A DNA stretch of 64,000 nt from Nymphaea colorata (lineage: Eukaryota > Streptophyta > Magnoliopsida > Nymphaeales > Nymphaeaceae): assembly GCF_008831285.2 (NCBI RefSeq), contig NC_045146.1:20847289-20911288 (forward strand). Direction: 5' to 3'. A program made the position numbers and the translations under genes. The notes beneath the pieces are model-generated. The model saw nothing but the letters and a program-made list of their open reading frames with translations, ran no database searches and was not told where the DNA came from. Positions 1 through 64,000 of this stretch are shown here, in pieces (position 1 is the stretch's first letter; each line of letters starts with the position of its first letter).

Positions 1-640
1 CAGCAAGGTCAGTACACATGCAGTTGCACCACATCAAATTAGAAACCTAATAATTACCTATTTTACTCAAAATCCTAACTGAGAATGCTTATACTAGTTT
101 CCACCACCAGCAAGAAGTAATTATTGGCATGTGAAAGGAAGAACAATATAAAAATCTACAACGAGCGAAAAGCTTCAACCAAGTGAAGCAAACTGTTAAC
201 AGTTGACACTAAAGTTGCATATCGCATATTTACAGCAGATTTTTAGGTCGTCACAGTTATAATCCAAGTCGAATGATGTTACAGCTGACATGATCATAAG
301 TTATCACAATGAATCCGAATTAGAGAAGCATCACACAATGAATCCGAATTATAAAATTCACGTTTCAGGGCTCGCGCTATCTCCTACCTAGCATCATATT
401 CTGAGCAAAAGGATGAAACTTATTGAAACAAAAATTCAGTTTACAATTCTAAAAATTTCATAACGACAAAATCTTGTGTATAGATTCTAAATGTGCACTG
501 TTAAGTTGTAAAATAGGGAGTTTAATCTAGCATTATTAACAGTGCTAGATTATAATCTAGCACTGGTAAGTTTAAAATAGAGAGTTGGATATTGCTTCTT
601 GTAACATTTCAACCTAAGGAGGAGACACATTACACAGGAG
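1..640. other. AT-rich intergenic stretch
   Basis: No supported gene. The sequence is AT-rich and contains short imperfect direct repeats, for example the phrase 'acaatgaatccgaatta' appears twice near 306-352 and 'ctagcact/ctagatta' motifs near 530-565. I see no coding signal. Confidence 0.5.
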
Positions 641-654
641 GAGGAGACAAAGAG

Positions 655-1245
655 AAGCTCCAGCCGACCACACCAGATGCTCTGGTTCTTGACGTCCTTG
701 GCCACCTACGAACAAAGATCCGTATCAGAAGGCTGGAGGTTCTCGAACACGCCGATTACCTCGCTGGCCTACGGCTTGCTCTTCGTCACGCTCAGCGTGA
801 TCTTCCCCGTGGACGACAACGATCCCTTGATGTTCTGCTTCACCAGATCCTCCTCGTCTCCCCTGCCTTCCGTGCCACGGCATTGTCGTACCAAACGTTG
901 CCAAGCCGGCCCTTGGGGTTGAGAAAGGACGAGCCCCGGTAGGAGGGCACCAGGAACTCGCCCGCGGAGATATCGGGCTTGCTAGAGGCCGCGAGCTCTT
1001 TGACAGTGAAAAAAAGGAAGAGGACGCGCTCGCCACTCGCCACCAGGGAGATGAACGGTGACGGCCAAGTAGTCGATCCCGTCCTTCTCCTCGAACTTGA
1101 TGGAGCCATCGTAGGAGACCTCGAAGGGGCACTGGATCACGTCCAGGGTGTAGGTGAGGTGGGTGACGAGAATATTGTGGTGGAACTCCGGCGGGGCGTT
1201 CTTGCTGATGCCCTAGACCTTTCGGCATCTTCAACGGTGCAGGAA
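655..1245 (-). pseudogene. PsbO: PsbO (33-kDa oxygen-evolving protein) pseudogene fragment
   Basis: Read on the minus strand, three frames together give the C-terminal half of PsbO, the manganese-stabilising protein on the lumenal face of photosystem II. Recognisable blocks in order are [10 protein letters not shown] (about 1215-1186), [22 protein letters not shown] (about 1105-1050), [19 protein letters not shown] (about 965-910), [18 protein letters not shown] (about 815-780), EVIGVFENLQPSDTDL and finally PKDVKNQSIWCGRLE near 700-656. Frame changes occur near 1225, 1035 and 870. An in-frame stop follows SKP, where the family has KPETGEVIGV, and another follows DTDLCS. The transit peptide and N-terminal half are absent, and no intron interrupts the block. 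It is a dead, truncated copy. Whether it arose by retroposition or by DNA fragmentation is inference. Confidence 0.88.
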
Positions 1246-3158
1246 GCATGTCGAAATCCCCAACCAGCCATCGTGCGCTCCGATAAGAGTTGCAGAAAGA
1301 GAAACCTGTAGTGTTCTGATCGGACAAAGAAAGACTCCAGCGACCCACGTGAGGGCGATCCGATGGGTGCGTTCTTGCAAAACATGGCGGGAGAGAGAGA
1401 GCGCGCGCGCCGGAGAGGGAGAGTGGGAGCTTCTTGTGACAGCGGGCGCCTTTTTGATGACCAAAGTCTTGTAACCGTTAACGTGCCCAACGTGGAAGGG
1501 GTGTCCGTAACATTTTAGGTAGTGTTTGATGGTGAGGGATGTTTGTTTAAAATAACAAACTCGGAATCATTTTTTGAATAATGTTTTGAGAAACATATTT
1601 TGGAAAAGTTATTCGCGACAATCAAATCGAAAAAGTAGTTAAACTTTAGAAATCAATCTTTCCCTTTAAAATCCAATTTATGCATCGGTCTGTCAGTTTT
1701 TCTCGTTTGAATTCGAGTTCATTACACGTTTAACCCTATGAAGAGTAGTTTAGAATATTGAAAAACTCCTATCTCTAAATGGCTTATCAAGTTTAAGCCA
1801 TGGATTTATTTTACCAACTCATCTCTCTCTATCACGAAATCGTAATCCCATTATAAAATATTCCAACTGTTTAATAATCAACATCTGTCTTTTTTGGCTC
1901 ATAATACCCATCTTATTTTTTCAAATATATGGTTTTAATATCAAGTTTTATTGTTTTTGAAGTAAAAAAGAAGTCCATATAATTGGTTTTTATAATAAAT
2001 ATTTAAAATAAGTAACTCCCATACGTACTCGAAACTCTAATTCAGGTTCAAACTTTTTTTTCAGAGGAGCGGACATTAACTAAACCAGCCATTGGTTAAA
2101 CGCCCGTGTAAAAAAGGGTGGGTGATCCGTACTGGACATATTGCCTTGAGGTACTAGTCTTACATCCATACTGCTTTTTAGCCATTTCCTTTTCTTTTAA
2201 CAATTTTCACTTTTATGTCTAATAATCTGCATTACCTAATGATCTTTATGTTCAAAATATTATGAATTTATCGAAAATTTTATATTTACGGGCCTGACCA
2301 CGCCGACGATCTGTCGTTTATAGTTTTTGAGACTGTGGCTGCAATTTACTTTTATTTAATTATTGTTAATCAAGTAACCAAGAAAATTATCTACCCCTTG
2401 AGAAATTATCTAAGCTCCAAGGATTGGATGTAAGCTTGGGCACTGGGTCGGGCCCCCGACATGTACTTAGTACCCTGCCCGCCTGCCTGGCCTGAGCCTG
2501 GCTCCTCATTGGGCTGGGCCAGGCGCGATGCGGAGACTTAACTAGATGGGATGGGATACTTACAATACTGGTCCAAGTTTGAACCCCTGCTCAAAGATAA
2601 AAGAACGCCAAGGCAGGTGCATGCACATTGGTCTAAGTTATAATTGCAGAAGTGAAGGTAAAGAATGTCAAGTTGATGAGCACAAGTAAGTAAGTTAGGC
2701 CCGTTGACATCCCAAACTGCAACTCAGAAAATAAATGAAATAAGGCAACAAAATTAATGTTGGTACTTGAAGAAAATAGTCAAAAGGCATGGTCGAGGAA
2801 GACTTGACCCTTAAATACTAGCTGAGTCGTGTACTGATCACCTCTGATCTTGAATCCAAATATTTGAGGTTGGCATCATCAAATTGAAGTTTTTCATTCA
2901 GACTTAAGTTCCACTTGAGGATGTCCATTTCATTCTTTACACTCTCTAATGTCTGATTTAAGATTGCGGGAGAGAAACACTGATCTTTAATTCATAGGTC
3001 TAAAGTCCAAAGAATCTAAAATCGTATATGATCGAAGGAAAGAAATAAGAGATAGATCTGCATAATTGAATTAGTGACTTGTAGTTATCGGGTCACATCT
3101 GTGAAAGAAAAAAAGGAAAGGTCAGAAGATGCTGCGCACATGGTGGTTCACTCACACT

Positions 3159-3184
3159 GAGAGAGAGAGAGAGAGAGAGAGAGA
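3159..3184. repeat. (GA)13 microsatellite
   Basis: Perfect dinucleotide run. It creates the repetitive Arg-Glu and Ser-Leu open frames seen across it on both strands, which are not genes. Confidence 0.95.
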
Positions 3185-3526
3185 TGTCGTTGACGGCAGG
3201 GGACGAAGTTATGTGAAAGGTGGCAGAATTGCATGTGCAGCGAAACAACAGAGGCCTTCTTCCAACAATTCTGCGATGTTTCCCGGCAACTTCCGTTCTG
3301 GCATGCATGGACCTATTGAAATCTGAAGCCTGATTCCATTCCTTTCCTTCCAGAGAGCAACCAAAAGTGGCTTCTTTAATACAAAGCTTCTGAAAGCTTT
3401 AATCTACCAAAAAACGGAAAGTAAACAGAGGAAACGGGCACGTGAAGAAGATGAAGAGATATGAAACGGTGCCTCTGAGTATTAGATGAGCGCGACTGAT
3501 AGGGTCTGAAAAAGCAATGGAAACAA

Positions 3527-3556
<30 letters not shown>
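3527..3556. repeat. (AAG)10 microsatellite
   Basis: Perfect trinucleotide run of about 30 bases in intergenic DNA. Confidence 0.93.
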
Positions 3557-3557
<1 letters not shown>

Positions 3558-5554
3558 GGGGTAGATTAAATTCTCACCAACCGGGACCAGAAAAGTTTGT
3601 GCTATCAGAAAGGCGAGCCGTAGTAGTCCTCATTGATTTGCCGATGCCATCTCCACTTCGTAACTTTTATGAACAAGGGAAAGCAGTTGGCATATTGCTG
3701 CCTTTAAATATTTTAACTGTTACGTCGTCACCTCTCGATCAAGCTACACCATCGAGCACACCTCTTGAATAATTAAAGAGAAAGGAAACGCTTCCAGAAA
3801 TTGGGAGGTCCTGAATAATGGAGGGTTGGTCCGAAACTGTAAGAAAAAGTATAAATTAAAGCACGCTTGTAGCAAGATTCCCTTGAAGAAGTGATATACG
3901 TTTTGTTTGTATTGAAGTATAAAATGGTGCGGAGTTGCTTAGAGGCACTGTCAAGTACGAACAGCTTTCGTGGTAAGGAGCCAATAGTTGGGGTTTCTTG
4001 GAGGCTGGGTTGAATGTTGCTACCTAGTGCTTTGGTCAAAGGAGCCCACAGAAAAAAAGCTAAACCGGGTTGGTTTTAGATGAAGGAGTTCGATCAAAAG
4101 GAGCCACTCTTTTGTCAAATGAAAATTCAAGCTTGGCCTAGTAAGTTAAAGGTTTTTCAAATCGTAGCAATAAAGTAAGGAATTTAATACTGCGACTGAG
4201 CTTGATTCATAACTGGGTGGCTCGTCCAAGTTTCTTTATGACGTACGTAAAGTTGACCTGGCTCGGCATACGGCGAGGGAAGGTTGAGCCGGTCAAGCGC
4301 CATTAGTCGGTTTACCAGGTCCCATCAAAAAGTCTTAAATAACAAGGAAAAGAGGTTTTTATTGCATGTACTAGGGAGAGAGGTTCAATCAATGCATCCA
4401 TAAACTGAGACGGCTCTTCTTTTTTACTGCGGGAATTGGTAAAGTTTTGATCAATGAAAAGGTCCCCACCGAAAAGAGTGTTCGTCGTGTCAGCATACCG
4501 AGTAAAACACACCATGAAATTAGTTTCAAGTAGATGAAACACGCCACCAAACGATGAGGCTCCCCGAAGATTCTGGTTTAGATCAGGCTGCAGTGCTCCA
4601 GGAAGGTTGAAAAAGAAGAGTTAAAAAGTAGAATTGGGAATTATTTCCCGGCAAGTGGGTGAGAGAGAGGTGGCCTGGAAGACGATTTTTTGACAAAAGA
4701 ATGACTTCCCGGGACGGGCCAAGGCCGAAACATTGGATCCCCTTCTTCGGTGCGGCGGCTAAATGAGGCTACTTATTTTGGTATTTCCATGTTTTCGCCG
4801 GCTGGTTCGTCGGTTGATACGAAGGACACAAGAAGGCCCCCCCCCCCCTCCCAAAAGCCATCGCCAGTAGGTAACTAACTGGCCAGGATCTGTGTTTGGG
4901 AAGACCAAGTTGATCACGGAGCTATAGTCATCACACGTCTCTCTTTGCCCTGGCCCTGAATGGATCCCGACCGTCCATTTACCTAAAACGGTCAGGCCCC
5001 AGACGGAGGTGGACCGTGGACATGACCACACCTTTATTTTTCTTTTTCTCGTTTAGACTTTACCAAGTGAAATTCAAATTCCGGCCGGTAAGCAACGAAA
5101 GTGGCAAGTTAAGAAAAGGCCGGGTCCTCGTCTTGATACAGGAGCTGCCGATCCTCTCAGAAACAAAACAAGGTTGTGATCTCATGGAATCAGCATTCAT
5201 AATTCCGCGAAACAAATTTCGATGAGTATAAACAGGAAGATTTACAGAGCACCAACTTTTGATAAACCGGGGAGAAAAAACAAAGAATTGGCGAAATAGT
5301 CCAAATACGAAACCATTCCAAGTGAATTTAAATCACATGGAAATTTCGTACACTCAAAAAACCTAGACACATACACGCCTACCAAAAATGGACGCCCTTA
5401 TTGAGGACGTCTTACCAATAGCTCTTCCTCCCTGACGTCGCAGGCTTCCCTTTCTCCGCCCCAACCCGAAGGGGCCAGTTTCACAGCTTCCGCTTCCGAG
5501 AGCCACGATGCGAGGAAATCAGGAAGTGACGGAAGAGCACGAAAACACAAAGAA

Positions 5555-5965
5555 TCATCTGTGAGCCGTGATCAGAGTCTCGATGAAGCGCAGGCCGTCG
5601 AACCTCGGTGCGAACTTATCGGCGGCCAGATTCCTCTGTGACGCCGAAGAAGAGCCATTTCCGCCGGACAGCGCCTGAAAAACGGGGGAAAAGTAAGACA
5701 CATGCCGGAAATCTCAATAACCAGGAGAGGCGAAAAAACAAACGTCGATCTCCCTCCGTGAAACGAAACAACAACGGGATCTTACCTCGTCCGAGGGCTT
5801 CAGAAGGCGGATCTGATGATCGTCCGAGGAGGTGAAGGCCGCGGACGACGCGGCAACAGCAGAGGCAAAGAAGATGCCGGACCTCTTCATCTCCCTCGCC
5901 ACGGAAATCACGGACAAGAAAGAGCTATAACCCAGGAACGAACGAGAGGATACGGAAGACGGCAC
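5555..5965 (-). CDS. Small two-exon protein with C-terminal FDGLRFIETL motif
   Basis: Spliced on the minus strand from exon 1 (5965-5786, 60 codons) and exon 2 (5674-5555, 39 codons plus TGA), giving 99 aa. The donor reads GACGAG|GTAAGA and the acceptor TTTTTCAG|GCG, and the phase is 0. The N-terminal half is Ser/Ala-rich and hydrophobic (FFASAVAASSAAF at about 32-44), which could be an organelle-targeting segment or membrane anchor. An in-frame Met at residue 26 is an alternative start. The C-terminus, DKFAPRFDGLRFIETLITAHR read without its first residue, carries the same core as the genes at 10.8, 26.6 and 29.5 kb (APEFDG-NCFETLV-H), with the same two-exon layout and phase. I recognise this as a plant-type small protein of unknown function. 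A TATA box at 6025-6032 and a G-box at 6195-6200 lie upstream. The intact frame and canonical splice sites argue that it is functional. Confidence 0.85.
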
Positions 5966-6024
5966 TCAGTCCTGACGCCCCTTCCCAGACGATCTCACAT
6001 CCCCTTCTTCCGCGTGTTCCCCTC

Positions 6025-6032
6025 TTTTTATA
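6025..6032 (-). promoter_or_regulatory. TATA box of the small gene at 5.6-6.0 kb
   Basis: The minus strand reads cgcgTATAAAAAgagg, about 60 bases upstream of the ATG at 5965, which is a suitable spacing for a plant TATA box with a short leader. Confidence 0.65.
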
Positions 6033-6194
6033 CGCGTTCCGGGTTTCAAAATTAACGAAACTTAAATCTCCCGTTAGATTCCGCCACCCCGTAGACTTGC
6101 ACCTGCCACGTAGGCCGATCTGACGCCGCGTCACGAACGGTGGACCCTTCCCAGAATCTCTCAAGACTCCAAGGGCACTTGGCCTTCTAGCTAC

Positions 6195-6200
6195 CACGTG
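6195..6200 (-). promoter_or_regulatory. G-box (CACGTG) upstream of the small gene
   Basis: A palindromic CACGTG in the context ctaCCACGTGGCag, about 165 bases upstream of the TATA box. A second ACGT core (gccACGTagg) lies at 6108-6111. G-boxes bind bZIP and bHLH factors and are common in ABA- and light-responsive plant promoters. A stress or light response for this gene is inference. Confidence 0.5.
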
Positions 6201-6419
6201 GCAGTCATCGAGTGACTCGGCCTCGCCTTTCGGTGACCATCCGACCACCCCACTTTTTTGGTGGGCGAATTTCTTTTTCTTCCCACTGGCGCGTCGACGC
6301 GTGGTGCGTTGGACAAGTGGTAAAAGAAATGATGCGTGGCCATCACGCAGAAGCTTACGATCTATATATATATATTTTAATTTTATATATAAACTGATAC
6401 TCACGGCCGGCCAGGAAAA

Positions 6420-8660
6420 AAAGAAAAAGAAAAAAAGAAAAAGAATTTAAGATTATGGTTTTGGGGCGGAGATTGTTTGTCTCGGTGTCCCGCCAGGCTC
6501 CACATCACCACTTTCTTTGGCGCAGGAGCAACGGGGTCCCAATATCAAGAGAAGGTGTGCTGATGCTTCTTGGGACAGCGACAGCCTATGGAGGATGAAG
6601 AAAAAGTCGGGTCAAACACCATTGATCCTCCATTCTGGGTCACAGCTGACCTACCAGAGCAACCGCGAAAGCCTTTGTTACTAATTAGGAATGTTTAAAG
6701 TCATATCTAAATCCAAACCGGAAATATGATTTCACAATTGGAATCCGAATTTATTTTTAAAATACAAGGGCATTAGATGTATGACATGACATTTATTTGA
6801 CCCTAAATCTGATCTGTTTGTCATATTCTATTTTTTCAGAACAGATTAGCAAGATATTAGATCCAAATCCAATATGTTGACATGCTTATGACAGTGAAAA
6901 TGATTGTTACTTGGTGGCTCGACTCGACATAAAAGGCAATTCAAATCAATCTTGGATAGCAGACCTAAGGCATTCAGGGACAACTAAGCGTCTTAGGTTA
7001 CTTGCATCAGCTGCAATTAATCACATCCTTTACTCATTTGATTTGATGTTTTAAACATTTGTCTGGTCACACTTTGGTTACTTTTCATTAGTCTCGCCGC
7101 CCCTTTTACTTGAACATTCTACGCCATCTCCATTTATCCAACGCGTGGAACTCTTACAAAGTGCTTGATTACTTGAAATTTTAAATCTATGAATGTGATG
7201 GGACTAAAGATTACAGGTAAGGCTTAAGATTCCCATTTTACTGTTCAGATTGACAAAAGATATAATCCAGCATTAAGGAGCGAAGGGTCTGATCTTAGTT
7301 TTTTTTTTTTTATCTTAGATTCGCAAAGCTCAGACCATGAGGATTTTTTTTTTATCTTAGGGTAAATTGACAAACGTATACAAAATATCTGTTACTATTG
7401 CCCCAAATGAGTTGGTAAACTAAACTTCCAGGATTTGGGGTCTGCAACTTGCCCTCTCACCATCAACAAATGGGGCGGGAGCCGGACGTGACGGCGAAAG
7501 CAAGGCATGCACCGCCGTAGAACATGGAGTAAGCGGACGTTTCCCGATCAGCCCTATAAAGAAAGAATTGATTAGCCGTGGAAGACGTCACGAAAAGGCT
7601 TATTGTGCCCATCCCAACCGCATGAATGGCAGTATGTGGCCCTTAAACTTATCTCCTCCATAGTGGCGTTGTGCGCCTCTGCAACGCACCACAGCTACTG
7701 TTCTGTCATTTAATTATTCCAAACCACCTCTGGTTCTGGTTCTGGTTCTGGTTCTGGGGCGCATCTATCGCTTGACATGACTCCCAATCTCTAAAAAGCA
7801 AACCCACAGTGGTCGTGTTGTCAGCATCCAAATGTCCAGCGATTGTTTGAATGGAGGAAAATCCTTTCCTTTTTCACAATATCTTTTGTCTATCTCTCCG
7901 TAGCACTCCTCGCATTTTGTTCGGCGAAATACATTGACAGCTCCAATATAATTTAAAGGCATGTATGTTCGTACCGCATTCTTTGGCATCTTGTTGTCGT
8001 GTAGCTTCCTCACTCCATCATCTCTTCCTTTTTCAGTTGGATTAAAAAGGAAACCGAGAGAAAGATTGAATCCGTAACTTCGACCACTGTCATTTTCATC
8101 ATCCACCGTTAGATTTGGTAGATGTTGGATTGGAGGACAGGTCAAGACTTCTTCTTGTTAATATGTTATATCAGTAAGCAAACCGGTAAACTATGAGCAC
8201 ATAACTATCAGAAACAGTCGTTTCACTAACAAAGAGATCGAGCAAGTCAGCAAAGAATTATACTAAGTCATCCAGAAAATGGAGCAGTTTCGAAGCAATT
8301 CCGCATCTCTTCCAGTCTTCCGTGATTGACTCGATCTCATAGAATTGGCAAGACTTGGCTATCCATCCATTGAGGAATTGAGATACTTCAATCCCCCACA
8401 TTAAATTTTCAAATCTAATAAGCGAAGAAAGTAGGGCCAAACCAAGAACTGCGGGTCCAACCAACAGCTAACGTACGTTTGGGAACAGCAAGACCCAATA
8501 ATGCGATCGACCATGGATCCACCCAGAGATGAGTTTGCCACAGTTGGCTCAGGCCCACACAGAACGTTTCAAATCGAGAGAGACGGAGGGAGAAAAGAGA
8601 GTCTGTAATTGCTTTTGCTTTTGCATTGAGGACATAAGCATCTCTACAGACGCAATCAAT
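6420..8660. other. Intergenic region, one unexplained open frame
   Basis: No recognisable gene. A 126-codon open frame on the minus strand (8145-7765) has no motif I know and no visible splice or promoter context, so I do not call it. Poly-T runs lie near 7300 and 7345. The rest is AT-rich unique sequence. Confidence 0.45.
7731..7758. repeat. (GGTTCT)n hexanucleotide repeat
   Basis: More than four tandem copies of tctggt/ggttct, perfect over about 28 bases, in non-coding DNA. Confidence 0.85.
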
Positions 8661-8671
8661 GACATCAAGCA

Positions 8672-9097
8672 TCAAACAAGAAAAAGAAACGCGATAAACA
8701 ATGACAACACGAAGAGAAGAGCATGTCCAACTGGTACAGCTACAGGTGATGAGGATCCAGAAGAGTAAAAGAAGTAATAGGGATAAGGGTAAATGGTCGA
8801 CTGAGACGGTGGCGGTGGGGGTGACGATGGAGTGTGATGGTGACCGCCACTAGGGGGAGGTGGTGGTGGAGGTTCCGTTGCAGGGTTGGTGGGTGGAGGA
8901 GCGGCCATGGAAGGGACGGATGGCGGTGGTGGGGCGCATATGACAGGGCAGGTGCCGCACTTGGTTATGCACTGTTGCTGGCCGTAGGAAGAAGAAGGAT
9001 CCACCAGAACGGGAGGAACATCGTCGGCGGTCGTCGCCACCGCTGCCAAGCATGCCCACAAAGCCACCAACACTAAATTCCAGTTTACATCTTCCAT
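8672..9097 (-). CDS. Proline-rich, probably GPI-anchored cell-wall glycoprotein
   Basis: A single-exon frame of 141 aa starting at the ATG at 9097. Residues 1-24 form a signal peptide (hydrophobic VLVALWACLAAVATTA). A short Cys cluster, CITKCGTCPVIC, spans residues 43-54. Residues 55-98 are Pro-rich with blocks of up to seven prolines (PPPPS, PPPPPPP, SPPPPP), the type of sequence hydroxylated and O-glycosylated in extensin and arabinogalactan-like proteins. A Tyr/Pro stretch (IYPYPYYFFYSSG) at 102-114 follows. The last 17 residues are hydrophobic, preceded by small residues (SSGSSS), which fits a GPI-anchor signal. The likely role is a plasma-membrane or wall-associated structural glycoprotein. 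The leader holds a CT/GA tract (9149-9166) and a minus-strand TATAAAAA lies at 9378-9385. I infer function from composition only. Confidence 0.8.
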   Translation of the reverse strand: MEDVNWNLVLVALWACLAAVATTADDVPPVLVDPSSSYGQQQCITKCGTCPVICAPPPPSVPSMAAPPPTNPATEPPPPPPPSGGHHHTPSSPPPPPSQSTIYPYPYYFFYSSGSSSPVAVPVGHALLFVLSLFIAFLFLV

Positions 9098-9099
9098 GC

Positions 9100-10560
9100 T
9101 CCACGACGTTTACGCATTCCTCTGCTTCCTCTCGCTCTCTGTTTCTATCTCTCTCTCTCTCTCTCTGTGCGTGTGTGTGCTATAAAATGAGTTCTCATGG
9201 CTTGAATCGACGGAGAGAATAGCAGAGTGAGTTTACTTTTGGGGTGTAAAGTGGGATGCTTTTAAGAGATTCCTCCTCCATTACAGCTCAAGGAATCGAT
9301 CAACAGCTAATGAGGAAGAGATTGGAGAGCGAGAAAAACCATGTTCAATACCAAAACCTGAAGGCAAAAACGGGTCCTTTTTATACGCTAGAAGCCTCTG
9401 TTCATTTTCCAGTTCGAAAAGGAACTGGAAGGGGATCGAGACGCTGTTGAAGGGCTCTTTAATGCTGCTTTCAAGGAAGGCAACTCTTGAGAACCTCATC
9501 TTCCCTTTGCATTTCTTCCACGCAAAGGAAAAACAAGAGACGCACTCCCCTTCATCCACCTTTTTTTTTTTTTTTTGGGGGAATATCAGGCTTTTGCCGC
9601 CCCTCCTTTATACCATTCCACTTTCATACACAAGTCTTAAAAAATGGCCTCTGCACATTCAGCAGACACGATGCCCGTCATCAAACCAATAATATTAGAA
9701 GTTTCCATTTCTTCATTTTCTGGAGCTTTTGAAAGGAAATTTGGAGTGTTACACCTATTCGGCTGCAAATCAAACTGAACTACCGTTGTCATCCGCGTGC
9801 TTTATATATGCAAGAGAGCTTACGCTGAGTCGCTGACTCCTGGATTGTATTCTTTCGGTTGCCTATGTGGACCGAATCGCCGTTGAAAAATCAATCAGAG
9901 CACATACTGACACTAGAACTTTCATAGGTCAATTTTAAGTGCTCGGACTTCTTTGACTAAGTCAAATCGATTTGGTCAGGAGGCCATTCCCTCCACCAAT
10001 TCCGTGCTCTCTCTCTCTCTCTCTCTAGAATATATATATATGTTACTTATTTGAGGGAAGCCTGATCTTAATCCTACCTCATCTTCAACTGCCTTCATAC
10101 TTATCAAAATAGTTAAAAAACGAAGGATGGCATATTAATTAAGGCCACAACTTCCCGGCCCGTCATTTTATATCATAAATAATTCCACACACGCCAAGGG
10201 GAGAGCATGTCGTAGAAGCATCGTGCAATTATTTACGTAATGGAAAGTTGGAGTGGGCCAACAAAATTACTTACAGCCACTTGAACGTGTCGGCTTCCTT
10301 TGACCCGAAGGTTGAGGGAGCTTTCCACCTTCGTAGAAAAAAGAATTCCAGATGAATGAATATACGCCAGGCCTTGCACACCCTTGAGGATCCGTGGAGA
10401 AGTGGCTTTTGATTCGCGATTAGCCAAGTCCCAAACGGTTCGGAAATCGATCAGAAACCCAACCCGAACCGTAAAAAGGTCTGGAGACCGTAGACTACCC
10501 TCGATGCTTCACGGCAATTCGAGACGAAAAGAAAACGAGGGAGGGAAGCGATAGGAAAGA
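9100..10560. other. Intergenic region between wall-protein gene and small-gene array
   Basis: No gene supported. It contains a poly-T run (9562-9577), a (CT)n run at about 10,009-10,026 followed by a short TA run, and several short open frames without recognisable motifs. Confidence 0.5.
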
Positions 10561-10622
10561 ATCCGTTAGGCGGTCTAACGACCACCCAGTCGGGTCGCCT
10601 TCTTCCCCCTTTCCCGACCCTC

Positions 10623-10630
10623 TATAAATA
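10623..10630 (+). promoter_or_regulatory. TATA box of the small gene at 10,758
   Basis: tcTATAAATAtc, 135 bases upstream of the ATG, followed by a pyrimidine-rich leader. Just upstream lies the element that unit B also keeps, gtctaacnaccacccagtc. Confidence 0.7.
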
Positions 10631-10757
10631 TCACCTTTCCTCCCTCTGCTCTCCCCATCAATAAAGTTCACTCACCGATCACAGAGATTCCTCTTCATCT
10701 CGCTGAAGCTTTCTTTTGCTTTCCGTCTCCACCTTTTTTTCTCTTTTCGGGTTCGTC

Positions 10758-11102
10758 ATGGCCGCCGGCGCTTACTTCTCTTCTCTTTCTGATGCCGCGT
10801 CGGCTATCAGCTCTTACTTCGGCGGGAACCACGGCACCGCAGCCGAGGTGAGTCTTTGCCTCCAATCCTCGTCTTCCTCCTCATTCTTCTTCTTCCTTTC
10901 CGCTTTTATTTGTTGTTCTTGGTTTTAAATGGTGTTTATATTATGCAATTGTTGACAGGGTGGGAGCAGCAATAGGTCCGACGGCGTCTCACGGTACCCC
11001 AAGGCGGAGGCCGCCAAGAGGCCGAAGCCAGCGGTGGAGCGACCCAGATTGGCACCAGAATTTGACGGGCTCAATTGTTTCGAAACGCTGGTCTCTCATT
11101 GA
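10758..11102 (+). CDS. Small two-exon protein, APEFDGLNCFETLVSH type (array member 1)
   Basis: Exon 1 is 10758-10847 (exactly 90 bases, 30 codons) with donor GCCGAG|GTGAGT. Exon 2 is 10959-11102 with acceptor TTGACAG|GGT and ends in TGA. The product is 77 aa. Exon 1 encodes a Ser/Ala/Tyr-rich segment starting MAAGAYFSSLSDAAS. Exon 2 begins with a Gly/Ser and Lys/Arg-rich linker (KAEAAKRPKPAVERPR) and ends in LAPEFDGLNCFETLVSH. The start is fixed by the Kozak-like gtcATGGCC, the TATA box and conservation of the exon length in the members at 26.6 and 29.5 kb. No known domain is visible. The basic linker followed by a conserved acidic/aromatic tail suggests a short interaction motif, which is inference. 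It is the intact parent-like member of unit A. Confidence 0.87.
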
Positions 11103-12340
11103 TCCGATTTACCTTCGGCTTGGTTTTTAGTGGGGAAAGCCTCATGTGGGAGGGCAAAATTCTTTGATTGTTATACCAATCTGTAAATACTTTCCTTATT
11201 CTTGATTAGTAGTGAATGTTATCAATTACCCATTTCCGGCGTTGTCTCCTTTGTTTACGAGGGCGATCACGCGAATTTTCTGTCTCTTCAGTTATCACCG
11301 CTTTGCTTGCTTTCAAGAAAGTCAAATGCGCTTCGTTTCAAGCTTGCCTTTTGGTGGATTTACGGTCATATCGTTTCTTTTTCCTCAAGAAACACATCTA
11401 CTCTGCGATTCGGCGCGTCGGTGTCGTATCTTAATCCACTTTGTCTTGGAGCCTTCGATGTCAGCTTTCTTCTTGTTCTTTCGGTCCCCTGTAACCTAAG
11501 TTGGAGAGAAGAGGGAAAACAACCGTATATTTTAATTGATGAAGCTCGGTTAGCTTCTGTTAACCGCACGCAACGGAAAACTTCAGTCTGGTTTCAGCGA
11601 TTTCAGGCCGAATACTTGCCTGGCTGTCCGGACGATGCCGGTCCAGCCATTTCTCAGGCTGGCTACTGGGCCGAAGATGATTAAAAAAGAAAAATAAAAA
11701 AGAATTTGTTTCCTTTTAGTGTTTTGCATATTCTGCCCTGTTTTGCGATCACCGACTAAGTAGAGGAGAGTTGTGGTCACCACTCTAATATAGGTGGCCG
11801 TGCTGCACCAATCTCCGGCTGTATATGGCCGGAAAAGAAAACATTAATGAATATATATTTAAAAATTGGTGGTCACCTTCCCGCCATCCAGCCGGATATT
11901 GGTGCAGCGAGGTCCACTGCTCTTCAGTTAGTCCGTCGGTGGTCTTAAGGTGCGACACAACATGCAAAATGCTAAAAAACAAAATGCCGAACTGCCCTTC
12001 AGTTTCACATTAAAGTAAGTTTTGTTTGTGTGCGGTTAATTGAAATTCTCTCTATCTCGAAACGGCGGACAGACTAACGTAGAAAGACGCGGCTCCGACA
12101 TATTCCCTCGTCTCCAACTATTAAGGTTATAGGGGACCCAAAAAACAAGAAAAGGTAAACCACATAGAAAGCATAAGACAAAGTGGATTAAAATAACTCA
12201 AAATGATCAAAACAAGGCAAGCACAGAGTTGCTGAATATATGGGTTTCTTGCAGAAAAAACCACCTAAAGAGGAACAAAAGATTTATTGGGTGGAGAAAG
12301 GAAACAAAAGATTCTTGCCCTTGGAAATAAAGGAGGCACC
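11103..12340. other. 3' flank of array member 1, shared between units
   Basis: The first ~200 bases after the stop (to about 11,300) are also present in the inverted intronless copies, so they probably include the 3'UTR. The frame at 11,202-11,684 has no recognisable motif and is not conserved as protein in unit B. The segment near 11,800-11,890 (accaatctccggctg, atggccgg) recurs at 18,995-19,035. No separate gene is supported. Confidence 0.5.
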
Positions 12341-12344
12341 ACCT

Positions 12345-12720
12345 GGAAATCGGTAATGGATCACATTAACTACTGTTACTCAAGAACAAAGAAAGTATTT
12401 ACAGGTTCGCATAACACTCGAAAAGGATTTTCCCATCCCACAAGCTATAACGAGGCTAAACCAAGCCGAAGGTGAATCAGATCAAAGCGAGACTAGTGTT
12501 TCAGAGCAAGTCAGTCAATCGAACTCCAGTTCGGAACTTGGCCGCCATTCCGCCGGCATCGGTCTCTTGCTCAGCTCTACCGTTTTGGTTCTACACCCCA
12601 CCGTTGGACCTCTCTGTCAAATCGCTGCACCCACCCTCGATTGCACTGTGGTGGCTTCCGCCAAAGTAAAGATAATAGTTGATACAACTTTAGAAAGAGA
12701 AGTAAGCACCGACGGGCATG
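12345..12720 (-). pseudogene. Intronless inverted copy of the small gene (unit A)
   Basis: On the minus strand the sequence follows the spliced form of member 1. An exon 1-like stretch (ggtgcttacttctctttc near 12,710) runs straight into the exon 2-like stretch at ATCGAG/GGTGGGTGCAGC with no intron. It then passes stops where the motif should be and continues into sequence matching the 3' flank of the parent (ctgtaaatactttctttgttcttga). The ATG is shifted, stop codons and indels interrupt the frame, and the APEFDGLNCFETLV motif is destroyed. The exact absence of the intron and inclusion of the 3' flank point to a processed copy. The copy in unit B shares its unusual deletion (ctctttcnaaagttgtatca), so this was copied once and then duplicated with the unit. 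Confidence 0.75.
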
Positions 12721-14487
12721 AGCAACCGAACAGAGCATACTACCACCTCTCATTTTTAAAGTTTCCTGCCTCAACCAGAATAAAAAGCTCCTCTCTCTCT
12801 CTTTATGATGTCCTCCAACCATCTTCATCACCGTCCAATCACAACAACCCGAAGAGGCTCAAGGAACTTGGATGGAGACATCTAGAAATCTATATCATAT
12901 ATATATACATGCGTGTGTGGGGCAAGTCTGCAAGAGGTTATGGTACTGCTGGTTTGGTTAACTGGTTACCGTAGAAGCAAAATTAGCTCCTGGCCGGCCG
13001 TTTGTTCATAGGAACGATTAACTTATGAGCTAAGCGTCAGTAATAACATCGACAACTCTGGAGTTTGGGGTAAAAGTTGCATAAAGTAAAGTACCTGAAG
13101 GTTGCTTGTGACTTCCCGCGCCAGCTAAGGTATGAACCAACTACTACAACTACTGAATCTCACAAGTGCAAATGGAATTAGAGTTTTTCATTGCAACGGC
13201 ACTAATTTTTGAGGTAATTTTTTTTTTTCAGAATCCAAAATCGTTTCAAATTAAAATTATAATGTGAAAAAATGACTTTCGAAACACAACTTTTCAAACT
13301 ATCAGGCGTTGTTACTGACTAACTTAAATAACATTTCAAATTACACTTTGAAGGACAATAAAACCATAGAGTGCTATTATATAGGATATTTCAAGATCTT
13401 TAAATTTATAAAATCCAATTTACGACATAGATTGGTTAGGCAGCATCAAATCATCACGACAACAGAACAATCTCGTCACCACCACTTTTACTCTCAATCA
13501 CTTGGAAAGAGAAATTGGAGGTGGGAGCTTATGAAAGTTTTAAGTATATATCAAGTATCACAAAATCAAACTTCCCTTGTTACTACATAAATTCATGGAA
13601 ACAGTACATGGACTCACATCAAATATACACATGGCCATGGGTAAAATCAGGTGCAAAACAATAGAATAACCTGCATGGCATATCACTGGCCCATTCAGAC
13701 TCATCCAAGTGGAACGGCAACCCCTTGCACCTTCCCCATGCGATGAGAGTTTATGCTACCCTGCTCCGTAAGCAGTTCAGACTATACACGATCTGACCAG
13801 ATTTTGCATTAATCATTCTTAACATTCATGTTTAATTCAAATGTTTTAGCATGTTTTCCATGTACAAATCCATATTTTGAACCATTTACAACACAAGATA
13901 TGTATTTTTTTAAAGCACATCAGATCCAAATCCAATTACATTCACAAGTGCTGACGATAAATTTCTAAACATATTGATCCCATGTTGAAATTCTCTGGAA
14001 GTCATTAAATATGTATTTTCGTAAACAATTGGATCCATTTCAAAATCCATTTACAAATGAGTCCATATCTATTTTACAAAGGGATGACCATGTATCAGAA
14101 CCTCTAGACATAGGATATTTGATGACTGAGGGGTTAGGCCTCCCCAACATGTGCGTGGCAACATAACGTGGTATGTTATGTCGTGTTCTCAAACATTATT
14201 GCTTTCAATATCTATATGCTGTTTATTTTATTATCGTCGGCGTTGGATTGATTGGAGCATTAAAAATACATGTAGGAAAAGATCATACGCAGATAATGAA
14301 ATTTTATACATTCGTGTGGAGAGACAACTTGTACTACCTTATGTTCCAAGTTTGGAACTTAAGTGTTCGACCAAACATTCTCACGCGTGGAAGGTTAAAT
14401 TTTTTATCAATCAATGGGGAGGACAAGGGGACAGGTCGTGGGACAAAGAAATGTGGCTATTGTGTCACGACCCAAGTTTTGACACGA

Positions 14488-14488
14488 G

Positions 14489-14524
<36 letters not shown>
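14488..14524. repeat. (TA)n microsatellite
   Basis: Perfect run of about 18 TA units, producing the Tyr-Ile tails of two chance open frames. Confidence 0.95.
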
Positions 14525-14526
<2 letters not shown>

Positions 14527-15635
14527 CGGAAGCAACATGAGTCTTACTCCAAACAAACTTGAGCAATGACCAAAACAGAAAACAAATCAAACGTCAATCA
14601 AACATCCATCATTGTTTTGGAAGACACCCTCCTTGACTCCACAAAACATTTAGACTCAAACAACTAAAGTATTCACAAATCTCAGGCTCGACGCAGTGTC
14701 CAGGTTGCCAATGCCAGCCCATCACAAAGTTTGAGGACGTCAATCACTCAAGAACTTCATGTAAAGATAGAAAGAAGGGTCAAATTTCCTCCGAATATAT
14801 AAATATCTAGCTATGTATGAAACATGGTTCGACAAAGTAAGTATATAATCATGTCACACAAAAGTCATATGAAGTCCTTATGGTCAACATTTATAAGTTT
14901 TCAATTTGATAATGCACCTTAGAGTTACATGTTTTTATCTTGGACAAACATGACTTTCAAATATTCACTTTCAACGGTGTTTTATCATAACAATGATCAT
15001 GGTCATCGTGTCGAGGAAATAACAGAAAACCCTGTAGGCACAACTAACAGGTAGCACAAAACATATCTTCACCAGGTGATCCAACTGATCAATGGTATCT
15101 GTAGTGAAACCTCTTAAGATATCCCAGATCGCCACTGCAGCAGCATGGTCCAACCACCGGTGTTACCCAAAGTAGTAGACCGGCCCCTCTAGGCACTCGG
15201 GTTGAGGGACCAGGAGACGCTTTGCTCTCCAACCAAAAGCATAACAAAATTCTAGGCCCTTGTGCCGCCCAATACCCTATGGGCCATCCAGTGTAGACGG
15301 AGAAGTGTGTAACTGCAGTAAGCTCGTGCGCACCCCTACCTCCTGGAACGGAACCAACCACTAGACCAAAACCCATACTCGAACTCGCATGTACCATTGC
15401 ATAAAACATAGTCCACGTTTCATCTATGCATTCAAATGTGGGGTTTTACCGTTATTATGTATAGTTTTGTAACTCCCACAAAAGCCAACCTTAGGCTACA
15501 AATACTCTGAATTTTGGTTGGAGGGACCCCAAGGGACTTAGGATCAAATCCCAAACCTGCCCACCAGTTGAATTTGACGAGGGTAGGCACATGAGACAAC
15601 TGTTCTGTCGTCGGTTCTTTAGTCGTCACAGAAAG

Positions 15636-16210
15636 CACTCCAGTGATAGGTGGTCATTCAAAAATCCATATCTCTTCATTGGCTCTTCCAAAAATTATGA
15701 AATTTTACAAGGATAATCTTCAGAAGCAGATGAATCCAACGAGCTCTTATTCGATATTTTCCGACACCGGAGCTGACAGCGCCGGTCACCAAAATTTGGT
15801 TCAGTTTCTGGTTTTACAAGGAAGCATTCCAGCGATAGGCAGTCACTCAAAAATTTGTATCTCCTCAACCACTTACCCAAAAATTATGAAATTTTACAGG
15901 AGTAATCTTCAGAAGCAGACAAATCCAACGAGTCCTTACCTGACATTTTCCAACACCGGAGCTGACAGCGCCGGTCTCCGGAATTCGACATACTCTTCAG
16001 ATTTTCCGTCACAGAATGCACTCCAGCGACAGACATTCCTTCAAAAATCAATATCTTTTCATCGGCTGCTGCAAAAATTATGAAATTTTATAGGCAGAAT
16101 CTTCAGAAGTAGACAAATCCAAGAGGCCTACTCGACATTTTCCGACAGCGGAGCTAACAGATCCGGTTGCCATTCCAACATAATTTTCAGATTTCACAGA
16201 TACTATAAAA
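15636..16210. repeat. Three-unit tandem repeat, ~190-bp period
   Basis: Three diverged direct copies start at about 15,636, 15,825 and 16,019 with 'cactccagcgata'. Each contains 'aaaattatgaaattttaca', a 'cttcagaagcagacaaatcc' block and 'ttccgacaccggagctgac'. The period is 189-194 bases. No coding function is evident. It may be a fragment of a larger dispersed repeat or a short satellite array. Confidence 0.85.
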
Positions 16211-16266
16211 ATGCTGGAACAGAACAGTTCTTGCCTCCAATTTGGTTTTTGTAGCTATCATTCATA

Positions 16267-16297
<31 letters not shown>

Positions 16298-16639
16298 TGG
16301 TATGCGGAGACCCTTGTCGCTCTGTCCATGTAACAGAAGAGAGGTCTAACTAAATCTGATTACTCAGATTTAGCTGCTACCAATTTCTGTTCTATGCAAA
16401 CCACATGTTCATAATAATAACCAGTAGGCTGCAGCAAACTTATCACCTATGTATATAAGTAATTATTAAGTTACAACAGCTTTATGTCCTGTATATAACT
16501 AATCTACGGGTCGCAGTAGACTTCTTTCATCAGCACATTCATAGCAACCAACTCAATTTGTGGGTCTAGTTGCTGTGTTATCAGAAATGAATCTGATCCT
16601 ACAGCCAAGGTTAGACTCCCTAGTTCTGCATTTCAAGCT

Positions 16640-16795
16640 TTCACTCATGCATTCATACATACTCTCAGTCCTAAAACATTCATTCATGCATTCATAAATA
16701 TTCTCAGTCATAAAACATTCATTCATGCACCCATAAAACATTCATTCATGCATTCATACATATTCTCAGTCATAAACATTCATTCGTGCCTTAAT
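16640..16795. repeat. Short tandem repeat rich in cattcattcatgca
   Basis: Several imperfect copies of a unit containing 'cattcattcatgcattcata' and 'attctcagtcataaaa'. On the minus strand this makes the repetitive frame with ECMNECF blocks (16,741-16,553), which I regard as a repeat artefact. Confidence 0.8.
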
Positions 16796-18219
16796 CCTTT
16801 TTCTGACTCTAAGATTGAATTCTTCTTTTCCACCAGTTCAGGTGCTACCAAAGGTGGTTTGCAAAACTCGATTGCATCATGTTAACCTTTACATAATCTT
16901 TCTGTGTTCATCTGCAAAGCCTTTTCTCTAGGGTTCACGTGGATAGAGATGATTGCTTGTTCACCTTTGCAGCCGATAATCAGCATGTTACTGCAGATTT
17001 ATATCATGCATATAACTAATGTACAAGTTACAACAGATTTATATAATATATATATAAGCATAACTATTTATAAGTATACACCGTAACTCTATACACACAC
17101 AAGCATTCCAATATATAGATGCATATATACGCAGATCATCATAGGAACAAGAGGTTCCCCTGCTGAATTTACAATTAAGCCTCCAGCTGAATTTACAATT
17201 AAGCGCCACATGCTACAGAAAATATCAGTCTACGCATTTCTGGAATTTAGATATCATCATGTCACATCACCCGTTCATTCATCATCTATCATACGGCTGA
17301 TCATACAACATGCTTCCTCAATAAATCTAATTTTATTCTAAATTTCAGAAGCAATTCCATAATCATATTCATCCTTTCATTTTAATGTAACACATCTAAC
17401 AATTTCAGTCTAACTTTTTACTCTAGGCCTATCCATGTACACATTACATATTTACTATTATATATCCATATTCCATAGGCATAAAATACATGAACTACAT
17501 GCTGCATACACGTCTGAACATCCCCATACCTATCAAGTCTGAAACGAGGTTCCGTCAGCAGCCTTCTATGCCTCTTGCTTCTCTCAAGCAGCCCCAAACC
17601 GCGATCTCCACCAGAAAGAGGGTAGAAATGAAGTCCAATCTCTCTATCTCTCAACTTCGAGAGCAGCAAAAGAATGCTTATTTGCTGCAAGACATGATTC
17701 CCAAAACTGCCATACGAAATGACCTTTCAGTTTTCTTTTCCCTTCCTTTTAATATTTTGAGTTAGTAACTCATTTATTTCTTTTTATAACGACAACTAAA
17801 TTGACAGTTTGAATTATATTTAACAATCATTTAAATTAAATCTACTGTTTATAATTCCTTTCTATATTAACGTTTTCAATAATGAAAGAAGGAAAGTAAA
17901 TCGTGGGCCTTACATTGAGCACGGTTTGCATGAGCTCCTTTTCTCGACTTGCCAAGTTTAAACAACCAGAGTTCGACGCTGAGCTGTCATAGATTAAGAT
18001 GACGATCTAAGGGAACGAAGCCGTTGCAGTCTGATCGAGGCGGTCTAACTACCACCCAGTCAGTTACGCCTTCCCAACCATTATAACTTCTCCGATCACA
18101 GAGTTTCCTCTGCTCGCTGAAGCTTCATTTCTTTTCCCTCTTCGCTTTCCTTCTCCACTTCTTTTTCTTCATCTTGTTTCGGCCTCCTTCCTTTGGCTTC
18201 CGAGATCAGACTATTCTCC

Positions 18220-18572
18220 GTTCTTCTTGGCCGTCGATGCTTGCTTCTCTTCTCTTTCTGAAGCCGCGGCGGCTAGAGCTCTTACTTCAGCGGGAACCAG
18301 CGAACCGCAGCCGAGATGAGTCTTTCCCTCTGATCCTCCTCCTCCTTATTCTCCTTCTTGTCGGCTTTTCCTTTTTGTCTTGGTTCGAAATTGTGTTCAT
18401 ATTTTTGCAGTTGTTGCAGGTTGGGAGCAGTGATATGGCGCAGGGGTCCGACGGCGAGCTGCAGAACCTGAAGGCGGAGGCCGCTAAGAGGCCAAGGCTG
18501 GCGGTGGGGAGACCCAGATTCTCCCCAGAGTTTGACGGGCTTGATTGTTTAGAAGCAGTTGCCTCTCATTAA
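18220..18572 (+). pseudogene. Damaged small gene with retained-intron reading frame (array member 2)
   Basis: Aligns over both exons and the intron with member 1. The ancestral start ATGGCC is TTGGCC here, and the donor GTGAGT reads ATGAGT, so the original start and splice site are both lost. A new ATG at 18,237 in another frame gives an uninterrupted 111-codon frame that runs through the former intron and re-enters the exon 2 frame, ending in RPRFSPEFDGLDCLEAVASH. The former intron contributes a strongly hydrophobic stretch (LILLLLILLLVGFSF and following), which would form a membrane segment if translated. The motif is changed at key places (NCFETLV to DCLEAVA). It is most simply a pseudogene, though an expressed altered protein cannot be excluded from sequence. 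Confidence 0.7.
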
Positions 18573-20125
18573 TTTGGTTCACCTTTCTATTGGTTTTTTG
18601 ATGGGGATGCCTCATTATAGCATTGAAATGAACAAATGTTGATTGATATATGAACCTGTAAATGCTTTTCTTGTTCTTGAGATTTGCAAGTGGTGTCTTC
18701 CTTGTTTCTGAGGACGATCATAATCTTCTGTTTCTTTACTTGAGATTCATTTTCTTGAAAGTCAAATGAGTGGTTAGTCCTTCATTTTTCTTCTGTGCAT
18801 ATCTTGATTTTATTTCATTTTGATATCTAATCGATCCGGCTCCAGCCGTTTCTCGCCTGGCTACTCCGCCAAAGATGATGATAAAGAATGTGTTTCTTTT
18901 TAGTGTTTTGCATATCGTGTCCCGTTTTCGGACCACCTACTAATTGAAGAGGGGCGTTCTGGTCACCACCATGATATAGGTGATCTTGCTGTACCAATCT
19001 CCGGCTGTTAGATGGCCGGAAATGGCCACCAATTTTTAAATTCATATTTATAAATGATTTCTCTCAAGTTTTGTGAGTTGAAAAAAGTGGAAAAAGCCAG
19101 GTCACAGAGAAAAAACCTGGCTAATTTTAGTTTTATGTATCAAGAGTCCAAATGAAGTGCTGGAATGAATTTGCAATTAGTTTGACAAAAGTCATTAGGA
19201 TCGATCTAGTTTTGATGGTTTAAATCGAAACAAATTGGGCTAATTTTTATTTTTATACCAAGAGCTCAAATGAATTTACAATTAGGTTGACATAAATACA
19301 CCTGCATATATGGGTAGTCATTAAGGATAACACAGGATAAGTGCAGATGGTCAATTTGGTTCCAACTTCGAATCAATTGGGCCATAAACATATCAAATGC
19401 ATAAAAAGGAAAGCACTTGGAGCTCTGCTAGCTTTTTGGTCGTCTTTTTCCGGCTGTCTATAAGACGGAAATTGGTGCAGCAAAGTCACCTGTCCTACAG
19501 TGTTAGAATGCGACACGGCATGAAGCCGCGAGAAGCCACGGTTCATCCCACCACAAGTAATAGTTAAAAAAGCAGATTGAACTGGCCTTCGATTCCACAT
19601 TTCAGTTTCACGTTGAAGTAAGTTTTGTGTTGTTCGCGGTTAAGAGAAGTTTCCTCGTCCACGAAAACAGGCAAAAAGACTAACCAAGAAAGACGCGGCC
19701 CCAGAGAGTTAGTCCATTGTTTTCACTAATTTCCAACTTAGGTAATTAGGAGAAAAAAAACTAGAAAAACCGCCTATTGGGTGGATGCTTAGATTAGAGA
19801 GCAGAAAGCACAAGACAAAGTGGATTTAGCTACCCCCAAAATGGGATCAATGCGATTTAACTGAATATATGGGTTTCTTGCATGAAAAAGAAAGACATGA
19901 CTAGAAAACCACCTAGAGGCAAGCGTAAAACATAGGTGTATTTGAATTTCTTGAAAGCATGAAAATGAGTCGCGAATAAAGAGGCATAAAATTCATATGA
20001 TTAACCTTAGAAACAAAGAATACACCGTCTGGAAATCAGTAGTTGATCACATCAACTACTACTTAAGAACAAGAAAAGTATTTACAGGTTCATATATCAT
20101 TCAAAGAATCTATCCATTTCAGAAG

Positions 20126-20428
20126 CTATAATGAGGTTTTCCCCCAGAAGAAATTAAGCGGAAGGTGAACCAGATCGATGGAGACAAGTGTTTCAAAGCA
20201 ATTAAGGCCATCAAATTCTGGTGCGAATCTGGGCCTCTCGACCACGGGCTTTCGCCTCTCGGCTCCCTCTGCCTTCAGGTTCTGCGGCACACGCCGTTGG
20301 ACCCCTCTGCCAAATTGCGTCTCCCACACTCGGTTGCTGCCATGGTTCCTGCTGAAGTAAGAGACAATAGCTGATACAACTTTGGAAAGAGATGTAAGCA
20401 CTGGCGGCCATGACGATCTGTAATACAT
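20126..20428 (-). pseudogene. Intronless inverted copy of the small gene (unit B)
   Basis: On the minus strand an exon 1-like sequence starting at gtcATGGCCGCCAGTGC (ATG at 20,412-20,410) runs directly into an exon 2-like sequence at CAACCGAG/TGTGGGAG with the intron cleanly missing. The ancestral frame is broken by a deletion after ISF. An overlapping ATG at 20,428 opens an alternative 100-codon frame that ends up in the correct frame for the conserved tail, RPRFAPEFDGLNCFETLVS, but the normal stop is lost and the frame runs on into the former 3' flank. It faces member 2, about 1.6 kb away, in the opposite orientation. I call it a retrocopy-like pseudogene with an unusually well kept motif. 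Translation from the alternative ATG is possible. Confidence 0.72.
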
Positions 20429-20466
20429 CTCATTTTTAAATTTCGCTCCCTTGGCCAGGATAAGAA

Positions 20467-20467
20467 G

Positions 20468-20500
<33 letters not shown>
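20467..20500. repeat. (CT)n microsatellite upstream of the inverted copy
   Basis: Run of ctctctct bases followed by a short TA tract at 20,510-20,520. Confidence 0.9.
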
Positions 20501-20507
<7 letters not shown>

Positions 20508-20579
20508 ATATATATATATTATTCTTCAACCATCTTGAGCACCGTCTAATCATGGCTATCTCCGGCTTGAGGAACTTGA

Positions 20580-23380
20580 TGCTGGTACTGCCAGTTTGAT
20601 AGTATTAATAATATATTTTTACTGGCACAATTTGGACGATCTTCACATGGAAATACATTAGTACTTCATGACGATTTTGCTTTAGCAAAGGCCTCAATTC
20701 CCCTTCCTGATTCTGTTACTTTTCATTTATGTGTGGACTTATATTCTACATTTGATCCTTGTAATCGTATTTAGGGAAGGACTTGAAAGATTTACGAGTT
20801 TTAAATGATGTTGGTGATGTTCCTGTCCAAAAAATTCGGGACTGTGGTGTGGCTGATGATAGACGGATGAATGTCATAAGTGAATCTGTCAAGTTATTCA
20901 TGGACGAAGTAAGTTGCGTCAACAGTTCATTATTGTTTATTTTTCTGAAGCATATGTTAAGTGATGGGCTGGAAGTTCTGCAACCTAACCTTTTTTTCTC
21001 CAACTTTTTCATATGTCGGCAGTTTATTTAAATAAACCGTCTTGAATTCAAAAGCATCACCACGGCTTTCCTTCGTCAAATGCCAGTGTTTTTTTTTTCC
21101 GATCATGCCTTTTTTATACAAAACCAGTGTCGTCGCCATATGCTGTAGCGGCGACTCGTTCATCGGAGTCGACGGTAAAAGCCGTCGGGTGAGATAACGA
21201 ATGCTGTAGTGAATTAACTGGTTACCATAGAAAAAAAATTAGTTCCTGGCCGGGCATTTGTTCGTAGGAACGACTTGTGATAGACTTGCTAGCGGATGTG
21301 ATCCATTAACTATGTGATCGTCCCATTTTTAGAATATATGAATGCTTCATTTGATCTTACATACTCACATTTGCATGCAAACATATAGTCGATGATCAGA
21401 TTATATTCATGAGCTAACCATCGGCAAATAGTATCAATTGGAATTTGAACAGGTCTACATTCCGGTGATTGGGGTAAAAGCTGCATAAAGCAAAGTGCCT
21501 CAAGACCGCTCTTGACTTCCCGAACCAGCTAAGGTATGAACAAACTAAAACTAGTGAAGCTGACAAGTTCAAATGGAATTAGAATTTTTGCATAGCCTTC
21601 TTTCTAGTCTCTGTAGGTTAAGTTTTCTAAAAGAGGGATCCCTGTTCATACAATATCTATATGTTCTTTATTTTATTATCGTCGGCGTTGGATTGATTGT
21701 GAAATTAAAACTGCATGTAGGAAAGTTCATGTGCAGATAATAAGATTTTATACGATCCTGTGGAGACAAATTGTACCGCCAGATGTTCCAAGTTTGGAAC
21801 TCATGTGTTCGACCAGACATTCTTACACAAGGAAGGTGAAAGTTCTATCAATCATGGGGAGGATAAGGGGACGCGTCGGATTTGCCACATTTGAACGTCG
21901 GACAAAGAAAAAACAGGCATCCATGGCATAAGAAGCTGGCAATTTCGATCTTTCCCTGAGCTTTTTAACAGGGTCACATAATTTTGAGCATCCCAGTCAC
22001 ATTTGAACTAGCTCAATTGTTGTTCATAGGGAACTTCAGCGCCTTCTGAGTTGATACGCCTCTCCCCTCACAACTTCTTGCTTTACCTCTGAATTACAAG
22101 CTTATCTGGTTGATTCATTGCCGCTAAATGGAATGAAGGGCCATTGAGCTGGGTCTGAGCTTCATATTTTGGGGTATGGACTATGATTGCCTTTTTCTCT
22201 TTGTTTTCCTCTTCACTACTAATTCACAAAAGATGAATTGCTGAAATTGTGCAGCATTTGATGAGCATGGATGCGACTGTAGTTTTGCCCGTTAAGAGCT
22301 TCGTTTTCGTCTTGCTCGACACCATCGCAACACGATCTGTTCGTGCCTCCTGTATGCCATTTTAGTAAATCTCCTGCAAACTGGCTCCAGAAGGTCAATC
22401 AAAGCGACATCAAAGGCACCACATTCCAAAGGTATTTTGTCAGCCTCGCCTCCAATTACCCTTTATCTGGTCAGAAGATATAGACATATAGTAGTTAGTT
22501 GTGGCGCTTTCTGTTTCTGAATAGATGCCCTTGCAAGAATCTGGAAGGCCGATGAATCATTTTTGTAGTTCAAGATGCACACTACAGAGAACTGAACGAG
22601 GACTCTTCTCGATGCTAACAATTTCAGAACCTGAAAGTCCAAGGCGAACCAACTCTACAGCCACTCTAAATGGGGATTCTTTTGTAGTTTTTTCTTTTTC
22701 GGATTCTAACTTGTGGCATGAGCGGTCTGAAAGACCAAGATTTGATATTATGGACAAGAGTTTGTTTACGCTTGATATTATATTGGCGATTTTGCTGACC
22801 TATTTCGTTAGATTTTGCGGTCTGAAAGGCCACATTTTCATGGAAACTAGCAACTGGAGGCTTGAAATAAATTCTAATTAATTTAAGAAAAAAAAACATA
22901 GCTGCAATTTTTTTTTTCAATATCACCTTCTATCACTAGATCACATTCACTTCGTTTTCGCTGATGTTTTTCACCGGGACGTGGATCCTTGGATTGGATT
23001 CGTCTAAGGGTTCAGATTGCCACCGATAAAACCAATTAAATTACTTAGTCGATCTCATTATATATATGTATATTTGAATTTAAATTTGAGTGCTAAATCA
23101 AATACAGATATATCTGTTAATGCATCTATCTAAGCGACAGTGATTAGATATTTAGGGATCCATCCTAAATATTCTGACATAATGTTTGTTTGCCACTGGC
23201 GAATAAGTGGATTATTTGACAAAGGAAACAAGAAAATAATATCCCGTATCCTGTAGTTGTGATGGTCATGCAAACTAATTACAATTCAGTTTTAGAACCA
23301 AAAGAAGAGTTGCAGTCGCAGTCAATAAGTTGGTAGTTGGTAGATGGGAATGTTTGTCAATTCTATGGTTTCTTGAAAAG
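20580..23380. other. Distal part of unit B and unassigned sequence
   Basis: 20,580-21,210 is not matched in unit A and has no recognisable gene. 21,215-21,930 belongs to the unit. 21,950-22,900 contains mixed open stretches (for example 22,525-22,881 +) with no family I recognise, interrupted by stops. 23,040-23,380 resembles 27,640-28,000, which links this array to the second duplicated unit. Confidence 0.5.
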
Positions 23381-23389
23381 TATCTGTAT

Positions 23390-23790
23390 CGAACTCCGAC
23401 AGTCCGACTTGAATCTCGGCTGCTCCTTTGCCGGTATCGGTGTCTTCGTGCCTCCACCTTTGGGTTCTACATCCCGACGTTGCACCTGTCTGTCGGATCG
23501 CTGCACCCATGCTACTACTGAAGTTAGTTGATCACATTAACTACTACTACTGAAGAACAAAGAAAGTATTTGCAAGTTCATATATCAATCAAAGAGTTGG
23601 TCCTTCCCAGAAGCTATAATGAGGCTTGCCCCATAAGAATCCAAGCCGAAGGTGAATTGGATAAATGGGTGACTGGTGTTTCGAAGCAATTCAACCCTTC
23701 CAATTCTGGCGCGAGTCTTTGCCACTCTCCGCCGGCATTGATATATTGGTGGCCTTTGCCGTTGGGTTCTCACTTATTATGCTTTTTTCT
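23390..23790 (-). pseudogene. Two partial intronless copies of the small gene in tandem
   Basis: On the minus strand, 23,790-23,655 encodes APELEGLNCFETPVTH, a slightly altered family tail, and continues through the family 3' flank (gcaaatactttctttgttctt, ttaatgtgatcaac) to about 23,525. There it joins abruptly to a second partial copy, 23,520-23,390, that starts inside the exon 2-like linker (gggtgcagcgatccgacag) and loses the motif. Neither part has an intact start. This is the condensed third unit of the array. Confidence 0.62.
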
Positions 23791-23854
23791 CGGTTCTCCG
23801 GCATCACTTCACTCCTCGTTCACACAGACATAGCAGGTGAGTTTCGATTTGTCT

Positions 23855-23859
23855 TTCTC

Positions 23860-23913
<54 letters not shown>
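23855..23913. repeat. (CT)n microsatellite
   Basis: Nearly perfect run of about 28 CT units with one CC interruption, just upstream of the rearranged + strand copy at 23.97 kb. Confidence 0.95.
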
Positions 23914-23915
<2 letters not shown>

Positions 23916-23919
23916 TTTG

Positions 23920-24110
23920 CTTCGGCTTCTTTCCTTTTGCCTCCAAAATTACGCTACTCTCGGTTCTTCATGGCCATCGGCACTTACTTCGAAACACTTG
24001 TCTTTTATTGATCTGGTTCGAAACACTTGTTTGCACCAGAGTTAGATGGATTTAGTTGCTTCGAAACACTTGTCTTTCATTGATCTGGTTCACCTTCAGC
24101 TTGATTTCTT
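23920..24110 (+). pseudogene. Rearranged small-gene copy with two tail motifs
   Basis: The leader matches that of member 2 (cggcttctttccttttgcctcc, compare 18,181). At 23,970 an ATG opens MAIGTYFETLVFY and stops at 24,011. The first seven codons match exon 1 of member 1 and the last six are the family tail, so almost the whole gene between is deleted. Immediately after, at 24,033-24,083, a second tail reads APELDGFSCFETLVFH and stops. The join lies at a short repeat (ttcgaaacacttg occurs three times here), consistent with a deletion or duplication at microhomology. No full-length product is possible. Confidence 0.65.
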
Positions 24111-24114
24111 GTGG

Positions 24115-25030
24115 GGGAAAGCTTCAATGTAGCTTTTGGGATGAAAATGCGTCGCAACTAATGTGACAAAAGAATGGTATGATCGCCCTTAGAAACAAGG
24201 GAGACACAACTTGGAAATGGGTAATCGATCACATTAACTTCTACTGAGATTTACAGGTTCATATGAAAATCAAAGAATTTTTTCATCCCACAAGTTACAA
24301 TGAGGTTTTCCCCACAAAAAACCAACGGGAGGTGAACATGATCAACCAATGTTTCAAAGCAGTTGAGCATGTCTACATTCCGGCGTTTGTGGTAAAAGAT
24401 GCCTAAACTAAAGTAACTGAAGGCCGCTTGCGACTTCCTGAATCAGCTAAGGTATGGTCAAACTAAAACTACTGAAGCTGACAACCGCAAATGGAATTAG
24501 AGTTTTTCATAGCCTTCGTTCTAGTTTCTGAAATTCCAACACCACAGAGCGACAGAGAGTATTTATCCGTTTCCTGATTAGCACTTGGAGCGCTTGGAGG
24601 AAAGAAAAAGAAAAATAAACGTACATGTACAAGAATCTCTAGACATAGGGTAATTGATGTTTGATGACCGAGTGGTTGGGCTTCCACAACATGTGCATGG
24701 AGGCAACATAATGTGGCATGTTATGTCGTGTTGCCAAACATTATTGTGTTCAATTTCTATATGTTGCTTATTTTATTGTCTCCGCGTTGGATTGATTGTA
24801 GCATTAAAAATACATGTAGGAAAGATCATACGCAGTTAATGAAATTTTATACGATCCAAGTTTGGCACTCATGTGTGCGACCGGACAAAAAACTGAAAGT
24901 TTTATCAATCATGGGGAGGATAAGGTGACGCGTTGGACTTGCCTCATTTGAACGTCGGAGAGAGAAAACAGGCAGCCATGGCTTCAGAAGCAGGTAATTT
25001 TGATCTTTGATCTCTGCATTTTTGTCAATG

Positions 25031-25066
<36 letters not shown>

Positions 25067-25190
25067 ATATATATATATATATATAAAACATTACCCTTTC
25101 CCAGTTGATGACCAATTCGGCCGAATGGACAGCCAAGCCGATTGAACACATTTTCTCCTTGATTTTGATGACAGTAACGCTTGAAAATGA
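24115..25190. other. Condensed end of the third unit
   Basis: 24,180-24,350 matches the 3' flank block of units A and B, 24,365-24,510 matches 13,050-13,180, and 24,640-24,950 matches 14,105-14,420. At 24,978 an ATG opens MASEA followed by G|GTAATT, which looks like a small first exon, but no continuation is recognised and unit B has ATG-GCA-TAA at the same place (21,923). Confidence 0.5.
25034..25084. repeat. Compound (CT)n(TA)n microsatellite
   Basis: About 14 CT units followed by about 10 TA units. Confidence 0.93.
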
Positions 25191-26496
25191 AGGATCGAGA
25201 TCAATCTCAGATCTAAGTTCTTAAGATCGTTGTTCTCAACATATCTAAGATTTGTAACCAGTATGCAAACACTCCTTAAACCATTCTTAATCACAAAAGA
25301 CTTGAGTCCGCGGGTGCCAACCAAGTGGATGAAGCTCTTCAATTTACTTTCCTCTCCGTTATTCCCCTTCGCCGTCTCCTGGCCGCCAAACCAACCCTTC
25401 CTAACAAACTCAGCCTATCAATTCAAGGATCTACACGATACAAAGGCATTGCCAGATTCCCAAATTTTGGTGGAAACAAAATCCTCACGACAACCATGCT
25501 CACCCGCTAATCATGCAGTTACCCAAAAAAGCTAACCCTGTCCCTCCATTATACCTACCCCTCGAGGGTACCCTAGTTTTCGTGTTCTACTCACTTTAGC
25601 TTTGTTATCTCAAGTCTCTACAATTCATGCATGTTATTTGGATGCCCATAATGCCCTCATCCCTGCCGACCCCAAGGATTTGCTCGAGGATCCAGCCGGA
25701 ATTCGATAGTAGATGAGATGTAGTTAATAAGAAAGTAGAGGGACTTATCACCTTCTTTAAGAAACATCTTTGGCCTCCCCAGCTTTTCCAAGATATTGCT
25801 GTAGTTGTCATGCATTTCTGGTTAGAATTCTTGAAGACCTTTTGCTTCCACTTTTTGAAATGAGAGGCATGCAGATGTAACCTTCCTCGTCACCAAGGTG
25901 TAAGGTATGGTAGACATGTGAAGCCCTTTCCCAGTGTATTCAGACCAAGTTCTACCTGGGAAAGTTTCTAATAGTCCTCAACTATAATGTAGATATTTTC
26001 TAAAATCTCAAGGAAAAAAATGTAGATATTTTGTCAAACGCGATATGTAATTTTTCGTTTTTGAGCCTACCTTTTTCTCATAATTCAAAAAAAAAAAAGG
26101 TGCTAATTTATGAGATTTTCTCAGTAAGGGCCACATTTTTCATGGAAACTAACAATTGGGGATCTGATATGTACTAAAAATTAAGTCCAAATCTAAATCT
26201 AAGTCCATCTCCTGTGAAGGAAAATCTAATTAGATCGAATGCACCTAAACAGTGGATATGATCCGAGTCGGTACTGCTATTTTTTGCTAGTTATAACAGC
26301 TCGCTGGGCTAAACGGGTCAGCTACCTAAACCATTCAACACCCCAACTCCAAAAAAAAAAGATCACGCTAAGGACGGAAAGATCATTTCAGCAAGCACCG
26401 TGTTGGTCACAACCATGGTTGAGAGTCCGGGAAAAGAAAACGTGGTAGAATTTCTCTCAGTCTTGAAGGGTACTTTGGACATTAGGGCTGGCCGGT

Positions 26497-26504
26497 TATT
26501 TATT
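26497..26504 (+). promoter_or_regulatory. TATA-like element of array member 3
   Basis: TATTTATT in the context ggccggtTATTTATTgaagcgc, 147 bases before the ATG. The same element in the same context lies 146 bases before the ATG of member 4. Confidence 0.5.
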
Positions 26505-26643
26505 GAAGCGCACCCCTCTCGGAAAATCAGAGCAAGAACTGGTGAAAGGGAGAGAAGATCCAGGCCAGCTCCCCCCTGTTATCCATATCCCCGACTCTCT
26601 AGATTTCCCGGGACGGAATTTCATCCCAGTTTCCGAGCAAGCC

Positions 26644-27003
26644 ATGGCGAGCATGACGTCCGTCGTCACGGCGTCCATCGCGGCCGCGGCCGTCGGCTCG
26701 GCTCTCCTCACTCAGCAGCCTACGAAAGACAAGGTTCGCGTTTGATTTCTGGACCTTTCGTGCTTCCGTTTCCTTTCCTCAGTGCTCGTTTTTTTGTGAA
26801 TTGGTGTCTCTAACGGGCTCCTTTTCCGTTTCCTTTTTCTCTCCTTTCTCTTGTCGGTGACTCAGGCTTTGGCTGTCAAAGAGCATCAGACGAGGGTGAA
26901 CGAAGAGGAGGCAGCCGGGTTGGAGAAAAACAGGGAATTGCAGCCGAAGATTGCACCGGAATTCGACGGTGTGAATTGCTTCGAGACGCTCGTTGTCCAT
27001 TGA
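26644..27003 (+). CDS. Small two-exon protein, APEFDGVNCFETLVVH type (array member 3)
   Basis: Exon 1 is 26644-26733 (90 bases, 30 codons, as in member 1) with donor GACAAG|GTTCGC. Exon 2 is 26866-27003 with acceptor GTGACTCAG|GCT and TGA. The product is 75 aa. Exon 1 encodes an Ala/Val-rich hydrophobic segment (VVTASIAAAAVGSALL), a possible membrane anchor or targeting peptide. Exon 2 encodes a charged, helix-prone linker (KEHQTRVNEEEAAGLEKN) and the conserved tail IAPEFDGVNCFETLVVH. The start lies in a good context (gccATGGCG), is preceded by a TATA-like element, and is shared with member 4. The function is unknown. The N-terminal exon is unrelated in sequence to that of member 1 while length, phase and tail are kept. 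Confidence 0.87.
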
Positions 27004-27009
27004 CCATTG

Positions 27010-28970
27010 CCGCTGAGCAGCCGCAGCCAGCTTTCTTTCTTTCTTTCTGGTTTCGATTTGGTGGGTTCTGTGTAAATATGATGCTAATGTCTGTTGGCAA
27101 TATATTTTGAGATCTTTAGCTTAATATTTGAAGTTTGAGGCACCCTCTTGTCAGGAAAGAGAGAGGCTTACAGTTTCTAACTTTCTCCAAATATTGATTT
27201 CTCTAATCAGAACGAGGAAAATCAACAAGTGCACCTTAAGGATTTCTCTCCTACCCTGTCTTCCCTGTATGCGAGAGATGAGATCCCAACAGGGAATTTT
27301 GTGAACCGACGATGAGCAAATCAGATATTGAACACTTAAAAAGTTGGTAACTAAATAAAGAAGTTTCACCTAAACCGTACCAAGTTCTCTAATTTTGTAA
27401 ACGTTAACATTGTGGAAAAGGGAAGAAAGTTTGAAGAATCAAGGAGAGAATTCATTTAATGCAAGTTGAGAAGTTGGCCTAAAAACTTCCGTCATCTCCA
27501 CGGAGTTGTTTCCAAAATAGCCCATTTGTTTCGCTTTTAGACATATCTAACATTGTTTTTGCCATGATGAGGGTCACGGGAGCCCGTTTCTCCTACCTAA
27601 TTTCAGTTGCCTCCGCTTCAAAACCTTCACTCTTTTCTTGATTCAAGTTAAACGTTAAACATTTACTTGGATTGTTGCCGATCAATATAAAATATGGGAC
27701 GCAAAACGGATTTCGGTTTTGGATCAGATATAGCTATCAATGCAACTAAACGACCGGATTGGATATTTGGGAATCCATCCTAAATAATCCGGCATAATAT
27801 TTGTTTGCCACTGGCGAACAAGTGGATTATTTAACAAAGAAAAAAAGAAAAGAATATCCCGTTTCCTGTGGTTGTGATGATCATGCAAACTCGTTACAAT
27901 TCAGATTTAGAACCAAAAGAACATGTCAATACGTCGGTATGTGGGAAAATATCGGCAACGGCAATGTTTGACCATTCTATAGTTTCTTGAAAAGTATATG
28001 TAGCTGCATTTCAGTTTACGTAAATAACAGATCGATGGTGTATATGCAAAAGTCACGTTTATCATGGTCTTAAAGCTCCGCCTTACACTTGTTGGTGAAA
28101 GGTACCCATCATGTATATCACGTCACTCATGTATATGGACCACGCCTTGTTTAGAGAAACCCAGTTTAAGTATGTGATCTAGTGTATATCACGTCACTCC
28201 ATATAAGAAAAGATAAATATAAAGTAATATATCACGACATTAGTGGACATTTGGTTATCCAGCTTCCTAGACTCAAGGGCATATATTATTCAAGATGAGG
28301 CTCACCTTTTAACACTATGGTCTCAGATTCCATAGCTTTGTTACGCAAGGATTACAGATCCATGATGTAACATTTTATGCATCTTTCAAACAAAAAATTT
28401 TCCGTCTTTGTTAAAAATCAAGGATTTTAAATCTGGAGATTCTAAAATCTCAAGTCACTTCAAATTTTAGACTTGGGGCAATCGAGAATCCCCTTAATGC
28501 TTTGAAGTCTAAACTTGGCCTGGCCTCCACGCCCATCACGGGCAGTCTTAGAGGGAGAATGAGGTAGGGGGGGGGAAGTAACATTTCAGTAGCCATAGAT
28601 TCTCGAGTTAATGAAGGAGAAACACATGCATCCACGTGATCACCAACTTAATGTTCCCTGCTTTTATACTAAGAAGTTGCATCGCACCCATGATATACGA
28701 GTTATTCAAAAGATTACATTTTATGTAAAGCTATGTCTCTTATTGGTACATCATTGGAACGGACCACAGAATAAAACTATGGCTTGTGCTTTTTCATTGT
28801 GAACCCGTGATTGTTATTTATCAAACAAGATCTTACTGTCAAACACGATCTTATCAGGTTAAGGATGTTCAGGTGGAGACTTTGGATCGAGTACTCTCGA
28901 CTCTGTCAACCTATCCTCTGCTTGCCTGTAATGGTAAAATTCAAATGGAGCATGCTGAGTCCTTAACATG
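27010..28970. other. 3' flank of member 3
   Basis: No gene supported. It includes a probable 3'UTR (tgtaaatatgatgctaatg near 27,070) and a stretch shared with copy 2. The frames at 28,450-28,971 are short and not conserved as protein between the copies. Confidence 0.5.
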
Positions 28971-29318
28971 ATACTTCTCCTCATATCTATGATTGGTAAT
29001 CAATGCAAACACTCCTTAAACCTTTCTTATTAACAAAAGACTCGAGTCCACGCTGCCAGACAAGTGGAAGGAGATCTTAACATTGATAAATTTACTCTGG
29101 TCTCCGTTATTCTCATAGCCCCTAAACCGCCCCTCCGCGGTCTCCTGGCGGCCAAGCCAACCCTCCGGCACTCACGACAACCATGCTCACACCGCAAATC
29201 GTGCCTCCTTTTAGTTACGCAAAAGGCTAACCCTGTCCTTCCACTATACCTACCACTCGAGGGTAACCTACGTTTGCCGCAGTTTTGTAGGGTATATTGG
29301 ACATTACGACTGGCCAGC

Positions 29319-29326
29319 TATTTATT
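29319..29326 (+). promoter_or_regulatory. TATA-like element of array member 4
   Basis: TATTTATT in ggccagcTATTTATTgaagcgc, 146 bases upstream of the ATG at 29465, matching the element of member 3. Confidence 0.5.
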
Positions 29327-29464
29327 GAAGCGCTCCCCTCTCAGCAAGAAGCCAAGAATTGGTGAAAGAAATGAGCGTGGAGGGAAGATCCAGGCCAGCT
29401 CCCCTGTTATCCATATCCCCGACTCTCTAGATTTCCCGGTTCGCCTCCAATTTTCCGAGAAGCC

Positions 29465-29812
29465 ATGGCGAGCATGACGCCCGTCGTCACGGCTTCCATG
29501 GCGGCCGCGGCCGTCGGCTCGGCTCTCCTCACTCATCAGCCTGCGAAGGACAAGGTTCGCGTTTGGTTTCTGGCCCTTTCGTGCTTCCGTTTCTTTTCCT
29601 CGTGTTCATTTTTGTGTATTGGTGTCTCTGACGGGCTCCTTTTCCGTGTCCTTTTTCTCTCGTCGGTGACTCAGTTTTTGGCTATCAAAGAGCATCAGAG
29701 GAGGGTGAACGAAGAGGAGGCGGCGGTGGTGGAGAAAAAGAGGGAATTGCAACCGATGATTGCACCGGAATTCGACGGTGTGAATTGCTTTGAGACCCTC
29801 GTTGTCCATTGA
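29465..29812 (+). CDS. Small two-exon protein, APEFDGVNCFETLVVH type (array member 4)
   Basis: Exon 1 is 29465-29554 (90 bases) with the same unusual donor AAG|GTTCGC as member 3. Exon 2 is 29675-29812 with acceptor GTGACTCAG|TTT. The product is 75 aa. It differs from member 3 at about 11 residues, mostly in the linker and at codons 6, 12, 24 and 27, while the tail IAPEFDGVNCFETLVVH is identical apart from silent changes. The frame, splice sites and stop are intact, so both tandem copies look functional. The intron is slightly shorter (120 against 132 bases). Confidence 0.87.
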   Translation: MASMTPVVTASMAAAAVGSALLTHQPAKDKVRVWFLALSCFRFFSSCSFLCIGVSDGLLFRVLFLSSVTQFLAIKEHQRRVNEEEAAVVEKKRELQPMIAPEFDGVNCFETLVVH

Positions 29813-31349
29813 GCATTGCGTAGCCAACTTTCTTTCTTTCTGGTTTCGATTTGGTGGGTTGTGTGTAAATATGATGTTGATATCTGTTGGCAATGCAGTT
29901 TTGAGATGTTTGCCTTAATATTTGAAGTTTGAAGCACTCTCTTGTCAAGAAAGAGAGAGGCTCACAGTTTCCAGCTTTCTCCAAATATTGATTTCTCTAA
30001 TCAGAACGAGGAAAATCAACAAATGGACTGGCAGATTGTTTTCAGTCTCAATCTACCTTCATCTTTGAATTAAGGAGACAGTTTGAAGAATCAAAGAGAA
30101 TTCTTTCAATGCAAGTTGAGAAACCGGGTTACAAATTTCCGTCCTCTCCATGAAGTTGTTTCCAAAACCGCCCCTTTGTCCGCTTTTAGACATACGTAAC
30201 ATTGTACTTGTCATGATGAGAGAAACTATCAGAAATTTCGTAATGCCGACTCACGGGTGCCCGTTTCTCCTACCTAATTTTAGTTGCCTCTGATTCAAAA
30301 CCTTCGCACTTCTGTTCTTATCTTATACAACTCCATAATGATTCAAGTTAGATATTTACTTGTATTTGCTGACCAATATAAATATGCGACTATGGCTATT
30401 AATGCAACTAAGCGACCGGATTGGATATTTTGACAATTCTATGGTTTCTTGAAAAGTATATGTAGCTGAATTTTAGTTTACATAAATAACAGGTTGATGG
30501 TGCATATGCAAAAGTCGCGCTTACCATGGTCATAAATCTCCGCCTTTTACACTCGTTGATGAAAGGCACATCACTAGTATTTCACGTCACTCCATATAAG
30601 AAAGGATAAATATAAGGTAATATATCACGCCATTAGTGGACCTTTGGTTACCCCGCTTCCTAGACTCAAGGGCATAGATGATTTAAGATGAGGCTCACCT
30701 TAACTCTATGGCCTCAAATTCCACAACTTTGCTACGCAAGGATTACAGATTCACGATGTAACATTTTATGCATCTTTCAAACAAAAAAACTTCTGTCTTT
30801 GTTAAAAATCAAGGATTTTGAAATCTGGAGATTCTAAAATCTCAAGTCACTTCAAAATTTTAGACTTGCGCAATCGAGAATCCCCTTGATGCTTTGAAGT
30901 CCAAACTTAGCCTGGACTCCAGCCTCCACGCCCATCATGGGCAGTCTTGGAGAGAGAGAATGAGGTAGGGGGGGAAGTAACATTTCAGTAGCCATAGATT
31001 CTCGAGTTAATGAAGGAGAAACACATGCATCCACGTGATCACCAACTTAAAGTTCCCTGCTTTTATATTAACAAGTTGCATCGCACCCCTGTTATACGAG
31101 CTATTCAAAAGATTACATTTATGTAAAGCTATTTCTCTTTTGGTAGTTCATTGGAACGGACCACAAAATAAAACTATGGCTTGTGCTTGTTCACTGTGAA
31201 TCTGTGATTGTAATCTACCGAACAAGATCTTCCTGCCAAACACGATCTTATGAGGTTAAGGGTATTCAGGTGGAGACTTTGGATCGAGCCTCGGCTCTGT
31301 CAATCTACGCTCTGCTTTGCTGTACTTGTAAAAGCCATATGGAGTAGGG

Positions 31350-32200
31350 CGTGGGGCGTATAGGGGTCTTAACTCTCAGGGAGTTGTTGCTTCTTGGTTG
31401 TCGTTGCTTGTTAACATGGTCGCTGGAACTGCAAACACAAATTTGTAAACGAAATGTCGTGGAGCAGGAAGGAACCCTCCTCCATGCAATAACACTCGAC
31501 AAATCGCTCGCAACATGCACTTCACTTACCTTCTATAATCAACATTTTGATGTAACTTGAAATATTTAACAGTTAAATTGTGAAACGCTAAAATTTATTA
31601 ATATGATTTTGTTTGATATACTAAGCAGATAAGAACAAACATGTAAAACAATTACCAACATACAATATTTATTCATGGTGGCACTTCGGTCAATAGGTTA
31701 ATAGTGCACTTTTATATATGTAATACAACATTCAATTTTCTCTTTCCTGTCTCCATCCACTACCAGACACTGTTCAATAGTTCAAGAATCCATGTCTACT
31801 TTAAAGGAAGACAGTAACCATGGACAAATGGTCCCGCACCTAATGTCCTACCTCTTCCAAAACTGTGTCTCCATGGACCATTTGCTCAAGCAAACGCACC
31901 CTTAGTCACTTGCTACCTAGGACAAGAACCCATCTCAAGGCTTATACGTGCTTCCCTTTTATTTTATGCAGCCCATATATCTCGACCTGTGGGTGTCCAA
32001 CAAAAAGGAACCAAAATGAGAGCAGCTTCTTAGATCCCTTCACGAATCAATAGGCCCGGAACTCGAAACAACCCAAGGATGTAGGCCTGCGGCTGACTTA
32101 TGAATGGAGTGACACCTTGAAAGTCGAACCATACTTTTATGTATAACAACCACAGCTTGCACGCTATTCTAACTTCTATGAGTCCAAACAATCATGCAAA
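31350..32200. other. Intergenic region between array and PDH duplication
   Basis: No gene seen. AT-rich, with short unconvincing frames at 31,305-31,560 and 31,865-32,053. Confidence 0.5.
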
Positions 32201-33531
32201 CATGAACAGCTATTTATACCAAATGAAAACTTGCTTGTCCAAATGCAGAATTTGCAGGGCATCATGAACTGAAGAAGTGTTCCTCGTCAGTGAAGCTTCA
32301 CTAAATTCAACCTAGAGGGAGAAAAATCCAGCATAGCGAGCACAAAAGAGATTATGGATACCTTCAGCAACTCGTAAATGCAGCTGAACATTAGTGTTTG
32401 AAGACCAACACCAAAAGCTCTCGATGCTCACATAGTGATTCATCCAATATGGATCTATCATTAAGCCTCCTGCAGAGAGTTGCAGAACTAGAGAATACTT
32501 CGAATGCTTGCCTACCCTCATCAGCAGCTCAAATTGGCAAATAGCTTTTCGCTTGGCAAGTAGAAAAGAAAGCAGACCATCCATAGTCATGCATTTAAGA
32601 ATGGAGGACTTGGATTCTGTAGCAGACAAAGATGCCATTTGGGCTAACCTATCGAGACTGGCATCTACTAATCTTCATAGAAAGTACTCTACTCATTCTA
32701 CTGCAGATAAGCCTGTGGTGGAAATAAGAAGCAATGCCAATAGAACGCACCAAAGTGAGCCCTAAAAAGAGTAACATGCTCAATGCGCTAAAATATTACT
32801 TCATAGGAGAAACCATTTCTACGTACCACTTCACATAGGTGTTGCTAAGGGATGAAAATTTCTATGCCCAGTTCTGGCTGGACAATTTTATTCTCGTCCT
32901 TTACGATCCTTATCGCAGAAACATGCTGGGATCTCCCATGCATGTCATAGGAAGAAGGATCGAACAGAAAGTCTTTGACATCTCCTTGCGGATCATCTAA
33001 TTTCAGTTCATGTAGTGACGGCATATATGATCAACCGAATATGCATCACGACATTTAGTCAAACCAGTAAGGGTCTAGCCAAAAAACCTGAAGAAGTTCT
33101 CTAGGTTGAAGACTGCTAAGAGATGTCATCTAGGGAATCAAACAGAAAATGCTCAAAAAGTGGAGGGATTGTGTTGAAAGCTCCTGTAAAATCCAGTAAA
33201 GGGAATCTGCCTACACAAGAACAACGATCAGAATACATCCAAACAAGGGCAAATAGATTCACCTTTCAACAGCATTGGTCTTTCCTTCTGAAAATTAGGA
33301 AGACTCAAGGGGAAATTTGAAAAGCTGCAGGACAAGATACCATATTTCTTCTGATTTTGGAAGGTAAACGACCATGCAGGGATTATGACAAGAAAATTTT
33401 CCCAGGTTACAGTCGTGATGGAGTAATAGAGGAGGAGTAAAAAAAAAAAAAAAACAATAGCAGCAAGAGCTTGGCCCAGCAACTACATCACAAACATCAG
33501 ATGTAAAACTGAACATAGTGCATTTAAAATT

Positions 33532-33697
33532 GCAGATGCGATCTTGAGTTTCAGAAGGGGAAAACAGATGTTTTTTAATTTAAAAAATTAACTATTTATT
33601 CTAAGCAGAAACCGCAGATGCGATCCTTGAGTTTCAGGAGGGGAAAACAGACGTTTTATAATAAAAAAATTAACTATTTATCCCAGCAGAAACTGCA
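33532..33697. repeat. 82-bp direct duplication downstream of PDH copy 1
   Basis: Two adjacent copies start with gcagatgcgat at 33,532 and 33,614 and share 'cttgagtttcagnaggggaa' and 'aaattaactatttat'. It is non-coding. Confidence 0.82.
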
Positions 33698-34990
33698 GAT
33701 CAACAAAGTAAACAGTCAGATTCACATATAACATATGTGAATATAGCATTACAAAGCGAAAGTCAGTTGAAAGAACAGAACAATGACAAACTGCAAAGGT
33801 CCATATTTGTGTTAAAATTATTCAACTTGTTAACATCAAGATATTGACTGCCTTTCAAGAATACGATATCATATTTGGATCCTGAAGACCAGGGACATCA
33901 TCAGAAACGACTGGTCATCAGAAGAATGAAAAAAGAACTTAAAAGGAAATTCAGTGAACAATGGAATAAGAAGCATACTTTGAAAGACATCCTGCGACGT
34001 CATCTCTTTAACAATCATTATCATAGCAAGTACGAAGCACAGGATAATTTCCTGAGGCATCATGCTAATGCAGAAAACCAGATAAATTGACAAGCATGCA
34101 TATAAATAAATTTTGATTATCACCAAATAAAGTTGCATATGAAAACCAATTCCTGCCAAGAATCTGCAAGAGCTTTATTAATTGCATGACTACGATCAAA
34201 TTTTGAAGGATATCTTTGGAAGAAAACAAGCCAGTTAAAGATATATTTTCACATTTAGGAGCCAAATCTTGATCAAGCACTGCAAAGATGGGAGTATTAA
34301 GAATTCACATGAAAAGGGATGACATGTTTTATCAACCAACAACTGTGGATCTTTCAATTACCCCAAATGAAAATAGAACATTGATCAAGTCATACCTTTC
34401 CATATGAAGTATTAACATGAACTCAAATCCAAAATTACCAGTAACTGGGAAAGATAGAAGAAGTGATACGTCAAATGGTAATGACGAACGAATATCCCGA
34501 GAAATAGTACACTAGCATAGGCAACGGGACCTCAAAAGCAGTCTGAAGCGCGGAAACAAGAGTTAGAAAACAAGGCAGGCTTCCTGGGATGCACTTAAAT
34601 CTACAAGCAATAGTATAGAGAAAACAAAAGCGGGTCTCTTTCGCCAGCACGAAATTCATTTACATAGTAATTGGCACAAGAAGTAGCTCATCATTAGCAT
34701 CTAAGGATCTTAAATTGACAAGATTAAATTTTATTTCTGATGAACCATTTTTTCAGCAGAAAAAATGAAAGATAAAAACAATAAACTCCGAAATTAGCTT
34801 ATACCACAAATATGAAACGAGCAAAGCAAAAAAGAAAAGAAGAAAACAAAGAACAAAGATCCGACTGCATATCTCTGGCTGAAACCCATGATATTAACTT
34901 TGCTCAATATGAACGACTACCACCCAAATAAATTCAAAATCGCTACTACGTCTATAATAGACAAAAAAGCAATACATGATTCGGTCAATC

Positions 34991-36490
34991 CTAGACCTGA
35001 GCAGTACCCTCTGTAAAACCAGGATCTTCACACCTGTACCTGCCATCAGGACCGATACCGAAACCCTTGGGATCAGCAAAGACATTCTCAAGGAGCTGGC
35101 TTCGTGGGGGCAGAGGACTCTGGTCCGCAAATTCAACCGCGTCTTCAATAACTTCATCGATCTTCTTCTCAATCGCCTTTAGCTCGGATTCTGTAGCCAG
35201 GTCGTTCTCAATTATGTACTTTTTCAACGCCACAATTGGATCTCTTGAAGCATAGTGAGCTTTCTCAGCTGCCCAAGTAAGTGAATTTGGTCAAGCATCA
35301 GATAGATATGAGTAACTCATTTCCAACACCAAAAAAGTAGATGAATATATATAGGAAACAGTAACTGAGCCAGAAGTTTTGGTTTTTTAACAAGTTACCA
35401 GGATCGCGAAGCTCGTCAGGATCGGCCAAGGAGTGTCCTCTAAATCGATACGTTTCGCATTCAACCAGAGTCGGCCCCTCTCCTCGCCTCGCCCTCGCGA
35501 TTGCCTCCTTCGCCACTTCCCTCACCTTCAAAACGTCCATACCATCAACATGAATCCCCGGCATTCCGAACGCCGGCCCTTTCTTCCAGATCTCCGGATC
35601 AGAAGTTGCCCTGAGATGCGACATTCCGATGGCCCACAAATTGTTTTCTACCACAAACACGATGGGCAGTTTCCAAAGCGCCGCCATATTCAGGCACTCG
35701 AAGAACTGCCCATTGTTGCAGGTCCCGTCGCCGAAGAATGCAAGCGTCACATGGTCGCAGTCTTCTTCCTTAAGGACCTCCCTTCGGTATTTTGTAGTGA
35801 AGGCCGCACCGGTGGCGACGGGAATCCCCTCACCAATAAAGGCGAAGCCGCCAAGGACGTTGTGCTCCTTGGAGAACATGTGCATTGAGCCGCCCTGGCC
35901 GCGGCAGCACCCGGTGGTCTTGCCGAAGAGCTCGCTCATGACCGCCCGCGAAGAGACGCCCTTGCTGAGGGCGTGGACGTGATCTCTGTAGGTGCTGCAG
36001 ACGTAGTCTTCCTTCTTCAGCAGCTTGATGAAGCCCGTGGACACAGCCTCCTGCCCATTGTACAGGTGAACGAAGCCGAACATCTTGCCCCTGTAATACA
36101 TCTGGGCGCACATGTCCTCGAACGATCTCCCCAGCACCATGTCTTCATAGAGCTCTAGTCCTTCTTCTTTCGTGATCAACTGGATTAACGTACCCATTAA
36201 AAGCAACATGAGAAATTCGCAACTACTTCAAAAAAATCAATGTAATGGTTTCATACCAGAGAATCAGCCGCAGTAGTGGCGGTCGCTTTTGGGATTTTCT
36301 GTTTGAGGGCGCTAGAAAAGGAGCTTCTTCTGCCAGGAGATCTCAAGGAGAGGGAAAATGGGCGCCGGAGCTTTGAGTGGGAGCCCAGAAATGGGGAACT
36401 AGGGAGGGGATAGTAGGGAGATTTGGGGTTGCTCTTGATTGGGGGCTGAGTAAATCTGGTGGAGGAGATGGCCGAGGATGAAGACGCCAT
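34991..36490 (-). CDS. PDH-E1 ALPHA: Plastid pyruvate dehydrogenase E1 component, alpha subunit (copy 1)
   Basis: Three exons on the minus strand: 36490-36257 (78 codons), 36179-35399 and 35268-34991. The splice sites are CTG|GTATGA, CCAG|TTG, CCTG|GTAACT and GGCAG|CTG, giving an open 430-aa product close to the length of plant plastid E1-alpha. Exon 1 is a Ser/Pro/Arg-rich transit peptide. Mature sequence starts near [14 protein letters not shown]. The thiamine-diphosphate motif GDGTCNNGQ begins at about residue 228, [10 protein letters not shown] follows, and the phosphorylation-loop equivalent [15 protein letters not shown] and the tail [11 protein letters not shown] are typical of the plastid rather than the mitochondrial isoform. 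With E1-beta it decarboxylates pyruvate to make acetyl-CoA for fatty-acid synthesis in the stroma. The assignment is firm. Most of exon 2 is identical to copy 2. Confidence 0.96.
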
Positions 36491-36889
36491 TGCGGAGCCG
36501 GCCTCTTCGCTTGCCTTCTACACTTTGGTGATGTAAGAACAGAGCGAGAGGGTGAGAGCGAGAGAGAAGCGGAGGATTTGAGGAGGGAAGAAGAGAGGGC
36601 GTGATGGCCGAGGCCGAAGGAGTTGGCTGTTCAACTCCCGATCTTTCAATGATGTGGAACGTGCGGAGGGCTGGATGGCAAGGGTAGGTGGGGCAGGGCA
36701 AGCCAACTCTTTGATGTTGTCGTCGTCGAGCAAGATTTCCCTGTACTGTGATGCATCTGGTCTGTGGTTTCCCCACATAGGTTGGACTATGCATGAATCC
36801 CTCGACTCAACCTCGATGAGTTCCGTTGGCTTAGTTTCTCTCAAGCGGTTCGTCTTTCTAAGTGCAAAAACCACGTTTAAATGAAGTTG

Positions 36890-38330
36890 GAAGTGAAAGA
36901 TTCCAAGTCTAAACGTACTTCTTCAAATTCAAGTCAGTTAAATGAAATAGAAAACCATCACCGAACTCATTTATAACTTGCAGGCAACTGACAACTTCAT
37001 ATTTCCCTTGTTGCTATTGACAATTTTTTTCTACACCTTTTAGTTAAGTTTTCAGAAGTAATCGTTAAGGTTACCCAAAATTATTTTTCGAATCTAATGC
37101 TTCACTATAAAAAAAAGTTAATAAAATGGCATACAGTAATATTTTTCAGCAGATTTAAAGGCATTTTGTTATGCATACACCTGATAACTCACTAACCATG
37201 GGTATATCTTAGACTGGTTGTGTCCTATGATCCATATACATTTAACTATATGTTAGTAATATTTTTCATTTAACAAATAAATTTAGTTTAAGGAACATAA
37301 AATGGCAATTTTGATATTTGACCCTCCTGATTTTTTTTAACTAAGAAAAATAAAACTCATAATATAACAATTTGTTGGTTAAAAAAAGGTATTTTCATAG
37401 TAAGTCTTCGGCAAAATCTATCCAAACAAAACCATGACCCGAAACAAAGGAGCACGTTTATGTGGAGCGGACGGACACTCCCATTTCCTGGATAAGATGG
37501 GATGGCATGGACGTTCTAATAGGAAGCAAACTGGGAATTTCCAACATTATCCACCTCTTCCCTAGTTCATGATTTAAAAGTCGGCCCCTTCACGAGACTG
37601 ATTCGAACCTTTACGTGCTTATATGTCAAAGATGGTGCGCTAATATATCATGGTACTTTGGAATCTTAGTTCGGTTGTCAACAATGTCTCTCACTATAAT
37701 GGCAACAGTTCTCAAACTAGACGTAAAGGAACAATTATCTGTCTCCCTCCAAATAGTAGATCTGGTCAGCAGATCTGGTCATCCGCCAAATAGTACTTAA
37801 AGGGTTTGACTCCTCATCGTCCCCATGTGGACAGCATACTTTCCATAAGCTGATTATATAAATATACAAAAAGAAATTGTTTTTAGATTGTCTCTAATAT
37901 CTGATAATGGTTAAGCTTTGTATCTATGTAAGGCGCATACGAATTCGTATCAGAGCACCGGTGAAGAATATAATCAGTTGCAAGCCAAAAAAAAAAAAAA
38001 GGAAAGTGCATTTTCATGTTCCGAATCTTATGATGGAGTAAGGAGAGATATCTCATGAGAAGACAGATAGTTGTCCTCTGACCGTCCGATATCATGTGCC
38101 CGAGTCTTGAGATGTAAGATGGTGTAAATGAGGGATCCACAAAAAATCAAGCATTCAACCAAGTTCCAAGAGAGAATGCGAACTGGAATTCTCTTTGATG
38201 TACCGGTAAGCTCATGAGCACATCTCTCTGACCCACGGTTGCGTACCTCTAGCTTCAACTTATGCAAGGAATAACACCCCATGTATGACAGACACAACAT
38301 GCACACTCTGCCAGTTCCTTCGAGTCTATG
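36890..38330. other. Intergenic region between the two PDH copies
   Basis: No gene seen. AT-rich, with a poly-A run at about 37,988-38,001. The first few hundred bases upstream of copy 1 must contain its promoter, but I cannot point to a clear TATA box. Confidence 0.5.
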
Positions 38331-38339
38331 CAAAATATG

Positions 38340-41300
38340 AAATTTCTATTGCAAACTGAAATGTTTATTACCCTATTGCAGAATTTGCAGGGCATGTCCT
38401 GAAGAAACCTTCCTGATGAGTGAAACTTGACCGACTTCATCCCAGGAAGAAAAGGGAAAAACATTTGGCAAACAAGAAGTTCAGGATTTCCTTGATGTTA
38501 CTTAAGAATTTGGGCACTAGAATCAGAATCTCCTTGACGTCACATACAGATCCTAAAGGGATCTGCCTTCTAACCTTTTTCTGCAGAGAGTTGTAAAGTT
38601 GCAAAACTACAGAAATACTGCAAATGTTTGTCTGCTCTAGTGAGCAGCACAAATTGCAAAAGAAACATTTTAATGGGCTTCTAGAGAAGAAAGCAGAGGA
38701 ACCACAGGCATGGGTTACATATGCCGGAGGACTTTGGACTCGCTAGTACACAAAATACAACATTTTTGTTGAACCAATCAAATCACAAGTGGCACTTTTC
38801 AATCTTACTCCAACTTAAGTTATGCTTGTAGTGGAAAAAAGGAGCAATGCCAACCCGTGAAGCAAAAGTAGCAATTGTTGCATACTCCCCAAGAAGATCA
38901 ACAAACAAAAAGATGCACACTGCCTTAAAACGTTACTGCAGAAGTGTTCTACCTACTTGGCATGGACTTTGCTGAGGGAAGAAATGATCATGTCCAGTTC
39001 CAGATGAATGCAGTGAAAATCTGATGGACATCTTTTGAGACCATTATCACAGATCCATGATGAGATCTCACTCATATCATAAAAGAAAAGGACCCAACAT
39101 AAAAATGAAGAATCATGACCCTTTAGTATCCATTCAGGTACTATCTAACTGCAGCACATACATTAAGAGGACACGAATGTCCAACGGAGGCTTGACAAGC
39201 AGGGGGATAGTGTTGAAAACTCAAACTCCAAATACCATAAAGAATTGCCTACATAAGAACAATTATAGAGATAGAACCACGGAGAAGAAATAGTTTCACA
39301 CTTCAACAGCATTTGTTTTATCTTTTCCTCAAAAGGACGTGGACCATATTTCTTCCATTTTGGTAGGTAGTTCAACTGGCGAAGAATATGATGGTATGAC
39401 CTACTGTTAACAAAAGACATTCAGGTTACAATCTTGGTGGAGTGATAAATTGGGGACAAAAACTAGTAGTGTTGCAAGAGCTCTCTTAATTGTCTGTATC
39501 ATATCTGTCGGTCGTCAAAGTGTCCGTAATGTCCAGACGAGTTCAAGTCCCATATTTAAAAAGTAATTAAAACTGCAGATTTTGAATGTAACCTTGTATT
39601 TTGCTTCCTGAATGTAACCTTGTATTTTAGAAGATGAAGAAATACGCATGGTTTTTCTTGTGTTGAGAAGGGACAAATTTTAATTACTCTAGGCATAAAT
39701 GAAAAAGTTAATACAGTAATAGGTCAGATATTAAAACCTGACGTATAAAAAAGAAAAAAGTCAAATCGGAAGAATAACAATGATGGCACACCAGAAAGAG
39801 ACACTAATAATGTTGTAAACACGAAAGCAGAAATATTTTTTGATAATATTTGAAGACGACGGACATTTCGAGGAATTAGGAATAATTGATCATCTGAAGC
39901 ATGAAAGAAGTACGAAGGAATTCTGATATCCAAGCAAACATCGAAAAACATTTTGGGTTTGACATTTTTAAAAACTGTTACTACAGCAAGCACCAAGTAA
40001 GAAAGGTTCATGAGGAATAACACCAACGTACACAACCAGATAAATTGACAAGCATACCTAGAAAGTATTTTGCCTATCCAGAAGCCAGAAGGTGATACAT
40101 TATTGTAAAGGCAAACAAGTTCTAAAGTATCACTTAGAAAAGTAGCAAGCCAACAGAAGAAATAAAGGAATACATTTCACTTTTATATTTAGGAAATAGA
40201 TATAGTTTTAAGAATCGAGACAGGTGTAATGAATAACATTTTATACGAAAAACAAAAACAAGGACCATGTGTATCAACCAAAATCTGCTGAACTATCAGT
40301 TACCCCAAATCAAAAGTAAAAATAAAAGAAGAAACATTCCTTGAGTCCTTTGGTCCTTTAGAAGTACTAAAATGTATTCCTTTCTCAGATTCATAGTTAC
40401 CAGTAATTGAAAACGATACTGGAAGAGATATATGAAGTGGAATGGGGAAATGAACTGAAACTCATCATCATACATGAAAGCGGAATCAACTGAACAATAG
40501 CAGACTAGCATAGGCAATGGGATTTGAGGAAGCAGTGAGGTGAGGAAGTTAATATTGGGGGGGGGGGGGGGAGACCGACTTTCCCGTAACTCCGCGTTAT
40601 ATCTACACTCATATAACATGCTCAAAAAATAAAAATTGGCCTCTTCCTTGTTACATTGCATGGGCGCTGAAAGTAACCATTCATCAGCAAGTAACGAACC
40701 ATTAGTATCAAAAGATAGATAGGTTAGATTAATTTTTCTATGGATGATCCATTTTTCACAAGAAAAACAAAATGTAAGCGAAAAACACAGAATTCAGCTC
40801 ATCCCATAAATTTGAAGCGTGCAAAGCGAAAAAGCGAGCAGAAGTGTCTGCATTGACTGGTGGAAGACCATGACATCCTAATCGAAAATAAGATTAATAC
40901 TCCACCCTATCATGCCCCATAAAATTAAAATCTTTACTCTAGTAAACAGAACAGCGATAACTTGATCCGGTCAATCCTAGACCTGAGCAGTACCCTCTGT
41001 AAAACCAGGATCCTCGCATCTGTACCTGCCGTCCGGGCCGATTCCGAAACCTTTGGGGTCAGCAAAGACATTCTCAAGGAGCTGGCTTCGTGGTGGAAGA
41101 GGGCTCTGATCCGCAAATTCAACCGCATCTTCAATAACCTCATCGATCTTCTTCTCGATTGCCTTCAACTCCGACTCGGTAGCTAGACTATTCTCAATTA
41201 GGTACTTTTTCAATGCCACAATTGGATCTCTTGCAGCATAGTAAGCCTTCTCAGCTGCCCAAGCCAGTGAATTTTGTCAAACATCACACAAGATATGAAG

Positions 41301-42830
41301 AATTCATTTCCAACAATCATGGTAGAGGAACATACACAGGAAACAGTAACTGAGCCAGAAGATTATAATTATTTACCAGGATCACGGAGCTCGTCAGGAT
41401 CAGCCAAGGAATGACCCCTAAACCGATAGGTCTCGCATTCGACCAGAGTCGGCCCCTCTCCTCGCCTCGCCCTCGCGATTGCCTCCTTCGCCACTTCCCT
41501 CACCTTCAAAACGTCCATACCATCAACATGAATCCCCGGCATTCCGAACGCCGGCCCTTTCTTCCAGATCTCCGGATCAGAAGTTGCCCTGAGATGCGAC
41601 ATTCCGATGGCCCACAAATTGTTTTCTACCACAAACACGATGGGCAGTTTCCAAAGCGCCGCCATATTCAGGCACTCGAAGAACTGCCCATTGTTGCAGG
41701 TCCCGTCGCCGAAGAATGCAAGCGTCACATGGTCGCAGTCTTCTTCCTTAAGGACCTCCCTTCGGTATTTTGTAGTGAAGGCCGCACCGGTGGCGACGGG
41801 AATCCCCTCACCAATAAAGGCGAAGCCGCCAAGGACGTTGTGCTCCTTGGAGAACATGTGCATTGAGCCGCCCTGGCCGCGGCAGCACCCGGTGGTCTTG
41901 CCGAAGAGCTCGCTCATGACCGCCCGCGAAGAGACGCCCTTGCTGAGGGCGTGGACGTGATCTCTGTAGGTGCTGCAGACGTAGTCTTCCTTCTTCAGCA
42001 GCTTGATGAAGCCCGTGGACACAGCCTCCTGCCCGTTGTACAGGTGAACGAAGCCGAACATCTTTCCTCTGTAATACATCTGCGCACACATGTCCTCGAA
42101 CGACCTCCCCAGCACCATGTCTTCATACAGCTCTAATCCTTCTTCCTTCGTGATCAACTGAACCGAAACACCACAGAAAAAGCAAAATGAGAAATTCGTT
42201 GTCTACTTAAAAGATGGAAAATGATCCTAAATCCCGTAATAATATTTTCATACCAGAGAATCAGCCACGATGGTGGCGGTCGATTTGGAGGTTTTCTGCT
42301 TGAGGGCGCTAGTAAACGAGCTTGCTCTGCGAGGGGATCTCAACGAGAGGGAAGATGGGCAGCGGAGTTCTGAACGGGAAGCCATAAATGACGAATTGGA
42401 GAGGGAGTAAGAAGGAGATCTGGGCTTTGCGTTGGTTGGGGATTGAAGAAATCTGGTAGCGGAGATGGCTGAGGATGAGGACGCCATTCTTGAGACTGCC
42501 TGTTCCTCTTGGTAGTCGAAGAAGAACGAACTGAACGGGAGATGGGCGGAGTACCTGAAGAGCGGATGAGGCGAAGGCGTGACAACCGAGGTCGACCGAA
42601 TTGGCTGCTCCGGTGATGTGATCAATGTGCGATGTGAAGGTGGGTCAGGCCAACTACTCTTGCTGCGCTCCTGGCGTTCTGGATGGCGTTGTCGAGCTGG
42701 CCGTGCTTGTGGTTTGATGCATTTTATCTGCGATTCTTCCCTATCAGGTCGGACCAAGCATGTGCTGCCTGACGCAGCTCCTTTGAGTCACTGTTTTTGC
42801 GTCTTTCTATTTCAATAGGCGATTGAATTT
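38340..42830. repeat. Tandem duplication containing PDH E1-alpha, copy 2
   Basis: Direct counterpart of 32,200-36,880. A poly-G run of about 14 bases occurs at 40,557-40,571. The non-coding region downstream of the gene, about 2.6 kb, is alignable with copy 1 only in patches. Confidence 0.85.
40977..42487 (-). CDS. PDH-E1 ALPHA: Plastid pyruvate dehydrogenase E1 component, alpha subunit (copy 2)
   Basis: Three exons, 42487-42254, 42157-41377 and 41254-40977, with lengths identical to copy 1 (234, 781 and 278 bases) and equally good splice sites, giving 430 aa. The transit peptide has diverged (for example [16 protein letters not shown] against the copy 1 version), as expected for a fast-evolving targeting region. 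The mature protein is almost the same: the exon 2 product is identical and exon 3 differs at a few residues ([18 protein letters not shown]). All cofactor-binding motifs are present, so both copies should encode active subunits. Positions 41,442-42,034 are identical to 35,464-36,056. A subdivision of roles between copies would have to come from promoters or transit peptides, which is inference. Confidence 0.96.
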
Positions 42831-42834
42831 AAGT

Positions 42835-44330
42835 TCGCAAAGAAATTTAGCTACAAATTCATGTGTTAGTTGGCTAGTTTCTATGTAGAACTTGCATTGT
42901 CAAAAAAGTGCGCGGTGCTTAAGCTTGCCAATTCAAGCACAATTATTTAAATGTTTCGGTTTATTTAAAACACATTTGATAAATGCACTTGTGCCTTGTT
43001 ACTGGAAAAAAAAAGGCTCAATTTCCACCTTTTAGTTCAGATTGCCAAGTTATTGTTACACGATTGCATTTGTTAATTACTAAAAGGCAAATCAATGCGA
43101 CTACAATTAAGATCCAACTGATGAAATCGTTCTAAACCAATGCGCGACTGTCTTAATGCATTTGTCAATTTAGTGTCAGTCATGGGTGCAAGAGAAAAAA
43201 AAAAACCTAACATGTAAAAAAAGTAAGGCTAAGTTTCAAACATACTTATCTTCAAATTTCACAAGCCCTGTTCCAAAAATAGATTAAGATTAGCTCTATC
43301 AATTTGTGGAAGGTAACACGTTCTGGAGTTTTGAATTTTGAATTGTATTGATCCACTTCAAGTGTGTGATTGATGCACGTTGAGCTATTTGGAAAATTTG
43401 GTGGATGTCACTATTCTTCAACATGTCATCTTCTCTTTTGACATAGAAGACTTAGGCAGAAATTCACCACCCGTGTTTGTGTTTGTTGGGGTCTTTGTAC
43501 TTCAAATAGCTTCTCAACTCAGCAAATCAAGACATAACAACACTATAACGACCCAACCCACTCTTAAGCTCGGGCACAACGTTTGCACATGATGATCAGA
43601 ACAATTGGTCCAAGTGTAAACAATGACAGGCTGGAAAAAATGTAATGGCAATCATAAGCTGAGGAGTTGCAAACATGACAACGGACCGTTGGGTCCGTGA
43701 AAAATATTTCTCTTGTGAAAGTGACCAACATTAAACGGCTAATTCATAAGTTTCCATAGAATAAAACTAAAGTTGAGCAGTTCGAATCCTCGCTTTTGTT
43801 TTGTAGAACTCATAAGAATCCCTTCCATGGGAATGAAACCAGAAAACAGTTTATTTTTTCAGGATGAAATGAATCCATCTTTCCAAGCTACAAGTCTACA
43901 AGGAAGTCTAAGGCTTCTTATTTTCTTTAAGGTGGCATTTGTTTATTCTAACTTTGAAATTTACAGATTTTATATGAATATGACGTGATATGCTTTTTGT
44001 TGATGTGGTAAAAAATTCAAGGTAAAATCTATAGTTTATCAAACTAAAGATTTTAATTGAGGTCTAAGATATAGAGTTAAAATTTTTATCTTACCTTCTG
44101 GCATCGAGAAAAATGTCGAATTTAACAACGGAGGGGAATGGTTTGATATTAAATCCAAGGTTTCCGAAATTTTAGAATAACCGCCGCAAATAATCAAACA
44201 CACCCTAAAGCCTTCATAAAATTGATTTATTGGAAAAGTGATGGACTGATGAAAAATTTACCTTCTGCCCCCTCCCTCCACCGTATTCTCTAGGTTTTGG
44301 GAGTTTTTTAAGACCTCCGTTTCCCCTCCA
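42835..44330. other. Intergenic region between PDH copy 2 and SmB
   Basis: No gene supported. AT-rich. The last few hundred bases hold the SmB promoter. Confidence 0.5.
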
Positions 44331-44356
44331 AAACCCTAATTTATCCAAAACCCTAG
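44331..44356 (+). promoter_or_regulatory. Two telo-box motifs (AAACCCTA) in the SmB promoter or leader
   Basis: AAACCCTAA at 44,331-44,339 and AAACCCTAG at 44,348-44,356, with an inverted ctaggttttgg at 44,290. Telo-boxes are common in the promoters of plant ribosomal and RNA-processing genes active in dividing cells, which suits SmB. Confidence 0.6.
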
Positions 44357-44380
44357 CAGGCCAGTTCTCAGAACACACGC

Positions 44381-44402
44381 AGAGAGAGAGAGAGAGAGAG
44401 AG
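44381..44402. repeat. (AG)11 tract in the SmB 5' leader
   Basis: Perfect run ending 20 bases before the ATG. GA tracts are frequent in leaders of plant housekeeping genes. Confidence 0.93.
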
Positions 44403-44422
44403 ACTGTGAGAGAGGAGCGAAA

Positions 44423-45253
44423 ATGTCGATGTCAAAGAGCTCGAAGATGCTGCAATTTATAAACTACAGGATGAGGGTGACAATCCAGGACGGCCGGCAA
44501 CTCGTCGGGAAGTTCATGGCCTTCGACCGCCACATGAATCTCGTCCTCGGAGACTGCGAGGAGTTCCGGCGCCTTCCCCCTGTCAAGGGCAAGAAGGAGG
44601 AGCGCGAGGATCGTCGAACCCTTGGCCTCGTTCTCCTCCGTGGTGAGGAGGTCGTCTCTATGACCGTCGAGGGCCCTCCTCCTCCCGAAGAATCCCGCGC
44701 CAAGTCCGTCGTTGCTGGCGCCGGCCCTGGCATTGGCCGCGCTGCCGGCCGCGGCATCCCGACTGCTCCACTCGTCCATGCGCAGCCCGGTCTCGCTGGC
44801 CCTATCCGCGGCGTTGGCGGCCCGACTCCCGGCATGATGCAGCCGCAGATCTCTCGACCTCCGATCCCGCAAGTGTCCGCTCCGCCGATCTCTTACCCGC
44901 CTCCTGCCGCTCCACCTGGGATTCGTATGCCGGGTATGCCTGGCCAGCCTCCCCCGCCCTTGCCTCGCCCTCCGATGCCGCAGATGGCTGCTAGACCGGG
45001 CGTGCTCCCCCCTATGCCGGGCGGCCCAGGGATGCCGCCACCTCCTCAGCCGTTTGGCGTTCGCCCGATTGCTCCGCCTCCTCCGCAGGTGATGAGGGGA
45101 CCTCCGCCTCCTATGCGGCCAGGAATGGGGCCGCCTCCGCAAGGTGTGCCGCCGCCACCTCGGCCGGGAATGCCTCCTCCGCCTGGAGGGTCAGTTCCAG
45201 TGTTTGGACCGCCTCGTCCTGGCGGCCCCCCTCCGCCTCCTAACCAGCAATGA
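44423..45253 (+). CDS. SmB: Core spliceosomal protein SmB (snRNP-associated protein B)
   Basis: A single-exon frame of 276 aa starting at gcgaaaATGTCG. Residues 1-90 form the Sm fold: the Sm1 part covers [37 protein letters not shown] and the Sm2 part is [19 protein letters not shown]. After a Gly/Ala/Arg hinge, residues 130-276 are Pro/Met/Gly-rich with repeated PPPP and PGMP blocks, the typical SmB tail. Plant SmB proteins are usually about 250-280 aa. SmB joins the seven-member Sm ring on U1, U2, U4 and U5 snRNAs in the nucleus for pre-mRNA splicing. Telo-boxes and a GA tract lie upstream. Long minus-strand frames across it (236 and 123 codons) are shadows of the GC-rich coding sequence. 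Confidence 0.96.
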
Positions 45254-48200
45254 TAATCAAGGACGTCAGACTGGTCCTGGTGCTTTACTCTCTGCCCTGG
45301 TGATCTGTATAGGACTGAACGTTGGGTTTTGTGATGGAGGGGTTTGATTGTTACTGTTTATTTTACCTTTCCTTGATGCGTACTTTGAACTCGATTTTCA
45401 TGTGACTGGCCCATCTCTCTCTCTCCCCCCCTCTCTCTCTTAGTTGGAAACGAGAAATTATAATTGTATTTTAGAAACTGGATAGCATGTTTAGAGTCAT
45501 GGTGGCATAAGATCTTCACATGTATCTCTCCTTGTTTGTTTGGATATTATAACTTCTATTTCCTTCATATTTTTTAGAAGAGGGTGGAACTTTATGCTGC
45601 CGTAGTTTCTGGTGCTTTGCACTCTTTCTTTCTCTACAAGCGGGCACTGGAGTAACAAAATTCAAATTATCAGCCTTTGGCCGGTGGTGGTTACCATACT
45701 TTTCTACTGGAACACCGATGAAGTTATATTTTTTATGTTGATCACGAAATGATGGTAATTTTTACCTTGGTTGAATTAGTTCATGATGTTGCTGAATCGT
45801 AGGTTGGGTGGCAGTTGGATGTTGTCATATGAAGTTCATTGCAACATGTTACTCAATATTTTTTTTTCTGCATTCAGTGGCGGTTAATCTTGCAATGCGG
45901 TCTTTGGCAATCTTTTCCGCAATAGGCTTTGTCTAAGCTATTTATTGATTTATGATAATTTATTCTTCTGCTTCTTATCAACCACAAACACAAGCTTGTC
46001 TGGAATTTTTCTCATTTTGTTGTCAATTTTTATTGGTGGTCCTGTGTTTTGTGTCCCTGGTCTTTGGATTCATTTCCAAGATCCCAAACTCCATCTTTCT
46101 TCTCTGCTGGAACTGTACATACACGGTTGAAGTAGGTTGATGATTGCTTCTGTCAGTCCAGGTGCTTTCATTCAAAACTACAGGATGGAATCACTCATAC
46201 AGTCATACCAGTTGATATCCTGCAATCTCGATCTTTTTTGTTATAGATTTTATGGATTTGCTCATGTTCTATTAGGCTAGCAACTCTTCAAGCGAATTTG
46301 GGAAGTTTATTGCTAATATCTTGCCAAACATCAAGAAACAGCTGGGATGATAAAGGTGATAAAAGGTTAGTATGGAGTTGGGTTATCTAGAGAATTGAAA
46401 ATCAAATTCAAAGTAGAAAGCTTTTAGGCTAAAGTTAAGCTCCAAGTACTCTATTATATGAAGCTAGGTGCTGATTATTCACTGTATGGGTGGTTGTATA
46501 TGAAGTCCAAATATATTGTCACCTAAAGCTAAGAGCTGCTTTGCATTACTTGAAAAAAATTCTCTAGATGTTTGTCGGCTGTATCTTGCAGCTTGTTATA
46601 AACACATCCTACTTTCTGAATAGCAAAAATAGCACAACATATTGGCCCTCACATGATGCCTTTCTATTCTCATAAACTTCTTCAGTCATCCTTGTGACTG
46701 ACCAAGTTTGGTTGAGTATGTTAATGACGAGTAAAAGTGCAATTTTTATTGTGTGTGTATTATTATTATATGTAAGATTGTTGCCATTGAGAAATTGCTA
46801 TTGCTCTTGATTACTTTTATTTAATCTCAAATTGGTTTGTTTTCTACTCTTGATTATTATGTGGGATATGTCTTTTGCAATTGTTTGAGCACCCTCCTGA
46901 AATAAAGTGAAAAGTGCTCTGGGTTCTGGAAGCTTGAGAAAACTTAAGTAGGGACAGTAAGTAGTGAGAACAGTCGAACATAGTTTTGCTTGAATAGCAA
47001 TTATTATTCTTTGGTGTTGGTAAACTTGCTAACATATAGCTTCAAGACAATTATCTTCTTCACATTTTTTGATGTATGGGTATGTATTGGAGTGATCTGT
47101 AAAATATGGGAGAAATTTGTCAAGAAAAGAAACAGCGTTAACTTGTTTTTCTGAAGGGTTTAAAATTTGACAATCATTCAATTTTTGCAGTGGCATGTGG
47201 AACATAATGGTTGGGCTGAACGCATACAGTCATATCACATGATGTGTATTTTTTTATGAACCATTATGTCTTGGAGGGCTGTAGCTTCCTGTAAAATATG
47301 GGAGAAATTTGTCAAGAAAAGAAACAGCGTTAACTTGTTTTTCTGAAGGGTTTAAAATTTGACAATCATTCAATTTTGCAGTGGCATGTGGAACATAATG
47401 GTTGGGCTGAACACATACAGTCATATCACATGATGTGTATTTTTTTATGAACCATTATGTCTTGGAGGGCTGTAGCTCTCCTTGAAGGAGGAGAATTCCA
47501 AAACTTTTTATGCGTTTCTGCATTTGTCACCACTTCCAACATCTATTATTTGCTGCATATCTCTAGAGCTGGTAACTTTGTTTCTATACTAAAATACGTA
47601 AGCACCACTCTTTCACATTTGTGTGATCATGGCCTTGTCAGGTTGTAAATGCTTGATGGTTCTCTCATACTTTTCTTCCTTAAAGTTTTGGTTATTTATT
47701 TATGCTTCCGTATTATGATCTATTATAGGTTGATGTGTAAGGGATAATTATTTATCATGTCTCCACTAAATGATGTTTTGTCCAAAACATTCACGACATT
47801 GATCATGTGTATAAAAAATGTATTGGATTAAAAATTGGAGAATTTGTTGGCTTTCTTGTTGCCATGCTGCCTACTTTCTGCCTCTGAAGTAAGCTGTGCG
47901 TAACTGCGTCAAAATTTTATGCGTCTGGCATTGCCTCTCGAATTTGGTTTAGATCGAAATGGTGCTCCTATTTGGAGTTTCTTGAAATGCAATTGCAATT
48001 TAATGGGCTGGCAATCTTGCATGCACCCGTTATAGAATTCAATCAGGAATAAAGTGGTAAACCTGTGATTCTCCGGCATCCATGCCTTTAGCTGGACTTG
48101 ATCTTGTGGCTGTGGCCGTGTTCTGTCATGTTAAATGTACACCGGGTGGCTGAAGAAATGCAGTATGTTTGGTTCGTCTTTTCGGCGAGGGAAAATGACA

Positions 48201-48830
48201 CTATAGCGTTCTTCCATCAAATGCAAATGTGATACTAAGCATGTAACCAGAATATACCACTTCGAATTATGAATCCTCTGGTGTTTTATTTGGAGGAATG
48301 GGCGTGAAACTTCAAGGGGACGATTGGCTAATTAATAAATACGCTTCTTGAATTTGTCGGTCTCGATCGTTTGGGCGGTGAAGTTGGATGGATTATTCCA
48401 ACCATCTTCCTCTCCGTGGCTGCCTCTGACAGTCGGCCTTGGCGAGCTCAATGGCAAGAGTCAGGGAGAGAAACCAAATAAAAAATTAAAAAAACAGGTA
48501 GTGTTAGCTTGATCAGACGACTTTGATGGACCGTCCATTTGACAAACATTTGGCAGTCACAGTTCAGTTTAGTTTAGTGTGTATGGAGTTAGTGAGTGAA
48601 TGATATCTTTGGTTATGAAAGTTATCCAACTATGTTTGTTTATTTAAAAAGGTAAGTTGATAGTTGAAAGAAAATTAAAGAAAAAATCATCTGAATTAAA
48701 AATAAATAACCAAAATACCGTCGCTTATTGTTTTTCTCTCAACTATGGTATTAAATTGGACGGTCTAGAATATTCGGTCTCTTTTCAGAGCCACCGTTCA
48801 AAGTTGAAATCGGATTTAGTTTATCCCGTA
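45254..48830. other. SmB 3' flank and intergenic region
   Basis: The SmB 3'UTR probably covers the first 150-300 bases (a CT tract at about 45,414-45,440 lies beyond). No further gene is recognisable. The sequence is AT-rich with many short frames. One clear recent duplication at 47.1-47.5 kb is listed separately. Confidence 0.5.
47097..47477. repeat. 192-bp tandem direct duplication
   Basis: Copy 1 (47,097-47,288) and copy 2 (47,289-47,477) start with ctgtaaaatatgggagaaat. They differ only by one T in a T run and one G/A change (aacgcat against aacacat), plus the extreme end, so the event is recent. Confidence 0.95.
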
Positions 48831-49138
48831 TGAGATGTCTGTATCTGATTGTCTACTAAGACCCGATACTGCTATCATCTCGAGTTCGAAACCTTTTTCG
48901 GACCTGCAGGTTCCGGTGAAGGTCCAACCCGTTAGGCAGCCCTACTTCTACTTGTTGCCTGCTGCTGCTTCCTCTCCAACTTCGTCTTGTTCATCTTCCT
49001 GTCTTCACTCGTTACTCTTCTCTCGCTCTCTCTCTCTTTTCATCCCTTCCTTTTCTTAATGCCATGTTTTCAACGGAGAACTTTTGAAGATCTATCTCCC
49101 CATCTGCTGTCTTTTTTTATTTTTTTTGTGATCTGGCG

Positions 49139-49978
49139 ATGATTTGTCCGGCCTCCCGGAGTAATTCCCGCCTGAATTGGCTAGATAGGCTCCGGACGTC
49201 TAAGGGTTTTCCGGTGGGAAACGAGATCGGCTTGGAAGCGTTTCTCGACGCCAATGCACCGCCTTCCGGCCAGGTCGAATCTTCCGGAGATGATCGGTCT
49301 GCTGCCTCGGCTCGTCCTGATATCTCCGGAGAGAGCGCGAAGGTACGGGTGCGGATGAAGAGAGGGAGGGGGCCGATTGGTCGAGACAAGGAGGACTGGT
49401 TCGCGATCTTGAACGGTATGCTGGCGGAGCTCTTCAATATGGGGGATCCGCGGAGGTCGAGGGTTATGGATGAGAGGAGGACGTCCAGGAAGCAGAAAAA
49501 CCCTAAAACGTGCACAATCTTGTGCTCCGCAAATGGGGGGGACAGGAACGCTGCCGTATCTCCGCAGACCAGCGTCTCGGGCACAAAGGACAAGGAAACA
49601 GTGGAGATGAATAGTGTTCATCGCCGGCCAAGAAGGAAAAGCGGGAAAAACGGTCTGAAGGTGGATGAAAAGGAAGAGGGGAGTGCAAATGTTCTCCCCG
49701 CGGAGGATTCGTGTTCATGCACGGTTGTAACAGTGATTGATTCGAGCTTTCCTGGGTGGAAATTCGGGAAGGCTATCTCCAGAAAAGGAAATGATTGGAG
49801 GATCCGTGAAATCAGGAAAAGTCTGGACGGGAATATGGCAACATCAGAAAGCATTTTCAGAAAGAAGAGGAGATTAAACTGTGGGAAAGATCATGACGAA
49901 CCTCCCATCTGTTCCTGGATTGCCAGCGGAGAAGGAGGCACCGTGGAGGCAGCACAGGATATCAGAACTTCCGAGTGA
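49139..49978 (+). CDS. Basic protein of unknown function, single exon
   Basis: An open frame of 279 aa, ATG at 49,139 to TGA at 49,976-49,978, preceded by a pyrimidine-rich leader (CT tract near 49,018-49,042). The GC content and codon use are clearly coding-like against the AT-rich surroundings. The N-terminus (SRLNWLDRLRTSKGFP) looks like a conserved block of plant proteins I cannot name. Residues 40-75 are acidic/Ser-rich. A hydrophobic helix-prone segment (DWFAILNGMLAELFNMG) follows near residue 86. Clusters of Lys/Arg (RRTSRKQKNPK, HRRPRRKSGKN, FRKKRRL) suggest nuclear localisation. A second conserved-looking block is VIDSSFPGWKFGKAISRKGN near residue 200. No catalytic domain is seen. 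The call as a real gene rests on length, composition and the antisense frames being shorter. Confidence 0.75.
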   Translation: MICPASRSNSRLNWLDRLRTSKGFPVGNEIGLEAFLDANAPPSGQVESSGDDRSAASARPDISGESAKVRVRMKRGRGPIGRDKEDWFAILNGMLAELFNMGDPRRSRVMDERRTSRKQKNPKTCTILCSANGGDRNAAVSPQTSVSGTKDKETVEMNSVHRRPRRKSGKNGLKVDEKEEGSANVLPAEDSCSCTVVTVIDSSFPGWKFGKAISRKGNDWRIREIRKSLDGNMATSESIFRKKRRLNCGKDHDEPPICSWIASGEGGTVEAAQDIRTSE

Positions 49979-49984
49979 CGGGGG

Positions 49985-52237
49985 AGTTTTGACCGTGCTA
50001 TTTTGTCATTCGATGTAAGGAAATTCATTTCAATCAATCTTGGATATACCTTGATTAATTCAATGATTAGCAATGGATGCTTACCTTTTTGGATCACTAA
50101 ATTTATGTTAAACTTGTGAAGCCTTACTGTTGGACATGAAGACAAGACTTATATTTATGGCTTCTCATCTTAAGCAATTGGAATTAGATTGAGATCTCTG
50201 CTCTAATCTTGCCTGACATGCTTGCAATCTGCCACACTTACGATGAAATAATTGATGGGTAGTTAAACTTTATTACAGAGGAATTGGTGCCCATTGTATG
50301 GGATACCAACTTGGAATTTTCTTAATGTGAAATAGGTTGCCCTTTTTACTAGGATTTGAAGCTGTACATGTATTTGATTGTTTTGGAAGTGCATTCTCAA
50401 TCGTGGCCCTCCAATTGTTGCCAAGATTCTATGTGGCGGTTCCGTTGTCTTCCCTAAGGCTGAGCATGAGGGCCACCATTGCTCTTGTTGGTTAAATTGA
50501 AACCTAATCCATGTTTTTGGAACATATTCGAAGGTCCATGTAGTGAAGGATTGGAAAGTCCCATCATTTTCTTTCGCTCTGCATTTCTAACCATGTGAAA
50601 ATCTTGCATCCTTTAAGTATGATGGCAGGAGATTGTGTCACCTGTTTCTCTGCTAATGATCTCGATAATTCAGGAGTCCATCACTCTCTTTTTCCTGATA
50701 ACTTAAAAAAAAAAAAAACAGCAAAATTATAGTTTTCTGTACAGAGACTTCCCTTGTTCTACAGGTGAGGTTACTGTGCGGTCAATGGTACGTATCGAGA
50801 ATCATGTTGGTCGACCACGTCTTGTGCCAAAACTTTTTGTCCGATGCTTCAACGTTTATCTGCAGAATTCATTGTAGATGGTTACACTGTTTTACTCCTG
50901 CCGTTTCTTTACGTATCCCTACATAGCCCTTCTATGCATGTTTGATATTTTTGAGGTTCGGGGACCTTTTTATTGCTGTATTTTGCCGACTCAGTGTGCC
51001 CATGTGAAAAATAATAGGATGAGAGAGGCTGCATTTCAGTTTCTGCTGGTTGACACGCTTCCTTCTCCAAGGATTTACTGACTCGTCGCTTCATGCAACT
51101 AACATTATTCAGAAAACCGAAAAGTTAGTTTATTACTTGGGAGGGCCAGCATGTTGTTTTAAACAAGTTGACAGAGGTTTTTCTTCTCGTATTTGAGAGT
51201 TCAACAATGTCCACCACACAACTGCCTCAAAAAGGTTGTTCTGTTTTTCTTTTCGGGTGCATAGAAATTTGTTAATCTTGCAAAAGCAATTAGAAGATTT
51301 CAACATGACCATTCAACCGATAGTACGGTACAGAAAAGGCTAACAATATGTTCATGTTTCATTTTGGAAGCTTTACCGCTAAATGCCGTCACTTTCTTGG
51401 ATTATTAAATAAAAGATGTCAATGTGCATGGTATTGGTATTTGTTAATATTAATAAACATGGACGTTGGTAGTTGTCTCCATCACTCGTTAAGTAGAAAA
51501 TTAACCTCATTAAGTGGGCAGGGCATCGGACTCCAGAAGCATGTCAACATTCCAAGATAATCCAGAGCTTTTATGGGAGTGTAGATGTGATGGCTATGAA
51601 TTTGATACTGAACATTTGCTATTTACCAGGAAAATAGAATCAGGAAAATTCAAAAGGTTTCTTCTAGGAGATTTCTTGAGAAATTTCTAGGATATTTTTA
51701 GGCAAAGCTGAAAATCTCGAAAAAAGAATCAGCAATTGTTGTAGGAAAGAAAATTCCCTAAAAATTAGAAGAAATAAAATAAATGAAAAATTAACAAAAA
51801 AACATAAAAAAATAACTTGATCAACGATAAAATTGATGTTTTAGTAATTATATAAATGAACATAAATAATTTCATTCGAGTTTTAAACTTTAAAGCAAAA
51901 GTAATGTAAAAATAATGGGAAAAATTTTGAAAAAGACGTGAAAATTCAATGTGGGGTTTTTTTTTAAGGGGAAATAGATGGTTTTTTTTAATATTTTTTA
52001 TGAGATCTTTCAAAAAGATGGGTTTCTTGTAACTATGGTTTATACTATTTGTAATATCTCATCTGTGTGCTAGTTACGAAGTCTGATCTGTTGGATAAAA
52101 TATTTCCTGGAGTTGTAGGTGCAGTATATTGTGTGAAAATTATGGATGCTGCATTGTGCACACTCGTAGGAACATAGTAAAGCGTTGAGCTAGGGCTGAT
52201 GCTGAGGAAGCTTACTAAAAACACAGAGACAGACACA

Positions 52238-52275
<38 letters not shown>

Positions 52276-53185
52276 ATAGGCAATAATTTTGACTTCTCGC
52301 AAGCTCTTCTTCAATTCTTTTTGGGAAGGGATTGAAAACTTGTTCTTTCTTACAGTTTTTTTGTTGAATGCCTTCGCCTGAGCCGTCCATTCCAATCTGT
52401 AATGCCATTTGTATTTTGTAGAGCATGGCTCCCTGCGGAGAGAAAACATAGTGGATGACTACCTATTTGGTTCTGGTTTCAGTTTTCTCTTTGATCAGAG
52501 TGGAACATGGAAGGGACACAACACTTGTACCAGAAGTGGACTGAGCTCCAAGTACTGATTATGTTGAGTAGAGTTTCCTGACCATCTTCTGTGAGATTTT
52601 CACTTTCTACATTCGGTCCGGGGATGTTGTAGCCCTGTGGTAGTTGGGTTCTGCTGAGAGTTGAATATGACTCTAGCACAAGCCGCCATACGGGCTTTGT
52701 TGGGTGGAATGAACTGCTTGCCGACATAATTGCCCGTGACAATTGGAAGATGTTGATTTCTTAAGCTCGTGAAAATTTAATGAGGTTATTATTTAAGTTT
52801 TTTGGGACCTAAGTGGCGAATGTTCTATGGTACCTTCCGGGCCTGAGTACATATTACTTATGGTTTTCCTAATAATTACCCAAAATTTGGTTGGATACAT
52901 TTTCCGTTCCAATACAAGAAAAATTTGCCATTTTTAGTGATTTCAGCCTCACCAGGCGTCAGAAGAGGATGGATCCTAAAGGCTAGAGTCCACCTGCAAA
53001 GTGTTTCTCTTTATGGACTCTGATCCGCACTTACTTCAGACTCTCAGAGGCCCAATTGTTACTTCTCCAGCATTATCCTACCTGTTACAGCACGTAAATG
53101 CACTCACAGAGAGAGAAAGAGATAAAGAAAGAGTAAGCACGAAGCGAGAGTTTGCTTGGAACATGAATGGCTCTGCAACTTTTGC
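49985..53185. other. Intergenic region
   Basis: No gene supported. AT-rich, with a poly-A run near 50,706-50,718 and a very AT-rich block at 51,760-52,010. A frame at 52,742-52,479 (-) has no known motif. Confidence 0.5.
52235..52274. repeat. Compound (TG)n(AG)n microsatellite
   Basis: A run of tgtgtgtg followed by agagagag over about 40 bases. Confidence 0.9.
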
Positions 53186-55851
53186 ATCCGTGCTTAGCAA
53201 AGGCAAGGAAGCAGTGCGCCCTTACAACTTATTGCATTCCTTCCTGACCAAAGGCAAGGAAGTTGTGTGCTTCTGCAGTCCATTACATCCCTTCCTGAGC
53301 GAAGGCATGAGGATAGAATCCAAGAAATATCTGCATACGAATCTTGAAACACTTCTCGAACTGCCACTGGAGTCCTGACAACATGCCTCCCATCTGTCAA
53401 CTCAAACTCCCGAATGAGAAATCACCGTGCACTTTTCGCAAAGGAGAGAACGTCACTTTGATAGTTGCAGACTTGATGGCCTCATTCAAGCAGAGGACGG
53501 AGGGGTCCACTGTTATTTTCACACCAGAAGGAGCCTCTACTATGGCTCCTTGTAGGTAGAATCAATGTCACCAACGTTTGTAACTGTTCTTGCTCCGTGG
53601 TAGTTTCCTTGAGAATGGAAATGGAGACAGAAGGGAGGTTGAGGTCAGAAATAGAGGTTCTTGATTCACACGATGTTGCAAGTCCTGGTATGGCTTTGAT
53701 GGTGGACTTGCTGTAACCTAACATAGGAACTGCACATGATCTGCAACTGCCATATCGTAAATGAGGCCTGGATCTGTTGCCTCGTTTGGATTAACATGGC
53801 CACCTCCATAATCAAATGGATCTGCAAGCTTGCGTGGGTTCCCTTCTGCTATGATTGGATTACCATATTCATCCACGGTAGAGGCTGCATAGATAATGGA
53901 CGCAAGATTAACGTAAATGCAAAAGGAGGCTCCTGCTCCTAAACTGGTCTTTTTTGCAGCTTTTCTGGTCGTTAGGGCAGGCAAAGCAACGGGGTTATGG
54001 AGAGGTACGAACGAAGCTAGATGTTTTTCAAGCTTGTCTTGATTGTATATTGCAGAGAGGAGCCAGGCCGCAACCCATAAAGAAATCTGAATAGAAAGAG
54101 CTGAGCTTGAGCCAGCTTCTATTTTCATGTGAATTTATTAGTACATTCCAATAAGGAGCTGTTGGGATATAGGCTCCCCACCTTTACTATATGTAAATGT
54201 ATTAATACTTTGCTTCAAAGCTTAAGGAAAGGTAAATTTTGAAGTTTAAGCTTAGGGGGGCTAAGGTTAAGTTCTAGCAGTTGTTTTTCACATACTAAGG
54301 AAAAGGCCAAGATGAAAACATGAGCTGCTTGGCTTGTTTCTCATTGCTAAGCTTCTTAAACCATAATCAGCTTGGCTTGTTTCCTAGCCCTAGTTATAGT
54401 AGCCTGATTCTCGTCTAGGCTTCCTCATGATATACTAAGAAGAAAAACTTTAAGAAGAACAAAGGGCAGACCCGCATGAAACCTGTGGTGACAATGGCAG
54501 ATTTTATGGCAGCAGGGCTCCAAGTGGGATGCAAAGACTTGAGCATTGCTGCAATTCCAGATAAGTGAGGGCAAGCCATTGATGTTCCGGAACTGAAGCG
54601 GTAGGGGACATCTTCAACCCATGCGGCTAGAATATCAACTCTTGGAGCAGCCATATCAGGCTGTTGTGCACATGAAAATGGTATTGCTTTTATTCAGAAA
54701 CCAGCCCTGAACTAAAATAGAAAAATGAGAACTAGTTTGATATTCACTTGCATACAATTTTTTCAACTGGTTTTAGTGTAATATAATCCTAAAACCATAT
54801 AATGAGAGCTAATAAATGTATCAAATGTTTTTTTTTTGCCTAATGAAGTGGCAGCTGTTAGCATATGAAGATCTGTATGAAAAACTTAGCTGGAATTTTC
54901 AATCTTGCTTTTTCCTTTAATACCTTCTGAACGTCTACAGATAAGGACTTAGGGCCTCTGGAGAAGAAAGCAGCCACCTTTGGAGAGGTTACCCTTCCCA
55001 CTGCGCTAGTCGGGGAGCTCAGCTTTACAGTTGGAATTCCTGCCACATCACAGGATATATATGCATGGAAATATATATCAGTAAAAGAGCTAGGAGACAC
55101 CGGACTTTTCTGCTTAGAGACCAATATTTACTTTGGAATTCTTATGAAGGTACATTTTTTTCTGGGGAAAGAGGGCAGGCTCACTTTTAGAAACAGTTGA
55201 CAAATAGACTTGTGGGTTGGTTCCAGAATCTACACATATGACCTGTAAATAAGGGAATAAAATGATCTTCTAGTTTATGCATTTCAAATCTTAACTAGTT
55301 ATTTACCTTGGCATCTAAAGCCACTGTCTCAAAAAGATAATAAAAAGGACTCAATTTTGGTAATGAATGCCTTTGTCAAAAGATGGATCTGATCTTCAAA
55401 CACATAGCAATATATGGGAAAAGGGAAAAGAAAAAGAAGAAGAAGGAAAAAACACACGCAGTGACGCAGCCTGACCTTGAGGCCTTGATATAGGCATATA
55501 TTTATGCTTCAATAGCATAGTCAACTTGAGCAAATGGTATTGAGTCGGGGACTGTGCATAGGAGGTTCATGTTATGCATTGCAAAGATCATGGCAGCACC
55601 TCTTGCACTTGGCACAGTTAATTTAGCAGACCGGAAATAAAAGTTTGGAGCTTATCCGTTGAAACAAAGCACTAGTTTCCCCGCTACCAGCGAAGAATTC
55701 AGTGATCTTGGTTGACAACTGGAATAATATTGACAAATAAAGTTACCTTCTTAAAGAGAATGGGAAAAGAAAACAAATTTGGTAAAAAAAAAAACAAAAA
55801 AAAATGAAGGAAGAACCGATGGGTGGGTGTTGCATTCCTATAAACTAAAAA

Positions 55852-55905
55852 GATCTGCCATTTGGTTGAATGAATTGGGCCCATTTGGTTGAATGAATTG
55901 GGCCC
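55852..55905. repeat. 24-bp direct duplication in a subtilase intron
   Basis: catttggttgaatgaattgg occurs twice with ggcc between copies, perfect, in an intron of the subtilase relic. Confidence 0.9.
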
Positions 55906-57350
55906 TCTTTTCTAGCATAAAAATTATTAATTAGGAGACCCATGAGGCACACCAAGCTAATTTGCTTTGGAAACTACCTTCAAATCTTTGCTAATCTGTA
56001 GGAATTTAACATGACAGGCTAGTACTACTACCAACAGTGTGCTGAATTAGCAACGTCCCCACCATATACAATGCTTCTGAATGCATCCTCTGTTTCAACT
56101 GAGAAGATCGACTGCCCCAACATCACCATTCATGAACTGCATATTAGGATAAACAAGAAAAAAGTTCAACTTGGTATCCTCACACAAGGACCAAGAAATA
56201 TGAAGTTTCTTGAGAAATTAACATTATGAGCTATCTGATCAAATAGGGGTGGCAGCATGTGAGTCGCCTAGTTTTATATGATTAGATAACTCGAAATGGC
56301 TTTGCATGAGAACATGTTCTTAGTTCTCTTATTCTAGGAGCCCATATAGCTTTTACCATTCAAAACTTTAATTATGAGCAAACCATTCAAGTTACACAAT
56401 TATTTCATTTGTCTAACGACTTACAATGAGCGTCCTGTTGTTTCCGAGAGTTACGACAGTAAGAAACGAACGATCAACGGTGCTAGCAGCCAATGTTATG
56501 ATCCAAGGCGCCGTATTCCCGACCTTCTGGGGGCTGGGCCCAGAGTTTCCGGCCGAACTCACGACAGTGATTCCTCTAGCCACTGCATGAAATGCACCAA
56601 TCGATATATTATTTCTGGCTTCCAGGCAGCCCGGATGAGGAGGCTGGTTGATGCCCACTGAAACGGAGACAATATCTACGCCATCACTTATGGCACTATC
56701 AAAGGCAGCCAACATGTCATGCGGAACTGCAGGCGCCTTGACCCCTGCTGGCAAGCCTTGTAGATGTCCAAGCGAGCACGAGGAGCTCCTCCTCTCTCCA
56801 AGCAGTGGCCAAGTCCGCCCCAGCTATCGTTGCGCACGAAAGAGCCGGCCGCAGTGGAGACAGTGTGAGTCCCGTGGTCATCAGCGTCCCTCAGAGACAG
56901 AAACTCCGAGCCTCGTTCAGCAGGCGACTGCTGCGCCTGGCCTGATTCATGGACGGCACTGATCCCGTTTAGGAAAAAGCGAGCACCAATTATCGTCTTG
57001 TTGCAGTTTGAGGCGTTGAAGCGCATTCCTTCCTGGCACACGCCTTTCCATGTTGGTGGCACTGGTCCTAGCCCTCGTCGCTGAAGCTTTCCGGCTCCGG
57101 CCAGATTCCTGTGGAACATCTTCCAGTTACACACCAATTAAGATCAAGATGTACGACCTTTAGGTGTTGTCTGCATTAAGGCACAAGCTCATATGTTTTA
57201 CCTGCGTTTATACCATAGTTTGCATCGGACAGAAGACTATTTGGAGTCCCATGTCTGAGGCACAATCCCACTTTCGTGTGTGAAGTTTGTATATTCGGCT
57301 TGGCATGACGTGAACCACCACAGGAAGTCCTGCATGTTCGAACATTTGAG

Positions 57351-57483
<133 letters not shown>

Positions 57484-57779
57484 CACTAATTTCGTGGTAG
57501 GTCGTCCATGTTATTATCCTCCATGAAACTTCATGGTCTTAATGGATAGGATCGGCCTTATGATAAAATTGAATGGTCATTGAACCAGATCTGGCTAGCC
57601 GATGTGTTGTTGCCAAGAGGTGGTTACGTGCACCGGCGCACCCTGCATGGCTCCTAGTGTATGACATATCCCTCTAGCCCACTCTTAACTGTAGGTGTCA
57701 TGCGCTTGTTACTGCATCGGATCAACCTTTTGATAAAATGAATGGCCGGCCCTTGAACCAGAACTGGCTAACAGGTGCA

Positions 57780-57980
57780 TGTCGTTGCCACGAGGTGGTT
57801 ATATGCATTGGGTTTTGCCATGCTGGCCCACTTCTAGGAGTAGGTGTCATGAACATGGGTCTATGCACAATGTCGTTGCCACGAGGTAGTTACATGCATT
57901 GGGTTTCACCATGTTGGCCCACTGCCACTTCTAGGGGTAGGAGTCATGAACATGGGTCTATGCACAATGCATATGCACAA
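57780..57980. repeat. ~91-bp tandem duplication
   Basis: Two copies start 'gtcgttgccacgaggt' at 57,781 and about 57,872 and share 'atgcattgggttt', 'ttctaggngtagg' and 'tcatgaacatgggtctatgc'. A third, partial copy lies near 57,608. Non-coding. Confidence 0.82.
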
Positions 57981-58859
57981 TGCAGCCAGGCCTGTGTATA
58001 TAAACCAGCTTTGGTCGTTGCCACTTTCTAAACCTGTCACCTACATATCTTGTCCCACTAAAAAGTATGGAATCACACAGTTTATACCCGGTGAACCCGC
58101 ATTTTAAAATGTCCCATTTTTTATAGGAATAGGATGCAGCTAAACATTTCTTCGTTAAAATATGCAATAAGTTTTCAAAACGAGAGGTCCCTAAAGGTGC
58201 AATCTAGATTTATGTGTAAGGCCGTTATATAAGCTTGATCTTTTCTTGAAACCTTATTTAGGAATTATCAGCTGCTTCAGCTTGAGAAAATATCGGGTAT
58301 ACTGTAAATGCGATTCTGAAACCCAAATAGACACAACGTTATTTTGTGTATAGCCTGTTTGAATGGCTCAAATCAGAGCATGTTATGAACCTTGATTTAG
58401 AAAGGTCTATTTTGATGCTGAAACCAGGTTCCCGACTCCGGCCAGATTCCCTGTGGAACATCTTCCATGTTATACACCAATTAAGACCAAGAAGGACGAA
58501 ATTTACATGTGGTCTGCATTAAGGCACAGGGTCATATGTTACACCTGTGCCCATTACTCCAATTATCTCATCTTCATCATAGTTGGCATCGGACAGAAGA
58601 GTGTTTGGAGTCCCAGGTGTGAGGCCCAGTAAATCCCAGCTTCTTGTCGTGTCAAGTTCGTACATTCGGCTTGGCATGACGTGAACCACCACGGGAAATC
58701 CTGCATGAATGGAGGGTGTGTATATATATATATATATAAATATATTACACTGATTTCGTGGTAGGTCGTCCCTGTCATAATCCGTTATGAAACTTCAAGG
58801 TGTTAATGGATCCGATCGACCTTTTGATATAAGTGAATGACCTTCGAACCATGATGCAC

Positions 58860-59725
58860 CGACCCTTGCATCGTGCATTGTGCAGCATGTAACCATTGTT
58901 GTTATCAAGTGTGGATCAGCTTCTACACTCCAACAATCGATCTACACGACTCGTCGAAGACTTTCGCCTTTACTGAGCCGTCCGTTGAATCATTGGCCAC
59001 TTAAGAGACAGGATGCATGCTGATTTACACGCTAAATTTACGCTAGAGAGCAATATTGAGATATCGACGTTTTTTGCGAATAACTTGGAAGGGGGTAAAG
59101 GGGCCAGGCTATTCACTCCTCTTTCGAAAACCAAGTTTTGCAGGTCTTGGCACGTCATTTGATGCAACCTAAACCTGGTTTTGGATGCAGAACCGGGTTT
59201 TGTTTCTAAAACTAGTTTTGGACTGTCGATTTCATCAGCCAGTTGGGAAAATCTGATTCGACACCCAAACCTAGTTTCGGATGTCACCCAAACACACCTT
59301 CCACTAGTTAAGTTGGTATGATGTGAATTGTTTGTTTCATACAAAAATATGCCATTTTATTTTTGTGACATTTAATAGCTTCTTATATTTTCATACATTT
59401 TCCATTCATTTGTAAAATTAGATTTATGGAAAATAACTTGAAACGCTGAGATGCACGCTTTCAAGATGACTTTGGCCTACACATGAAATCACCAAGAAGC
59501 CTCACTGTTCCAAGAGTATATCGTTGCCAATACGAGCTCGATACCCTGACATTCTCATCCAAATATACATTAAAACCGCCACAAGACAAAAAGGCAAAAG
59601 CTAGAAAAGAATGAAGAAAATGTCACGGTATTATGATACAAAATCATGGAGGTATACTTCAATCGACACCGCTTATGGCTTCTTTTGAACATGCACTGCA
59701 GAGAGGAGCTTAATGTGGGGAGATG
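58860..59725. other. Interval between subtilase relic and galactosyltransferase
   Basis: No gene supported. 59,105-59,300 has repeated 'aaacctggttttgga' and 'aaactagttttgga' motifs on both sides of a short centre and may be a small non-autonomous repeat, but no terminal repeats or target duplication could be fixed. Confidence 0.4.
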
Positions 59726-59730
59726 AGAAT

Positions 59731-60004
59731 TCAGAAGATGGCATTCCAAACAGCACCTTCGCCCTCGCCACAGCGCTCATGCACTTCTTGCATCCTCTCA
59801 ACAGACTTGCAAATGCCACTGCAGCTCCAATCAAATGATGCAGCACAAGGATTTCCAGCTTGAGTCTTCCACTCACAATCTACATTGTTGCCCCAAGAAT
59901 TGTGGTCACTCCTTTGTATACTAAGTTTGTGCAAGGCATCGATGTTCACCCATGTATTTATATGTGTCTAATATGTGTGTGTACGTGTGTATGTGTGTCT
60001 GTGA

Positions 60005-60050
<46 letters not shown>

Positions 60051-63000
60051 GCAGGAGTAGTATATCTTGCTTTAGCACAGTGTAGACGGTTCTAAGTCAG
60101 ATAAGGGCAACAAATTAAACAAATGCTTGCTTGAGAAAGAAGAAAACGGCCAAACAAGTAGGCCTTCCACGCACGGATATCATAAGCAAATTTTTCGTTT
60201 GCATGGGTTCATGGAAGAGATGCTGCATGGATGTTGTACCTAATAAACATGGTTTTGCTAGGCTACCCTAAACTTGGCGAAGCTCAAGTGGCTCAAGGCA
60301 ATGGTCAGATATACACCATGGGGATGCATGTGTCTTGGCTCAAATATGAACCTTAAAGGGATCAATAAAATTTGGAAGATCCATGAGAGCTGGATCAGAG
60401 TTAAAGCACGAGGAGGTGTAAGTCATAGATTCTCCTCCCATAGATTGTCACACTCCAGCTGGAAGCAGTTTAGGAAGATTCAAGTTGCAGATGATTGATA
60501 TGAAGCCGACCAACTAGATGCTTAATATAACCAAACGATAGCTGGAGAAATGTACATTTTAAGGCAATAATTTATGAATCTTATGGAACCTAAAATTGAG
60601 TTACGGATGGAAAATCAATAAGCAGAGGGAAGCTATTCCATGGAAATGAATGGCATAACATGGGTACGAGGCACAAGTAACCAGTCAACCAGTAGCTTAT
60701 TATGCATAATAACCTTTCAAGTTTTCTGGTATTTATTCGCTTATTTTAGCTATTAGGTAAGGCAAGCACAAATTTCAAAAAGAGAGAGAGACAACATCCT
60801 AAGATAAAACAAGGTAATGTCATAATAATCATTCACAAGAACATACCTATAAAGGAAGGGGGACTACAGATAGAACAACCAAGCAACTTTAAATGTTTAC
60901 AGCTGTATTTTGAAACTATAGGGGCTTTATAAATAAAGCCCGGTAAGTTGAGCTAAGAACTTGAAAAAGCTAATGTTAGCTGATGGCATGATGAAACATT
61001 TGCAAGAAGAATAGCATCAAAAGGGCGCTTCAATGAGGCAGCAAACAAGCCTTATTAATGTTTTCTATAACAATATCATCTCATATAGGCACAATAACAT
61101 ATGGTTTGGCAGAAACTGACATATTTGGAGTTGCATAATAGGAGTTTGCTGAGTGACTACAATAAGATGGAACAGCAAGGGATACATAAGTGCAATATAT
61201 TATGCTATGTCACATGAATGCTGCAAATAGGCATCCAAATAGGCCGTATCCCGACTCAAGTGCACACCAGGTATGGGTGCCACTGGATGTTTGAGTGTAA
61301 TAATTGATGATAATCATATTTATGCTCTAATTCAAATGGATTTATGGTAATCAAATTTACTCTCCGACTCAAACGTATTTTTTTCTTTTGTATTTGTATA
61401 CGTAAGCATCATACACATAGACACACATGAAGTTGCTGCAAAATCACCCAAGCTTTTCTGGAAAATGGTGCATTCACACCAGCAACTTGCACCTGCCTGA
61501 GTGCACTCATGCGAGGTGGGCATCACATGATAACCAGAATTTTTTGCAGGAAAATGCTGTTCTCCATAAAGTAAGAGAAATAAAGCTAATGTTACCACCG
61601 TCGAGAGGAAAACAAACACATAATCAATAAGTTAAATTAAAGAACTGCAGCTTTTAAAAGAAAAGACCTGGTGGTGTTCCACAGCAGAGGTTCCGGTCAT
61701 CGATATGCTCCACGTCTAGACCAATAAACCAAGAACCAAGAGAGACATCTTCATTTGCGTATTTATGCAGAATAGGCCTGCAAAATGTGTACATAGTATT
61801 ATTGACACACTTGTAAAGTCAAGCAAAAATGTGTGTCAAAGGGAGTCACCTGTTTATGGAAATGTAGGTTGCCAAATCTTTAGAGATTGCATATAACTGC
61901 CCAGTTGCATGTCTGAAGTATTTGTTTCCCTCTTCACCAAATTTCCAGTATTCTGGTTCATGATACTTAGCCCCCCTAATGTAAGTAGCAACTTCAGTTA
62001 TAATCCAAAAAATAAGGCCAAATGCATTCCACTACCAAGACAAGTTATTATCTAATAAGAATAAATAACATCTTACTTTTGTGCTAAAACAGGTCCAGAC
62101 TTCATACACCCAATATAAACACGAGGTTTTGCACGATGACGCATCAGGGTAGAGGCTATCATGCCTGCAACCTCCAAAAGAAGATCTTTGGTCTACTGCT
62201 CACAAATGAAGTAAAAGTATAATTGAAAAGCAAAACCAACCTAGATTTGCATGCACATCATCGTCAACTTTGATGAAGAAATCAGCATCCCACTTCGCCA
62301 CTGCAGTTGAGAAGTATATTTGAGTCTTGGAAGATAACTCATGGTAACCTTCTACATGATTCTGCAAAAGATAATGATGCTTGAATAAATAGCTCTGAGC
62401 TTCATTAGTTTAATGAAGATCAGCATATATGGTGATTGCACATGCTTAATATGAACAGAGAAATTGTAGATACCAATCGCAAGAAGTCTTGGTGTTGTGC
62501 CTCCTCTGCATCAATAGCACGATCCAGAACACCCCCAGAAGTTGCACTAGAGAACCAACGTTTGCCATCAATAGTTGAAAGACAGAACCGCAAGCAAATT
62601 CACAGATCAGTTGTATCTTAAGTGTAGAATAAAGTATTTCAGGTTGTTTCATACACCAGCACTTAAAAGAAGAAGTAGTTTACTATAACTGTACCTGTGG
62701 CCAATAACAAACCGTATGATAACTCCTTTTTCCTTTTCTAATTGTTTAAGTTTTGATCCTAAACAAATTCATGGCAACAAGAAACAAAATCACAACTATT
62801 AGCCTTCAACAAAGAAGACCTGAAGATTCAGAACAACTAGCCTTCCAAAATAGTCAATGAATTATAGACAAAGTAAATAGCATAACATGAACCTTGTGGC
62901 ATCCATGTGTCTCTGATAGAGTCCCGGCGCTTCCGACTACTGAATGCAGTGATGATGCCCATAACAAAGAAAACTTTTGGACGTTCTCTTGGAATTTCAG

Positions 63001-63565
63001 CTCCTTGGTTTGTAACTGCAGGAGGACCATTTAGGTTGGTTGCCTGTGCTGCCCTAGTTGCAGCCAGTTGCATCTCCAAACTGGAGATTGTCTTATCCAA
63101 AGTCCTGAAAATAACATAATATACATGTGCATGGCTTAGCTAAACGTTTAAAAATTAGCACCATGAAAATAAAACTTTTGAGTTAAAATCTCACAGAGCA
63201 TGGGACAATTCTGGAAAATTAAGCATACACAAAGAATAAAATAGTTATGTTTCTCATAAATTAGAAATGAATTCGTATGTCTAAGCAGCACAGGCAATTA
63301 CATGATTACATCATGTGTCCTTGAGACCTGACTAAGGATGTTTGCAGCATGAATAGAAGTCTCGCTCTGAAACATTAGATAACCAATGATGCCATGTCAG
63401 GTAACCAAAAACTTCATGTCCAAATTGTACATGATAAAGAACAACATTGAAAAGCAGACTACATTCTTGGTGTCACAGTCGGCAGCAACATTGATGCTCG
63501 CTTCATGATAATCCTTGAGAGACTCAGCTTTCTCATTTACTTTAACTGGATCAGAACTCCCAATC
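59731..63565 (-). CDS. B3GALT: Beta-1,3-galactosyltransferase (GT31, DUF4094 type), 5' end beyond window
   Basis: Ten exons are visible on the minus strand: 63565-63463, 63366-63302, 63104-62893, 62758-62695, 62546-62474, 62361-62241, 62164-62077, 61975-61850, 61777-61668 and 59879-59731. All have GT-AG borders and the phases join without a break. The product segment runs from [14 protein letters not shown] through the DUF4094-like coiled part ([17 protein letters not shown]), the fold start [20 protein letters not shown], the metal-binding [43 protein letters not shown] and [18 protein letters not shown], to the Cys-rich end [18 protein letters not shown] and a TGA. Such enzymes are Golgi type II membrane proteins adding galactose in beta-1,3 linkage to glycans or arabinogalactan proteins. 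The membrane anchor exon lies upstream of 63,565, partly outside the window. The last intron is 1,788 bases, far longer than the others. Confidence 0.93.
60008..60049. repeat. (AT)n microsatellite in the last galactosyltransferase intron
   Basis: Perfect run of about 21 AT units, about 130 bases upstream of the last exon in transcript direction. Confidence 0.94.
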
Positions 63566-63569
63566 CTAC

Positions 63570-64000
63570 ATGGCACAGTGAACTATGTCAACATAACTCT
63601 ATGCCCGCATTGTCAAATCATAGGGTGAGAAATAAACGTAAATATAGATCCTTAAAACATTAGATGAAAGTAAATGCAACAGAAAAGATTGCATAATATT
63701 TTATTATCTCTATCGCAGTATTTTTATCAAATGGATACAGCTGCACATATAGACAGCCATTTTTGTGATGTTTCCAAAGACCTCTAACTTAACTTAGATG
63801 GTCGAGCAGCAGATAAAGCTCATATTTAAGGAAGAACATGGGCATTCTCCCCCTCACCCTAAAGTATTTACGAAACTCGCAGATTGTTTACCATCTCTGT
63901 TCACAATATCCCTAAATCAAGTGCTGCACGTGATATCCATGTCAACATACCAAGGAGGCGATGAGGCAACGTCTTGACTCTCAGGTTAGAGATGGTTGAA
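63570..64000. other. Window edge, probably intron of the galactosyltransferase
   Basis: An open minus-strand stretch at 64,000-63,951 ending at a possible donor (ccttg|gtatgt) could be another exon, but the residues do not clearly match the family, so I leave it unassigned. Confidence 0.35.

Follow-up and report, generated by a model that had tools for sequence, protein, structure and literature searches.

In plant secreted peptide precursors of the CLE-like kind, an N-terminal apolar segment and a variable middle precede a conserved C-terminal block, and the plant VQ-motif proteins are small and variable over the rest of their length. The short conserved motif of the VQ proteins is reported to interact with WRKY factors (PMC5052590, PMC10573558). 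The SDA family (SMALL DEFENSE-ASSOCIATED PROTEIN 1, Arabidopsis At1g19020) is described as plant-specific, with proteins of 77-86 aa and one short conserved motif whose necessity was shown by point mutants (PMC7283558). Small plant proteins without a domain model are hard to annotate, and here we analyse a family of such proteins encoded in a plant-genome window (the whole stretch of 64,000 nucleotides that was analysed).

Results

In agreement with the initial annotation, the window carries four intact two-exon genes of this family (A, B, C and D); the intron of each is in phase 0 and has GT-AG borders:

5786..5890, minus strand: gene A exon 1, MKRSGIFFASAVAASSAAFTSSDDHQIRLLKPSDE; donor GTAAGA; exon structure the same in the C10 paralogue L012
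5555..5674, minus strand: gene A exon 2, tail KFAPRFDGLRFIETLITAHR and stop; helix predicted over the tail
10758..10847, plus strand: gene B exon 1; the donor is GTGAGT, and copies that lack the intron confirm it
10959..11102, plus strand: gene B exon 2, tail APEFDGLNCFETLVSH and stop
26644..26733, plus strand: gene C exon 1, donor GTTCGC
26866..27003, plus strand: gene C exon 2, tail APEFDGVNCFETLVVH
29465..29554, plus strand: gene D exon 1, donor GTTCGC; the D intron is open in frame
29675..29812, plus strand: gene D exon 2, tail APEFDGVNCFETLVVH

The encoded proteins are 74-77 aa long, and not 75-99 aa as had been proposed: gene A starts at the ATG at 5890, giving 74 aa, and the 99-aa reading was rejected, as it requires a GTG at position 5965 and as MKRSG is where the protein of the C10 paralogue begins. 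Genes C and D are 93% identical in their introns and 90-91% in their flanks and, being a recent tandem duplicate, are not independent of each other.

Beyond these four genes, the gene A family includes a copy with an identical protein 25 kb off and diverged paralogues on two further contigs (A10 on C10, A11 on C11), both of which share the exon structure of the genes in the window. When a 30-kb piece around the C10 paralogue was compared with the window and the preceding 27 kb, the gene itself was the sole match. Homologues outside the locus, on which the initial annotation had made its proposal depend, thus exist for the gene A family, but a genome-wide search with a 25-residue query from the B tail and a search with the C protein gave matches confined to this locus. 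Pattern matches in viral contigs (18) and in 84,980 prokaryote genomes (30) included 0 confirmed relatives in either set. Other plant proteins may carry a C-terminal tail resembling that of gene A, a point to which we give no weight here.

Gene A represents a second subfamily, apart from B, C and D. The tail motif originally quoted for all four genes holds for B, C and D (3/4 genes) but not for A, whose tail, APRFDGLRFIETLITAHR, equals the 16-residue block of B at 9 positions. Common to both subfamilies is a C-terminal block of the form A-P-x-[FL]-D-G-[LV]-x-x-[FIV]-E-T-L-[VI], in which the core further in is fixed and the extreme end varies by subfamily (SH, VVH, TAHR). Scores of the A-type profile against B, C and D were reached by 1, 0 and 0 of 2000 shuffles, and those of the B-type profile against A, A10 and A11 by 0/2000 each, which rules out chance similarity of the two protein types (0-1 of 2000) and indicates, by profile, that they are homologous through the tail. 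For exon 1, the score between subfamilies was reached by 51-481 of 2000 shuffles, and the N-terminal blocks show no homology recognisable from sequence.

The initial annotation had also reported at least five decayed relatives; we find six B-type copies that are decayed, truncated or altered, but in one of these (20428-20126, minus strand) the frame is still open and the tail is unaltered:

12317..12735, minus strand: intronless (processed-type) B copy, broken by a stop within the tail and by frame breaks
18089..18680, plus strand: intron-bearing B copy, broken, with a changed start codon, a 1-nt deletion in exon 1 and a changed donor GT
20126..20428, minus strand: intronless B copy (similarity 20416-19979) with an open 100-codon frame, tail APEFDGLNCFETLVS unchanged, then 17 extra residues
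23525..23767, minus strand: B-type fragment, exon 2 and 3' flank
23962..24126, plus strand: B-type fragment, a 29-nt piece of the start of exon 1 and the tail
24156..24383, minus strand: B-type fragment, tail end and 3' flank

Because the intron is missing exactly at the splice junction in two B copies, B-type mRNA must once have been spliced, and the intronless copy at 20126..20428 may be a live retrogene. The growth of the cluster would have involved retroposition as well as tandem and segmental duplication, and most of the B copies would then have been lost. The copy with the open frame also bears on the suggestion that the tail is a degron-like signal, that is, a C-terminal degron recognised by an E3 ligase. 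A location at the very C-terminal end of so small a protein would suit such a role, but in this copy the unchanged tail is followed by 17 added residues, and in the family at large it is the last residues that vary (SH, VVH, TAHR) and a core further in that is fixed; nothing that we found favours a degron in particular, and we give the idea very little credence.

Constraint on the tail, as first proposed, is borne out between live paralogues: over the 16 tail codons of B and C there are 9 synonymous changes against 3 nonsynonymous ones, and over residues 55-74 of A and A10 there are 5 against 3. The companion statement that the rest of the protein differs is wrong for the A family, since residues 1-24 of A and A10 are identical as protein despite 6 synonymous changes (0 nonsynonymous); residues 25-54 have 12 synonymous and 17 nonsynonymous changes. 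The contrast in nonsynonymous changes between the end blocks and the middle has a Fisher p of 1.8e-5, with few codons per count, and the synonymous rate is also higher in the middle (0.52 vs 0.33-0.34). Between C and D, the tail shows 2 synonymous and 0 nonsynonymous changes against 5 and 12 in the rest (p = 0.039, likewise on few codons). These codon counts indicate purifying selection on the tail in comparisons of live paralogues and, in the A subfamily, selection on the N-terminal Ala/Ser-rich block as well, with a linker that changes faster. Since residues 1-24 of A are as conserved as its tail, the protein would consist of two blocks under constraint joined by a linker that is freer to change, and the equal fixity of the N-terminal block suggests that the small protein works as a whole, through both of its ends. 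When the broken B copies served as a neutral control for the tail, the difference held against 3' flanks and failed against synonymous sites; this dependence on the yardstick leaves the strength of our reading unaffected, because the reading rests on live paralogues. The same counts weigh on the view that the cluster is non-functional and decaying, its tail shared merely via recent duplication: six broken, truncated or altered B copies and the recent duplication of C and D would fit, but the synonymous excess in the A/A10 and B/C tails and the dispersed paralogues on C10 and C11 make it barely credible.

For gene A, AlphaFold predicted a helix over the tail GLRFIETLITAH, with a pLDDT of 79-85 in the block and a mean of 67, from a shallow alignment of 6 rows. 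Of the shuffles, 1.6% reached the helical hydrophobic moment of the A tail and 1.3% that of the B tail; the moment is weaker in A10 (8.4%) and C (6.5%). The docking peptide of the initial annotation fits the predicted helix and the high moments of A and B, but less so those of A10 and C, and the tail is not the sole constrained part.

The best 19-residue mean hydropathy is 1.75 in C and 1.57 in D, for an N-terminal stretch in both, 1.16 in A and 0.73 in B; the 12-residue maxima, which reflect hydropathy only and no signal-peptide predictor, are 1.74 (A), 2.02 (C), 1.80 (D) and 0.75 (B). In the gene A protein, basic residues are followed by 19 uncharged residues. The values for C and D and the charge pattern of A are compatible with a small membrane or organelle protein in which the Ala/Ser-rich N-terminus targets or anchors and the tail is a fixed packing element of a multi-subunit complex and not a reversible docking motif, and a packed segment would suit the strict identity of residues 1-24 in the A family. 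We nevertheless consider this rather unlikely, given the low means of A and B, the acid residue within the B segment, and the lack of a match to any known subunit, either in PDB or, above cut-off, in Pfam. A secreted precursor of CLE type, in which a signal peptide and a variable pro-region precede a conserved mature peptide at the C-terminus, would account for the layout of an apolar N-terminal segment, a linker that varies and a C-terminal block that is conserved, and the N-terminus of the C11 paralogue is signal-peptide-like by eye. However, the N-terminus of B is weakly hydrophobic, that of A is frozen where signal peptides usually evolve fast, and the apolar, predicted helical tail contrasts with the known plant peptide hormones, none of which, to our knowledge, is apolar and helical in this way; such a precursor is improbable.

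A Pfam-A scan of 7 proteins gave no match at curated score (S_layer_C for C reached 11.7 bits vs a cut-off of 23.9), PDB held no sequence relatives at E up to 10, and Rfam gave none on the window at gathering score; a literature search by motif letters and descriptive terms returned nothing relevant by title among the matches listed. We compared the last 22 residues of six proteins (A, A10, A11, B, C, D) with short-motif patterns and found no EAR, DLNxxP, PP1, PTS1, H/KDEL, KEN, PxIxIT, PDZ, LxxIxE, TOS, eIF4E-type or CaaX motif. RxxL occurs in B only. A loose export-signal pattern is present in five of the six (not B), at a position that differs between the two subfamilies, so an export signal is not the conserved feature. 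The tail could also be viewed as an ATG8-interacting motif (AIM), with FDG[LV] or FETL as the [WFY]xx[LIV] core; this core, with an acidic residue within, occurs in 5/6 distinct proteins, but A11 has LDGL instead of FDGL and no core among its last 22 residues, and the conserved block exceeds an AIM core in length, leaving this identity very improbable.

Discussion

Our best explanation, to which we assign roughly even odds (about 0.5), is an uncharacterised family of small adaptors, in two subfamilies, that dock onto a partner through a C-terminal amphipathic helix. The conserved block would form a short helix with the invariant D that precedes G as its N-cap, and the hydrophobic face of this helix ([LV], [FIV], L, [VI]) would insert into a groove on a conserved partner; the Ala/Ser-rich block at the N-terminus would set location or make a second contact, and the linker would act as a tether. 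More tentatively, and with the balance tilted against it, the tail may constitute a new plant helical docking motif with its own receptor, and the intronless copy a live retrogene in which the tail has become internal, with a new extension of 17 residues after it. Should such a receptor exist, it could lead to further tail-carrying proteins. With two working ends indicated by selection and a tail that can be synthesized and used as bait for the partner, the function of this orphan family becomes testable.

Like the VQ-motif proteins, the A-D family is a plant family with a short conserved motif; the VQ motif, however, is FxxhVQxhTG, the VQ dipeptide occurs in 0/6 of the proteins here, and the motif of A-D is C-terminal and encoded by genes with an intron. 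The SDA family resembles A-D in consisting of small plant proteins with one short conserved motif, but that motif, (S/G)WA(D/E)QWD, is N-terminal (PMC7283558), and tryptophan is found in 0/6 proteins (A, A10, A11, B, C, D). With CLE-like precursors, A-D share the layout of an apolar N-terminus, a variable middle and a conserved C-terminal block; they differ in the weakly apolar N-terminal segment of B, in the frozen N-terminus of A, and in a tail that is predicted to be helical.

Gene structures and the two subfamilies

Rebuilding the four intact genes (A-D) from sequence bore out the two-exon layout with a phase 0 intron given in the initial annotation, the introns of all four being GT-AG and in phase 0:

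Gene models of the cluster, rebuilt from sequence
5890-5786 + 5674-5555, minus strand: gene A, 74 aa
10758-10847 + 10959-11102, plus strand: gene B, 77 aa
26644-26733 + 26866-27003, plus strand: gene C, 75 aa
29465-29554 + 29675-29812, plus strand: gene D, 75 aa

The 99 aa originally assigned to A had to be abandoned: that length requires a GTG start at 5965, and the ATG at 5890 opens a protein beginning MKRSG, the same start as in its C10 paralogue (A10). The intron of D (gene 29465-29812, plus strand) is itself open and in frame, such that its retention would yield a 115-residue protein with an unchanged tail; the intron of C contains stops.

B, C and D share the ending APEFDG(L/V)NCFETLV(S/V)H, the block quoted earlier for all four genes. 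The tail of A is instead APRFDGLRFIETLITAHR, which agrees with B in 9 of 16 residues; across the six distinct proteins, seven tail columns (A, P, D, G, E, T and L) are invariant. The expectation of homologues beyond the locus held for the A tail, which in the whole genome (408 Mb, 783 contigs) matched four sites (A itself, C9:20828124, C10:13211654 and C11:1633944), but not for the B tail (25 aa; seven matches) or the full C protein (six), whose matches all lie within the window (C9:20847289-20911288); these searches score the best candidates only, so that not every decayed copy in the window was recovered and distant members may be missed. Querying the genome with the complete C10 (A10) and C11 (A11) proteins, whose genes both have the two-exon, phase-0 layout of A-D, returned no further credible member (one gave an extra match on C6, with E 3.2 and two stops; the other gave none). 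The copy at C9:20828124 is identical to A in 74 of 74 residues and lies within a duplication spanning about 8 kb, the pieces of which are 90-96% identical; it matches A at 224/225 coding-exon and 108/111 intron positions, and at 520/555 and 586/595 positions of the 5' and 3' flanks.

When B, C and D were scored with a profile built from A, A10 and A11, 1, 0 and 0 of 2000 shuffles each equalled the score, and none of 2000 each did so in the reverse test on A, A10 and A11, whereas exon 1 alone was unconvincing between subfamilies (51-481 of 2000). The tail thus carries the case for homology between A-type and B-type genes, and the equal phase of their introns and comparable lengths of their exons lend it further support. 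Upstream, candidate ABA-response-type sites (ACGTGKC) occur close to the start codon, no more than about 310 nt away, in A, in the identical copy on C9 and in the C10 paralogue. The C11 member also has one at -891 and B one at -473; the 900 nt preceding C and D contain none.

Selection on intact and broken copies

By Nei-Gojobori counts, all 6 changes between A and A10 in residues 1-24 are synonymous; residues 25-54 show 12 synonymous and 17 nonsynonymous changes, and residues 55-74 show 5 and 3. Nonsynonymous changes are concentrated in the middle relative to the ends (one-sided Fisher p = 1.8e-5), a contrast that may partly be one of rate, since synonymous change per site is also higher in the middle (0.52 vs 0.33-0.34). 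Within the B-type, the 16 tail codons show 9 synonymous and 3 nonsynonymous changes between B and C, and 11 and 3 between B and D; C and D differ by 2 and 0 in the tail vs 5 and 12 elsewhere (p = 0.039). The initial picture of a constrained tail on a free body was therefore half right: the tail is constrained, but in the A family the N-terminal block is conserved at least as strongly.

A tail conserved only through a low mutation rate would be expected to persist in dead copies as well. We compared B with its altered or truncated relatives, named by window position. When window positions 10975-11289 are set beside the copies at 18, 20, 23.6 and 24 kb, the tails differ from that of B at 0.45-0.84 per synonymous site, far above the 16-25% divergence of the 3' flanks of these copies. 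Under neutral decay over half of the 3'-flank divergence (16-23% in four copies), the 18-, 23.6-, 24.0- and 24.3-kb copies are expected to carry 4.9, 5.2, 3.5 and 3.3 nonsynonymous tail differences and carry 6, 5, 4 and 4, approximately the neutral rate. By the synonymous yardstick, far fewer are present than a neutral half-branch predicts in the 23.6-kb (5 vs 18.8) and 24.0-kb (4 vs 33.4) copies, the shortfall in the 18-kb copy is not significant (6 vs 9.5, P = 0.16), and the 24.3-kb comparison has reached saturation. Tail pN/pS is 0.16-0.36 in these four broken copies vs 0.08-0.10 in the live pairs B/C and B/D; the broken copies have thus lost some constraint, several of them perhaps having worked for a time before dying.

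Intronless copies and local history

The copies at 12.7-12.3 and 20.4-20.0 kb are without the B intron, the gap coinciding exactly with the splice junctions, which is evidence that a B-type mRNA was spliced; they have in common a 5-nt deletion in exon 1. BLAST homology to B runs from 17 nt before the ATG to 162 nt beyond the stop in the 12-kb copy, and from 5 nt before to 301 nt beyond in the 20-kb copy, at which no poly(A) or target-site duplication was seen by eye. Both lie in repeated segments (12.3-14.4, 20.0-22.0 and 23.5-25.0 kb), and the simplest course would be that one B-type mRNA was reverse-transcribed and the resulting copy then multiplied by segmental duplication. The 18-kb copy retains the intron, and its homology to B extends piecewise over 10568-12259; by these features it is an ordinary duplicate, broken at the start codon, the exon-1 frame and the donor site.

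The 12-kb copy was left out of the tail counts because its frame is broken within the tail. Over 15 codons, the 20-kb tail differs from that of B by 8 synonymous and 0 nonsynonymous changes, vs the 5.2 nonsynonymous that the flank yardstick predicts (Poisson P = 0.0055, or about 0.03-0.06 once corrected for its being the best of five copies tested) and the 25.6 that the synonymous one predicts; codon simulation gives P = 0.012, 0.094 or 0.39 if half, a quarter or a tenth of the divergence was neutral. Its open frame of 100 codons runs from 20428 to 20126, keeps the tail unchanged up to LVS and then continues with 17 other residues; the B start-codon position is out of frame, and the start would be another ATG. 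The copy may be a live retrogene, or else one that died recently. Duplication, retroposition and decay have all been active in shaping the cluster.

The remainder of the window holds the features below, together with an LSM protein frame. Neighbours such as the E1 alpha-like, LSM and subtilase frames are, like the introns, in keeping with plant DNA. By eye, the two E1 alpha-like frames are near-identical across the domain, and the frame at 53718-54134 (minus strand) is subtilase-like without a Pfam match.

Neighbouring features in the window
8672-9109, minus strand: proline-rich open frame with apolar ends, by eye like a GPI-anchored extensin-type protein; no Pfam match
15630-16179, plus strand: tandem repeat of three copies, unit about 190 nt; copies 2 and 3 are 81% and 61% identical to copy 1
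35298-36227, minus strand: pyruvate dehydrogenase E1 alpha-like frame, in tandem with the next (Pfam E1_dh, 3.7e-72)
41369-42202, minus strand: second such frame (E1_dh, 3e-72)
56413-57137, within region 53718-57137, minus strand: subtilase (Peptidase_S8) pieces in differing frames, by Pfam; the 56688-57137 piece is below cut-off

Predicted structure and possible roles

An AlphaFold model of A exon 2 (A only, from a shallow alignment of 6 rows; mean pLDDT 67) predicts a helix at residues 27-38 (GLRFIETLITAH), directly after the invariant D, with pLDDT of 79 and 85 in the last two blocks; a second predicted helix, at 14-21, falls in a low-confidence stretch. The model supports a tail helix without proving it, and we consider the shared tail probably helical. 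For the tail's hydrophobic moment at 100 degrees, shuffled sequences do as well in 1.6% of cases for A, 8.4% for A10, 1.3% for B and 6.5% for C. From the predicted helix and this moment, we take the tail to be an amphipathic helix that would fit into the groove of a putative partner protein; such docking is the best working reading, at roughly even odds. Nothing found favours the alternative that the tail is a degron, and an ATG8-binding motif is unlikely, since the C11 member carries LDGL. The N-terminal block consists of 58-62% Ala/Ser/Gly/Thr over 24 residues in all six proteins and is weakly apolar in A, C and D; B is less so, which leaves a common targeting role unproven.

Relation to known families

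The genes form a real, small, orphan plant family, one subfamily of which has two selected blocks. Seven of its proteins matched no Pfam family above cut-off, no relative was found by sequence in the PDB or, at the sensitivity used, among prokaryote genomes and viral contigs, and the motif letters appear in no relevant paper among the matches listed. Presumably, the family is annotated as 'uncharacterised' in many plants. Although they lack the defining motifs of both VQ and SDA proteins, its members resemble in layout the VQ proteins and the SDA proteins (PMC7283558).
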